Below are positions 1 through 64,000 of a DNA stretch of 64,000 bases, one piece after another; position 1 is the first letter of the stretch; every line of letters begins with the position of its first letter. This DNA comes from Tetradesmus obliquus (taxonomy: Eukaryota > Chlorophyta > Chlorophyceae > Sphaeropleales > Scenedesmaceae). The notes beneath the pieces were generated by a model. It had not been told where the DNA came from. It saw only the letters and a list, made by a program, of their open reading frames with translations, and did no database searches. The position numbers and the translations under genes were made by a program. The DNA lies in assembly GCA_030272155.1 (NCBI GenBank), contig CP126203.1:1302001-1366000 (forward strand), read 5' to 3'.

Positions 1-54
1 CATGCAAACTAACATGCACTTGTGCCCCCTGCCCAATTAACGCATTGTCTGCAG

Positions 55-1930
55 GCATGCTGACCATCATGAGCGTGGCTCCCATCATCTCCGTGCTGCT
101 GACCAGCCTGCTGCGCAAGCCGGTCAAGCGCGCGGCAGTGGAGCTGGCGCGGCTGTCAAAGATGTCCCTGTCGCGCATGTCACGTCGCTCCAACACGTAC
201 GTGGTTTGCAGGGGATTTCTTGTGCTTTAGATACTAATTGTCCTGCTGAGGTTGAACTCTTGTGGAGCTGGCGCGGCTGTCGAAGATGTCCCTGTCGCGC
301 ATCTCCCGCCGGTCAAACACATACGTGGATTGCAGGTCTTTTTATCTTTGAAGATGTTCTTGAGCCGAGGTTACAGTTTTGTGGCGCTGGCACGGCTGTC
401 CAAGATGTCCCTGTCGCGCGTGTCGCGCTGCTCCAACACGTACGTGGTTTGCAGGGGTGTTCTTCTTTGACATTCTTTTGTTTGTCCACCTTGTTGTGGT
501 CTGAGATATGTTGTTTGCCGCTGAGGTTGCATGATTTGTGCAAGCTGGCGAGGCTGTCCAATTTGTCGCTCCCTCGCATGTCACGCCGCTCCAATACATG
601 AGCAGCAGCGCTTGCCATGCCTGCTTTGCTGTGTGTGTCGCCGCCATGCGTGGTGGGAACCGGTGGGACGTGACGCGCTATCGCAGCGAAGACCAAACAC
701 ATGTGCTGACACGGCTCATATGTCTCGTTTTCAACCCGCCACCTGTGCTGTCAGCCAGCAGTCAAAGAATCGCTGTCATTGACTTTGCTGCTGCACTAGC
801 AAAGTAACCCAGCATGCTTAATCACCATTTGTGATGTGGCACCGCACTTGCTCTGCAGTATCACCACCGCGTACAGCAATGCTGGCGAGTCAACTAGCAG
901 TCAAATGGACACTTTACTGATTCAAATGCTGGCAAAGATCCAAAACTGCTCATTATCAACAATCTGTGCTGCTGCACCACACTTGCTGTGCAGTATCACC
1001 ACCGCGTACAGCAATGCTGGCGAGTCAACTAGCAGTCAGAGGGACACTTTTACTGATTTAAATGCTGGCAAAGACCCAAAACTGCTCATTATCAACAATC
1101 TGTGCTGCTGCACCACACTTGCTGTGCAGTATCACCACCGCGTACAGCAATGCTGGCGAGTCAACCAGCAAAGAACAAACAGACAATGTCATTGACTTTG
1201 CTGCTGAGCTGGCAAAGTAACCCAACATGCTTACTCACCATATCCGCACCGCACTTGCTGTGCAGTATCACCACCGTGTACAGCAATGCTGGCGAGTCAA
1301 CCAGCAGTCAAAGAGACACTGTCATTGACTTTGCTGCTGAGCTGGCAAAGAACCCCAACTGGAGCCCCAGCCTAGGCAGGGCTTCACCTGGCCTTGAAAG
1401 CGTTGCGGCTGCATCAGGGGGACAGCTGGCGCGTGTGTCACGCGGCATGTCACGCACATCAAGGTGAGAGCACTGCTTGCAAGTGTTGAAGTGAGTCTGC
1501 CACTCACGCTACTCCTGGTGTACGTGGGGGTTCACCTCTGGTGGTACTTGCTGCTGGGAGTCACGCTGTAGCAATCTTGTGAAAAGTCGTGGTTAACGTG
1601 CGGGTCCAACATTGTCAGGCTCTTTGTGCCACAGCAGAGTAAGCATGCCGCCAACACGAGCCAGCTTGATATCAAAGCACAGCACAGTGCTTTGTGCCTT
1701 GCCACTCGTTTGGACAATGAACGATGCTCGTTGGCGCCTTGCATGCTGTGTGCAGGCCGCTGCAGCCGATTGGAGAGCACCCAGCGGAGCGATCAGCAGC
1801 AGCTGCAGCAGCCTCCGGGGAGTCAGCAGGCATCAGCAGGCTGGCTGTAGCATCCATGCCGCTGATGAGCTACAGCAGCCGGCAAGCAAGGGAAGCAGCG
1901 CAGGATGGCAGCAGCAGCAATGCGCAGTAG
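55..1930 (+). CDS. C-terminal part of a membrane protein, cut by the left edge
   Basis: Three exons join in phase: 55-196, 1266-1463 and 1756-1930, with stop TAG at 1928-1930. They give about 171 residues. The first exon opens with a hydrophobic segment (GMLTIMSVAPIISVLLTSLL) followed at once by the basic stretch RKPVKR. The tail is hydrophilic and Ser/Arg/Ala-rich (RLSKMSLSRMSRRSNT; later an Ala run and SSSNAQ). This reads as the last transmembrane helix of a transporter or channel plus a cytosolic tail with several possible phosphorylation sites. The helix followed by KPVKR loosely recalls the end of CHX/KEA-type cation/proton antiporters, but I do not recognise the family. Upstream exons lie outside the window. 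Both introns are lengthened by partial exon copies at 259-600 and 838-1210. A TGTAA motif at 2515-2519 could be the polyadenylation signal. The exon chain is well supported; the function is not. Confidence 0.6.
141..600 (+). repeat. Four tandem copies of an exon 3' edge plus donor
   Basis: The exon end with core GAGCTGGCGCGGCTGTC and donor ACAC/GTACGTGG at 141-214 recurs at about 259-337, 381-456 and 538-598. The copies diverge progressively and the last has lost the GT donor. The first copy is the one continuous with the exon that starts at 55. Confidence 0.8.
838..1312 (+). repeat. Four tandem copies of an exon 5' edge plus acceptor
   Basis: The block CTTGCTGTGCAG / TATCACCACCGYGTACAG, with the following AATGCTGGCGAGTCAAC, occurs at about 839, 967, 1100 and 1240. 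Spacing is about 128-140 bp. Only the last copy continues into the long open exon 1266-1463. The earlier copies are acceptor-bearing fragments within the upstream intron. Confidence 0.85.
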
Positions 1931-4165
1931 CTACGGTCATATTCAATGTGCTGTCCTGGCGTCAGCTGGTCAGGTGTGGCAGGAGGTGGGGAGGGTTGAA
2001 ATTGACAATGCCTGTGCAGTGCAATGAAAGAGGGTGCTGTCCCTCATCATCACAGGCACTAGCCTGCATTGATTGCTCAACTGCAAAGCACGGCTCGTGC
2101 TGTATGCGTCGCTGGCATGGTGTTTGTTCATAGATGTGTTGCGTGCAGCAGCTGTCCACCTGTTGAGTTCGGAGCCCCGCCTGTCCGCACCTTGAAATGG
2201 ATGCAGTGCATAGCAATTGCTGCGGGCTCTCCAGCTTTTTAGCCGCGGCAGGTGGTGGCAGGCAATCAGAAAAGCCCCGCAGCAAGCAGGACAGTGGGAT
2301 TGCCAGTGAACATGCATCTCATGTGGAACCTCACGCACATACACTGTATGCTGGATCTGCAGAGTGTTACCCTGTGCATTGTGTCTGCGCATTTACTGTA
2401 GTCGTCAGGGGCTGATCTACACGTAGCTGTTGCCGCATGTCTCTGCTGCAATGCCGGCACTTCTCCTTATGCAGCTAGCAGCAGCCATTTTGTTACGCTG
2501 CAGCCAGGCATGCGTGTAAGCTGCGCAGCTTGTGCTGTTGGGAGAGCTGGATTCTGACATTGATTTTTAGCAGAAGCCATTCATGCCGCATTCGGCCCTA
2601 GCAGCATAAGACGGGAATGCATCAGTTCCACACTAAAGCTTCACAGCATGTGGTAGTCGATGCGTAACATCAACGTGTAGCGGAAATTTCATACTAGCGT
2701 AGGAGCTGTGGTTGCACACGTCACACTGGAATCCTGAGGTGTAGGTGGTTGGCTGGTGTCTGTGTGCTGCGCTTTGTTCCAATACGCTCATGCAGACTCT
2801 GTAGGGTCGTCTTGCTGCTGTCACTGCTGTAGAGCTGTGCTCATGGCTTGCTGCACAGCCATGTGGGCACCAACGTTGACAATGGTGGGCGAGCCTTGCA
2901 TCTAGTTGTGCTGTCAATCCAGTGCATCACCTGCTGTAGTGCTCCTTCCTGTTGCCGCTCCATTGGGGCGCGGGGCCGATGGCTTTGATGCTATGACTCG
3001 ATGGGTAACATGGTGATGATCACCTGCTGTGTCCCTATTCCGGCAGTGTACCCTTATTCCGCATGACAGTGCGCCAACTTGCAGCAATGCATGATTGCCT
3101 GTCACAGGCGGCAGGGCTTGATGCTAGTGTGCTGCTGGCTGCTGCATGGTTCGGACGATGCCTGTTTACCAGCTGAGCCATGGCTGAATGGCCTTTGGCA
3201 CCGCGCCCATCTCTGCTGCATGGTTATGGTTGCGCCAGCTGTCTTCCAGGGGCGTATTTTGCATATGCTTGTTCCACAGGAGGTGCTTTGTGCACTGTTC
3301 ACAACTCCACCTTTCTGGTTGGTGAGCGCACTTTATCACAAACTTATCGTGCACGGGTTGGTTACTCGGCAGGCATTGCCAATCACTCTGTTACTCATTG
3401 ACTTGTGACTGCAGAGCTTCTTGTGTTTTGGGTGTTGGTGTGCCACAAAGTGTGTTGCGTCGGCTGCGACACTTGCTGCTGCGTGCTGGTGTGGCACACA
3501 TGCGAGGCATGCCAGCTGTGTGCAGCTTGCGTGTGACAAGGCTCGGCCTTCAGTTTTAAGGTCAGCAAGTCACGTGGTGTTGGTGGTGTGCATGTACATC
3601 ATCATGACTGCGCACTGTTGAAACTATGCTTGCGGACGTCATGCCATGGTGACTCCATAGCTCAGCAGGCGCATTTCATCAAACAAATCGTAATGAGTGC
3701 CTGTTGAAGGTTTGCTCTGGCAGCTGCAGGCTGCTTTGGCGACATGCAGGCAGTACAAGCCCTGCAGTACTACACTAGTACGCTGGCAGCAGCCTGCTGC
3801 ACTGCTGATGGGCACTGATGTGGCAGTGCTGAATACCCTCGACGAGGAATGCTTGAGATGATGAAAGAGGCTTTCATCAGTTGAAAGTGGCGCAGAAGGT
3901 ACGTGTTTGATCGTTTGCCGCAGGTTGACCGTTTACACCATGAACCTGGCTGGTTTGAACCGAAGCGCATGCCAGCATTTTATAACGCAGCCGCTGCCCT
4001 GGAATACAGTCCGAAATCCCCTTCACAGCAATATTGCCATTTGCTTGACTTTTGTTCAATCAGACACACACATTCGGCGACAGTCGCGACTCTGCTGCAA
4101 GGTGCCGTTTGTCCTGCCCGGTCAGCACAGCGTGTGCCTTAGTCCCTGCCACTTTTTTCAGTGCA
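1931..4165. other. Intergenic stretch without a recognisable gene
   Basis: Only short, unrelated reading frames are visible, and none joins its neighbours by phase. The stretch holds a TGTAA motif (2515-2519) and part of a dispersed repeat (about 2940-3016). Around 3780-3910 a donor-like AAG/GTACGT may belong to an unidentified 5' exon of the next gene. Confidence 0.5.
2940..3016 (+). repeat. Dispersed repeat fragment, copy 1 of 3
   Basis: The stretch beginning TGTTGCCGCTCCATTGGGGC and running on through a GGGCCGATGG core to GATGGGTAACATG is nearly identical to about 50930-51000. Its last part also occurs inverted at about 35045-35075 (GTTACCCATCAAGCCAT). It looks like part of a short dispersed element. 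No terminal repeats or coding region were identified. Confidence 0.6.
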
Positions 4166-5893
4166 ATGTTTGCATTCAGCCCTTTTTTAAATGACCCTGC
4201 AAGAGGTTCATGTGACCTTCAGGCAAAAGGGCAGGACCAGCAGGACAGAGCAGCAGCAAGTGAACAGGGCGCTGTGCAAGCAGTTGACGCTGCAAATAAG
4301 CATCTTCAGAGCTCAGTCAACGACGATGGCTCGCAAATATACGCGCATGCAGCCTACGTCCAGGCTCTCTTAAACCTGCTGTCTCTGCAGCTGCGGCAAA
4401 CTGAGAAGGCGGTTGCCTTAGCACAGCCAGACTCCAAGGCATGCGGCGCAGTTGCAGACACACGTGCAAAGCTTGAGGATGCGCTTACAGCAGCATGGCA
4501 GCTTTTGGACTGGCAGAGCACCAACAGGACTGAAGGTAAGCACGTGTAGCTGGAGTTGTATACAGCCAGCTAGAAGAATGCACTGCTGTAGCGAGTAAAC
4601 TCAGCTCACTGCTTAAGTCTCGCCCATGCCGCCTTACTTGCAGGAACGACGTCAGCAGCCACCTTCCAGTCCCTGTATGAGCACCCAAGCATCCTTGGAG
4701 CAATGCAGTTTTGCCGCTACTTCACATCCAACGCTGGCCTGACGCTGCTGCACAAAGCTGTTGGAGCAGACAAGCAACAGCCGCAGCAGCACCAGAACAT
4801 GCCCAAAAGCAGCAGCAGCAACATGCAGCTGCACCAGAACCAATCCGCGCAACAGCCGCCCCTGAGGCCCTTCACGCTTGTGGTGGACAGCAAGGGGACA
4901 GGTCATGTGGCAACTCTGCAGGCAGCACTTGACATGGCAGCAGCTGCTGCTGCGCAGTGTGCACAGCAGCACTACAGCAGCAGCAACATGGCGGACCAGC
5001 AGCCAGCATATGCAGCTGACAGCGGCAACACTACCTGCAGCCGCCGCAGCAGCATTGGTCAGCGGCCTGTGGCAGCTGAAAGCTGCAGCACCGATGGTGT
5101 GGATGTGCAGGGTGGCAGCGAGGACATCAGCGGCACGTGCAGCAGCGCGGCTGCATGCGACAACCTACTCATTGTGTTGCTGCCTGGCACCTACAGTGGC
5201 AGCCATGCGCTGCCAGGCAGCATCAGGCACATCACCATTGCCGGCATTCCTGGCAGCAAGACACTTCTGTGTGAAGCAGGCAGTGACCAGATATGCATCA
5301 CTGACGCCTCTCCCTCTAGCACCAGCAAGGGCTTTGTCCAGTCCCAGCAGCAGCAGGGCCTGCAGGAGCTCGATGCGCGCCTGCTGCGCCTGCAGCTGGC
5401 GCAGCGGCAGGCAGCAGCAGCAGCGCCGGGTCAGCTGCTGCGCTGCAGCTCCACCAGCACGGCACAGCAGCAGCAGCAACGCTCGCCGCCAACATGCCTT
5501 CTGTCCTGCCCGTTTGGGGTTGAGTCGCTGAAGCTGCAGCACCTGCACTTTGAGCTTGCAGGAGCCTCAGAGGCCTCAGGTGCAGCGCCGCAGTGCCAGC
5601 GCGTGCTGATGCGACAGGAGAATGCACTGGCTAGCATTGGAGCAGCACCCAGCAGCAGCAGCAGCAGCAGGTTTGGCACGAAGTTGGGCCGCAACCCAGG
5701 TGCTAGCAGCAAGGACTGCGCAGACAGCACTGCAGAGGAGTCAGCTGAGGGTGAGGATGAGCCGTACTGCATTAGGGTTTGTGCTGGCAGCGAGCTGCGT
5801 ATGGAGTGGTGCGAGTTTTCTGGGGGTGCTGGTGGTGTGCTGTCTGAGGCTGGTGCACTGGTGGGCGCCATGCAGTGCAGCTTCCACCAGTGA
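4166..5893 (+). CDS. Right-handed beta-helix (pectin-lyase-like) repeat protein
   Basis: Exons 4166-4535 and 4644-5893 join in phase (GAA G/GA ACG) for about 539 residues. The N-terminal third is helical and Gln/Ala-rich. From about residue 195 the pattern FTLVVDSKGTGHVATLQAAL, then LLIVLLPGTYSG, HITIAGIPGSKTLLC and a Cys-containing strand series (LRMEWCEFSG; GAMQCSFHQ) is typical of parallel beta-helix proteins related to pectin esterases/lyases and F-box PbH1 proteins. No catalytic residues could be assigned, so it may bind rather than cleave. The start at 4166 is the first ATG in the open frame; an upstream exon is possible. The end is ambiguous. The frame stops at 5891-5893, but CACCA/GTGAGG at 5889 is a good donor repeated in three later copies. 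A spliced end at an exon near 6678 (acceptor TCTGCAG) is in phase and would stop after about 14 residues. TGTAA motifs lie at 6348 and 6423. Confidence 0.6.
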
Positions 5894-6290
5894 GGCTAGT
5901 TGCTGTGCTGTCATTTTCTGGGAATGTGCTGTGGGGTGCTGTCTGCATGCTGGGGGTGTGCTGTCTAAGGCTGGCGCAATGGTGGGTGCTATGCAGTGCA
6001 GCTTCCACCAGTGCGGCTGATTGCTGTGCTGCCAGTGTCTGGGATTGTGCAATGGGGTGCTGTATGTATGCTGGGGGGTGCCGGGGGTGTGCTTTATGAG
6101 GCTGGTGCAATGGTGGGTGCCATGCAGTGCAGCTTCCACCAGTGAGGCTGCATGCTGCGCTGTCAGTGTCTGGGAATGTGCTATGGGGTGCTGTATGTAT
6201 GCTGGGGGGTGCCGGGGGTGTGCTGTCTGAGGCTGGCGCGATGGTGGGTGTTATGCAGTGCAGCTTCCACCAGTGAGGCTGCTTGCTGCG
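5822..6290 (+). repeat. Four tandem copies of the beta-helix exon 3' edge
   Basis: The segment encoding GGVLSEAGALVGAMQCSFHQ, with its CACCA/GTGAGG donor, occurs at about 5822-5900, 5949-6027, 6071-6148 and 6210-6287. Copies 2-4 lack an obvious acceptor directly upstream. They are therefore intronic or 3'-flanking copies rather than independent exons. Confidence 0.85.
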
Positions 6291-6347
6291 CTATTAGTGT
6301 TTGAGGTCGTGCTGTGGGGTGCTGTCTGTACGCTCTGTTGCTTTGCT

Positions 6348-6427
6348 TGTAATCTAGAACCTGCCTTAGTGAGTGATTGGCTTGCTGTGGCCACAGTCAG
6401 TGATGGGCTTGCATGGGCTTGCTGTAA
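6348..6427 (+). terminator. Candidate polyadenylation signals (TGTAA x2)
   Basis: TGTAA occurs at 6348-6352 and 6423-6427, 450-530 bases past the stop of the beta-helix gene. Green algal nuclear mRNAs commonly use TGTAA shortly before the poly(A) site. Which motif is used, if either, cannot be read from the sequence. Confidence 0.25.
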
Positions 6428-7496
6428 TTCACGTTTGCAAGATTGAAGCGGGCCAGAGTCTGTTAGTATGTACCATAGCTAAGGAGCTTATGTCATGAGC
6501 AGGTAGTGCAAGATTGCGCAATATGGTACTGAGGAAGGCCACGTGCGCTTGTAACTATGGTGTGATGGTTTAAGATGGATGCATGGAATCTTCAAAGGTG
6601 TGAGGCTCCCTATCTAGGCTTTTCACTGCTCGTTTGAATTGGGGTTGTCATGATCTCAACTTCATCTTGTCTGCAGCATATGGCACAGCGCAGGCCAGAC
6701 ACGCGGATGCGAACCAACATAGTATATTTTACAAGGTGCAGCCAACACAGGTGCAGCCAACACAGGTGCAATGCATGCGGCGGGAGCAACCCCAATCAGG
6801 AACCAACGCTCCCCAAGGGGGCTGAATGATTGTGCTGCGTTGCTGCATGGTCAATGCTCACCAGTGCAAACAACAGACACCAGGCAGCAAGGCTGACTGG
6901 TGTGCCAGTACGTATGCGGTTCACAGCAGAAACATGCCTGTCACCGGAAGGACAGCCCATGACATGACACGGGCCATGCCGAGCATTGGTAGCCTCAACG
7001 TCGTCATAAACGGTATGTAACATATGCAAGGAACTGTTTCTAGCTAGAATATACTATAGTGCATTCAGTCATGCCATCAAGGCCCATGCCCGTGACAGCC
7101 TGATGTAGTTCAAGGCCAACAGCCGCCCATAGACACTGTCGATGACACTGCTCCGCTGCTGCTTGTAATACAGTTGTTCCACTTATGACACAAACAAAAC
7201 ACCAAGTGCCAGCAGCGCGTAACCAAGTGTTATTATGCAGCCGCTGCAGCCTCCCGCAGCCGAAGCCGCAGTGCGGCATGCGTTTGCCCTTTCTTCGGTG
7301 CTCAACTTATCATTATCCTGTGCCACGCGCCAAGCAGTCAGACGTCAGCCAACAAGAGCAGCAGGCACATTCAGCTGATGCTGCGCTGACCTGCATAGCC
7401 ACTAGAACCTGCAGGATGCTTGCATGCCGCACCCGCGGGTGTGCTTCGTCACCACCAATAGCATCAGCAGCAGACCCCTTGCTCAAGTGACCTGCC
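6428..7496. other. Convergent intergenic region
   Basis: This lies between the 3' ends of the beta-helix gene (+) and the SAND-like gene (-). I see no gene. It contains a short direct repeat, GTGCAGCCAACACAG twice at about 6737-6766, and is otherwise unremarkable. Confidence 0.5.
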
Positions 7497-10400
7497 TCAG
7501 CGCTGGCCCTGGCCGTTTGCTGGTGCTGCTGCAGCAACGTGCTGCGCAGCCCCACCTTGCCTGACACCCACACCAGCAGCCTTGCCTGCAACAGCAGCAG
7601 CAGCAGCGCCACGTCCAACTGCTGCATTCTCCTTATCTGCCTCCTGCTCTGCATCCTGCTCCATCCCTGCACCATCACCAGCCGCCTGCTGGCCTTCAGC
7701 AGCAGCAGCAGCTGCTGCATCAACCTGCTGCTGCTGATGCTTGCTTGAGCGCCTGATGCGGCCAGCCCTGCCGCCGCGCTGTGCAGCAGTGGCAGCTGCT
7801 GCTGCCGCTGCCTTGGCCTTTGTTGCCTCTGCCAGGGCCTGGAATAGCAGCCGCATGAACTGGGGCTTCATGGCAGGGGCAAACGTGAAGGGCTCCTGCA
7901 AGCAGCAGCAGCAGCGTAAAAAGAGTAGTGTGGTTTGCAAACCATGCGGCAACTTGAAGGGCTCCTGCAAGCAGCAGCAGCAGCAGCAGCAGCGTAACAG
8001 AGCAATGGTTAGCAGACCATGAGGCAACTTGCTACTCCTTGTAAGCACACACACTGGAGGGTGTACAACTGCTGTAAGCACTGCAGCCTTGGCTGCCAAG
8101 GCTCGGGGCACATGCAAGCCAGGCGTAGCAGCACAACCGGCCAGCTGCTGCTCATGTCACAAGCCTGGCAGGCAGCCCTGCACAGCCCGCGCATGCAGCA
8201 TGCCCGCTGATTTCCAGCTCCATCATCTCACATCCAACCACTGCTAGGCAGCCACAGTGCAGGCCTTACCAAACCAGCACTAGCAGCCGCTTGAAAGAGA
8301 ATCTGGTGCTGCTGCCTCCATTGACTTCGCAGAGCCGGCCACAGTCACATAAGGAATTATCAGCGTACTTATCAACTCAAATAATCTACAGTACATGTTA
8401 CTAACCAGCCGCCTCACCTTGAGGAATTCTGGCAGCGCTGGCTCCGCGCAGCCCATGCTGAGCTTCGCCGACGACAAACCAGTTCCATCAGGCAGCAGCC
8501 CCGAACAATAACAGCTGCAGAAAGTGATTGCAGAAGACAATCAATGCTTGGCCCATACCTTGAGGAGTTCTGGCAGTGCTGGCTCCGTGCAGCCCATGCT
8601 GAGCGGCACAAAGCTGACCTCATCATCCACAGCCCCTCCCATCCTTAGCACACCCGGCAACAACCACAAAACGCATCAGCAGCGGTGCAGGCCCAAACCA
8701 AAATCAGCAAGCCAATGCCAACTCCTTCACTGCTCACCTTGAGGAACTCTGGCAGTGCCGGCTCCGCGCAGCCCATGCTGAGTGGCGCGAAAAATACAGC
8801 AATGCAGGACCAACCAGCCATGATCAACTATTGCGGCGCTAAGCAGCCGCCTGACCTTGAGGAACTCTGGCAGTGCCGGCTCCGCGCAGCCCATGCTGAG
8901 TGGCACAAAGCTGACCTCATCATATCATCCACAGCCCCTCCCATCCTTAGCGCACCCGGCAACAACCACAAAACACATCAGCAGCGGTGCAGGCCCAAAG
9001 CACAACCAGCAAGTCAATGCCAACTCCTTCACTGCTCACCTTGAGGAATTCTGGCAGTGCTGGCTCTGCGCAGCCCATGCTGAGCGGCACAAAGCTGACC
9101 TCATCACCCGCGGCCAGTCCCATCCGCAGCACACCGTGATAGTAACCAAAACAACATCAGCACACCAGCAAACAGCAGCAGTGCAGGCCCCAACCAAAAT
9201 CAGCAAGTCAATGCCAGTGCTTCCACTGCTTTACCTTGAGGAATTCTGGCAGCGCTGGCTCCGCGCAGCCCATGCTGAGCGGCACAAAGCTGACCTCATC
9301 ATCTGCACCCTCCGCGCCCTCATCACTGCTGTCATAGTCGGCATCATCTGCATCCGCTGCTGCTGCTGCAGCAGCGCCGCCCTGGGGTGTGCCGTAGCTG
9401 GTGCTGCTGGGTTGCGGCGTTGCTGCTGTCATGGTGGACATGGCGGGGCCCAGCTGGAAGGTGAAGCCAGTTGCACTGCAAACAGGTGGAGATGAGACAC
9501 AGAGGCAGCTGATGTCAGCATGGCGTTGGTGCTCAGTAAGCCCAGTCATGTGAGAAGGGGGCAACAGCAATATGGGACATGAGCTCGGCGCGGCCCAGCT
9601 GGAAGGTGAAGCCGGTGGCGCTGCAGGTGAGAAGGCAGCAGCAGCAAGTGGGATGTTAGGGCGTGCGCTTACTTGCTGTGACTGCTCACTACCAATCAGG
9701 TGCCTACAACTGCATGTCATAGCAATCCACGCAGCGCCTGGTAGTCCATACCAAAGTAGATAGACGCCGCCACCACCGACATGCCAAAACAATCCAATCC
9801 ATCAGCACCTGTGCTTGTACTTAATGTTGCCTCCATCCATCAGCTGCCCACAACTGCACATCACAGCTATCCTCACAGCACCTAGCAGTCCATGTATCAA
9901 AGTATTTGAAACACCGCCACCACCAGCATGTTTGCCGCACCTGTGCTTGTACTTGATGTTGCCTCCATCCAGCAGCTGCGGGTCAAAGTCGCACAGGTAG
10001 GACAGCGGCAGCAGGTGCTGCGTGGCCCGCGGGGTGCTGCGCCGCGCAGAGCTGCAGGCATGAAGGGCAGCAGCAGCAGCAGCAGCAGCGGCAAAGGGCA
10101 AGGCTTGGTGAGCAGAGCTACCTGCGTGGCAGTGGCTTGCAAAGCACTCTGCCAGGCTGCTGCAAGCATGTTCTGGACAGCTCAGGCTGGTGCAGGCACA
10201 GCAAGCTGGACAGCCACAGTCAGATAATGACAATCCCCGCCTGGCCAACGGCGTTCAGCCTTGCCATCATTGCCGCAAATTTTCCTGCAAGTTTCCTGCA
10301 AGCTTCCTGCAAGCACTTGCAAAACAAGCAAGCACGTCCAGCTGCTGCCTCACCTCCTGCCGCCTGGCGGCGTGGGCCTGGTGCGCCTGCCAGACAGGCG

Positions 10401-10886
10401 GTGTGTGCCATCTGCTGCTGCTGCTGCTGCTGCTGCTCCACCTGCCGGCAGCACCACTGCACCCACCGGCGTGCGCTCTGCGCCTGCAGCAGATAACACA
10501 GAATGCAGCCGCCACAGTCAGCATTGGCATAGGCGAGGCAGGAGAGCCACATCTGTCGACTGCAACACGCATAAATATTGCTGGCGAACAAGGAGTGCAG
10601 CGAAGGACATCCCAAGTGCATAGTAAGCCACAACCCTTTTGCAAACTATGCTCTGCAAAAATGTAGGAACATTGCAGCTGCAGGACCGGCTGTTGCACGA
10701 CAGCCCAGCAGCTGAGGTCAACTTCCTTGGTGTGCGGCTCTCGTAGCAGAACAAAGACCACGCACCTTCAGCAACGGCAGCAGCTCCGCTGCGCCGCTGC
10801 ATTGCTGCTGCCGCAGCAGCCCCAGCAGGAGTCGACATGCCAGCGGCAGCAGCTGGCACAGCCAGTGACTGCCGCCTAGCAGTGGC

Positions 10887-10919
<33 letters not shown>

Positions 10920-13900
10920 TGCAGGTGGGGAGAAGAACCCTGCAAAGCCAGCCTCTGGATCTGCTGCCGCAGCTGCTGCTGCCTCTATGCCATCAGCTGG
11001 CCCCTGCCCTGTTGCAGCTGCGAGCCCTGCCAGGGCAGCAGCAATCTTGTCGATCGGCAGCCGAGCAGCAGCAGCGGCGGCAGCCTCTGGTGTGGCGACT
11101 GGCGTGGTGTGTGGGGCTGCGCAGGCCTCATCGCGAGGTGTCTGTGGAGTGCGGCCTGAGAACAGCAGCGGCAGCAGCAGCAGCACCATGCACAATCAGC
11201 AAGGCATGCGTGAGGCAGCAAGGACCTAGCAGCTGCCGCCTACCCACTCTGGTTCCAAGCTGTGGTGCCCAGCGGTCGTTGCAAGTAAGCAATGAACAGC
11301 GCATGCACCGCTGCAGGAAGATCGTGCAGAAGCATGTCAGCAAGCTGCGCACCTGGTGAAGCACCGGCGCGCTGCTTGGCAGCTGGTGAAGCAGCTCCCG
11401 CTGCTGCTGCTGCTGCTGCGGCAGGTGCAGCCATCTCCTCAGCTGCACCCTCAGCAGCAGCAGCAGCAGCACCCGCCGGCACCTTCTCAAGCATGGGTGA
11501 CAGCCCTTCCTTCATTGCTGCTCGCAGCTGGTCAATCTGCTGCAGCCGAGCCTGGAAGCGGATCAAGCTGCCTCCGCTGGAGGCTGGGCTGTGCAGCTGC
11601 TGCTGCTGCTGGCGCTGGCGCAGGGCCGCAAGGCGTGCAGCAGTATCAGGCGCCCCGTATGCAATGGGAGTGGAATGCGGGGCGGGAGGCAGCATTGGGG
11701 ACATCATCACAGCGCCAGCACCGCCAGTAACAGCAGCAGCAACAGCAGCACTTGCTGCAGCTGCCAGCTGCTGCTGCTGCCGCACGCCTGCAGCTGTCAC
11801 GCCACCCCCCACATTTCCGCCGCCAAACACAAAGCTTCCGTTGTCGCTGTTCTGGCCGCCGCTGCCAGCTGCAGCCGCCTCATAGCCGCCTGGCGGCAGC
11901 ATCTGCCCCTGCTGCTGCTGCTGCTGCTGTGCAGCATAGCCCAAGCGGCCTGTGGTACCTGTCTGGCCTGGGGAAGAAGGGAAGCAGAACTCCCCCACAC
12001 TGCCAAAGCCTGCTGCAGCAGGCGCAGCAGCAGCTGCTGCTGCTGCTGCTGCTGCTGCACCCCCTGCAGTGCCACCGGCAGCCGATGCAGCAGCAAACAT
12101 GAAAGCGTTGATGCCGCCAGGTGTGTTGTATGGCGCCCTCGCCAGCGCCACCCGGCCTCCAGCTGCAGCAGCACCTGCTGCACTCTGCAGTGAGATGCCG
12201 CGCTGTGTTTCTGCCTCACCAGCAGCAGCAGCAGCAGCAGCAGCACCAGCAGCAGCGGCGGCATTGCCTGCGCGCAGCACTAGGCCCCGAACTGGGCTTG
12301 AGCCGCCACCCCTAGAGCCGTCAGTGGCAGTTGAGCCAGACACCATCAGCAGCTGCCTCCTGATTGTCCCTGAATCACTGCCCTCTGCTGCTGCCGCTGC
12401 ATCGTCAGAGCTGCCGGGCAGGGGCTGCAGCGCTGCTGCGGCCAGATCAGCTGGCACAGCAGCAGTGCCAGCGGGATACATGAAGGCGTTGATGCCCCCT
12501 GGGGTGTTGTACTGCAGCCTGGACACCCTGCCACCTGCTGGTGCGGCTGCTGCTGCTGCTGCCACCACGCGCCCTGACCCATCGCTCACTTGGCCATCCT
12601 CCTCAGCTGCTGCTGCTGCTGCTGGTGGTGCTGTTGCGGTGTCGGCTGCAACGCAGGGTGTGGGGAACTGGCAGCCGATGCCAGGAGATGGCACTGGCGG
12701 CGGTGCTGGCGTAGGGAACTGGCAGCTAGCTGACAGGCGGCCTGGCAGCGCAGGCGTCTGCTGCACGGCAGCAGCCTGTGCTGCTGCTGCTGCTGCTGCC
12801 TCTGCTGGCAGCTCTGCCGCATCCGCTGCCTCTGCACCCTCAACCTGCAGCGACAAGCGAAGGACAACATTCTGCTGTTATGGCACTAGCCGCAGACAGA
12901 TGCGCACAGATGAAAGAACTGGCATGGTGCAGCATACTGCATGGATATCAACTGCAAACGCGTGCGCTGGGCTGGTTTGTTTGCGTTAGCACAAGCGGCT
13001 AAGCAGCTACCCACCACCGAAGCTGCAGCAGCCAGCGCGTGCAGCAGTTCAAGCTGGAACTGCAGCACTGCAGCTGTTGCATGGCCATGCTTGCTTCAAG
13101 CATACATTATTGTCTCAGGATTTGCTCACCTGCACTGCTGCATCCACTGCGTCAGGGCGCGCCCCAGCCTCCAGCAGCCGCTGCTTCAGCTCAGCAACCT
13201 CGGCTTGCAGCTGCCAGCAGAAACAATGGTTGTGATACCATGGCACACAGCGGCATGCAAGAAGGCAGCTTCAGATATGTATGGTGAAAGTGGTGTTAGC
13301 GGCCACATGTTGGCGGGGGTTGCAGTTGCAAAAGCGGCTGCTATATTGGCAAAGTTGGCGCGCGGGGTGCGTTGCTGTATGCACATGTGTGAAACACTGG
13401 CTGACGCAATGCCTCAGTGCCAGCACCTCGGTGCAGTAACATGCACTCTCTCACACCTGTGCCAGCGCAGCATCCTTCTCCAGCAGTGCTGCGCGCGCAG
13501 CGATGTTGCTGTCCTGCAGCTGCTTGATGTGCCGGGCTGTCTCAGGTGCGCGCGCGGACGCTGCCGCCTTGCGCTGCGCCTCCGCCTCCTTGCGCCAGTG
13601 CTCTGCCAGCTGGCGCGCCTCCTGCAAGGTGCAAAGTTCACAACATATAAGATTCAGAGGAAAGTTGGCGGATGTGTGTGTGGCTCTGTGGGCGTGGGGC
13701 CTCCGCCTCCGTGCGCCAGTGCTCTGCCAGTTGGCGCGCCTCCTGCAAGATGCCGTTTCAACACAACAACAGCAACTGAGTAAGGCACACGTTCTGATGA
13801 GCCTTGGCGTGGATGTGATGCCTGCGGCAAACTCATGCCAGCTTGCACGCCTCTTGCAAGGCACCCGCGCAAGTGAATTTCTGTTGGTGACATGTGTGGC

Positions 13901-14380
13901 TACGTGGGCATGATACCTCTGCCTCCTTACACCAGTGCTCTGCCAGCTGGCACATTCCTGCAAGGTGCCAGACCCTCACCAGGATAACATACAGCAGGTG
14001 CTGGCGGCGCGCCCAACTTGCTTGATTCAACCTGCTCACGTCGCCCATCTTCACGATGTAGCTGCCCTGCTCTGCACCAGCCCTTCCATTACCAGAACAC
14101 GACTCAACAGCACCTCATGCATCATGCTGGCGGCAGCTGCTGTGCCTCACCTCTCCCATCTTCATCATGTACCTGCTTCCTTGCTGCCTATCGCCTTACA
14201 TGACTTGGTGCACATTACCATGTACCCAGCATCAGCTGATTGCAAGGACATCACAAAAGCTGTGCCTTACCTCGCCCATCTTCACGATGTAGCTGTCCTG
14301 CTCCTGCACCAGCCCCTCCATCTCCTGGATCTTCTGCGCCTTGAGCTCATCGTACATCGCGTGCAGCCGCCGGTACTCCG

Positions 14381-14421
<41 letters not shown>

Positions 14422-14465
14422 TGAGGTCAGCTCATCATACATCGCGTGCAGCCGCCGGTACTCAG

Positions 14466-14502
<37 letters not shown>

Positions 14503-14550
14503 CCAGTTATGCGAGCTCGTCGAACATCGCTTGCAGCTGGCAATACTCCG

Positions 14551-14590
<40 letters not shown>

Positions 14591-14638
14591 CCAGTTATGC
14601 GAGCTCGTCGAACATCGCTTGCAGCTGGCAGTACTCCG

Positions 14639-14681
<43 letters not shown>

Positions 14682-14729
14682 CCAGTTAAGCGAGCTCGTC
14701 GAACATCGCTTGCAGCTGGCAGTACTCCG

Positions 14730-14764
<35 letters not shown>

Positions 14765-14808
14765 TGATGTCAGCTCATCATACATCGCGTGCAGCCGCCG
14801 GTACTCAG

Positions 14809-14850
<42 letters not shown>

Positions 14851-15513
14851 TGAAGCGTATGTGTGAGCGCATCATACAGTGCGTGCAGCCGCCCCTAACA
14901 AGCCTGGCAGTAGCAGCAGAAGCAGCAGCAGAGCTGCTGTGACAGTGGCAGCAGCAGCGGCAGCACGCACCAGCAAGTTTGACTGAGCAGAAGCAGTGGT
15001 ACTGTTGCCTGTGCATGCTGTGGTGTACTTGCAGCACCTATGTGAACACCATTCCAGGCGCTTCATACTCTCCAGCATGTCAGGCCTCCCTAACAACATG
15101 CAGCAAGTGCAAGCTTTACCTGCAGCTTGGCGAACTCGAGCGCCCCGGCCTCGTCAGCCGCTGCCAGCACAGCGCCACCGCCCGTTGCCACCACAACCGC
15201 CTGAGGCGTGGCAGCAGGAGTGCGCGGGGCTGCTGCTGCTGCTGCTGGGTGAGGCTGCTGCTGCTGCTCCTGTCCATCCTGCTGCTTGCGCGGCCGGCTG
15301 CCGCTGCCAGCAGCATTTTCGGCTGCTGGCGTGACAGCAGCAGCTGCTGCTGCTGCCTTGTCTTTGGACTTCTTGGCCCCCTCGCTTGACTGGCTGCTGT
15401 GTGTAGCAGCAGGAACCTGCTGCTCCTTTACAGTGCCAGCTGCCGCCTGCACAGCAGCTGGTGCTGACTTAGCAGGCTTAGCCTTTGAGGGCCTGCCAGG
15501 CTTCCTCTTCTCG

Positions 15514-15598
<85 letters not shown>

Positions 15599-17603
15599 GC
15601 TGCTCCTCCTCAGCCTTCACAGTGCTGCCATCTTTTGAAGAGCTGCTGGCCTTAGGCTTGACTGCTGCGGTATGTGCAGCAGCGCCAGCACTGGCTGCCT
15701 TGCGCCTGGCAGGCTGCTGCGGCAGCTCCCCGTCATCTGCAGGAGCTGCTGCCTTGCCTTTTTCACCCTTGGCCTTACTGCCGCCAGCGCCTGAGGGAGC
15801 AGACTTGTCGCGCTGCTTCTGCTTCAGCGTCGTCAGCAGCTCCGCATCTACTTCGGCATCCTCCTGTGCATCCTGCTGCTGCTGCTGGCGTTTCTCATCC
15901 GCTGCAGCCCAGTCTGCTGCCAGCTTGCTCAGCAGCGCCTTATCCAGTCCCCGCGCCGCCAGCCAGTCGCCCAGGCAGCTCTCTGGCTTGCCATCAGGGC
16001 CAACAACCCACACGCTGCTCTTCCACTTCTTGGCGCTGCTGCCACACATCGCCTCGAAGCGAGGCAGCGGCAGCTCCTCGCCGCCAGCGAGCACGCGCTG
16101 CACACGCACCAGTAGCATGCCCTGCCGGCTGTTGCAGACCACAGGCAGCCGCTCAGGCACGCCCTTTGGCAGCGGCAGCAGGCCGACGGCATCACCTGCA
16201 GCACTGCTGCTGCCTGGGGTGGTTCCTGCCGCCGCTGCTGTCGTTGCTGAGCTGTCTCGGGCGGAGCGCTTGCGCTTGTGGGCAGGTGCAGGCTGGTGCA
16301 GCTCCTCCTCAACTTCCCCTGCGAGCATGTCAGCCTCGTCTGCTGCAGCTGCTGCTGCTGCTGCTGCTGCTGCTGCCTTGTCGGCTGCTGCACGCTTGGC
16401 TGCTGCCTTGGTACTGTGGCTGGCGCCGCTGCCACTGCCGCTGCTGCCTGAAGAAGCAGCAGGTTTCTTTGCAGACTTGGCAGCAGCCTTGGGCTGTGCT
16501 GCTGCTGCTGCCGGCGCCTCGGGCTGTGTCAGCTGCTGCTCCTGGGATGAGCTGCTGCTGCGGTTCTTGTGAGCAGCCTTGCTGACAGTGGCGTCTGCAC
16601 ACAGCGGCAGCAGCAGCAGCAGCAGCAGGACCAGCAGAAGACACAGCGCGGGTGGGTGTGTTGTCAAAGTACGTGCTAGGACATTGCCACGCAACGGAAG
16701 CACACACAGTTTAGGTCACACCAGCTGATGGGCACAGGCTGAAGCTGCTGCTGGCTTGCTTTGGGGAAACAGCATGCAGGAAGCTGTGCCGTTTGCAGCC
16801 AGTACACTGAAGTGCGTACTCTTTGCGATCATCAACGTCCCACCCTAGGCTGCACTGCTACATATTCAGATTGGTCAGCATGAACACAAAGAAATGCCAA
16901 GTACATGAGCACGGTTGTTGCAGCCAAGCTGCGTAGAAATTCCTGCGCACCTGTCGCCACAGCTGCCTGGCTGCCCTTGCCCTGCTTCGTCTTTGCAGGC
17001 CCTGTAGCTGCTGCCAGCTCTGGGCTTGGCGGCCTTTCCTCTTCCTGCCGCTGCTCCAGCTTGTTGTCACTGGGGCCTGGTGCTGACTTGCGGGGCCTGC
17101 CCCTCTTTTTCTTTGCAGGACCCTGGTCTGAGTGCTCGCTGCCAGAGCCGCTTAAGGAGCGCTTGTGGCTCTCCAAGCGCTTGAAGAGTGGTGGTGCTGT
17201 GTCAGGTGCCACGTATACTTCATGTTCGTCTGCTGCTGGTGCTGCTGCTTGTGGGCGTTTGCTAGCAGCGGACTTGCCAGGCCTGCGAGCCACTGCTGCT
17301 GCTGTGCTGTCATGTGCAACGCTGTGCTTGGCATCGCGCTGGCTAGCAGCTCCAAGCTCCGGGCTGTGAGCTGCGTCATCGTCATCCTTAAGCGTCTGCA
17401 ATGTACAGCATGAGGCAGCACTGACTGTGAGTAAGCAGAGTCAGGTGTCAGGGTTCCTGCCTGCTGATATCTGTTGTTGAGCACCACCCGATGCATTCAA
17501 GTCCGGTAGCGAGCCGTACCGGAGCAAACCATGCAGGAGTATTATATTCCTTTTGCGTGTAGTCCACTTGATTCCGCTTTCTGCCTGGGTATCGGCCAGC
17601 CAT
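7497..17603 (-). CDS. AT-hook, SAND-like domain, coiled-coil nuclear protein (12 exons)
   Basis: Twelve exons join in frame: 17603-17520, 17395-16951, 16594-15120, 14381-14271, 13621-13457, 13210-13130, 12844-11248, 11155-10766, 10483-10354, 10051-9941, 9475-9235 and 7895-7497. Total is about 1742 residues. The N-terminus is basic (MAGRYPGRKRNQVDY). An AT-hook (KKKRGRPRKSA) lies near residue 123 and a second (KRKPGRPSKAKP) follows the SAND-like region. Residues ~323-393 look like a SAND domain: LPVVC, GMLL, PRFEAMCG, KKWKSSVWV, CLGDWLAARGL. In volvocine algae the SAND-related VARL domain marks RegA-like regulators. Exons 4-6 form a heptad-rich coiled coil. The middle is Ala-rich with two NTPGGINAFM repeats and RTP motifs. 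The C-terminal part has an acidic patch, LPEFLK and a KEN motif. A chromatin or transcription role is likely by inference. Gene identity is not known. The first exon (84 nt, donor CCG/GTACGG) is the least certain. Several introns are filled with partial exon copies. Confidence 0.75.
7885..7985 (-). repeat. Two copies of last-exon 5' edge
   Basis: The acceptor and exon start (minus strand TTGCAG/GAGCCCTTCA) occurs at about 7885-7910 and again at about 7952-7980, each preceded by a CTG run. Only the 7895 copy opens the long terminal exon. Confidence 0.75.
8417..9303 (-). repeat. Six tandem copies of an exon 3' edge with donor
   Basis: The minus-strand exon end encoding VSFVPLSMGCAEPALPEFLK, followed by AAG/GT, lies intact at 9303-9235. 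It recurs at about 9105-9039, 8925-8855, 8795-8738, 8625-8560 and 8470-8417, each copy with intron sequence attached. Copies share the CAACAACCACAAAAC-type intron motif in part. All lie downstream (minus strand) of the complete exon. Confidence 0.9.
9430..9977 (-). repeat. Partial copies of exons 10 and 11 of the SAND-like gene
   Basis: The donor-side end of exon 10 (LLDGGNIKYKHR) at 9977-9941 has a second copy at about 9846-9809. The acceptor side of exon 11 (GCAG then ATGFTFQLG) at 9475 has a second copy at about 9610-9580. The pattern matches the other arrays: acceptor copies upstream, donor copies downstream of the intact exon. Confidence 0.75.
13590..13975 (-). repeat. Four copies of coiled-coil exon 5' edge
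   Basis: The exon start encoding EARQLAEHWRKEAEA with a TTGCAG acceptor is complete at 13621. Degraded copies lie at about 13750, 13860 and 13970 (for example CQLAEHWCKEAE). Spacing is about 110-130 bp, all upstream of the intact exon on the minus strand. Confidence 0.8.
14042..14300 (-). repeat. Three copies of coiled-coil exon 3' edge
   Basis: The exon end encoding SYIVKMGE with donor GAG/GTAAGG ends at 14271. Related ends lie at about 14175-14151 (YMMKMGE/GTGAGG) and 14070-14042 (SYIVKMG), both downstream on the minus strand. Confidence 0.75.
14335..14910 (-). repeat. Seven copies of exon 5' edge, each behind a CTG tract
   Basis: The exon start QAEYRRLHAMYDEL (minus strand, acceptor CTGCCAG/GCGGAG) is intact at 14381. 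Copies lie at about 14424-14470, 14510-14553, 14597-14642, 14690-14735, 14765-14812 and 14866-14907. Each is preceded on the minus strand by 8-12 CTG units in the place of the pyrimidine tract. Three copies share a variant sequence (LQAMFDELA). Confidence 0.85.
15515..15597. repeat. (GCA)n tract coding poly-Ala
   Basis: About 27 near-perfect trinucleotide units lie inside exon 3 of the SAND-like gene and encode an Ala run on the minus strand. It separates the second AT-hook from the region after the SAND-like domain. Likely length-polymorphic. Confidence 0.9.
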
Positions 17604-18371
17604 GTTCGTGCGTGCTGCTGAGTCTTGACACCCAGGGTGCTAGGTTGCGCTGAAGAATGAAGGCGAACCAACCAAACGCTGTTTGTGGCTGAATGTGGAC
17701 AAGTCTGCGCCCATGTGTCCATAAGCTGCCTGTTCCCGGTGGACACGGTAGTATGTGCGTCGTGCAGCGAGTTTTACTTATTATTCGAAGAACGAAACAT
17801 AGTTCGATGATGAGAGACACAGCAACTTAGCAGTGAAGGGAACCTGATTCAAACGAATCGGGTTGAGGGTTTGACACCCCCTCAGAGGGGGCAGTTCTGG
17901 CCACGAAAGTGGTGTATATGCGTGGACACTAACCACGTGTGCGAGTATCCTCAATTGCAGCACGATCGCTGTCGCTAGCACTGCAACAACAGCACGACCT
18001 GTCGCGCACTGGACTGCATGGAATGAGGCTCGAGCTCGGTCCCCTTGTCGTAGTTTGTCAAGCTTGTGCCCTGAAAAAAATGTCTCAGCGTCTGTTGCAG
18101 CAGCCAGGTACACTGTTGTGCACTGACAACAGCAGGTGTATGCAGCAGGTGTAGCCCACTGGGCTAGGGGTAGTGGCACTGCACCCCTGTAAACTGCTTT
18201 CTAGAGCAGCAGTTTTCCAGATCAACCCTTCAAGAACTTCAGCCGCTAATTTTCAGTTCGCTTTTGTATGAAGAGTCTTGCACTGTGCTGCACGTGTGAG
18301 TATGCAAGACATCTCACCATAAGGCACCAGCCTGGGTCAGCGTCTGCAGTGCCGGCTCATGGCTGGATCTA

Positions 18372-18394
18372 GGCCCTAGGGCAGCCCTAGGGCC
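18372..18394. repeat. Perfect 11-bp palindrome with 1-base centre
   Basis: GGCCCTAGGGC, A, GCCCTAGGGCC. It lies in the intergenic region between two divergent genes and could be a dimeric protein-binding site. Confidence 0.8.
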
Positions 18395-19829
18395 GCCTGT
18401 CCAATGGTGCGGTGTGCTTGCGCTTCCCAGTTGATGTGCAGTGCGTCTGTTGCATGCCATTCAGCACACTGCAGCAGTGGTTCTGGCCGCTACATCTGCC
18501 TGCTAGTACTGCCTGCCTCACACATGTCCTTTCGGCACAACATTGCAGACGGTGGCGCTACAGTGCTTACATGCACATGAATGAAATGCAACCCTTCTGT
18601 CAACATGTGGCTCAGGTGTTTTGTGTTTGCCTTGTGCATGGCATGTGTATGCCCCTTGGTTCCTGCTGCTTGTGCTGCTTGTGCAGATTGATGTGTTGCT
18701 TGCATGCTGCTCAGCTAGCAGCAAGGGTATGCTGCAGAGTCTCCAACACACTGCAGCGCTGCATCACACCAGCATTGATAAAAAAGGACTGCAGGCTGGT
18801 GCTTTGGTGACTAGAGGAAGCGTGGTGCGAAGAATGCAGGCACAGCACAACATGCAGGGGTGCTCTAGCAGGTGCATCGCCGCTATCTCTCCCTTATGAA
18901 GGTGCTAGCAGCACTGTATACACCGCATGTGCATGCTTGGTTGTTGTGAATTACACGTGGCGGACGTCGACAAATGATGCATTCGGGTGTGGAGCATGGC
19001 TGACCAGTGGCCAACAGTACAAGCAACTGCTGCTGCTGCTGCTGGTGTTTGAAAGGCTGCAGCTTTCACACAGTTGTATGACGAACAGCAGTGCAGCAAC
19101 ATGGTTAATTTAATGCACAGGTGTGCTGGCGCTGTGGGAGGGTTTGGAAGGCAGTGCAATGCTTATATGGTGTACGTCTGTAGTTGTGTGCTGCAGTAAC
19201 ACGGCACTCAGATGCAGCAAGTACAACAGTGCAGCTGCCAGGGGCAGCTTCCCGGCTGTGCAGCTGACACAGTGCTGGATATGTTGGAAGCCTGATGATG
19301 TTGGCGCCACGTTGTCAGATTGCATACAATTTGGTTGGAATTACAGTCTGCAATCCTTGTTGTGCACAGATCTAGATTGGGCCTCACTGCGTGTTGGTCT
19401 TGCGCAGCGGTGCACATTTTTTTTTTCAGTGCACATCTTGTGCACGTGCTACCTCAGGGAGCGACCACAACACCGTCACGTTGAGGTGCTCACTTCCAGA
19501 ACCTAGTCATTTGATCACATGAACAGTCCCTTGAAACCAGGGCCAGGTACATTTGCTGCTTAGCCTCGGGCTAAACAGCATGTGTCCCAGCTCTGGTTTG
19601 CAACCGACTGTTCATGTGTTACATGGCTACGCTCTTGAAGTAAGCACTTCAGCGCGTGGTCAAATGCAATAATGTATAAGAAATGCAAATCTTATTCAGA
19701 AGAAGCCTTGCATACCGGGTGGTGGTGTTCGCCGCACCTGGTGGTGGGGACCAGTTCTGCCATGTGAGCACGCATTGAGTTGCTTTGGGCTTGCAACGTG
19801 TGACCTGCAGTGCAACCTTTTTTCTTCGA

Positions 19830-19871
19830 CCTGGCGCGGCCTGACAGTGACCTGGCGCGGCCTGACAGTGA
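19830..19871 (+). repeat. 21-bp perfect tandem repeat x2
   Basis: The unit starting CCTGGCGCGGCCTGACAGTG occurs twice, head to tail, about 700 bp upstream of the secreted-protein gene. No coding context. Confidence 0.85.
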
Positions 19872-20570
19872 CAACTCTGAATACATGAGTAACAGCATGC
19901 TTCGCCTAAACATGCATGTCCAAGTATGTTGGCTGACGCCTCTTCAACGAGGCAAAGAGCTGGGCTGCAGCCTAAGGCCATATGTCCATACATGCCTAAA
20001 ATCCTGCATGTACATGCATGTACATCCATGTACCACAGCTGGTGAATAACAGGCAGCAGCATGTGAGGGGCCATGCAGCCATCATGACACATGCGCTGGC
20101 TCACCTAAACAGCTTCATTGCGGCCTCATCGTTCATTTTTTCGTGGATGATCGCTGCATCATTGTGTTGTGGCGCCGATAAGCCACTCGGCAACGGCAGT
20201 TGCAATTCTGCAGCATGAACAGCAGAACAGCAACAACGCTCAGCAGCATCGCATCGAAACAATGCTCAGAGGTTTTTACCATCGATGATTTTGTTCTTCT
20301 GCGCTGACTATGTTTGCTTGTCCACCAAGATGGCAGAGAGAGAATTCCAAGGTTTGTCACTTCACGGCGGAAGCTGAACCTATCCGAAGTGGGTTGGGAA
20401 GCTGCGATTATGCCCCGACATGCAATCATACAAAAGCGAGCACGAACCAGGCGTCAGGCAACGCCATCATTGCGATTTGCTGGTAAACAGCCTGCGACAC
20501 ACAACCAGGAAACCCCCACCTCGCACAATACACATAGTCAGCCGCTTCCTCTACCCCGTCACGCTTCACA

Positions 20571-23500
20571 ATGAAGCTTTCGGTGCCTTTGCTGTCGTGC
20601 CTCTTGCTGCTAGCAGCAGTTGGACGCTCGTCAGGCCAGAACCCCACCCCAGCAAGTGCTGCAGCAAATGGAGCCACAGCAACGCAGTTCCCCGCCACTC
20701 CTGCTGCTGCACCTGCTGCGGGAGCATCTTCAAGCCCACCTCTGTTCACGCCAGTGACGCCGTCACCTGCAGCTGCTGTGGCCCTGCCCACCCTGCCTTC
20801 GCCAGCACCACCACCACCAGCAGCAGCAGCAGCAGCAAGTGCCAGCCCTGCTGCTACCCCTGAGGCGACAGCACAGGAACCAACACCAGGTACAGCAGCA
20901 GCTGTTGAACCAAACATCGCATGTGCATGAGTGCAAGCTGCACCAGCAGCAGCTTGCAAGCAGGAATGAAGCAACAGCTCTATGCTGCACAGTGCCCACA
21001 CGGCAGTTGGTGCCACAATGTGAACTGACAGCAGCTGCTGCAGTACAGTGTCTCTTTGCCCCGGGCACAACACAGGCTGTGTTGTGCCCGGTTGCTGTGA
21101 AGCTGGTCAGATGTGCATGCATTTTGAGGTTTGATGCCTGTCAAAGAGTGGCTCAGCAGCAGCTAGGGCAGCTGCGGCAGGTTGAACGCATCCCATGCGG
21201 CGCATGACAGCCGCTGTGCGGCACGCGTGCAGCTGCTGCACCAACCCCAAGTATGTGATGCTCGCGCCATGCATCGCAACCAGTTATTAGCATGTATCAC
21301 ACGCATCGCATCAGGCAGCAGCATGCCCCCGCAGTTGCTGCAACTGCAGCAGGCGCCACATGTCCACTATACTCATCATCTGGATCACATGCAGCACTAA
21401 GGTTGCAATCATAGCACCTGAGCATCACCGCCACGCCATTTCTGCAGTGACAGTGGCACCATACCGCACTCCACATAGCCGTGCGCTCTGGATGACTGTA
21501 CCTGCATCTTTACCTAAACAATCATGTTACATCTGGCTTTTTTTCATGCCTTTCTCTCATGACATTGTGGCTGCAGGTCCTACCGGCACCTACACCCTGA
21601 ACCCCTTCAATGCAATCGTGGCCTGCACACCCTTCAACTTCCTCGTATCCCCAAGCACAGACAACAAAACCTACAGCGTCTCAAGCTCAGTCAACGCCGC
21701 GGTTCAGGCAGCCGTGCGGCTTAGGGTTGAGGACAAAACCCTGTACCTGGGTTTTAACCAGAGCTTTGAAAGCCCTGATGCGATCCGCATCAACATCACC
21801 TTGCCTGCTGGGCAGCTGCAGTCTGTGAGCAACAAGGGCATGGGCGACATCATCCTCAACCCAGGTGCGCTGCAAATGATGCCATTTTGATAGTATTCAA
21901 TTTTTGTTGACTTTAGGCAAGTGCCGCTGATTGAACCCCAGAGCTTTGAGAGCCCTGATGCAATCAGCAACAACATCAGCCTGCCTGCCGGGCAGCTGCA
22001 GTCTGTGAGCAACAAGGGCATGGGCGACATCATCCTCAACCCAGGTGCGGCGTGAATTATGTCATTGTGTCTAATTAATGATTTGATGGTTTCACACAAG
22101 TCACTGGTGGCAGTCCCACAGCAACAGGGGCATGGGCGACATCATCCTCAACCCAGGTGCGGCATGAATGACGTCATTGTGTCTCTCAACGGTTTGTCAT
22201 ACTTTTACACATGTGCCACAGCAACAGGGGCACGGGCGACATCATCCTCGACCCAGGTGCGGCGCTAATGGGCGTCATTCATGTTTATTCAAGTTCTTGT
22301 CAACTCTATGCAGTTGACAACTCTATGCAGTTGACAGCAACATGGGCATGAATGATGTCATCCTCGACCCACCCGGGCAGCTGATGGTACCTTTGCAGCA
22401 TGACATGTGCCATGCTGCATGTCACCGTGGCACGTCTAGGGCCTAGAAATTGCATGCAAGCTTCAAGCCAGCACCCACTGCGCATTGGCACCATGGCACG
22501 TGCCTGCATGTTGGAACATCGTGAGCGCTGCTCCACTTCCACATGCATGTCACGTGATGCCAATCTATGCTCGCTTCATTGTGCCCAGTACGCTGCCTGC
22601 AGGCTTCAAGCCGGCTTCTGCTGTGCTGGCTGCGCAGGGCACCGGAAGAGTGCTGGCTCGCGGCCTGGACACACCCAGCCTGATTTTTTCCCTGTTATTG
22701 TGCCTGATATTTTGCCTGCAGGGTTTAAGCCAGCCTCAGCTATGCTGGCTGCTCAGGGCACCGGCAGGGTGCTGGCTCGCGGCCTGGACACACAAAGCCT
22801 GGAGGTGCAGAGCAGTGGGTGAGTGATGCGCCTCGTGTTTGGAACTTGTATTTGGTATCTGGTGTGAAATGTTTTTGCAGGCTGGCATGCTCTGTCGGGG
22901 GTTGCATGCCAGCGGGTTGCATGCCAGCGGAGCAGCATTTTATCTGCCAGATGCATCACCGTGTTTGCGTTGTGTCAACGGCATTCCTGACATGCAGCTC
23001 TGGTGACGTGTTTGCCCAATAACGCCAACCGCATTGCCGATTGAAACCAACTGAATTGTCGCTACATTGCTGCTTGCAGCTCCGCTGACGTATTTGCCAA
23101 GGGAGCCATTGGCACCGCCAATGTCACCATGAGCGGCACGGGGCGAGTCACGCTGGCAGGAGTGACAAAGGCGGTGACGGCACATGTGGAAGGCATCAGC
23201 TCACTGTTTGTGGACGCAGCATCAGGTACATTTACAAACTGATTTTGACGGCATTGCTAGACCCTGAGTTGTGCAGCCGGCTGCTAGCTGCTAGCTTGCA
23301 AATGAGTAGTCACTGCTAATGTCACCATGAGCGGCACGGGGCGCATCACGCTGGCGGGAGTGACGAAGGGGGTGACTGCGCAGCTGGAGGGCATCAGCTC
23401 ACTGTTTGTGGATGGAGCATCAGGTACGCGCGTGTAATTGTGCCACAATGTACGGTACATACAGTTCCTGGTATGTGCTGCCTTGTGTCTTGTGTAACGC

Positions 23501-24332
23501 AGCTTGCTGCTTGCTTCTAGCTACCGGCAGTGTTAGCAGGGCTGTCTGGCCGACAGAAGTTGTGTGGCTATGCATGCTGCATACAAGTAGCTGGCAGCAA
23601 CCAATGTAGAAACTTAGCATCGTGCTTCTGGCAGCAGGGGCGCATGACATGGTATGCACACAGACAGCAGCTAGCTGCTGCTGCCACCACCGCTGCTGCT
23701 GCTGCCGCTGCTGCTGCTGCTGCCACCTACAGATGACGTCAGCATCAGCGCAAAGCCGAGTGGCATCAGCAAGGTCTACTACACACGCGGCAAGTGCGAC
23801 GCCGGCCAGCAGGTGTGGTTGTGATGCACACTGACGTTAGGACCGCAGCCGAAATTGAACAGTCTGCTGCTGATGTGCTGGCGTGTTGTGCAGCTGATCG
23901 CAGCTCTGAGTAGCAGCTACTAATCTGTGCTGCCGCAGCTATTGGTGGATGTCTGCCTTCACGGACCTGGGGCTCTCATCCTTGTGTAGCCTGAGCACGT
24001 CTTTTTATGATGTCACTCTCAGAAATCGCCGTCTTTATGCATGCCCTTGTGCCTTGCTGCCGCAGCTGTCCGTGGATGTGCCGTTCTTCTCCATGGACCT
24101 GGGCCTATCGGCCTGCGTGAGGGTGCAGGGCAGCGCCTTCCCTCGCTACAAGGCTGCATGGAGCTGCGGCATGAAGGCCACTGGCACATCCATGTGCACA
24201 CCTGGTGGGTGCCTTTGGCTAGGTCCTTAGATGTCGCTGTAGAATTGTGTAAGGCACACAAGTGCACACTCCACCGCCTGTTTGAGCTTGAGCTTGTGAC
24301 ATGAATGGCACTGGTTGGTGTGGTCATTTATG

Positions 24333-24375
<43 letters not shown>

Positions 24376-25450
24376 GCAGGTGCCACCCAGCAGGCTGCTA
24401 CAGCAGCACAGGGTGCTGACATCTCCGTGCAGTCAGTCACCCCTGACAACAGTGAAGCTGCAGCTGCCACTGTGGCAGTGACTGCCTCTTCGCCTTCACC
24501 TTCACCTTCGTCTCCAAGTGCATCAGCATCAGCATCAGCTGCCTCGTCTGCGTCATCGCCTGCTGCTGCGTCATCTGGCAACGCGCGGGCCCAGGCTGCT
24601 ACGGTGTCGCTCCTGCAGGGCCCTGCGACACCTGAGGAAGGTGAGAGCCGCTGCAAGTGTTGTGAACAGACGGAAGCAACAATGCGAGAAGTCGGCTGGA
24701 AGATCACCCTCATGAGATGCGGCGGCTTTCCTCAAGAAGCAGCGTCTTACACGAGACATGTATGGACTGCGTTTGATGCGCCATATCTTATTGTGCAGCC
24801 TGCATGATGCATGTGGTTTTTAAATCAGGCTGGGTTGTGCTGCTGCTCATGATGGGTGGTGGTGGGTGTGCCCTTGCGTGCTTGGAACTCATTGCTGCCA
24901 GCACAACTCCACCACAGCCTGCTGCCGTGGCTTTACGCAATGCACATCAACTTTGGTGGCCTCCTTTGGCATGTCGGAGCAGTAGCATCAAGTATATGTC
25001 ATATCACTGTTTGCTGACTTCCGTACATGTGTGCTGCTGCCGTTGCCCTTCTTGCTGGCTGTCACACGCAGTGGAGGCATGACAGCAAACGCTGGCCATA
25101 GGAGGCTGCTGAACATGCTTCTGGAGCTTTATGACTGACGCAATTTGGTGTGTGCCGCCTGTCGCTTTCAACCTGCAGAAGCCGCTGACATCAGCGTGGG
25201 GCAGGCTGGCCACAGGAGGCTGCTGAAGACGCTGCTGCTGCCACCGCTGCTGCCGCTGCCAAGCCTGCACCACCACGGCATGTTCCACCAGCCCTTGACC
25301 ACGACTGCTGTTGCTTCGTCCTCCTCTTCTGATGATGGGAATGGCAACACGGTGTCTGTTACTGTGGGTGGCAATGGTGGCGTCAGCATGACTGTTGGGT
25401 CGGTCACGTGCAGTGCAAAGCAGCAGGACTTGTACATTGCTGGCAAGTGA
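20571..25450 (+). CDS. Secreted protein with DUF2807/GIN-like beta repeats
   Basis: Eight exons join in frame: 20571-20889, 21577-21864, 22722-22818, 23080-23225, 23733-23812, 24066-24204, 24380-24640 and 25179-25450. Total is 533 residues. A clear signal peptide (MKLSVPLLSCLLLLAAVGRS) precedes a Pro/Ala/Ser-rich linker. Residues ~108-260 show the pattern of the head GIN domain (DUF2807): LNPFNAIVACTPFNFLVSP, alternating beta strands, ITLPAGQLQSVSNKGMGDI, then TANVTMSGTGRVTLAGV. Such domains fold as beta-solenoids and are usually extracellular. A Cys-bearing segment (YYTRGKCDAG; CGMKATGTSMCTPG) follows, then a Ser/Pro/Ala linker resembling glycosylated wall-protein spacers. The gene is probably for a cell-wall or surface protein. 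Introns 2-5 carry partial copies of exons 2, 3, 4 and 6. The frame is supported by eight consistent phases and an ATG followed by a signal peptide. Confidence 0.8.
21061..21091. repeat. Perfect 14-bp hairpin with 3-base loop
   Basis: CCGGGCACAACACA, GGC, then its exact reverse complement. It lies in intron 1 of the secreted-protein gene. GC-rich arms and a very short loop would fold strongly in RNA or extrude as a cruciform. Confidence 0.9.
21790..22380 (+). repeat. Copies of exon 2 3' edge with donor
   Basis: The exon end encoding LQSVSNKGMGDIILNPG/GTGCG is at 21800-21864. A long copy lies at about 21940-22050 (FESPDAI...NPG). Shorter copies lie at about 22118-22160, 22220-22262 and 22340-22372. 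All are downstream of the intact exon and successively truncated. Confidence 0.85.
22440..22818 (+). repeat. Copies of exon 3 5' edge with acceptor
   Basis: The intact exon 22722-22818 (GFKPASAMLAAQGTGRVLA) is preceded by a near-complete copy at about 22598-22680 (CTGCAGGCTTCAAGCCGGC and following) and a fragment at about 22452-22475. Confidence 0.8.
23104..23424 (+). repeat. Duplicated exon 4 (GIN-like strand repeat)
   Basis: Exon 4 (23080-23225) has a second copy at about 23318-23425 encoding TANVTMSGTGRITLAGV with its own donor (TCAG/GTACGC). The copy lacks the first ~20 bases and the acceptor, so it should not be included in the mRNA unless a cryptic acceptor is used. Confidence 0.85.
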
Positions 25451-27087
25451 GGTGTTGCAGAATAAGGGGTTGACAGCTTGATAACACATGCGTTTTCACA
25501 ACAGCTTTGTCATGAACACGTCCGGGTGGCACTTTTGTAGTTGTTGCTACTGTAGTGCCAGCTTGCTAAGCTCGTACATTGCCAGCAACTGAAGCTGGAA
25601 AGGCTTGAGGTTGGTAGCTTGATCATACAACATGAGTTTTTGCAACAACGAGCTGTTTAGTCGTTGCTATGAAGCGGCCAAACCCAAGCCTTGGTAAAGT
25701 GTTGCAGTAGTGCAGAATCCCTCCTAGAGAGCCTGGAATCCATGGCTAGAGTGAGGGGGATGTCGCCTGTGTGTTGCCTTTCTGTGAAGGTGTTGGGCTG
25801 CAGCGGCATGAATGTCTCATGTTGCTCTTGTGCTCTACTTGTACCCTTGGTGCAGCACTTGTGCGCTGTACATATTCCAAGCAGTGTATGTGACTGCTGC
25901 AGCCGCCCCATGATGCGGGAATGCTTTGTACGTCAGGTGTATTTGTCATCTACAGACGTTGACCGTCAGTCCTCGTCATGCACTGTTACCACATGCATGT
26001 TGTCTGTACAGCAAAAACTAGCATGCCTGTGATGTGACAGTTTCTGGCCGCCACCTGAGCGGCTCAGCTGCAGTTGTTTGAACGCTGTGTTGCCCTGGTG
26101 ATGTGCCACCTGCTGTACCACGTGGTGTGCACAGGACAGCATCACTTGGTCAACGCCAATATCTAAGGTTGCGCAGCCAGGTCCTTAATAGCTGCTCCTG
26201 TTGGCAGCGACTGATGTGCGCCTTGTGAAGGCTGTACATGCATGTGCGCATGTGCCTTACAGGCGGCGGGTGTGTGCTGCAGATGGACACACCTGCCGTT
26301 TGTTGCATGCTGCCGTGATTGCCAGCAACAGAATGTTGTGCAGAGGACATCAGCTGAGGCTCACGAACGCGTGCTAGGCTGCTGTAATATGTGCACCCTT
26401 GGCCATGTCTTCCTCTTGGCAGCTGCGATGGAAGTATTCACTGGCTCTGCCGCACAGTGTGCGAATCTTTGCAGTCGACAGCGGCGGTTGCCTGTACCCT
26501 GGTGCAGTTACCATGATGACAGCGTTCAACGCACACCAGGTTGTTGATGATGACCATGACGTTCAAGAATTGAGAACCACCACAGCAGTAACGCTGATAT
26601 TTTGGCACCGTACTGCAACCACGTGCACTCGCTGTGACAGTGGCGGTTGAACTGAAACGACAACAGCAGGCAGTCCACTCAGTGGACTGCCAGTGCCACC
26701 AGCAGTGACTGGCGGTGCTGAACAGCATGACATGAAAACTGTAATTGAGGAATCACTGTCTATTCTTCGGGCGTTCAGGTCAGGGCAGGAGTATACGTGA
26801 CTGGTTACCTGCAGATGCTTTTACTCACCTGTGCATGGCACATGCATGTGGTTTTGCACTGGAACATGAACCGCGCCCCCTACCTGGGCCCATGCAGGCC
26901 AGTCAAGCTGGCACAGGGACAGTGGTCCCCCCTCAAGTCCTTGTTGCGGCTACATAGTTTGAGTATTGCTGGCTGCATACAAGTGGACAGCAACTGACGT
27001 GCCCAGAACACGAACTGCAACTGGGGTGGGGTGGTGTTTCGGGCTGCATGCTTTCAAGCTCTTGATCGCTCATTGGTGTCAACCAGG
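25451..27087. other. Intergenic region upstream of the helicase gene
   Basis: No gene recognised. The stretch around 25560-25620 echoes the end of the secreted-protein gene (GTACATTGC, then GCAA, then TGA), a decayed copy of its last exon. A perfect palindrome lies at 26669-26691. Confidence 0.5.
26669..26691. repeat. Perfect 11-bp palindrome
   Basis: GGCAGTCCACT, C, AGTGGACTGCC. It lies about 400 bp upstream of the helicase ATG, within the likely promoter region. A second imperfect inverted repeat (about CAGTGCCACC / GGCGGTGCTG) follows directly. Confidence 0.8.
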
Positions 27088-30000
27088 ATGCTTCAATCAA
27101 GCATTAGTCGCTTGTCGAGTTCCGTTGCTCGGCCCAAGGCTCGCCAGCGGTGCTCGCTTGCGGGCAACAGCAGTGTGGCCCAGAGGGTTCGGCAACGCAA
27201 CGCAACTCGGTACGCAAAACGCAGGATGTTGCAACCAAACTTAAAGCAACGACACTTTTGCATACTTTCATGCTGCTTGAAAGTCAGTCTCCTTGGAGTA
27301 AATGGCACAGCAGCAGCACTACTGTTCAGGCCTGTCACTGCAGCATGCAGGACATCATAGGGACCGTGTAGCATTGCTTGCGTGCAGTAGTGCGATGCTG
27401 TTGCTGCAAATTTCATCACGTCAGGTGGCAGGCCATCTGCCCCTCATGCATACACTGCTTGCCTGCATCCATGCACTGCTGCCACACTGACCACCTCACA
27501 TGCAGCTAGCTGCATCATTATCGCAGTGCAGGACTGCTGTTATCCATGGCCATAAATGGCTGATGTCATTCAAGTCGCATACTGCTCAAGCTTTGCTTGC
27601 TGCTTTGCATGTTTGGTCACTTTCCTGCAAGCAGCGTGTGCAGAGCCAGCGGCAGCCCTACTGACCCTCCTCCGCCAGCAGATGACAGCAGCAGCTGCAA
27701 TCCTGCAAGCAGCAGTCCTGCAAACGGCGAGTCAGCAGAGCCCAGCACCAGCTACCTCCTGCCCTGGGAAGATGAGCAGCCGAAGCAGCTTCCTGCAAAC
27801 TACGAAGCCATCAAGGCCAGCATCCTGCAGATGGACAACAACCAGCTGCAGACAGCGCTGGCCGTGGCAATTGCAGCAGAGGACTATGCACTTGCAAGCA
27901 GGTATGCTGTGTACATGTAAACACTGTTGGTTATTTGGCTCGAGTATGCAGCGCTGAGCTGGCTGTCACTTAGCTGCAGCACCTGCTTACCTGCTGTCAA
28001 CACATTAGCCAAGTAGCAGCTGCAGCACCGCCTGCCACGGCACGCTGGGCACGATCTTTTTGCAGCGGCAGCAGCAGTTGAAGAACAACGTTTATTTGCA
28101 GCACTTTTGAACCAGCTAACCTCACGCCTTTCAGCAAGCAGCAAAAGTTGGCGGAGCTGCGCAGGTATGTTTTTGCAGGAGCAAGGCGCGACTGCAGCAA
28201 AAGCTGCTTGCATGCCATTCTTTGGTTATAGTTGCTTACACGCGTCTACCATTTGAAAGCGATCACATGTGTTACATTCGTTGCATTGGTTGGTGCAGGA
28301 TCAAGGAGCGCCTGCAACAGAAGCTGGCTGAGAGCGGCAAGTTGTGAGCAAGCCCATGGACTGGGCATGCCGTTCCCGCACACCTTCCTGAATCCTGTAT
28401 GCGTGCTCATGCTTATGTTTGTGATTGTTATGCTCCTTGCAGGATAAAGGAGCGACTGCAGCAGAAGCTGGCTGAGAGCGGCAGCGCAGTCGTGAGCAAG
28501 CCCATGGACTGGGCAGTGGACACATGTTACCAACTTCAGATACTGTCACATACCACCTTGCAGGATAAAGGAGGGGCTGCAGCATAAGCTGGCTGAGAGT
28601 GGCAGCGCAGTCGTGAGCAAGCCCATGGACTGGGCATTCCGTTCATTGACACTCTCCTTATATCTGCCTGCGTGCTCGTGTTTGTGGTTGCTGTGCTCCT
28701 TGCAGGATCAAGGAAAGGCTGCAGCAGAAGCTGGCTGAAAGCGGCAGCGCTGTCGTGAGCAAGCCCATGGACTGGGCTGCGCTGGGCGTACCAGAGTGGC
28801 TGGCTGACAGGGCAGAGCGCCTAGGATTCCTGTTTCCCACAGGTGCGCAGATTAGTGTGCGGATTTTGGTTTTTGCGGATGTAGACAAGCAGTACCGCAG
28901 TGTCAGGAACTAGTAGTTGAAGAATGGGCTGGGCAGCTGACAGGGTGGAGTGCCTAGGGCTTTTGATCCTAGGAGGTGTGTGTATGGTTTGGGGCAGTGC
29001 AGTCGTGAGCAAGCCCATGGACTGGGCAGCACTGGGCGTGCCGCAGGGGCTGGCCGACAGAGCAGAGCGGCTGGGGTTCTGGTTTCCAACAGGTACGCAG
29101 ATTATTGTGCGTGGTTTGGTTTTGCGGATGTAGACAAGCAGTGCCAAAGTCACAGGAACCCATAGGTGAAGAATGGGCTGTGCAGCTGACAGGGTGGAGT
29201 GCCTAGGGTTGTTCCTAGCAGGTGTGCGTATGGTTTGGGGCAGTGCAGTCGTGAGCAAGCCCATGGACTGGGCAGCGCTGGGCGTAACAGAATGGCTGGC
29301 TGACAGGGCAGAGCGGTTGGGGTTCCTGTTCACCACAGGTGCGCTGTTGGTTTACTTGGTTGATCAGCTGTCAGCGCGCGTGGTTTGAGGCAGCGCTGTT
29401 CTCCAAAGGTGCGCAGCCGTGCACTTGAAAATGTTCACTGCGGGGGTAGCTGGCAGGGTGCAGCCGTGGCTGGCTGACAAGGCTGAGCGCCTAGGTTTAA
29501 TGTTCCCCAAAGATGCACAGATTGGTGTGCAGGGTTTGGTTTGCGGATGTAGACAAGCAGTACCGCACTGTCAGGAAGCCATAGTTGAAGTTTGGGCTGG
29601 GCAGCTGACAGGGTGTAGTGCCTAGTGTTGTTCCTAGCAGTTGTGCGTATGGTTTACCTATACATACATGTATTGCCTACATCGCCTTTACCAACAACAA
29701 AGACCTCCTGCCTGCCTGCCACCTGTCTTAAAACATGTGCTTTGCAGAGGTGCAGCGCCGCTCTACACCGGTTATCCTGTCTGGCGCTGACACTATCATT
29801 GCTTCAGAGACTGGATCTGGCAAGACCGCAGCGTGCCTGGTGCCGGCACTGCCTCAGCTGGCCTCAGATGGCCGTTGTTAACACCATTGACCTCCTGCCT
29901 GCCATCTGTCTTGAAACATGTGTCTTGCAGAGGTGCAGCGGCGCTCAACGCCAGTCATTCTCTCCGGCGCTGACACGGTGATTGCTTCAGAGACTGGCTC

Positions 30001-30141
30001 CGGCAAGACTGCAGCGTGCCTGGTGCCCGCACTGTCTCAGCTGGATTACCCGCCGCAGCTGTTCCCTGAAGATTTGGAGGGGCCACAGCTGCTGCTGCTG
30101 GTGCCGTCTTTTGAGCTGGGCGTGCAGGTGAGGCATTGTGT

Positions 30142-30197
<56 letters not shown>

Positions 30198-32960
30198 GTA
30201 ATGGCGGCATGCTTGTCAAGCTGTGCATACCCCCTGCTGCTGATTATATGTGGTGGCGATATCAGCGTGCAGCATAAAGTGGAAGTCTGCATTCAGCGCG
30301 CCTTGCCTGACTCTGTACCACATTCTGTGCCTGCTGTGCTGCTGCGCTGCGTCAGGCGTGCCTGCTGCTGTTCAAGCTGTGGGGCGGCAACATCAGCTCG
30401 CGCACCCCGGGGGACCCTGCCAATATGTTCAGCTACACGGGGCCCGCAGGCATCAAGGTGCGCGCTGTGTATGGACAATACAGATGTTGCAAACTTGAAA
30501 GTACCATTGACTATGTTTTTCTGAATGTGACAGTAGCAACAGCAGCCATGATCAGTTGCCTCTTGCACCTGCAACCACCCCTTAACTGCCGCTGGCCATC
30601 ACTACGCGCAGATGCTTGGCGTCCTTTATGGCCAGGGGACGCAACGGCGGCTGCCTCACGATTGCTATCCCACTGTGACTGTCACTTAATGATTGCTATC
30701 CCTCTGTCACTGTCACTGATCACCACTTGCCATGTGTTTGTTTTGAACACCATCGCAGGTGCGCGGCGTGCTGAATGATGACGAGGTGCAGATGGCTGTG
30801 GTGGGGCACCACCTGCATTGCTGATCAACCAGACTGCATAGTGACTTTTTCCTTTCTGCGACTTTCGCTGCAGGTCCGTGGAGTGCTGAATGATGACGAG
30901 GTGCAGATGGCTGTGGCGGGGCGCCACCTGCAATGCTGAACGACCAGACTGCATAGTGACTTCTTGCTTACTGTGACTTCGCCGCAGGCTCGTGGAGTGT
31001 TGAATGACGAGGAGGTGCAGATGGCTGTGGCCGGGCGCTGCCTGCTGTTGTCACTTTGCTGCTGTCATCCCACTGCAACTGTTACTTGCATCTGTCACCT
31101 GTTGCAGGTCCGTGGAGTGTTGATGGACGGGGAGGTGCAGCTGGCGGTGGCGGGGCGCCACCTGCAATGCTGAGCAACCAGACTGCATAGTGACTTCTTG
31201 CTTTCTGTGACTTTTCGCTGCAGGTTCGTGGAGTGTTAAACGACGAGGAGGTGCAGATGGCAGTGGCGGGGCGCCACCTGCAATGCTGAACAATCAGACT
31301 GCATAGTGACTTCTTGCTTTCTGTGACTTTTCGCTGCAGGTTCGTGGAGTGTTGAGTGATGAGGAGGTGCAGATGGCAGTGGCGGGGCACCACCTGCAAT
31401 GCTGAACAATCAGACTGCATAGTGACTTCTTGCTTTCTGTGACTTTTCGCTGCAGGTTCGTGGAGTGTTGAATGATGAGGAGGTGCAGATGGCAGTGGCC
31501 GGACGCTACCTCCAGGGAGTGCATGCGCTGGTGGCCACACCCGACATGGCCCTGGCGCTGCTCAGCCTGCCTGACAGCCCACTCAGCCTCCAGGTGGGTG
31601 CTGCCATCACTAGCATACCTTGATCACATCAGGAGTCACCTGTTGATAACAGTGTCAGTAGTATCCTCATCATGGCGTGCTGGTGGCCACTCCCGACATG
31701 GCCCTGGCGCTGCCGAGCCTGCCTGACAGCCCACTCAGCTTCCAGGAGCGCAAACGTCTGTGCTGCTATCCTGTATGGTGTCATGTCTGTTCATCTTTGC
31801 ATGTTGTACCGGTTGTGGCCACTCCCGACATGGCTCTGGCCCTGCTCAGCTTGCCTGACAGCCCAATCAGCTTTCAGGTGCGTTGTGTGTGCTACTGTTG
31901 TTGTGGTGTTGTTGGTTGCGGCTAATTGGTTCAATGTTTAGAATGTCATGCCCGTCATGCGCCTGGTGGCCATGTCAACATGGCGCTGGCGCTGTTCAGC
32001 CTGCCCGACAGCGTTCTGAGCTTCCAGGTGCGCAAACATCTGTGATACTATTTTGTATAGTGTCGTGTCTGTTCTTCTCCTTCACAGTACTGGTTGTGGC
32101 CACTCCTGACATGGCCCTGGCGCTGCTCAGCTTGCCTGACAGCCCTCTGAGCTTCCAGGTGCGCACACTCCTTTTCGTATGATCGTGTATTTTGTCATGT
32201 TTTCCAGCTTTAACGGCTGTGGCCACGCCCGACATGGCCCTGGCGCTGCTCAGCCTGCCCGACAGCCCACTCACTTTGTTTTTTTTAAACATGTATGTTG
32301 TCACGTTTGTGTTTCCTTGTCAATTGTACTGGTTGTGGCCACTCCTGACATGGCTCTGGCGCTGTTTAGCCTGCCTGACAGCCGCCTCAGCTTGCTGGTG
32401 CGTTGGCATCTGCAGGCCTCCGTTTCATTGCAATGGATGAGATGAATGCGCTGCTAAATATGCATGCAGCAGGGTTCCCGTGCATGCATCATGCTGCCGC
32501 TGCTGCTGCTGCCGCTGCCGTGTCAAACCGGACTCGTGCGTCTGTTTAGGGGATGAGATGCACTGCTTGAACATCTCTGCTGCTGCTGCTGCTGCTGCTG
32601 CCAGCTCTGCTCCTGCAGGATCTGCGTGTCATTGTTGTGGATGAATGGACGCATAGCCCGCAAGCTTCCCACGTATCTTACACATCACCCTGCTGCTGCT
32701 GCTGTGTTGAACAACATGATTTGCGTGTCATAGTGGTGGATGAAATGGACGCGCTGCTGGACGCATCCCCAGCAATCTGATCAGGCGTCTCACACCTCAT
32801 TGCTGCTGCTGCTGCTCCTGTTGCCGCTGTGTCTGTAGGATCTGCGCGTCATTGTTGTTGATGAGATGGACGCTTTGCTGGACGCATACCCAGCAAGCGC
32901 TGTGCAACATTGTGGTGAATGAGATGGATGCACTGCTAGACACGTAATCTTACGCACCGT

Positions 32961-32993
<33 letters not shown>

Positions 32994-34467
32994 ATGTCTG
33001 TGTCTATCTCTGTGTCTGCAGGATCTGCGCGTCATTGTTGTTGATGAGATGGACGCTTTGCTGGACGCTTACCCTGCAAGCTTCGGGCAGCTCATGGATG
33101 CAGCAGTGCACCGCGCCGCACCAAGCAGCAGCAGCAGCAGCAGCGGCGCAGATGCAGCAGCAGCAACAGCAGCAAGTGGCGATCCAAGCGGTCAAAGTGA
33201 TGCAGCGCAGGACAATATGGCGAAGCTGAAGGCACTACTGGAGCGGCAGCAGCAGCAGGAGCAGGAGAAGCAGCAGCGGGCTGCTGGTGACGCCGCTGCT
33301 GCTGCTGCTGCTGCCGCTGGCAGTGCAAGCATGGCAGCAGCTGCTGCTAGGTTAGAGGGTTTGCTGGCGGCGCCTGCAGCAGCAGGCGCAGATGAGCAGC
33401 AGCCCGAGCAGCAGCAGCAGCAAGAAGGCAGCAGTACTGCTGCTGGTGAGCAGGCCAGCAGCGAGCAGCAGCAGCAACAGCAGCAGCAGGTAGAGCAGCT
33501 GCTGCAGCAACAGCAGCAGTTGCAGCAGCTGCAGGCGGAGGCAGCAGCGCTGGAGGACGACACACCCATGCCAAAGCCCCAGGTGGTGCTTGTGGGTGCG
33601 ACTGTTAGTGACGATGACATAACACTAGCACTGAACCGCGGCTGGGTGGAAGAGCCAGTCCTTGTGCGTGTAGGTACTGCAGGAAATGTCCCTGCAGGCC
33701 TGAAGCACAGGGCAGTGGTTGTAGCTGGAAATGAGAAGAGGCTAGGTGGCTTGGTCAGCAGCCTGAGGAAGGATCTGACCGATGCCCTGGCAGCAGCAGA
33801 CGCAGCAGCAGCAGCAGCAAGCCACGGCGCTGAGCAGCAGCCAGGCCAGCAGCAGCAGCAGCAGCAGCAGCATGCGGCGCCTGTGCGCGTGATCGTCTTT
33901 GCTACCAGTGAGGTAGATGCGCAACGCGCAGCGGAGCCGCTTCGCGCTGCTTTGTGGGGTGACCACATGCTAAGTGTGCTGCTGCCGAGCACGGGCGCAG
34001 AGCCGATCAAAGCGCTGCATGCATTCCGTGACCGTGTGGCCTCACTCCTGCTGGCCACACCGAGTGCGGCGCGTGGCTTGGATCTGCCGGCAGTGAGTCA
34101 TGTGTATAGTTTGGGATTGCCGCCTGATGCGACAGACTATGTGCACAGGGCAGGGCGCGCCGGGCGCATTGGCAGCACTGCAGGCGGCGAGATTTGCACT
34201 GTAGTGACTCGGGAGGAGCTTCCGGCGCTTCAGAGGATGGTAGAGGAGGAGTTGGGGCTGCAGCTGGAGTGTGTGGATTTGGAGAGGCAGGGGCTGGGGC
34301 TGCTGGGGAGTGAGTATGATGCAGCACGGCAGGGCCTGCTGCAGGATGGTGAGGAGCAGGGTGAAGAGCAGCAGCAGCAGCAGGGGCAGGGGCAGCAGCA
34401 GGGGATGGAGGAGAAGCAGTTGGAGAATGCCAGGAAGGGTTTGGAGGACCTGTTCAACCTGCTGTGA
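27088..34467 (+). CDS. DEAD-box ATP-dependent RNA helicase, probably chloroplast
   Basis: Eight exons join in frame: 27088-27209, 27644-27901, 28135-28164, 28706-28842, 29931-30127, 30356-30457, 31456-31593 and 33022-34467. Total is 809 residues. The first 41 residues (MLQSSISRLSSSVARPKARQ...) are Ser/Arg-rich without acids, typical of a chloroplast transit peptide. A UVR-like helical stretch (AAEDYALASR...KLAEL) follows. Helicase motifs: Q-region LGFLFPTEVQRRSTP, motif I ASETGSGKT (201-209), Ia PSFELGVQ, VATPDMAL, motif II DEMD (336-339) in place of DEAD, III GAT (~520), IV VIVFATS, V ARGLDLP, VI YVHRAGRAGRIG (~701). A long Gln/Ala-rich insert splits motifs II and III. The family unwinds RNA using ATP; an organelle role in rRNA or RNA processing is inferred. 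Exons 4, 5, 7 and 8 are each surrounded by tandem partial copies, so splice choice is critical. Confidence 0.9.
28299..29520 (+). repeat. Exon 4 array of the helicase: 5' copies before, 3' copies after
   Basis: Acceptor-side copies (GCAG/GATMAAGGAG, encoding IKERLQQKLAESG) start at 28299, 28443, 28564 and 28706. Only the last is complete. Donor-side copies (SKPMDWAALGVPEWLADRA, then ACAG/GTRCGC) end at 28842 (intact), about 29092 and about 29338, with a decayed one at about 29450-29512. The array expands a ~140-bp exon to ~1.2 kb of related sequence. Confidence 0.9.
29738..30020 (+). repeat. Duplicate of motif-I exon start
   Basis: A copy of exon 5 from its acceptor (TTTGCAG/AGGTGCAGCG) through the Walker A region (SETGSGKTAACLVPALPQL) lies at about 29738-29870, just upstream of the intact exon at 29931. 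The copy ends without a usable donor. Confidence 0.85.
30759..31593 (+). repeat. Seven-copy array of exon 7 5' edge, ~116-bp spacing
   Basis: Acceptor/exon starts (GCAG/GTBCGTGGAGTG, encoding VRGVLNDDEVQMAVAGRHLQ) lie at 30759, 30874, 30988, 31108, 31224, 31340 and 31456. Spacing is 114-120 bp. In the first six copies (best seen in copies 1, 2, 4, 5 and 6) the coding part runs into TGCWATGCTGA followed by a shared intron segment (AGACTGCATAGTGACTT). Only the seventh continues as the full exon. Confidence 0.95.
31520..32400 (+). repeat. Seven-copy array of exon 7 3' edge
   Basis: The exon end encoding LVATPDMALALLSLPDSPLS, mostly followed by an AG/GTGCG-type donor, is intact at 31525-31593. 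It recurs at about 31678-31745, 31813-31878, 31960-32028, 32095-32159, 32218-32278 and 32334-32399. Spacing is about 116-150 bp. Confidence 0.95.
32430..33080 (+). repeat. Six copies of the motif-II exon start
   Basis: Copies of the exon 8 start (DLRVIVVDEMDALLDAYPAS) lie at about 32430, 32619, 32717, 32838, 32905 and 33022. They have varying decay, and most follow (CTG)n stretches. The 33022 copy, behind TGTCTGCAG, opens the long terminal exon. The 32838 copy also keeps an intact frame through DAYPAS. Confidence 0.9.
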
Positions 34468-34949
34468 TGCGTTATTTGTTGTGGGTGCATGACAGCGGGC
34501 GCGGCTAGGTGTGTTGTTTTTGCGCCAAGGAAGCAGGGGAAGGGGTGCCTCCAACTGCACCGCACAGTGTGCCTGCTGCAAAAGAGGCGAGCGGTTGGGT
34601 GCTTGCTGTGTCTGTGCGCTGAGATAAACGTGTTGTTCATTGCATGCGTTCACGTTTTCACGTGAGGGATGGAGTTGGTCACATTCTGGCAACGTGAATG
34701 GCAGGTGGTGTCCTGCAAGCTGATTGTTGATGTGCTGCCAGGCAATGCAGTTGACAGTTTGAATGCAGTTCACTGATAGTTTGTGATGGTTTATAAGTCG
34801 GTTTGCACAGCGTCTTGCCAGCAGCTGTGAGCAGCTACCGGTGGAAGATGTCATGAGCATGTCAGCATGCTCGGTAATAGCTAGTACCCCTGCCCACGGA
34901 CTGCCTGATCAAAGATACTCAATGACATTCACTCTAGTAAATGACGCAT
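34468..34949 (+). other. 3' flank of the helicase, duplicated at 50640-51236
   Basis: There is no gene. The sequence downstream of the stop (TTTGCGCCAAG..., GTGCCTGCTGC, GCATGCGTTCACGTTTT, CACATTCTGGCAA, GTGCTGCCAGGCAATGCAG) is closely matched in order at 50640-51236. This shows that the duplication reached beyond the gene. Confidence 0.75.
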
Positions 34950-36598
34950 ACTGTTTATCTGTCATCAGCGGCTGCCAGTTGCTGCCAGCTGCTCCAGCAA
35001 GCAATAGTTTAGCGGCAGCTGCTGCGAAGCTGCCAGCCAGCGCACCCTCACATCATCATGTTACCCATCAAGCCATATCATCAAAAGGTAGCCACAGTAA
35101 CTGATCTGCCGCCTAATTCACACTGTTTGATGATATACATTGTGAAGCATGGGCTTGATTTGTCGTCAGTGGCTGCCAGCTGCCAGCTGCCAGCTGCTCC
35201 AGCAAGCAATAGTCCAGCGGCAGCTGCTGCGAAGCCAGTAGCCAGCGCACCCTCTGCACACGTGACAGAGGGGACTGGCCACACCAGCAGCAGCAGCAGC
35301 AACAAGAGTAGCAGCAGCAGCTCAAGGCAAGAAAGCAGGCAACATCAGCAACAGGGTGCGGCAGGTGACAGTGGCGCCACGGAAACGCTTGCAGTTTGTT
35401 TGTGTCTGGTCAAGCCATGTGAGCAACATGCATACATGGATCCCACATGCACTGAGGAAGTCTCAGGTGCACACTGCAGCTTGCTAAGCAGATGTCACAA
35501 CAGCTGCCCTCATTGTCTGTGGAAGGAACATACATAAGGGGCCTTACGGCCGCATTCTGTCACACCTGAGCATCAGCAGGCGCTGCAGAACCTGTTGCAG
35601 CAAAGCCAGGTCCCTGCAGCAGCTGGCCACTGGCTGTTGTTGCAATTTGCAGAGCACCTCTGGCAGAAAGCTAAACAACAAAAGGAAACCACACAAGGCA
35701 GGATCAGCGCACCTGGGAGCCCAGCAGCCGCTGTAGCAATTGTTGCAGCACAGCTAGGTTCCTGCCGCAGCTGGCCTGCATTGCCTCTGCAGATTTCTCC
35801 ATATCCTTCCAATGCAATGCAGCGCTGCCGCATGTTGCTGCTGCAGCACTGCCACAGCTGTCCTCTGCGGCAACCTGTGCTGCCAGTGCATTGAACAGCT
35901 GCTGCCGCTGTGTGTTATTAACAACGTGGCTGGCAGCAGCTTCCTGCAGCAGCTGCTGCAGCGCCTGCTGCTGCTCTGCTGACAGTTGCATTGCGCTCAA
36001 AGCTGCCACTGCGCTGGTTCAGCACTGGTTTTGATGCTGCTTCCAGCGTTGCTGCTGCTGCTGTAATGCCCTGAGCAGGGTGCAGCAATGGGCGGCATGC
36101 TAGTGGCAGCTGCCGCGGCTAATCTTAATACGGCAAATGCATCTGGTTCACCCTCTTGCTCTGTATCGTGCACTGGCTGTACACTGTTGCCTGCTGCTGT
36201 GCCCCTCAATCCACCCGGCTCTGCCCCTTCATACTGCTGTCTCTGCTGCTGCCACTGCTTGCTGCTACAGCCGGCAGCTTGGCAGTTGTTGTATTGCCTG
36301 AACAGGCGGTACAACAAAAGCGGACCTGCAGCCAGCAGCTGCTCTGACAGCTCCTGCAGCATGTGCTGCAGTACAAATGCATGTTGTACTGCCTCTGTAC
36401 TGCCTGCAGATGGCAGGAGCTCCAGAAAAGGCAGTACAACCTTGCTGCTAGCAGTACTGCTGCTGGCCATAGCTGCTGCTACATCTGCTGCACCACTAAC
36501 GCTGTTGAGGAAGGCAGCAGCAGGTGATGGCACACTTGTGATGCATGCCTCCACGTCTGCTGACCCATCTGCAGCTGGCACGCAAGCTTCCGTCCCTG

Positions 36599-36634
<36 letters not shown>

Positions 36635-36905
36635 TCTCCAAGCTGTTGTTGAATGCAAATTCTCCGCTCATTGTCACTTTAGGACTGATGAGCCCACTCA
36701 GCCCTGGTACGCATGCTACTCAAACTGCTGGGAAGCTGCAGAGAGAAACTGAAAGCACATGCAAAGTATTCCTCACTGCTGCCACCGTCAGCTGCTTGGC
36801 TGCTGCCAAGGGCTAGCTTCAGCTGCTTTGGAGATGGGGCTTCCAGGGACAGTGAGAGGTTGCTGCTCAGCAGGCAGATGAGCTCTGCTTCACTGCTTGC
36901 ATCAA

Positions 36906-36952
<47 letters not shown>

Positions 36953-37235
36953 CTGGCTTCCGCTCTGTCACGCTTGAGTGCTTTGTTGTGCCCTAAATCT
37001 GCTGCCGCTGCTGCTACTGCACCAGCTGGTGACAGCTGCGAAGATGGCAATGCAGCAGGGTTGGGTGTGATTTGCCGCTGCTGCTGCTGGAGATGGCAGC
37101 AGCTGGTGATCCCAGCTAGCTGCTGCTGCAGCTGCAAATGGGTTCACAGATGCAGCCATGTTGTGGTTGCCTGCTGCTGCTGTCAAAGTCGCCACAGACA
37201 GCGTGGGATCTGCTGCTGCTGCTGCTGCTGCTGTC
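34950..37235 (-). pseudogene. Inverted, frameshifted copy of the bZIP-like gene 3' part
   Basis: On the minus strand this matches the gene at 51488-56843 from residue ~650 (SVATLTAAGN...SVNPFAAAAA) to its last exon. Matching blocks are ALKRDRAEARQ plus a Gln run, LSSNLSLSLEAPSPKQLKLAL, FAFNNSLETP, LLPSAGSTEAV, QAAGCSSKQWQQQ, LSAEQQQALQQLLQEAAASH and the terminal helix RVRWLLASQQLPLDYCLLEQ. The frame is broken near 37080, near 36680 and near 36000 (after EPAQWQL). The N-terminal half, including the coiled coil, is absent. The terminal-exon segment is present twice (about 34950-35055 and 35160-35290). Long open segments survive, so the break may be recent, or the locus may use extra introns. 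Confidence 0.75.
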
Positions 37236-38244
37236 TGTTCCGGCCGTTTTCGAACTGGCTTTGGGCCGGACTCGAGCGACCTTCCAGAGTGGTGTCACTT
37301 TGTGCACGGCACTTGAAGCCCGCAACCTAACAACTTGCTTACAAAAGAACGCAAATGGCATAGCCAATCGTGCTGTGTTGATCGTTTAAGCGGTTTCCGA
37401 TAGTACGTACCAGCAAACACGTTCCGAACACACATATCGCATTGTCGCACATTGCCTTCAGGAGCACCCAGGTCCACCGTTATTATACACTGGTGCTTCT
37501 GTGGGACGCTGCAAGCCACGGACTCGGACTTCCTTACAGGTGCAGGCCAGCTCACCGCTTCGCTGCTGCTGATCTCAGGGGGTCAAGGGTTTCACGTTGT
37601 TAAGCCAAAACCAACCGTGTTTCCTGAGTTTGCGTTGCTGCTTGTATCGCGCGACCCCTCGCACCCGACCTACCCCCGACCTACAGATCTGACGGGTGTA
37701 CCTATTCGAGGCAACCAGAAACGCTTGATACTCGCCGTTTGGTGATCTGACCGTCTCCACGGCAGGCTGAGGCACCGATTTACTGCCGGGGTGAGAGTGG
37801 ATCTTAGCCCAAAAGTGCAGAGAGTCCCGTGCACACTGTTCTGGCTACAAGATCGGCCCAAGGGCTTGATCTACATATAATGTATGTATTTAAAGTGCAA
37901 GAGAGGCATGTGCTGGCCAGCATGGGTTGCAGCAGGCTGGCTAGGGCTGTTATGCCTGCTGTGTGGTCACTCCATGGAGCACAACTGCAGCCATCTGCGC
38001 ACACGAACCTTGCTTGACAAAGATGCATAGAAAACGTGCTGATTATGTGTGGTGCTTGTATTGGTTGCTTCATTCGCACTCACTCGTGCTTCCCCCACAC
38101 CTAACCCCCCACCCACCCACACACACCTTAAGCTTTAAGCTTAAAGCTTTCACACATACCCGACACCCCCTTCCACCTTGCCCTTTCCCGCCTCATACAG
38201 ACGCAACAGCCCATCATCACACCAACTGCAAAGAAACCCCAACC
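37236..38244. other. Intergenic region upstream of the lipoxygenase
   Basis: No recognised gene; the composition is less repeat-rich than the surroundings. Just before the ATG is a pyrimidine/CA-rich leader (38090-38220) with overlapping HindIII-type palindromes (AAGCTTTAAGCTTAAAGCTT, about 38130-38149). It probably holds the 5' UTR and promoter of the lipoxygenase. Confidence 0.5.
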
Positions 38245-41200
38245 ATGTGTAACTCCATACTGCTGGCGCCAGCAATGCCGGCATTGCTGGTGGCAGTAAT
38301 CGCGATTGCGATCGCAACCATGTGGCAAGGCTTCCCCATGCTCTTTGGCCCCTCAGGCCCAAACTACTCCACCGCAAGCACAGCCGACAACCAAGACCTG
38401 CTCAAGCACCTGGGCAAGGTCCAGGACGGTGACCCCATAACCAAGTGGCTGGCTCGGCCCCCCGGCGCTCGCTACGCCATCGGCAAGCCTGACAAGGAGG
38501 AAGGCGCAGTGCCTATCATCAAGTTGGGGTGGCTCTGCAATACAATCTGCAAGAAAACCAATTTCCCGGTGGTTGTGGACAACAAGTGTGCCGCATGCCT
38601 CACCCTGTTCTCCCTGCCCACCTGGTCCCATGACGAAAACGGCAAGCCCAATCCTCCTCTGGCTAGGCTGCCAGTCTACGAGAATGGCATGCCCGCTCTA
38701 GCTGCCATACCTCTGTTGTACCCACGCAGATGGGCTTCAGCAGATCTCCTGCAGGTGCGCTTTCAATGTAAGCTCCCTTCAGCCTGGTTGGTTGCTTGCT
38801 CCGGGGCGCACCTCTCCAAGTAGTGTGCTGAAGCAGAGATCTTGGCTTGCATTCTGCCCAAAATGCTGCTGCCACTGGCAACTTGGTGGCACCGACACCA
38901 CCGAAGGAATAGCAGATGGTAGCCCTTTGACCTCTCACATGCCTCACATCCTTGCGATTGCACCCCACACAGTCTGGTGAGGTCCCCAGCTTGCCGCCCC
39001 CATCATTACATCGCCAAATGTGCCTGAACCTGAACATTGCACAGGGCCTTGAATCATCTGCCTCCCTACCTCTTGACGTTATCCCCCATGTTTGTCACTG
39101 TCTGTTGCAGGGTTTTGGTCTGACTGACTATGCAACCACTGCTGATGCCCAGACCCTGGCCAATGACAACTGGCAGGGAGGCATCAACCCACAAAATACA
39201 ACCTGGACCATTGACGGAGTTACACGCCCAGCTGTGAGTGCTCACACATCTTGACTAAAGCCCAACTCAAGACGCAAAAGAAAATCTGATCCCAGTTTGG
39301 TACTGATATTTGATGAGGGTTTGAGCCCCACCGGTGTGCATGCCCTCATGGCCTTGATTCTGGCCCAGACGGTCTGCCAGTGCAGTGGCATTGCAGTTTG
39401 CAACACTGAGCATGTGACCAGCTGCGTCACTGTACAGCACTGATGCTGGTAAGCATGCCTTGCTTTGAGACCGCTTCACTACGGTACACCCCCTGCAGCA
39501 CCCCTTGCGCACCACATATATTGCACCAGGGATCAAATGAAAGTTGCATGAGTGTAGCTCCGCGTTGTCTCTAGTGGCTTGCTCATCGATGTTGTGACTG
39601 GACAGATGGCGGCGTGTATGGTTGTATGGTTGTGTCCCGCAGGTGTCCAAGATGCGTGCTGCCACGCCCCCCGTCTGTGTCGATGACATGGGCTGGATTA
39701 CACCTGCTGGTGCCAACCCTTGCCCCGGAGGCGACAACCTCACAGACGTTGATGTACACTTCCCCAGCCTCGAGGCTGTGGGCGGCGAAGGCCTGCCGCT
39801 GTCTTACGGCGGTGCCGAGCACTACAGAGCTATTTCCCTGGTCCTGACAAAGGAAGCTTTTGCATCTGCCGACAGCGCTGCCGCTGCAATCTTCGACACA
39901 ATGCAGGTCGGTGTGGGAGTTGATGACGGGGGGTGGCAGGGGCATGTGAGCGTGTGTCACACTGTGACACAATGATTGGCAAGGGGGTTGAGGGGGTATG
40001 CATGCAAGGCATCTGCCCTCAGACTCTGTAGTGCACGACAACACGACACTGACTTGTGGTATCTGAAACCGCACACGCCTGCAACACTTTGGCATATTGG
40101 AACGGCCCTACCTGCCAACCGCAACCAAGTGATGCCCCATTGCACGCCCATGTCACACATAGAAGGGTTTCACTTTGAGACCTCGCCTCGCTACACTTGG
40201 TTCAGTCGCAAAAGTGAGATTCCTTCAACATATCTGCAAAAGTGAAACCCCTCTATGTGTTATGTTGCCTCCTTTCAGACCGCCTACTCCACAGTGATTT
40301 TCCTGCGCAATGTGACAGCAAGGAGCCGCCTGGGCGAGCTGAAGGCACTCTATGGAAAGGGTGAGTGGGACGACATCAACAACAACCAACCAAGGACTAT
40401 GGAGAAGGTGGCTGAGGATGGAGACCTTGTGGAAGTAGACCTGACATTCTACCAGGTGGGTTACGTAACATGACATAATGTTCGATGGGCACAATGGATG
40501 TTGCGAGCGCTTAGGATGAGCAATGCACACTTGCACGGGGAGCATAGCTCATGCACTACTTGCACATGGGGCATAGCTCATGCCGCATTGTGACAGGTCA
40601 CCCTGGCACGCTGACTGGGGTGTGCTTCATGGAAAAGCTCACAACCTGCTGCTGGAAATCTGCTTGGGTCATATCTTATGCGCCTTCGGGCTGCACACAA
40701 CAGATGCATCGTACCATAGTCGCCATGTGTGGTACCTGCTGGTACGTCCTGCCTGCAAGGATTGCACTCGACCACCTATGGATGCGCATGTATATCTGCA
40801 TCGCATCTGCAGGGTATGGTTGCAACAGCACCCGGCAAGGACGGGCATACATGATACACCTTGTTTTGTCACCCTGGGCTGTTGACCTGTTGTATCTCTC
40901 TTGTCATACCGCTGCTGCTGCCTGCCTGCCTGCTTGCCTGCCTGCCTGCCTGATTTCAACAGGGCCTACTGTCCACAGCACCCTCCAAAGACGGCAGTGC
41001 CTGGTGGAACGTAGCTGCGCACGCCATCTTCCGCGTTGAGGGCGGCCGCAGCGACCGCCCCAATCTCGCCGACTACCCATTGCCTGATGGTGTGAAGCCG
41101 GGCTCTGATAAACCTGTCCCACTGCTGACAAACAGCCTCAGCATCAAGCCTGTCGCTATCTTGTTGTCCAACCAGCCTAAGGACCCCAAGGCAAAGCTGG

Positions 41201-44200
41201 TGTACACTCCTTCAAAGAGTGAGGCCGCCTATATCATTGCAGCTCTGGCCCTGCGCCAGGCGGCATTTCAGACAGCTATCTGGGTGGGCCACGTAAGTGC
41301 GAAGTGATGAGCTCAGGGTGGGGTCCAGGGGTTTCCATTGTTTTTGCGAAGGGTCATGGGGTTCACTGCTGGGTTCTGGGGGTTTGGTGGGTTGCCCAAG
41401 TGGGCGCAGAGGGCAACTGCTAGCGGTGCTGGGGAGTGTGTTGTGAACACAAGATGATGGGACTGAAGTTGCTATACAGTCCTATTCATGTGTCTCACCA
41501 TACGGCATGCTACTAAGCAACAGCTTGTACCTGTGATGTCATCACCTGTCAAAGTGGGTGGTCTCAGGTACTAAGTTGGCTTGTCTGCACCCGCTGTCTG
41601 TGATGCTTGCAGGTGTACCACCTGCACATCCAGTCTGTTGCTGCCACTGTAGCGCTGTACAACAACATTGACCCCCAAAAGAACGTCTACTACTCCACGC
41701 ACCCTGTCCGTCAGGTAAGGTCAGCAATGGGTTTGTTGCTCACTTCTCGAGCCTCCTGGTGGACTGACAGAAACGTTCGCATTGCCTTGCATTCCGTACT
41801 ACTATTCATACTTATTTACTCATATTCTATTCTATTCTATTCTATTCTATTCTATTATCTTATTATTCATTTTTTGTTTCTTTTTCTTTTCTACTATTGT
41901 ATTTTATTGTATTCTATTCTATTCTATTGTATTCTATTCTATTGTATTCTACACTATTCTATTCTATATACTACTATACCATATACAACTACTATTCTAT
42001 ATACTACTATTCATACTTATTTACTCATATTCTATTCTATTCTATTCTATTCTATTCTTCTATTCTACCCATATTCTATATATTCTTTGACTATACGATT
42101 ACTTCTATTCTATATACTACTATTCACACTTATTTACTCATATTCTATATACTTGTATTCTATATACTTGTATTCTATTCTATTGTATTCTATTCTATTG
42201 TATTCTATTCTATTCTATTCTATACTTTATACTCTATACTCAATACTACTGTTCTATACTATAACTGAATTATATACTCTATTTTTCCTTCCTGACATCA
42301 GCATGTACCCCTTACTGCAGCTCTCACGTCATTGCCACATTTTCCACGCTGGGCAGCTCCTCACCCCAACCCAAAGGTCACCCTAACACCTAGACCCTAA
42401 ACCAACCCTACACCGCTCCCACCCCTTTTTGTTTGGGCGCCACGCATTGATGCGCAGTAATGCAGCCATCATTGTCGTGCCAACACCAAAAACCAACGGG
42501 CCATCACTCACTCAGCCCGGCCCCAAACCCCGCACCTGTGCCAACCCCTGTCCTGCCACCCCCACAGATTCTGGATTTCTACGCGGACCCCACCTACGTC
42601 TCAGAGTTCCACACCACACTCTTTGCTGCTGGCTACCGTGCCGGCCCCGGCACTGCCGCCGGCGTGCCCGATCTGCTCTCCCTGTGGAACGCATACGCCA
42701 TCAAGGGCATCGTGCACAACGACACAACATGGGCAGGCTGCACCATCCCTTCCCAGCTAGATGCCAGTGGTCTGAGCGAGGAGAGGTTCAGGGGCAATGG
42801 AGAAGAGGGCTGCTGGGAAGCGCTGCCAGGGGTGGCCATGAACCTGGCCATCAGGCGTAAGGTGAGAGCTGTTGGGGTAGCCATGTAGAAAGGGAGAGCG
42901 TCCAGCCTGGCAGGAATGTGTCACTCAACCTTCGACACTTACTGAGGGAGGAGAGGAAAGGGGCAGCAGGGCGCTGGTTGACTGTGCCCCTCTCAACTAG
43001 TTGCTTTCAGTCTGAGTGACGGAAGATGGAGGGGCGAGGAGTCGAGGGCAACTGTGAGGCCCTGCTAGGTCTGGTCATAGCATCTTGTGCTGGAGGTCCT
43101 TCCTTCACATACCATACAACATGCCTCCTTCCCATCAACAGAACGTCCCTGCAACTTTTCTGTCCTATCATTTGTCCTGCAGGTGGTGGCCCCATATGCC
43201 AAGGCTGTGATCTATGCCGCCTACAAGGATGACAAGGCAGTGGCTGATGACCATGAGGTCCAGGCCTTTGGTGCTGCTCTGGTCGCACAGCACGGCTCAA
43301 ACCTCGGACGCATCAACGATGAGAACAACAAGCTGCAGACCAGGGCACAGCTAGCAAAATTCGTCGAGGACTATGTGACCATTGTGCTGACACACGGCTC
43401 AGCACATCTGCAGGTGAGTGTGTGGTCTGCTGGTGATGCTATCAAACAGAAGGCAAGATCAACCAGTGGCAGCTGGCATGTTACAGTTCAAACTGTAGTT
43501 GATGCCACAGGGCATCAAATCGTGCATCAGCACAAACAAAGATGCAGTGGACCATGGCCCATCATTGACATGTTGAGTGCTTGACTGCTTTTTGATGTTG
43601 CTGAATTGGAAGTATCTTAGAATTGGAGCATGCTTTTCCGAGCACTAGCCTTTTGCATTGAGCAGCATTAATGGTACCATCGCAGCTCATCCGCCGTGCT
43701 AACCACAACCGCATGTTTTACCCCTTTTCTGCCTGCAGGACTACTCCATGCGTGTGCTGAACGTGGCCCTCAACCCTCCCCGCCTGGGCCAGCAGACTGC
43801 ACCCGACCCCAAGGGAAGCTACTCACACGCCGATTACCTGCGCTGGGTGCCGACCACTGGTACCGCTGCCCGGCAGTACACTTTTGTGGCCAACTTCATT
43901 GGCACTACATTCCTGCCGGTCACAAGCCTGGGTAAGTAGCAGGCGGTCGACAAACTATGCTGTATGCCATGTGCTGTCGCCCACGTCAAATCCCTGACAA
44001 AGTCATATTTGGGCGCTGCCGAGGCCACAACATCGCCCAGATGCGTGCATTGCTGAGGCATTGCGCAATGCGGCGCCCAGTCTCTACCAGAACGCCCTTC
44101 CAAGCAACCGCCTGTCACTGCGGTGCATTCTGGTCACTAACTTCTCCTTGCGTGTGCCCCCTGCAATTACACCATTTCCCGCGTCCGCTTTGCGCTGCCT

Positions 44201-44986
44201 GCAGTTGCCAGCCAGCAGTTCCTGAAGGGTGGAGAGCCCTCTTGGGAGGACGGCACTCCCTACTACACAGGCCCCAATGCAGACAAAGTGGAAGAAGCTC
44301 ACCAGGAATTCCTTCGTGAAGCATCTTACCTCATGAGGAACACACCACGCTCACACGGCCTGCGTGCAGTCGCAACCAACTTCCAGGTACGTTTGCTAGG
44401 GGGCCGAGGCGGTGGGCCCCACGCACGGTGCGTTGCGTGTGTGTATGTATGTGGGGCGGGTTCCAGGTCACGTGCATAAAGTGTGTGGCCTTGGCCACAT
44501 CCACATGGCCTCCGTGCAGTTGCCACAAGCGTCCAAGGAAGCAGGTGGACTGTACTTATGCAACAAGTTGTGCTGTGTGTGTGGGACAAGGCTGTGGCCA
44601 CAGGCACATGAGCTATGTGCATTTGCCATACGTTTCCAGGTGCATTTCCGGCGTACATCACATTGTATGCTGCGTGCTTGGTTCAAGAACAAGGGCTTGT
44701 GCCAGAGGGCGTTTGAGGGCCCCACCACCATGACTGCAGCACAAGGTGCAACATCTTGCTGATGTGGCTGTTGCTACCTTGACGGCACACAATGCACGCA
44801 TGGCCTTGCACAGCAACATGCACATCAGGAGGTCATGCAGGCCATATGGTGCATGCATGCACTCCGTGCTTGCGTCCATTTAATACGTGCTGCCACGCAG
44901 TTGAACCCTGCCTTTCTTGAAGCAAAGTGGTGTGTGTGTATGCTGCGCAGGACCCCACCCGCCTGCCTCGCGTCATCAACATCTGA
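38245..44986 (+). CDS. Membrane-anchored lipoxygenase (11 exons)
   Basis: Eleven exons join in frame: 38245-38754, 39111-39233, 39643-39906, 40279-40455, 40963-41292, 41613-41714, 42568-42861, 43183-43413, 43739-43931, 44205-44386 and 44951-44986. Total is 813 residues. An N-terminal hydrophobic segment (LLVAVIAIAIATMW) suggests a signal anchor. No PLAT domain is evident. Lipoxygenase hallmarks: SIKPVAILLS...VYTPS, then H468-VYHL-H473 (the H-x4-H iron site), THPVRQIL, TRAQLAKFVEDYV...SAH (H675), LNPPR, a late RNTP segment and a C-terminal isoleucine (LPRVINI, I813). Spacing H473-H675-I813 fits the family. The position four residues after the third His, normally Asn, is Tyr. Lipoxygenases add O2 to polyunsaturated fatty acids, giving hydroperoxides for oxylipin synthesis. 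The last exon is only 36 nt and supplies the iron-binding carboxylate. Low Gln/Ala bias and few exon copies set this gene apart from its neighbours. Confidence 0.82.
41800..42290. repeat. TTCTA pentanucleotide tract in a lipoxygenase intron
   Basis: Nearly 500 bases of (TTCTA)n with variants (TATAC, TTGTA) fill much of intron 6. The tract is strongly AT-rich against a GC-rich background and is pyrimidine-biased on the coding strand. It is an expanded microsatellite. Confidence 0.95.
44387..44650 (+). repeat. Decayed copies of lipoxygenase exon 10 3' edge
   Basis: The exon end around GGCCTGCGTGCAGTCGCAAC (44366-44377), ending TTCCAG/GTACG at 44386, is echoed at about 44500-44530 (GGCCTCCGTGCAGTTGCCAC) and 44605-44645 (GCATTTGCCATACGTTTCCAG/GTGC). 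These are the only clear exon-edge copies in this gene. Confidence 0.6.
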
Positions 44987-47900
44987 GCCAATGGCTGGCA
45001 GTTTGCCTGAAACGCCTTCAAGGATTGTAGGCGCGAACTGGAAGGGCCCGAGGCCGGGGCATGTGCTTTCCAACGATGGTGGTTGTGCCAGGCAGGCTGG
45101 CTCAATGATGTATGCAGCAGCTACTGCTTCAGATGCGCAGAATTGCGCAGAAGTCGCGCAGCCATGTTTGCTGATGGGTCGCAGCTGTTGTGCAGCCATA
45201 GCCGCTACAAGATCGGGCAGACAAGTGCTCACTTCATACAGGGCCCCGCCACAAGCTTCGGACTCGCATTTGCGGCGGATCCTGCTACAGAAGAGCAGCA
45301 GTCACTTTGCTGAGGTCATGACTGCCGGTGCGGTGGACTGCTACCTTGCTTACAGCTGCTGTGCAACCATAATAGTTACCCCAGAGATCTCGAGTTTCCT
45401 TTGTATATGCAGCGCCTCCCAGGTTTGCTGCTCTGCAGGCCAACTCAGCAGACCTCCAACTCTGCTTGCAGCCACAAAGCCATTGACGAAAGCTCGGTGG
45501 CTTTTCAAAAGCGAGTCGTGCTTGTGTTGCTCACTAGTTTATCTTGTACTGCTGTAGCATCTTTGTGTATTGGTTTCTGTGAGTCGTCAGTGATGTATTT
45601 CTCTTTTGCATTGGGGTCCCAACATGCTTTGGGTTGGCGGTCCGCACCACAATAGGAGGTGTGTTAATGCTCGTGTGCAGTGGTTAGTGCTCGTGTGCAG
45701 TGTGCTTTAACCTTCACTTTGTGATCTGCATAGTTCGTATGTGTCAGCTTCTGCATGTGTCCTCAATACAAGGGGTGAGGACCACTCTTTTTTTTGCTCC
45801 GGGTTGGTCTGGCTGCTAGTTGGTTGCCGTCTGAGGTTGGTGTCCTGCTGTTTGGGTGATCTTGCTGCTGTGCTCAAGATGAGGTGCATGCTTGTGTGCA
45901 TGGTCATGTGTTGCCGAGTGTTGCCGTTGATCCACTGTTGGTGTTGTTTGCAAGCAGCAGAAGGGTAATCCTGCTGTCATGACGTCAGTGACAATCAGGT
46001 TATGTCAGGTGAGACCACCCTGTGATGGGCAAAACACATTCCAAACGCCCTGCATTTCATTTGGGTGTGTCCAACAGTCTTTTGTATCTGCGGTCTGGTG
46101 CCTTGCCTCAGCTGTAGAATGCAGCAGAGTCGGCAAGGGGAGGAAGTGTTTGTGCATGTCTGTGTGGCATATCAAGATCGGGACAAAGCACAGTATGGTT
46201 CACAGAACCAGTATTGGTGACATTGGGTGTTTTCTGTGGAGCAGCAGCTGTTGACATGGGCAAGGCCCTTGGCAAGGCACAGTGCCCTCTATGTCGGCAC
46301 GTTCAGCAGAGCAAGGCCTTTTTTGTGGCTAAACATGAATGGTTGTACAAGGCAAGGGTGATGATGGGATGTTGGTTGACACTGTCTCAGGCATCAGGCT
46401 GATGGTCGTACGGCCCCAGACTTGCTTTAGGGTTTGACCACTCGGGGGTGATGCAGTTGGGGCCTTGCAGTTCCGTTGTTTGTAGTGAGCTGCTTCAGTA
46501 ACATGTGGGATGTACATGTGCTCACGCAGCTGCATGTTGTTTGCTGGTAACTCCTGGGCATGTGATCATGTCTCAGAGGAGGAGCTTGGGCTGATACATT
46601 GAGGTGCGAGCTGTGATCAGGGGATACAAGCGTAAATTGGGGCAGGCAAGATGTTGGGACGGTCACTGGAAGCATTGGTACCGTGGCAGTGCATCAACGT
46701 ACGATTTGACACAACTGGTTTGTGGATGGTTGGGGTGTACTGTGGTTTCCATGGCAGAGTCTGGCAGTGCGTCCCATTTTGCGTGGCATGTTTGCTGGCT
46801 TGAGCTGCGCATGGTGATGGTGTGTAGGGGCTTTCATGAGACACATGCAGGACTGTTGCAGTACTTGTGTTTGTGAAAGGGCGAGACTGCCCTTTGGTGT
46901 TTTGCTGCAAGGAAGTCGCTGGGGGCCACAGGGGCCCGGCACGGCACTGTGGTTGCTTGGGCACAGCACATGGGCACAGCACATGGACAGCACACCAGTG
47001 GTACAAATCGATGCAACACATTGAGCAGCAACATCAGCAGCGGTGGCAGCAGCGGCAACATTGCTTCATCTCGTGCATGTATTCACGCTGGGTTGTGGCA
47101 TCTCAAGCTTCCCCCTGTGTTGGTAGTTGTCAGAGGAAGCGGGGTTTTGGTGTCGATGGCCCCAGTCCAACCGGCTACTTGAGTGCAGTGCAGCGATGCA
47201 CTGCTTGCCCGCCAGCGCGGGCACCGCTGACGTCTGCTGCCTGTGTCTTTCTGTGCTTACAGGTAACATCTAGCAGCTAGAGATCGGACACTTGCCTACA
47301 TGCTACCTGGGAGGGCACACTGGCAGGCCTCTCCCAGTCCTTGCTACATCATGCCGGTATGTTAGATGTTGCTATGTCTTTACCTACCTTGCTTGCATAT
47401 CAAAATAGTTACTGTTCTACATTGATGGCACATCAGCTGTGGTTGGCTTGGTGCTGTGGGACGCATGGTGGTGAAGGAGGAACACTGGTGTGGATCAGGT
47501 GCAGGGGTCTACACAGCACGCAGCAGTTGTTGTACTGGCTTGTGTTGACCGTACCATTACTTGACTGTAACAATCATGCGCACAACGGCAACTTCAAGTT
47601 CACTGTCCAGCAAGCTTTCAAGCGCACACTTAGTGAAGCAGGATCAAGGGGCTGCTCAAGGTATGAAGCAAACACGGCCATGTCCTGATGGTTGTGGTGG
47701 TCCACTGTTTGCACCTGAGCAGCACGCCTCTAGCGCACAAGCATGCTTCCAAAGAGCTCACTGCAATGCAGAGCTACATAAGGACTGCCGACATATGGCA
47801 GCTGCAGCACTCTCAGCAGCACACATGTGGGCGCATGCAGAGGGAACTGAGGACACCTATGTCTGCATGCGATGCAAGAGCGTTGCCACACTGTGTGAAT

Positions 47901-48906
47901 GAACTGCGTGATGCAGACCTACACAGCTGTGCATGACATGCATACAGTGAACTCCTTGTTGAATCAAATATACGATTAAGAGCATGATGCACTTCCGGAC
48001 AATTGTTGCCTCCTATGTTTGAATATAGGACATACAGCAAATCTGTTGCACCAATGGTGACGCAGTTTACTGGCCAGTGCTTGCTGATTTGCAGCTTATT
48101 CTGGTAGTGGTTCACACTGTTCTGAGAACGGAGACTGGTTCCAGATGTAGCTTCTCTTTCAAAAACAAAGGGAATTCACAACCGATGATATCTGTACAGC
48201 TGCACTGAGCTTGCGCATTGCGAGGTGCACGCACGCGGGGCTGCTGCACCATGCTTATTTAATAGAAACCGATCAAATGTAGACAGACGTGTTGCAACAG
48301 CGTAGCATTGGCACTTCTGCAGTGCACACCGCGACCTGGATCTAAGATCTAGACCTGCCTCGGACTTGACGTTCGAGGGTGGACCTTGACCAAACAAGCG
48401 ACATACCAATTTTTATTCAAGTTGATATACGTATATTGTCTGTCTTTCAGTGTATTTTCGTACTGATAACAGCACCACGACCGTCACCAGCAGCAGTTAA
48501 GCAGCACCCCACCTGCAGCAGTTGCTGTCAAGCTGTTCGGCAGCTGCCGTGCACACCAGCGCCTGCTCAGCTCCTGGCATCCGGCATCACTACCATTACT
48601 AGCCTAACTCAGCAATGCTGTGATGATTTAGTGTATAAGGGGGCTGGGACACTGACTAAGTCAGTGGGGGAGTGACTCCTCTCATCTCCATTGCAGGTTT
48701 CAAATTTCTTGGGGCTCGTGGCTGGGTTGAAGGATACTGCGGCCATGTATACAGGTCCATCCTTTCCAATCTTATGCATACACCGCAGCACTGACACTGA
48801 CCGAAGTCCTAATGCCAACATTGTTGTGTAACAAGCACTACACACAAGATCGTTACGTGTATCCTCACGCTTGCAGCTGCATGCCGCTTAAAATCCCTGT
48901 CGCACC
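44987..48906. other. 3.9-kb region without a recognised gene
   Basis: Only short, unconnected frames. One open segment at 47561-47902 (+) encodes a Cys/His-rich stretch (CPDGCGGPLF, CFQRAHCNAELHKDC, YVCMRC) with zinc-binding spacing, possibly a mobile-element or RING-like remnant. I cannot place it in a gene. The stretch separates the lipoxygenase from its duplicated terminal exon. Confidence 0.45.
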
Positions 48907-49119
48907 ATGCAATACCAAGACGACAAGGTCAAGGCAATTTTCAACAAGTTCCTGGACACCATCACCGGCATTGCCGCGGAGGTTGACAAGCGCAACCAGG
49001 ACCCACGCCACCTGGCCCGCATCCCTGTTGCTGGTGGCCTGGAGTACACCATGCTGCGACCCACCTCAGACACAGCAGGCGTCACATTCAGGGGCGTGCC
49101 TTACATCATCTCCAACTAG
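48907..49119 (+). pseudogene. Orphan lipoxygenase C-terminal exon
   Basis: An open frame ending in TAG encodes about 70 residues matching a lipoxygenase C-terminus: DDKVKAIFNKFL, AEVDKRNQDPRHLARIP, YTMLRPTSDTAGVTFRGVPY. It ends IISN, so the final iron-ligand Ile is replaced by Asn. No other lipoxygenase exons precede it within 3.9 kb. It cannot be spliced in phase from exon 10 of the intact gene through the nearby TTGCAG acceptor, which meets an in-frame TAA. It differs from that gene's own end (PRVINI), so it comes from a different, more plant-like lipoxygenase. Most likely a relic; an alternative terminal exon is less likely. Confidence 0.65.
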
Positions 49120-49499
49120 TCCTGTGCAGCCAATGTTCAAACATAGTCCAATTTTAGCCCGTATCTCAGCAGAATCTGGTGTGGATGACTCAAATCTTCT
49201 GGAATGAACAGGAGCCGGAGTGAGGAGTTAAAAATGAGTGGGACAGCGAAAAAAGGTGGAAGTTAGGAGCTAACAGAAGTTTAAGAAAATTAAGAAAATT
49301 TCACTATGTTGCTTTGGCCCTTTCAGAACACGTACAACACAACTGTACAAGCATAATCACTAATTCTGCTTGCACAGCTGTGTTGTAATCAACACCTTCC
49401 ACCATTAACCCCTCCGCCCAAAGCGGTGTGACAGGGAGTTCAGGGAGTCAACAGGCCCTTTGTTCTTTGAGCAACGCATGTGTTATGTGGTCATCACAC

Positions 49500-50065
49500 G
49501 CGTCTTGCACGCGCTGGTGGCCACTCCCAACATGGCCCTGGCCTTTTTGAGCCTGCCTGACAGCCCATTCATCTTTCAGGTGCGCAAGTACCAATATTTA
49601 CATCGTGTGTATTGTAATGTTTTTTTGTGAGGCAGTTGTTGTGCTGGTGGCCACTCCTGACATGGCTCTGGCGCTGCTCAGCCTGCCTGACAGCCCACTC
49701 GGCTTCCAGGTGCGTTGGCATTTGTTACTGTTTTTGTGTTGTTGATTGTGGGCAGTTGGTTGTGGCGATCTGGCTGAATGTTCAGATTGTGGTGATCGTC
49801 ATGCGCCTGGTGGCCACGCCTGACATGGTGCCGGCCCTAATCAGACTAGGCGTCTGCAGGACTTCATTGTTGTTCATGAGATGGATGCGCTGCTGGACGC
49901 ATTTTCTGCAAGCTCACAGCATTGCTGCTACTGTTAGAGCTGTTGCTGGTGCTGTGTCTGCAGGATCTGCGCGTAATTGTTGTTGATGAGATGGATGCTT
50001 TATTGGGTGCATACCCAGCAAGCTTCGGGCAGATCATGGATACAACAGTGCACCGCGCCACACCA

Positions 50066-50103
<38 letters not shown>

Positions 50104-50632
50104 ATCCAAGCGGGCAAAGCGTGTTGTGATGTGTAAAGATATGCAGGGAACACAATTTGCAAAGCACATTGCAACATATTGCTCACTTTGCTTTGGGCAG
50201 GGGCTGGGGCTGCTGGGGAGTGAGTATGATGCAGCAAGGCAGGGGCTGCTGCAGGACGGTGGTGAGGAGGGTGAGGAGCAGCAGCAGCAGGGGCAGCAGG
50301 GGCAGCAGCAGGGGATGGAGGAGAAGCAGTTGGAGAATGCCAGGAAGGGTTGGGAGGACCTGTTCAACCTGCTGTGATGTGTAAAGAGTTGCAGGAATAT
50401 ACTTTGCAAAGCACAATGCAACATATCGCTCACTTTGCTTTGGGCCGGGGCAGGGGCTGGGGCTGCTGGGCAGTGAGTATGATGCAGCACGGCAGGGCCT
50501 GCTGCAGGGGGATTAGGAGCAGGGCGAGGAGCAACAGCAGCAGCAGGGGCAGCAGCAACAGCAGCATGGGATGGAGGAGAAGCAGTTGGAGAATGCCAGG
50601 AAGGGTCTAGAGGACCTGTTCAACCTGCTGTG
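49500..50632 (+). pseudogene. Collapsed direct copy of the helicase 3' half
   Basis: Three copies of the VATPDMAL exon end lie at about 49510-49578, 49645-49709 and 49808-49840. A decayed motif-II copy lies at about 49865. A good one at 49964 reads DLRVIVVDEMDALLGAYPAS and continues through HRATPSTSSS. It then jumps, within ~70 bases of unrelated sequence, straight to the C-terminal tail (LGLLGSEYDAARQGLLQDGG...LENARKGWEDLFNLL, stop ending at 50377). About 380 residues of helicase domain 2 are missing. A further copy of the tail follows at about 50445-50632 with an in-frame TAG. It cannot make a working helicase. Confidence 0.85.
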
Positions 50633-50639
50633 ATGTTTT

Positions 50640-51236
50640 ATGGTACATAACTTATGTATCACGTTTTGGGTGCATAGCAGCAGGTATGGCTAAGTGCGTT
50701 GTTGTTTTTGCGCCAAGCAAGCAGGGGAAGAGGGCGCATGTGTGTATCTGCACTCAGCATGTTGCCACCACACACCGCACTGCACCGCACACTGTGCCTG
50801 CTGCAAAGCAGGCGGCCGGTTCGTTGCTTGCTGTTTCTATGTGCTGACACAGCCATGTCTTGTGTTGCTCATTGCATGCGTTCACGTTTTGAGGGATGCT
50901 GAGGTGAAGGTGATGGTGTAATGCTCCCTTCTGTTGCCGCTCCATTGGGGCGCGGGGCCGATGGCGTTGATGCTATGGCTTGATGGGTAACATGCATGTT
51001 CATCATATCATCATATGATGATGATGAAGATGACGTTTTGAGGGATGCAACTTTGTCACATTCTGGCAAATCTTGACGGCTGGTGCTGTCCTGCAAGCAG
51101 ATTGTTGTTGTGCTGCCAGGCAATGCAGCTGATGGTTTGTGAGTCAATTTGCACAGCTTGTGCCAGCGGCTGTGATCACAGCTGGTCATGACCAGCTACC
51201 TGCAGAACATGTCATGAACATGTCAGCAGTGCAAGC
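50640..51236 (+). repeat. Duplicated helicase 3' flank plus dispersed element
   Basis: Matches 34470-34870 in direct order, but is interrupted by the dispersed repeat copy at about 50928-51000 and a TCATCATATCATCATATGATG palindromic microsatellite at about 51000-51020. The insertion lies between the GCGTTCACGTTTTGAGGGATG block and the CACATTCTGGCAAA block. A short direct repeat (TTTTGAGGGATGC) flanks the inserted piece. Confidence 0.7.
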
Positions 51237-51487
51237 AGTGCAGCATGGCATCAATGGTGTAGTGCCTCGTACAGCTTTGATTGTTTTTGTTGCTGATTCC
51301 TTGCAGTTGTTTTGTAGTTTTCAAGCAGCTACACATCGCTTTGTTTCCGTTGCGAGTGCAATCACTTGGGTACCTGTCTTCAATCTGCTGCTTCAATACT
51401 TGCGGGGCGCCCTCCCTTCCTTGATTTTCGCCTTTCAAATCTCAAAAGCGTCCATATTATGCACTTCTAGCTGAACAGGTATTGCAT

Positions 51488-52199
51488 ATGCAACGGGCAG
51501 CGCACAAACTCGGATTGCACGTAGTGCAGTCACCGTTCTTGGGTGCGGCCAGACATGCAGAGAACCCGCAACTCACAAGAGAATTGAACAGGGTGTTAGC
51601 GGGTGACGCTGATGAGAGCTACAGCGTGCAGCACGTCGATCCTAGCCTGAACGTCAACGCACAGAACAGCAGCAGCAGGCGCAGCGGTCCTTTTTCGGGC
51701 ATTGCTGTTCTAAACGGTGCCGCGCATGCAATCAGTGTGGACTGGAGCCATGCCCAGCGTCAGCTGCAGGCAGACAGGTCGCACGTTGCGGAACTTCCGT
51801 ACGTGCAGTCAAGCGCAGCTTACGCCCAGCTGCAGCCACAAACTACGCAACATTACGCAGATGGTCACTCATCTCAGCGTGCTGCAGCTGCTGTGGCCGG
51901 GGTGAACACCGGCGAGGGAGCTGCTGCTGCAGCAGCAGCACCACCTGCTCCTGCTGCTGCAGTAGCAGCAGCACCTGCCCCTTCTGCTGCAGTAGCAGCA
52001 GCACCTGCTCCTTCTGCTGCAGTAGCAGCAGCACCTGCCCCTTCTGATGCAGCAAGCCCCTTTGCAGGACGGCCAGTCAGTTCGCCCATGCTGCTGATCT
52101 ACCGCGACTTCTTAGCCCAGCACATATGTGCGTCTAGCTGCGGGGTTGCGGCGGATCAGCAGCAGCAGAGCCTCATGTTCTTCTGCAGCCCTCTGATGT

Positions 52200-52294
<95 letters not shown>

Positions 52295-53600
52295 CAACAG
52301 CAGCAGCAGCAGCAGCAGCAGGGCTTGAGCCAGGCCCCTGAGCAGTCACATGCCGTAGGCTACAGCTACTGCCGGCAGCAGCAGCAGCAGCACCAGCAGC
52401 AGCAGCATGAAGGTCTCGTTGGCATTGACAAACGGAGGAGGGTGCACAGCAGCACGCGTGTGCGTGAAAGACTTGCAGAGCTCTCCAGTCAGCATGAGGT
52501 GAGCTAATTCTGCAGTGTGCCTATGTGTGCGGCTTTATGGTGTTGGAGCTAGCCAGCCGCCACAGCATATGCCACATACCTTGCCTTGAAGCGCAATATG
52601 TGGTTGCCTGCCAGCCTGGTGTGTGTGCTGTTTTAGGTCCTGCTGCGATACTTGCAGCCTGGTGGCATCTGCTGCACCAACATACCTTGCCTTTCACCGG
52701 ACTTTGTGCCTGTCTGCCTGCCTGCATGCTCTGTGTGTGCCTTCAGGCGCTGCTGCAGCAGTACCGGCAGCTGGACCAGGAGAACAGCCAGCTGCAGCAG
52801 CACTACTGCCAGCTCTCACAGCAGTACGATGCCTCACTGCCGGTGCTGCTGGCACTGCAGGCACAGCTGCACCCTCTGCACAGCTTCGTGGCCCCAGCAG
52901 CAGCAGCAGATGCAGATGGTGCTGCTGCAGCAGCTGGGACGTCAGCAGCTGATGACATGTCACTAAGTGCAGCGGTACGTGGCAGCAGCAACAGCAGCAG
53001 AACTCCAGCAGAGGTGCTGGCGGAATTCATGGCCGGCTGTGAGAGTGCGGCACGCATGTATGCTGCTGCTGCTGCTGCTGGCAGTGACCCCACACAGCTG
53101 CTGCAACAGCTGCATGAGCTGCTGCCACAGTTTGCTGCACTGCCCGAGCAGCAGCAGGAGTGTGTTGCTGCAGCTGCTGGGGGTGTGTGGGGCAGCCTTG
53201 TGCAGCAGCTGTCTGTGCTGCTGCCTAAGCTAGAAGCCCTGCCTGCAGACCACCCACTGAAGCAGCCTGGCATAGCGCTGCAGCAGCAGCAGCAGCAGTT
53301 GGAGCATGTGCATATGCAAGAGGAGTTTCAGCAGCAACAGCAGCAGCAGCAGCTTGCATTGGCTGCGATGCAGCCAGAGCTCGCAGTCATGCCGCCACCC
53401 CCACACCAGCTGCAGCTCCAGCAGCAGGGGCACAACCTGGCAGCAGCAGATGCAAAGGCCGTTGCAGAACCAGAAGCAGCAGATCCTATGCTGTCTGTGG
53501 CAACTTCAACAGCAACAGCAGGCAGCTTCACCCCGGCTGTGTCTATGAACCCGTTTGCAGCTGCAGCAGCAGCTGGATGGGATCAAGAGCTGCTGCCATC

Positions 53601-53656
<56 letters not shown>

Positions 53657-53764
53657 GCACACCCCACCTTGCTGCATTGCCATCTGTGCAGAAGTCCCCA
53701 GTAGCAGCGGCAGCAGCAGGTTTGGGGCACAACAACGCGCTCAAGCGTGACAGGGCGACAACAA

Positions 53765-53797
<33 letters not shown>

Positions 53798-54070
53798 TGG
53801 ATGCAGGCAGTGAAGCAGAGCTCATCCGCCTGCTGAGCAGCAACCTCTCGCTGTCCCTGGAAGCTCCATCTGCAAAGCAGCTGAAGCTAGCTCTAGGCAG
53901 CAGCCAGGCAGCTGACGGCGGCAGCAGTGAGGACTATTTTGCGCATGCTTTCAGCTTCTCTCTGCAGCTTCCCAGCAGTTTGAGTGGCATGAGCGTTCCA
54001 GGGCTGAGTGGGCTGTTAAGTCCCGCAGTGACAATGAGCGGAGATTGTGCTTTCAACAGCAGCTTGGAGA

Positions 54071-54117
<47 letters not shown>

Positions 54118-54583
54118 CCAGAGGCTTGCATGCCAGCTGCAGATGGGTCAGCAGGCGGTGAGGCATGCATCACAGGTGTGTTATCACCTGCTGCAGCTTT
54201 GTTTGGTGGTGCAGCAGATGTCGCCGCAGTGTTGAGCAGCAGCTGTACTGCTAGCAGGGAGGTTGCACTGCCAGATTTGGAGCTCCTGCCATCTGCAGGC
54301 AGTACAGATGCAGTACAAAAGGCAGTTGCACTGCAGCAGATGCTGCAGGAGCTGTCAGAGCAGCTGCTGGCTGCATGTCCGCTTTTATTGTACCGCATGT
54401 TATGGCAGTACAACAACTGCCAAGCTGCCGGCTGTAGCAGCAAGCAGCGGCAGCAGCAGGCACAGCAGTGTACAGGGGCAGAGGCGGGTGGATTGAGGGG
54501 CACAGCAGCAGGCCCGGATGTGCGGGCATCACTGTGTGATGACCATCAACAGTTCGATACAGATGCATATGCAACGGCTGTAA

Positions 54584-54643
<60 letters not shown>

Positions 54644-56675
54644 GTGCAGCAGCTGTTAATGACAACCAGCTTGCTGCTGCTCCTTGCTCAATGCATTGCA
54701 GCAGCAGAACCAGCGCTGAACCAGCACAGTGGCAGCAAGCTATCGGCGCAATGCACCTGTCAGAGCAGCAGCAGCAGGCGCTGCAGCAGCTGCTGCAGGA
54801 GGCTGCTGCCAGCCATGCTGTTAATAACATACAGCAGCAGCAGCTGGCGGCTGCACTGGCAGCACAGGTTGCCGCAGAGGACAGCTGCGGCAGTGCTGCA
54901 GCAGCAACATGCGGCAGCGCTGCGCTGCATTTGGAGGAGATGGAGGGAACAGCTGAGGCAATGCAGGGCAGCTGCTGCAAGGACTGGGCTGTGCTGCAAT
55001 TATTGCTACAGCAACTGGTGGGCTCCCAGGTGCGCTGATCCTGCCTGTAGTTTTCTTGTGTGTAGTTTTCTTGTGTTGTGTAGCTTTGTGTCAGAGGTGC
55101 TCTGCATGTTGCAATGACAGCCAGTGGCCAGCTGCTGCAGGGTTTTGGCGGTGTGCTGCAGCAGCTACTGCTGCGGCTGTGGGGCTCCCAGGTGCGCTGA
55201 TTCAGTCTTCCATAGAGGTTATCTGCTGTCGTGTTTTGCATGTTGGCCAGCTGCTGCAGGGATTTTGCTGTCCTGCAGCAGCTGCTGCTGCGGCTGTGGG
55301 GCTCCCAGGTGCGCTGATCCTGTTTTCTTTTGGGCAAACGTGCAGTGTCAGAGAGTTTTAATTTCAAGTTTGCATGTTGGCAGCTTATGCAGGGACCTGG
55401 CGGTGTTCTGCAGCAGCTGCTGCAGCGGCTGTGGGGCTCCCAGGTGCGCCAATCCTGTCTTGCATAGAGGTTACTTGCAGCTGTGTTTTGCTTGTTGGCC
55501 AGCTGCTGCAGGGACTTTGCTGTGCTGCAGCAGCTGCTCCAGCGGCTGCTGGGCGCCCAGGTGCGCTGATTCAGTCTTCCATAGAGGTTATCTGCTGTCG
55601 TGTTTTGCATGTTGGCCAGCTGCTGCAGGGATTTTGCTGTCCTGCAGCAGCTGCTGCTGCGGCTGTGGGGCTCCCAGGTGCGCTGATCCTGTTTTCTTTT
55701 GGGCAAACGTGCAGTGTCAGAGAGTTTTAATTTCAAGTTTGCATGTTGGCAGCTTATGCAGGGACCTGGCGGTGTTCTGCAGCAGCTGCTGCAGCGGCTG
55801 TGGGGCTCCCAGGTGCGCCAATCCTGTCTTGCATAGAGGTTACTTGCAGCTGTGTTTTGCTTGTTGGCCAGCTGCTGCAGGGACTTTGCTGTGCTGCAGC
55901 AGCTGCTCCAGCGGCTGCTGGGCGCCCAGGTGCGCTGATTCAGTCTTCCATAGAGGTTATCTGCTGTCGTGTTTTGCATGTTGGCCAGCTGCTGCAGGGA
56001 TTTTGCTGTCCTGCAGCAGCTGCTGCTGCGGCTGTGGGGCTCCCAGGTGCGCTGATCCTCTCTTGTGTAGGGTTCACGTGCAGTGTCGGAGAGTTTCAAT
56101 TGCAAATTTGCATGTTGGGCAGCTGCTGCAGGGACCTGGCTGTCCTGCAACACCTGTTGTAGCTGCTGCTGCCATGATGCTAAGGTGTGACAGCATTCAG
56201 CCATAAAGGCCCCTGAAGCATGTTCCAGCCAAAAACAGCGAGGGCAGCTGTTCTGGCACCTGTTGTGCATGCTGCAGTGTGCACCTGACACTTGCTCAGC
56301 GCCTGTGGGCTCCATGTCTGCATGTGGCTTGCACGGCTTGACCAAAAACAAAGAAAACCAGGGCAGCTGTCGTGCACGGCGAAGCACGGCGCGGCATCTG
56401 CTGTGCACGCTGCACGCTGCACACTGCAGCCTGAGTGCCTGTGTGCTCCATGCATGCATATATGCATGTAACTTGCACGGCTTGACCAACCACAAAGAAA
56501 GAAAACCAGGGCAGCTGTCGTGCACGGCGCCGCATCTGCTGTGCATGCTACAGTGCCTGTGGGATCCATTTATCCATGTGACTGATATGGCTTGACCAAC
56601 AGCATCCTGCAAGCCCCTTCCTAGCACTGCTGTCACCTGCTGTGCCCTGTTGCTGACGTTGCCTGCTTTTCTGCC

Positions 56676-56711
<36 letters not shown>

Positions 56712-56843
56712 TACTGCTGCTGCTGCTGGCGGTGTGGCCAGTCGCCGCTGTCGCTTGTGCAGAAGGTGCGCTGGCTATCGGCTTTGCAGCAGCTGCCGCT
56801 GGACTACTGCTTGCTGGAGCAGCTGGCAGCTGGCAGCCGCTGA
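51488..56843 (+). CDS. Gln/Ala-rich bZIP-like (leucine-zipper) regulatory protein
   Basis: Exons 51488-52498, 52747-55029 and 56763-56843 join in phase 0 for about 1124 residues. Exon 1 has PAPSAAVAAA repeats and a run of 30 Gln. Its end is basic (KRRRVHSSTRVRERL), leading across the intron into a heptad-patterned helix (LAELSSQHEALLQQYRQL, DQENSQLQQHYCQL). This layout matches a bZIP, although the conserved Asn of the basic region is missing. The rest is Ala/Gln-rich with nuclear-like ALKRDRATTKQ. Near the C-terminus LSEQQQQALQQLLQEAAASH and WAVLQLLLQQLVGSQ form helices. The last exon, KVRWLSALQQLPLDYCLLEQ, closes the protein. A likely transcription regulator by inference. If exon 2 is not spliced, the frame stops at 55038. 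I prefer splicing because CAG/GTGCGC is repeated as a donor edge downstream, and the terminal exon is conserved in the inverted copy. TGTAA at 57424 may be the poly(A) signal. Confidence 0.7.
52202..52321 (+). repeat. (CAG)n coding 30 consecutive Gln, then His and more Gln
   Basis: Thirty pure CAG codons (52202-52291) are followed by CAT CAA and a further CAG run. The tract is in exon 1 of the bZIP-like gene, in the sense orientation. Confidence 0.95.
55110..56160 (+). repeat. Nested array of exon 2 3' edges, ~368-bp higher-order unit
   Basis: The exon end (CTGCAGCAGCTGCTG...GGCTCCCAG/GTGCGCTGAT) recurs about seven times after 55029, ending near 55192, 55309, 55443, 55559, 55677, 55811, 55927 and 56045. 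Three successive variants form a unit of about 368 bp that is repeated almost exactly (about 55200-55567 and 55568-55935, with a third start at 55936). Markers are TTCAGTCTTCCATAGAGG and TTTTCTTTTGGGCAAACGTG. Confidence 0.9.
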
Positions 56844-57824
56844 TGACACATCAAGCCCATGCTCGACAGTGTATCGTCATCAAACAGTGTATCTACATAT
56901 GCACTCTTTTGGTTTGGGTTTGCGCATCCGATGCGGGAGTGCGGCTTGGGCTGCTGAAGAGCCGCTGGCCAGCTGTCAGCTGACCCCCATGCATGGCCAA
57001 CCTGCCAGGCTGGGCAACCACAGCCCACACGCACGTCAGCATCAATAGCAGCCTTTTCCAACACAATCTGAAACATTAAAAAAACTGTTCGACAGCTTCG
57101 TCTGCTGCTGGGCTTACTTGATATTTTCTCGCAGACAAGCGCGATGATGATGAACTGCTGCCGCTGGCACCTCATCGCCCCTCTTCGTCAACACGATCAG
57201 CATTGGTCACATATGGTTTGATCTATAATCTTGATATAGCGCTTGATGCTCTGCGGCTTCCAGCATGTGGGTTATCACTGAAACAGAGTGATGTGTGAGG
57301 GAGAGCTAAAGTTCTGTCCGACAAACCGATCTGATCCCAAAAGCAAAGGAATTGTGGAAAGACGAGAGGACAACCTTGTTCGCTTTTTCTTCGATACAAG
57401 TGGAAGTGATGAGTACATAAAAGTGTAACTTTGTGCACACCTATTGTGTCACCAGTGTTTCTGTCTTCAGGGGTTCGTTTCTCTGATCGTGCACTCCAAA
57501 AATCAGCAAGTTTATCAATATGATAAACATGTTGTCGAATGCTTCAATCAAGATGTCAAGGCGCTTTTAACAACACGCAGCCCCCGGGTCTCATGCATGA
57601 CTGCAGAGTGCTGGCCTCGCTCCCGGCCCACCATGCGCCCGCCCACTATAACCTGATGACACCGGACTGCTGCAGTACGTTTCAGACACGTGAAACTACC
57701 CGTGCGCGCAAGAACAACAGATCACGCAGTCACTACTAAAGTTCTTTGTAGAGCCAGAAACAATCCTTCGCGTATCTTTGTGCGCAAATGACTTTGATCT
57801 GGTTTTTTTAACGCGTTTCGAACA
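56844..57824. other. Intergenic region
   Basis: No recognised gene. The first ~60 bases after the stop are shared with the inverted copy near 35110-35160. An open stretch at 57444-57656 (VSLIVHSKNQQVYQYDKHVV) is not recognised and joins nothing by phase. Confidence 0.45.
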
Positions 57825-58609
57825 ATGAAGAAGCGTGCTGCGCACGGCAGCAGCCATGGCGGGGTGCTGCTGTGGGCTATTGTGCTCTTGCTAGTGCTGG
57901 AGCTCCACCCCTCGGTGAGCATCGATCGAAATGCAAACGTCGCAGCACATAGAGGAAGTGTAACGGCAGCAAGTTGCCGAAACTGCTCGTGGCCTACCTG
58001 CACAAGAGCCTGGTTCAACTCCTGCAGTGATCACAGCAGCAGCTGCTTTGCTTGCACTGAGCAGCTGCGTGTAGTGGCAAATCGATTGAGGCGCTTTGTG
58101 CACATCAAAAGTACCCAGCAGCAGACAGTGCTCAGCGCAGCAGTCGACAGTATATATTATTCCAAAGTGTGCTGCAGCACCGCTCATTTGAACTTGCAGT
58201 CATTAGTAAGGGGTGTTTGATCTGGCTGAGCAGTTGTAAAAACATCATTCACAGCAGCTGGTCTGCCAGCACCTCCAATGATGCAAAACACTGCAGCCTC
58301 ATCACAGATGCAGCAGCATGACGGATGTGGCCACCTATGCTGCGTGCTCAATTTGCTGGTCACTGGTCATTTGCTAAACCGTAAACCCTAAGCCGCGCAC
58401 CTCCTGAGGCTCCCCGCCGCAGCTCAGCTGCACTGCCAGCAGCGCTGCCATCAGGGAAGGCCTTATAAGGGTTTATTCTAGGCAGCAGTGCAAGGGTATG
58501 CAGCCCATCAATGGATGCCAAAAAAGCAAGGTCTGCAGCCTGTGTTGTCTGCAGGCAGTCACCTGCAGCTGGCTGTCATCCCAAGGAGCTGAAATGTGCG
58601 TGCCACGGG

Positions 58610-58651
<42 letters not shown>

Positions 58652-59630
58652 ACTGCTGCACCAGGCCGTGTCTGCAGCAACAGCAAAGAAGAAGACTGTC
58701 AAATGCCCCACGTCATGCGATCCAACCAAAACCTGCTCAGGCCAGACCTTTGATAAGTCCGGCCAATCCTTTGGCGGATATGGCACCAGCAGCCTCGGCA
58801 CCCCTGTAAGCATATGCGCCCGCTTTTTGTTGAAATATGTCACCAACCTATGTGATGTACAGTGCTCCTGCATGTGGCAAAACACGCTGGGCGGATTTTT
58901 GGTGGATGTGGCACCAGCAGCCTTGGCACTCCTGTAAGCATCTGCGCTTGCTATGTTGGACATATTTCACCAAACACCTGTGATGTACAGTGCTCCTGCA
59001 TGTGTACAGTGCTCCTGCATGTGGCAGAACAGGCTGGCCGGTCTTTTGGCGGATATGGTACCAGCAGCCTTGGCACCCCTGTAAGCACAAGCACCCGCTT
59101 TGCTGGAAATATTTCACCAAAGCCCTATGATGCACAGTGCTCCTGCATGTGGCAAAACAGGCTGGCCGGTTTTTTGGTGGGTATGGCATCAGCAGCCTGG
59201 GCACTCCTGTAAGCATACACCAGTGTTAGCTTTGCAGGAATACATTGGATTCAGATTTTTTTGGACCCTATGTTGTGCAGTGCTCCTGCATGTGGCAGAT
59301 CATGCCGAGACGGTCAGTGTAGTAGTTAAGTGGTGGAGGCAGCACCTGCAGCAGGCAACATAGTGCAAGCGCAGCAGGCTTGGGAATGCTTCCCTCTGAC
59401 AGCATTCAGCCACCAGCTAATCGTGCAGCAGTAATGCCATGAAGTCACAGGCTCAGAGTGACTGTCAAACATGTGTTGAGCTGATCTTACTCCCCTGGTA
59501 GGAGATCCCAGCGTTGTGCTCAACAACAGTGCATAAGCACATGTCTTGCCAGTCATGCCCGCTGCCATACAGCAGGGCTATGCTGCAGCTGGCCTGCTGC
59601 TGCTCCAGCTCACGGGCGCTGCTGCACATA

Positions 59631-59706
<76 letters not shown>

Positions 59707-59834
59707 AGGTTACCAGGGCCTCGCGCAGGAGCCAGTTTGTCAGCTACTGCGAGATGGACCAGTGGCTTGGGGTGAGTGCTGCAAGCCAGCCGCAGATACA
59801 CATGCGTCCTTTTGCATGCAGCAGACGGCACCAT

Positions 59835-59866
<32 letters not shown>

Positions 59867-60103
59867 TCCTGCCAGCATTTTGGCCACTAGACATGCACTG
59901 GCATGTGGCTTGGGGTGAGCCCTGCAAGCCAGCCGTAGTTATTAATTCATCCATTTAGATGCAGCAGACAGCAGCAGACAGCAGCAGCAACAGCAGCAGC
60001 AACCGCAGTTCCTGCCAGCTGTTTGGCCACTAGACCTGCACTGGCATGTGGCTTGGGGTGAGCGCTGCAAGCCAGCCGCGTTTGTAAATGCATCCTTTTA
60101 GAT

Positions 60104-60157
<54 letters not shown>

Positions 60158-63100
60158 GCAGCAGCAGAGCCAGCGGCAGCGGCAGCGGCACCTTGTTGCT
60201 GCACATTCGCCGCTGTCATCATCGTACCCCGTGCATGTACTTTCCTGTTTTTTTGCAGATACCTGATGGCTTCGTAAAGACGATGAAAGCCGTTGACAGG
60301 TACTTCACGGCCGTTGAGAAGTTTGCCAACGCCACGGCTTTCCTGGTAAACCAGACGTCACCATACCTAGTGAAGCCGCCTTGTGCCAAGGTAGGTCCCA
60401 AGCATGAACTAAAATCTAGGTTTCCCGGTTTCAAGGTTTAGGGTGCAGATGTTTTGGGCAGGTACTTGATAGCCGCTGAGAAGTTTGCCAGCACCTCTGC
60501 TTTCCTGGTGTATCAGACGGTCACCATACCTCATGAAGCCGCCGTGTGCCAAGGTAAGTCCCAAGCACGAATCAAATGTAGGTTTCAAGGTTTAGGGTGC
60601 ACTTTTTTTGGGCAGATACTTCACAGCCGTTGAGAAATTTGCCAGCGCCTCTGCTTTCCTGGTGAACCAGACGTCACCATACCTAGTGAAGCCGACTTGT
60701 GCCAAGGTAAGCCCCATGCATAATTCATTTCAAGGTTTAGGGCTCTGTTTATTCGACAGGTACTTCAAAGCCACTGAAGCCGCCTTGTGCCAAGGTAGGC
60801 TCTACAAGGCCCCATGCATGATTAAGGTATAGGGTGTAGGTTTCTCCCTTGTGTCCTTGTGGAGCAATGCAATGTATTGTCATTAGGCGCTTGGGCCGTG
60901 AAGCCATCTACCTTGTATCTGCCCATGCTGTACAGCTCCTCAACTCCCTACACACATGATCATATCTGCCGCTGCACTGCAGGTGTCTGGTGAGACGCGC
61001 AGTGACTGCGTGCCGCTGTCGCAAAACCTGATCAGCCAGCTGACTGCAGGCAAGCCCATCACGTCAGCCATAGACCTGGCCACGTTTGTGGGAGGTGAGG
61101 GCATGCACGCAGGTTGAGCAGAGGGTTTAGCAGAGTTTCATAGGAGTTTGCAGAGGGTTTAGCAGAGGGAGCAGCTTAAGCGGAGGGACTAGTGTGTGCC
61201 GCTGTCGCAAAACCTGATCAGCCAGCTGACTGCAGGCAAGCCCATCACGTCAGCCATAGACCTGGCCACGTTTGTGGGAGGTGAGGCTGATTTGTGAGCA
61301 GAGGCGCGTTTCTATGCAGGCAGGCGCAACAGAGGGTTCAACAGAGAGACTGTTGAGCAGAGGCAGCAGGTCTAGCAAAAGGACTGTTTTCAAGGCCTGG
61401 AAGCAGGTTAGCCGCGTGTGTGTGAGGTTGGTCACAGCGTGGCGGTCGCGTTGCAATTCCCATGCATGTCGGCACAGGCAGGCAACCCATCACGTCAGCC
61501 ATCCACCTGACCACCTTTGTGGGAGGTGAGGCTGCCTTGAGGCCTCAGGGCTAGAAAATTATACAAATTATAATTAAGGGACCTTAAGCAGAGGAAATGT
61601 TACTTGAGACGGCATGTACGCAGGTTAGCTGCAGATGTGCGAGGTTGTTTGCAATGTGGTTGCAGCGAGCATGTATGGCAGCAGAGGCAGGCAAGCCCAT
61701 CACTTCAGCCATCAACCTGGCCACATTTGTGGGAGGTGAGGCTGACCTGTCAGCAGAGGGGCTGTTTAGCAACTGAATTAGCAGAGGGTAAAGTAGCAGC
61801 GGCAGGTTCAGCAGGTGTGTTTTCAAGGCCTGGAGCAGGTTAGCCGCGGGTGTGTGAGGTTGGTTGCAGCGTGGTTGCAGCGAGCATGTATGGCGGCACA
61901 GGCAGGCAAGCCCATCACGTCAGCCATTCACCTGGCCACGTTTGTGGGAGGCTGAGCCTGGTGCGAGTTCAAGACCTTCAGGAGCAGATGTGTTGAAGAT
62001 CCACAGGACAATAGCTGTGGCACCTACAGCCTCACTGATTCAATTGCACACCATAGGTTTTCTGCATTGCTTGAACAACATGTGCGGGACACTCACCGGA
62101 TGTCTGCCTGCTGCCTTTCCTTCCTTGTGCCGCTGCCTTGCAAAAAAGCAGACCTCTTCTGTGGCAAGGAGCTTGAGGAAGGTGAGCAGGAGGCAGCCAG
62201 GGTACATAGTGATGTTGCTTCATATATGCAGCTCACCCCGTGGAGACGCATTGTACAAAACACATGACAGCATAGCTGTACCAAGCATGCCCTTGCAAAG
62301 ATGATTGCATTCACGCTTGCGGCGCAAGGTCATGCACATCTGGTTCTCATCTCTTTCACAACCTTTTGCATAAGAGTGCGCAGCATTTCCAAGCACCAGT
62401 GGCTGCTGCTGCTGCTGCTGCAAAGTCTTTGTTGCACTCCTGCTCCTGCTCAGCTTGCCGCTGACGCTGGTGCTGCTTCTCCTGCTTGCCCTGCTGCTGT
62501 TGCTGCTGCCACTGCTGCCGCTGCTGCCGCTGCTGCCGCTGCTGCCGCTGCTGCCGCTGCAGGCCAGAAGAAGATGATCCCGAGCTTTGATGACATAAAG
62601 AATCAGGGCACCTTTGTGATCGAGCTTCTAGGCATAGACCCGGCTGTGAAGAAAGCACAGAAGACATGTGCTAAGGGAGAGGACCTGCGAGCACCCATCC
62701 CAAGCAGCGTCACAAGGCAGTTCGGTACCATGGGGCAAGTCCTCCAAAACGTGAGTGTGGGCTGAAGAACTTGCTGCAGCAGCAAGGTTGTTGCAGCACA
62801 GTGCTTTCTGGTAGCCATCATTTGGGCACCTGTCAGGCTGTCTCTGGCTTATGTCTCCTGGGCCTCACAACACACTCCCTGCAGCACCTCTTGCCTCCCT
62901 CCTGGGCCTGCTGTGCTGCAGCTGGACATCATCGCAGGGCTTGCTGTGCAGTATGCACAAAAGGTGTCAGGCATATGCGAGGCCATCCCACCGGAGTACA
63001 AGGACCCCCCTGTCTCCTATGTCAGAGCTGCGCCTGTCAAGTGCTTCAGACCATTCCTGGACAGGTAATTACAAGCTTCAATGGTAGCAGGTGTGAAGGC

Positions 63101-63864
63101 GCATGGGGTATCCTTATCGTCACCCCCCCCCCTCCCTTAACTTTCGCGGGTAGCGAGTTTTAACACACCACGCGTAGCTCATTCATTCATTCATTCATAC
63201 AAGCTTCTGTAATCATGTGTTGAGATACTAGATGTCCTTGATGGTGCTTGAGAGATGGCAGTATGTACTGGTCAACTGATCTGGTGCTGCCAAGCTGATC
63301 TGTAAAACATGGGGGCAGATCCCAGTCTGAGTTACACATTGTCATTGTTGTCGCTGCTGCTGCTGCTGCTGCTGCTGCCACAGGGCCGTCAAGTACGTGC
63401 AGGTGATCAACATGGAGCTGCAGAGCGTCAGCGGCTTCCTGGTGTCTGTTGAAAACGACTTCATCCTGGCTGCGCTGCGCGGCAAAGGGCTCACTGCGAA
63501 GGACCTCCCAAAAGACTTCCCTGCTTCTAGGGCCGCAGCATGTAGGGCTGGCTATGGCGCTGCTGGCGGCAGCGGCAGGAGGTAAGGCGTGCCGGTGATA
63601 GACTTTCCGTTGTTTTACTTGCGGTACAGAGAAACTGATAATTTTTTTTGCGGAACAGGGCACCAACCAGTCAAAAATAAATAAACATAAATTTGAGGTA
63701 TAGGGCGCCAACCAATCAAATGTTTCTACTTCACATGCCTGCTGTTTCTTCGTGTGTTCCTTTCTTTATTGCTGCTGGACTAATGCACGCCTTTACTTTT
63801 GCGCAGGCTGCTGCAAGCTGGCTTCAAGCCCCAGCCGACTGACATGACCCAGTACCACAACCAT
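57825..63864 (+). CDS. Unrecognised secreted protein (10+ exons), open at the right edge
   Basis: Ten exons join in phase: 57825-57914, 58665-58805, 59709-59771, 60259-60390, 60983-61094, 62152-62181, 62563-62750, 62922-63064, 63384-63581 and 63807-63864. Total is 385 residues so far. The N-terminus is a signal peptide split over two exons (MKKRAAHGSSHGG, then VLLWAIVLLLVLELHPS, then AVSAATA). The mature part has scattered Cys (KCPTSCDPTKTC; CVPLSQNLI; DLFCGKEL; KTCAKGED; SGICEAIPPEY; VKCFRPFLDR) and helices, with an N-glycosylation site (ANATAF). I do not recognise a domain. The acceptor CACCAG at 58664, behind a (CTG)n run, is chosen because phase and signal-peptide cleavage both fit. An alternative TCTGCAG acceptor 13 bases on would break the frame. 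Introns 2-5 carry tandem partial exon copies. The last donor (CAT/GTACAT) is weak; a partial copy of exon 10 begins near 63946. Confidence 0.7.
58765..59218 (+). repeat. Four copies of secreted-protein exon 2 3' edge
   Basis: The exon end encoding FGGYGTSSLGTP with donor CCT/GTAAGC is intact at 58805. Copies end near 58933, 59081 and 59211, each with TGTAAGCA donors and shared intron sequence (ATGTACAGTGCTCCTGCATG). Confidence 0.9.
59755..60078 (+). repeat. Three copies of exon 3 3' edge
   Basis: TGGCTTGGG/GTGAGTGCTGCAAGCCAGCC at 59763 onward recurs at about 59908 and 60050, each followed by a (CAG)n stretch. These are donor-side copies in the intron. Confidence 0.8.
60259..60800 (+). repeat. 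Four copies of exon 4 3' part
   Basis: The exon RYFTAVEKFANATAFLVNQT...PPCAK/GTAGGT (60259-60390) is followed by copies at about 60461-60555, 60616-60707 and 60758-60797. The second copy carries an indel that breaks the frame. The third is nearly intact (ASAFLVNQTSPYLVKPTCAK). Confidence 0.85.
60983..61955 (+). repeat. Five copies of exon 5 3' edge
   Basis: The exon end AGKPITSAIDLATFVG/GTGAGG at 61094 recurs at about 61196-61281 (long copy), 61478-61530, 61690-61740 and 61903-61951. Each has shared intron sequence (GCAGAGG, TTAGC.GC..GTGTGTGAGGTTG). Confidence 0.85.
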
Positions 63865-64000
63865 GTACATACATCCTATCATGTACATGTACGTTTCCAT
63901 GCTCGTATGCCGCTTACCCATGCACACACTGATGCTTATGCGCAGGCTGCTGCATGCTTGCTTCAAGCCCTAGCCAGCTGACCCATGCACACTCATCTCC

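Follow-up and report, generated by a model that had tools for sequence, protein, structure and literature searches.

Arrays of partial exon-edge copies in introns of the green alga Tetradesmus obliquus

Exon-edge arrays in the window

The window analysed here is a stretch of 64,000 nucleotides of the T. obliquus genome (contig CP126203.1; assembly size 104.7 Mb), in which many introns carry partial direct copies of the adjoining exon edge. A pipeline based on exon-intron junctions found 60 such intronic copies at 23 predicted exon edges (11 acceptor, 12 donor), four of these edges being less certain, as they belong to a helicase fragment (49.6-50.3 kb) or to an array at 55 kb. Two further donor arrays, missed by the pipeline, were added by eye at the exon ends 5889 and 58805. 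The arrays are real and numerous, as the initial annotation had claimed, and its estimate of six affected genes out of eight is about right, the present count being seven of about ten gene loci, whose boundaries are predicted only. The self-comparison that it had proposed as a check returned local direct duplicates in all seven window pieces and in none of 27 shuffled control pieces (20 from the sample described below, seven from the window). One gene at 38.3-44.4 kb with ten predicted exons is free of copies according to the junction pipeline. An Rfam search gave no match, and a scan of viral contigs for such arrays in relatives turned up no relative.

On the forward strand, predicted exon 55-196 has a donor-edge array (196..597; copy edges at 320, 439 and 597; TRF period 119), and predicted exon 1266-1463 an acceptor-edge array (859..1266; copy edges at 859, 994 and 1130; TRF period 136). 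The donor-edge array at exon end 5889 (5889..6272; copy edges at 6010, 6141 and 6272) is one of the two seen by eye, the pipeline having taken its exon as terminal. The next arrays lie on the reverse strand. Predicted exon 9235-9475 has five donor-edge copies (8418..9235; edges at 9040, 8856, 8738, 8559 and 8418) and one acceptor-edge copy (9475..9620; 9620), predicted exon 9941-10051 has a single donor-edge copy (9809..9941; 9809), and predicted exon 13457-13621 has two acceptor-edge copies (13621..13958; 13742 and 13958). Both edges of predicted exon 14271-14381 are affected, the donor edge by one copy (14040..14271; 14040) and the acceptor edge by four (14381..14809; 14466, 14639, 14730 and 14809), which lie in a TRF array at 14343-14931 with period 88. 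All remaining arrays are on the forward strand. In a gene with a PF10988 domain, the exon ending at 21864 has three donor-edge copies (21864..22256; 22044, 22156 and 22256). Exon 22722-22818 has one acceptor-edge copy (22603..22722; 22603). Edge copies are also found at 55162..56046 within a 369-nt tandem array (55125-56168) where the exon calls are uncertain. The array at exon end 58805, also recognised by eye, comprises three donor-edge copies (58805..59208; 58933, 59080 and 59208). Further donor-edge copies belong to the predicted exons 59709-59771 (59771..60057; 59914 and 60057), 60259-60390 (60390..60794; 60553, 60706 and 60794) and 60983-61094 (61094..61950; 61280, 61525, 61735 and 61950), the nearest copy of the last exon being identical to it over 85 exon bases.

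For a DEAD-box helicase gene at 27.1-34.5 kb, algal homologues as well as the annotated proteins P0004 and P0006 support the exon path. Six of its 12 internal exon edges have copies, in numbers of 1, 3, 3, 3, 6 and 6, all on the forward strand. Exon 28706-28842 has three acceptor-edge copies (28299..28706; 28299, 28443 and 28564) and three donor-edge copies (28842..29512; 29092, 29338 and 29512, the last without its GT), and exon 29931-30127 has one acceptor-edge copy (29748..29931; 29748). Exon 31456-31593 is flanked by six acceptor-edge copies (30759..31456), which partly form near-intact head-to-tail units of 116 nt, and by six donor-edge copies (31593..32397), two of which have lost the GT. 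Three acceptor-edge copies precede the last exon (32619..33022; 32619, 32718 and 32839). A second helicase copy at 49506..50514 on the same strand, less certain, is a fragment with edge copies of its own. Exon 31456-31593 of the window carries a Leu codon near its donor site where four of the six donor-edge copies and the protein of another strain have Phe; those copies have thus escaped overwriting since that change, which speaks against their renewal from the exon. A tree of the helicase copies branches without resolution.

Number, position and size of the copies

The term genome-wide refers here to 25 stretches of 10 kb (250 kb) together with the window. In the 25 stretches outside the window, copies occur at 63 of 472 edges (about 13%); they are present in 19 of the stretches and on 16 of 17 contigs, while six stretches have none. 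Apart from those of a few genes, the exons were predicted by a gene finder that had been trained on the same DNA. An early version was dropped, because it called too many exons and drifted to CAG acceptors. As the finder had taken copies for exons, 38 copy-like exons were removed from the gene models; in L022-L026 copy-like exons were left in the exon set. Gene finders in general may be misled by such copies.

The copies lie mostly on the intron side, as had been described initially: in the window 23 of 92 edges have intron-side copies and 9 have copies on the other side, in the sample 45 of 351 and 8, and reverse-complement controls at the sample and window edges gave no copies. Selection for one intact exon, which had been invoked along with it, is not needed to explain this polarity, because a tandem duplication that crosses a junction always leaves its partial copies in the intron. 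Of 156 copies on the intron side, 136 run across the junction, as expected of adjacent direct copies made by tandem duplication over an intron-exon boundary. Copy spacing has a median of 130 nt (n=132), or 133 nt (n=180) in a further analysis, and of the unit of about 130 nt some 55 nt are exon.

Copies no more frequent at exon edges than elsewhere would, according to the initial annotation, have spoken against its reading. For whole arrays this is not the case, as 88 of 114 touch exon edges compared with 52.4±4.9 after random placement in gene spans, a permutation test that rests on predicted exons; counted per base, however, exon edges are not above the intron interior. Such enrichment can arise without any duplication specific to edges, as anchoring to a constrained exon keeps copies recognisable for longer.

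The arrays sit in longer introns, in line with the initial proposal of intron growth: the median length is 592 nt with copies and 288.5 nt without. The mean intron of T. obliquus is listed as 462 nt, compared with 230-302 nt in four other green algae, in Table 1 of one report (PMC5966456), although for Volvox a value of 491 nt has been given elsewhere (PMC4378016). Edge-copy duplication looks like a common route of intron growth in T. obliquus and would be the cause of the extra length; in any case the copies are a concrete, countable source of intron sequence.

Splice sites within the copies

Most copies have kept their splice dinucleotide (AG in 75 of 86, GT in 78 of 94), and their splice sites are mostly still strong, which bears out the notion that the arrays create decoys. 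The dinucleotides are, however, preserved no better than the adjoining exon part. Copies with two splice sites, which appear common by eye, were rejected as a class, as opposite sites at the far end show no excess over random. Among donor arrays, the true site outscores all copies in 32 of 40, against an expectation of 15.5; this excess is partly circular, as the same scores had gone into the gene finder. Among acceptor arrays the true site comes first in 19 of 37, with 14.5 expected.

Since the copies include near-perfect false splice sites, the cell must pass over them, and since these lie inside the intron, the choice of the true site needs more than the local consensus. Selection of true sites by pairing across the exon (exon definition) is an obvious candidate. 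Because all copies are within the intron, a pairing of sites over the shortest intron would settle on them, yet the helicase proteins correspond to splicing at the outermost pair of sites. The arrays therefore represent a natural experiment on splice-site choice. For the short introns of algae, intron definition has been inferred in the Volvox paper (PMC4378016).

Decay and origin of the arrays

In their exon part the copies are about 11% diverged from the exon, and the spacers far more; the exon part is better preserved than the intron part in 27 arrays and worse in two, with one tie. Recognisable (significant) homology of the intron flanks is found in 43 of 149 pairs (29%), or at another threshold in 72 of 180 adjacent pairs, the rest having residual similarity. 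Simple slippage across the junction, as proposed initially, does not suffice if followed by neutral decay alone: compared with their intron flanks, the exon parts have kept too much similarity.

This is the difficulty with the view that ordinary tandem duplication occurs everywhere and decays neutrally, edges standing out only through exon constraint. Near-intact head-to-tail arrays do exist (at least four), copy-private changes are near neutral, and the exon/intron ratio, whose acceptor null is inflated by same-locus pairs, is 0.69-0.80 in pairs with recognisable flanks, which fits neutral decay without renewal. However, simulated neutral duplicates to which the detection step was applied retain recognisable flanks in 64-87% compared with the 29% observed, and the real fraction is low even at low exon divergence (4/9 and 4/22 pairs). 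A very high indel rate lowered the simulated value to 37%, without the detection step, but it also produced 7.3 exon gaps per 100, where the data show 1.2-1.5. We therefore regard this view as unlikely, although it is the most serious competitor. Copying specific to exon edges, with copies that end a few bases beyond the splice site, would account for an ungapped similarity that reaches a median of 6 bases into the intron at donor edges and 9 at acceptor edges, and for 68 patch-like pairs against four near-intact tandem pairs, the latter a lower bound since BLAST merged some arrays into longer, weaker alignments (e.g. 31103-31511). But even flanks without recognisable homology score higher than unrelated flanks (p 1.4e-9 and 8e-8) in tests that, like that of flank homology, leave same-locus pairs out, so that copies born without an intron flank are rejected, and the spacing is alike whether the flank is recognisable or not (129 vs 135, p 0.39); edge-specific copying is accordingly quite improbable.

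Hardly more probable is a function of the copies, as alternative exon parts or as decoys under selection at the RNA level. The retained splice sites and well-preserved exon parts would agree with it, as would the strong third-position bias between copies before the differences are split. This bias resides in differences common to several copies (33/31/91), with some retained by inner copies (36/27/54), and copy-private changes comprise 185 nonsynonymous, 100 synonymous and 9 stops where 206.9, 78.1 and 9.0 are expected. Coding constraint on the copies was rejected on these grounds, the bias being mostly inherited from the exon. Against a function are also the chance level of second splice sites, the lack of preference for splice dinucleotides over exon sequence, and a spacing without multiple-of-three bias (58/66/56), though a role at the RNA level is conceivable. 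Since mis-assembly of such repeats is possible, an assembly artefact was considered too, but the divergence of copies and spacers and the wide occurrence over stretches and contigs make it extremely improbable.

We think, with a probability of roughly 0.58, that the arrays result from repeated tandem duplication across junctions and are non-coding relics whose exon parts are renewed by recombination with the constrained exon. Junction-spanning stretches of about 130 nt would be duplicated again and again in the T. obliquus genome, and the partial copies would come to lie on the intron side and be spliced out with the intron; being removed in this way, they would be tolerated and the intron lengthened. 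Their intron parts would diverge fast, whereas the exon stretch may be renewed continually by recombination between copies and exon, be it gene conversion or unequal exchange. The exon parts would stay exon-like because the exon is constrained and recombination probably renews them, and edge copies would therefore remain recognisable longer than purely intronic duplicates. More tentatively, exon edges might be the permanent cores of small satellite arrays, with exons that re-seed and correct their intronic copies by recombination, intron growth throughout the genome, and tens of thousands of decoys of nearly full strength tolerated through cross-exon pairing despite short introns; this wider picture is possible, but we would not yet favor it.

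Comparison with known systems

In whole-exon tandem duplication, including mutually exclusive exons, exon sequence is likewise repeated beside the exon. The copies described here differ in being partial, with one splice site and without coding constraint by the counts given above, although some of the 114 arrays hold whole predicted exons (one class member and three mixed cases in a listing of 83). Introner elements are intron-related sequences that have multiplied on a large scale in protists and algae; in contrast, the present copies form no dispersed family, as one array searched genome-wide (very common words skipped) matched its own locus only. Minisatellites are homogeneous head-to-tail repeats of about 10-100 bp, whereas here the unit is about 130 nt, mostly in one to six copies, with heterogeneous spacers. 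In intron gain of the AGGT type, a local tandem duplication also alters the exon-intron structure, but there an exonic segment supplies donor and acceptor, while the present copies have one site, lie inside the intron and show no excess of far-end sites.

In Chlamydomonas reinhardtii and Volvox carteri, tandem repeats are dense in introns and towards intron ends (PMC3887541), which resembles the situation in T. obliquus; the relevant part of that report covers units of 1-50 bp only and gives no link to exon edges, in contrast to exon-edge copies in units of about 130 nt. A close parallel is an RdRp gene of potato, in which an intron-spanning tandem duplication gave rise to a new intron that RNA-seq confirms (PMC4974935). 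In both cases a tandem duplication across an intron-exon boundary copies the acceptor together with the exon edge, but the potato case is a single event, whereas T. obliquus has repeated arrays at about 13% of the sampled edges and within existing introns. The literature searched (open-licence full texts) contained no report of edge-copy arrays at such a scale. While single cases of junction-spanning duplication are known, it seems to be the scale in T. obliquus that is new.

Distribution of exon-edge copies

The genome studied, taken as that of the scenedesmacean green alga Tetradesmus obliquus, comprises 104,662,953 bases in 17 contigs, with 5,023,913 bases in the contig of the window (C13, positions 1302001-1366000). 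It was sampled in 20 further 10-kb stretches at preset positions, with one or two stretches on each contig, whose content was not used for the choice. Exons were placed by a small self-trained hidden-Markov gene finder, which was seeded with mostly homology-supported exons of the window and whose final splice consensus was CAG/GTGAG for donors and TTGCAG/G for acceptors. It recovered most exons of the DEAD-box helicase gene and of the PF10988 gene, and it called copies as exons too; 38 lower-scoring copies were taken out of its exon set. In a Pfam check, for which copy-like stretches were omitted by hand in four of nine sample gene models, eight models scored above the family cut-off and the ninth just under it (TPR_14, 23.4 vs 23.5). 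Five later stretches lay outside the training, and their copy-like exons were left unfiltered. Copies were sought within 1.5 kb of every predicted exon edge.

The local duplication that the initial annotation had described in the window was recovered by self-comparison, with direct duplicates in all seven window pieces, and it extends beyond the window to 16 of the 20 sample stretches, compared with 0 of 27 shuffled pieces. Copies on the intron side, that is upstream of acceptors or downstream of donors, were found at 20/183 acceptor and 25/168 donor edges of the sample and at 11/46 and 12/46 of the window, with 2 and 6 edges (sample) and 5 and 4 edges (window) bearing copies on the other side; the reverse-complement control of this search gave 0. 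The junction itself is spanned by 136 of 156 intron-side copies. When two detection methods and the five later stretches are pooled, 86 of 565 edges bear copies; outside the window the figure is 63 of 472, and in the five untrained, unfiltered stretches it is 18/110. At least one such edge occurs in 19 of 25 stretches and on 16 of the 17 contigs, and extrapolation from these 250 kb of predicted genes would give about 26,000 edges with copies in the genome. The variation between stretches is above chance (chi-square 42.6, 25 df).

Whether exon edges are enriched for duplicates, as had been proposed, depends on the level of counting. A predicted exon edge is touched by 88 of 114 arrays, against 47.1±5.2 (maximum 62) expected from 300 random shifts within the stretch and 52.4±4.9 (maximum 66) from 300 shifts within gene spans. 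Per base, in contrast, exon edges of the sample (11/187 acceptor, 17/171 donor) do not exceed the intron interior, of which duplicates cover 12.5%, compared with 4.6% of intergenic DNA and 3.4% of exon interior. We prefer the array-level test, because every array contributes a single copy at the edge, its other copies lying in the intron. Even so, the enrichment may arise because copies anchored to an exon stay visible longer, and not because duplication favours edges.

The helicase gene and other loci of the window

The clearest case is the helicase gene, with arrays of 1, 3, 3, 3, 6 and 6 copies on six of its 12 internal edges. Its annotated protein P0004 (OEZ86_009006, Tetradesmus obliquus; 100% identity over 54% of the query exon) maps exon by exon onto 27.1-34.5 kb, and the intact exons are followed by P0004, by P0006 from another assembly, and by homologues from Monoraphidium, Chlamydomonas and Parachlorella. 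A second, fragmentary copy of the gene (49506-50636), 93% identical to it in its last part, bears edge copies of its own. The same junction search found no edge copies in a predicted ten-exon gene with long introns (38320-44386), one intron of which contains a TATTC array with some 80 imperfect units (41823-42223). Elsewhere, two related genes form an inverted pair of about 79% identity (35577-37228 and 53464-55179), a higher-order array of a 369-nt unit with 94% matches between copies occupies 55125-56168, and the window ends with two acceptor-edge-like copies (63796-63982), either of which could be the true exon.

Structure and decay of the copies

Copies follow each other at a median spacing of 130 nt (quartiles 119-161.5, n=132; in a larger set 133 nt, 120-173, n=180), without a bias towards multiples of three. 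Among copies found via the exon interior only, GT is kept in 60/75 (and GC in 3 more) and AG in 62/74; in the pooled set the figures are 78/94 and 75/86. Their sites score close to the true ones (medians 6.07 vs 6.45 for GT, 6.84 vs 7.44 for AG), and 69 of 153 scored copies match or beat the true site of the array to which they belong. The true site ranks first in 32 of 40 donor arrays and in 19 of 37 acceptor arrays, against expectations of 15.5 and 14.5; the donor excess is partly circular in that the gene finder used the same scores. No opposite splice site was found at the far end of the copies beyond chance, and their description as partial and one-sided therefore holds.

A coding constraint on the copies was first suggested by a strong third-position bias in the differences between them (155/164/367 by codon position) and was undone when shared and private differences were split. 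The bias sits in the differences common to several copies (33/31/91), while private changes are distributed 92/84/118 and consist of 185 nonsynonymous, 100 synonymous and 9 stop changes, where 206.9, 78.1 and 9.0 are expected free of selection. Distal copies are flat (42/49/50) and inner copies partly biased (36/27/54). By these patterns, the copies appear to have taken over the history of an exon and then to have decayed almost as non-coding DNA.

Such decay has to be reconciled with a marked step at the junction. Over the 14 exon bases next to the junction, identity to the exon is 0.73-0.96; at GT/AG it is 0.85-0.88, and about 7-10 bases into the intron it has dropped to 0.40-0.51 (donor) and 0.45-0.61 (acceptor). 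A step of some size is to be expected, given the constraint on the exon and its absence from the flank. Copy-copy comparisons involve intronic DNA only, and in these the preservation of the exon part exceeds that of the intron part in 27 arrays, falls below it in 2 and equals it in 1. A recognisable flank is kept in 43 of 149 observed pairs (29%), whereas a simulation of whole-unit duplicates under neutral decay, with detection similar to that on the data, kept 64-87%; only without the detection step and at an extreme indel rate did it fall to 37%, yet with 7.3 exon gaps per 100 (observed 1.2-1.5). Patch-like pairs number 68, of which 46 lie at exon edges, and there are at least four near-intact head-to-tail duplicates. 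Seemingly unrelated flanks retain residual similarity at unchanged spacing and are therefore decayed remnants of the same type of unit. From these comparisons, simple neutral decay does not seem to account for the preservation of the exon part, which is instead probably renewed by recombination between the copies and the constrained exon. Against renewal, however, pairs with recognisable flanks show an exon/intron ratio of 0.69-0.80, in line with neutral decay. In addition, exon 31456-31593 has Leu at its end in the window, and the corresponding residue is Phe in four of six copies and in the protein of the other strain, so that those four copies have not been overwritten since that change.

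Intron length, splice-site choice and relation to known cases

Tandem duplication is generally recognised as a way of gaining introns (PMC3443670), and in two green algae repeats of 1-50 bp units are reported to be dense near the ends of introns (PMC3887541). Duplications that cross an intron-exon junction have been described as single cases, as in potato RdRp (PMC4974935), whereas no earlier report of pervasive exon-edge arrays was found in the open-licence full-text literature searched, most papers of which were judged from listings.

Predicted introns with edge copies have a median of 592 nt (n=59) and those without 288.5 nt (n=194), and copy-bearing introns hold 42,186 of 118,931 intron bases. 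The mean intron is given as 462 nt in T. obliquus, and the values for four other green algae range from 230 to 302 nt (PMC5966456); a figure of 491 nt is cited for Volvox (PMC4378016), and the length in T. obliquus is therefore not extreme. Pairing of the nearest donor and acceptor across an intron would pick copies, because these sit inside it. The annotated helicase proteins use the outermost pair of sites, although three donor copies (8.3, 8.1 and 8.1) outscore the true donor of exon 31456-31593 (7.7), which suggests that splice sites may be paired across the exon. In this respect the helicase of T. obliquus would differ from the short algal introns for which the Volvox paper infers intron definition (PMC4378016).
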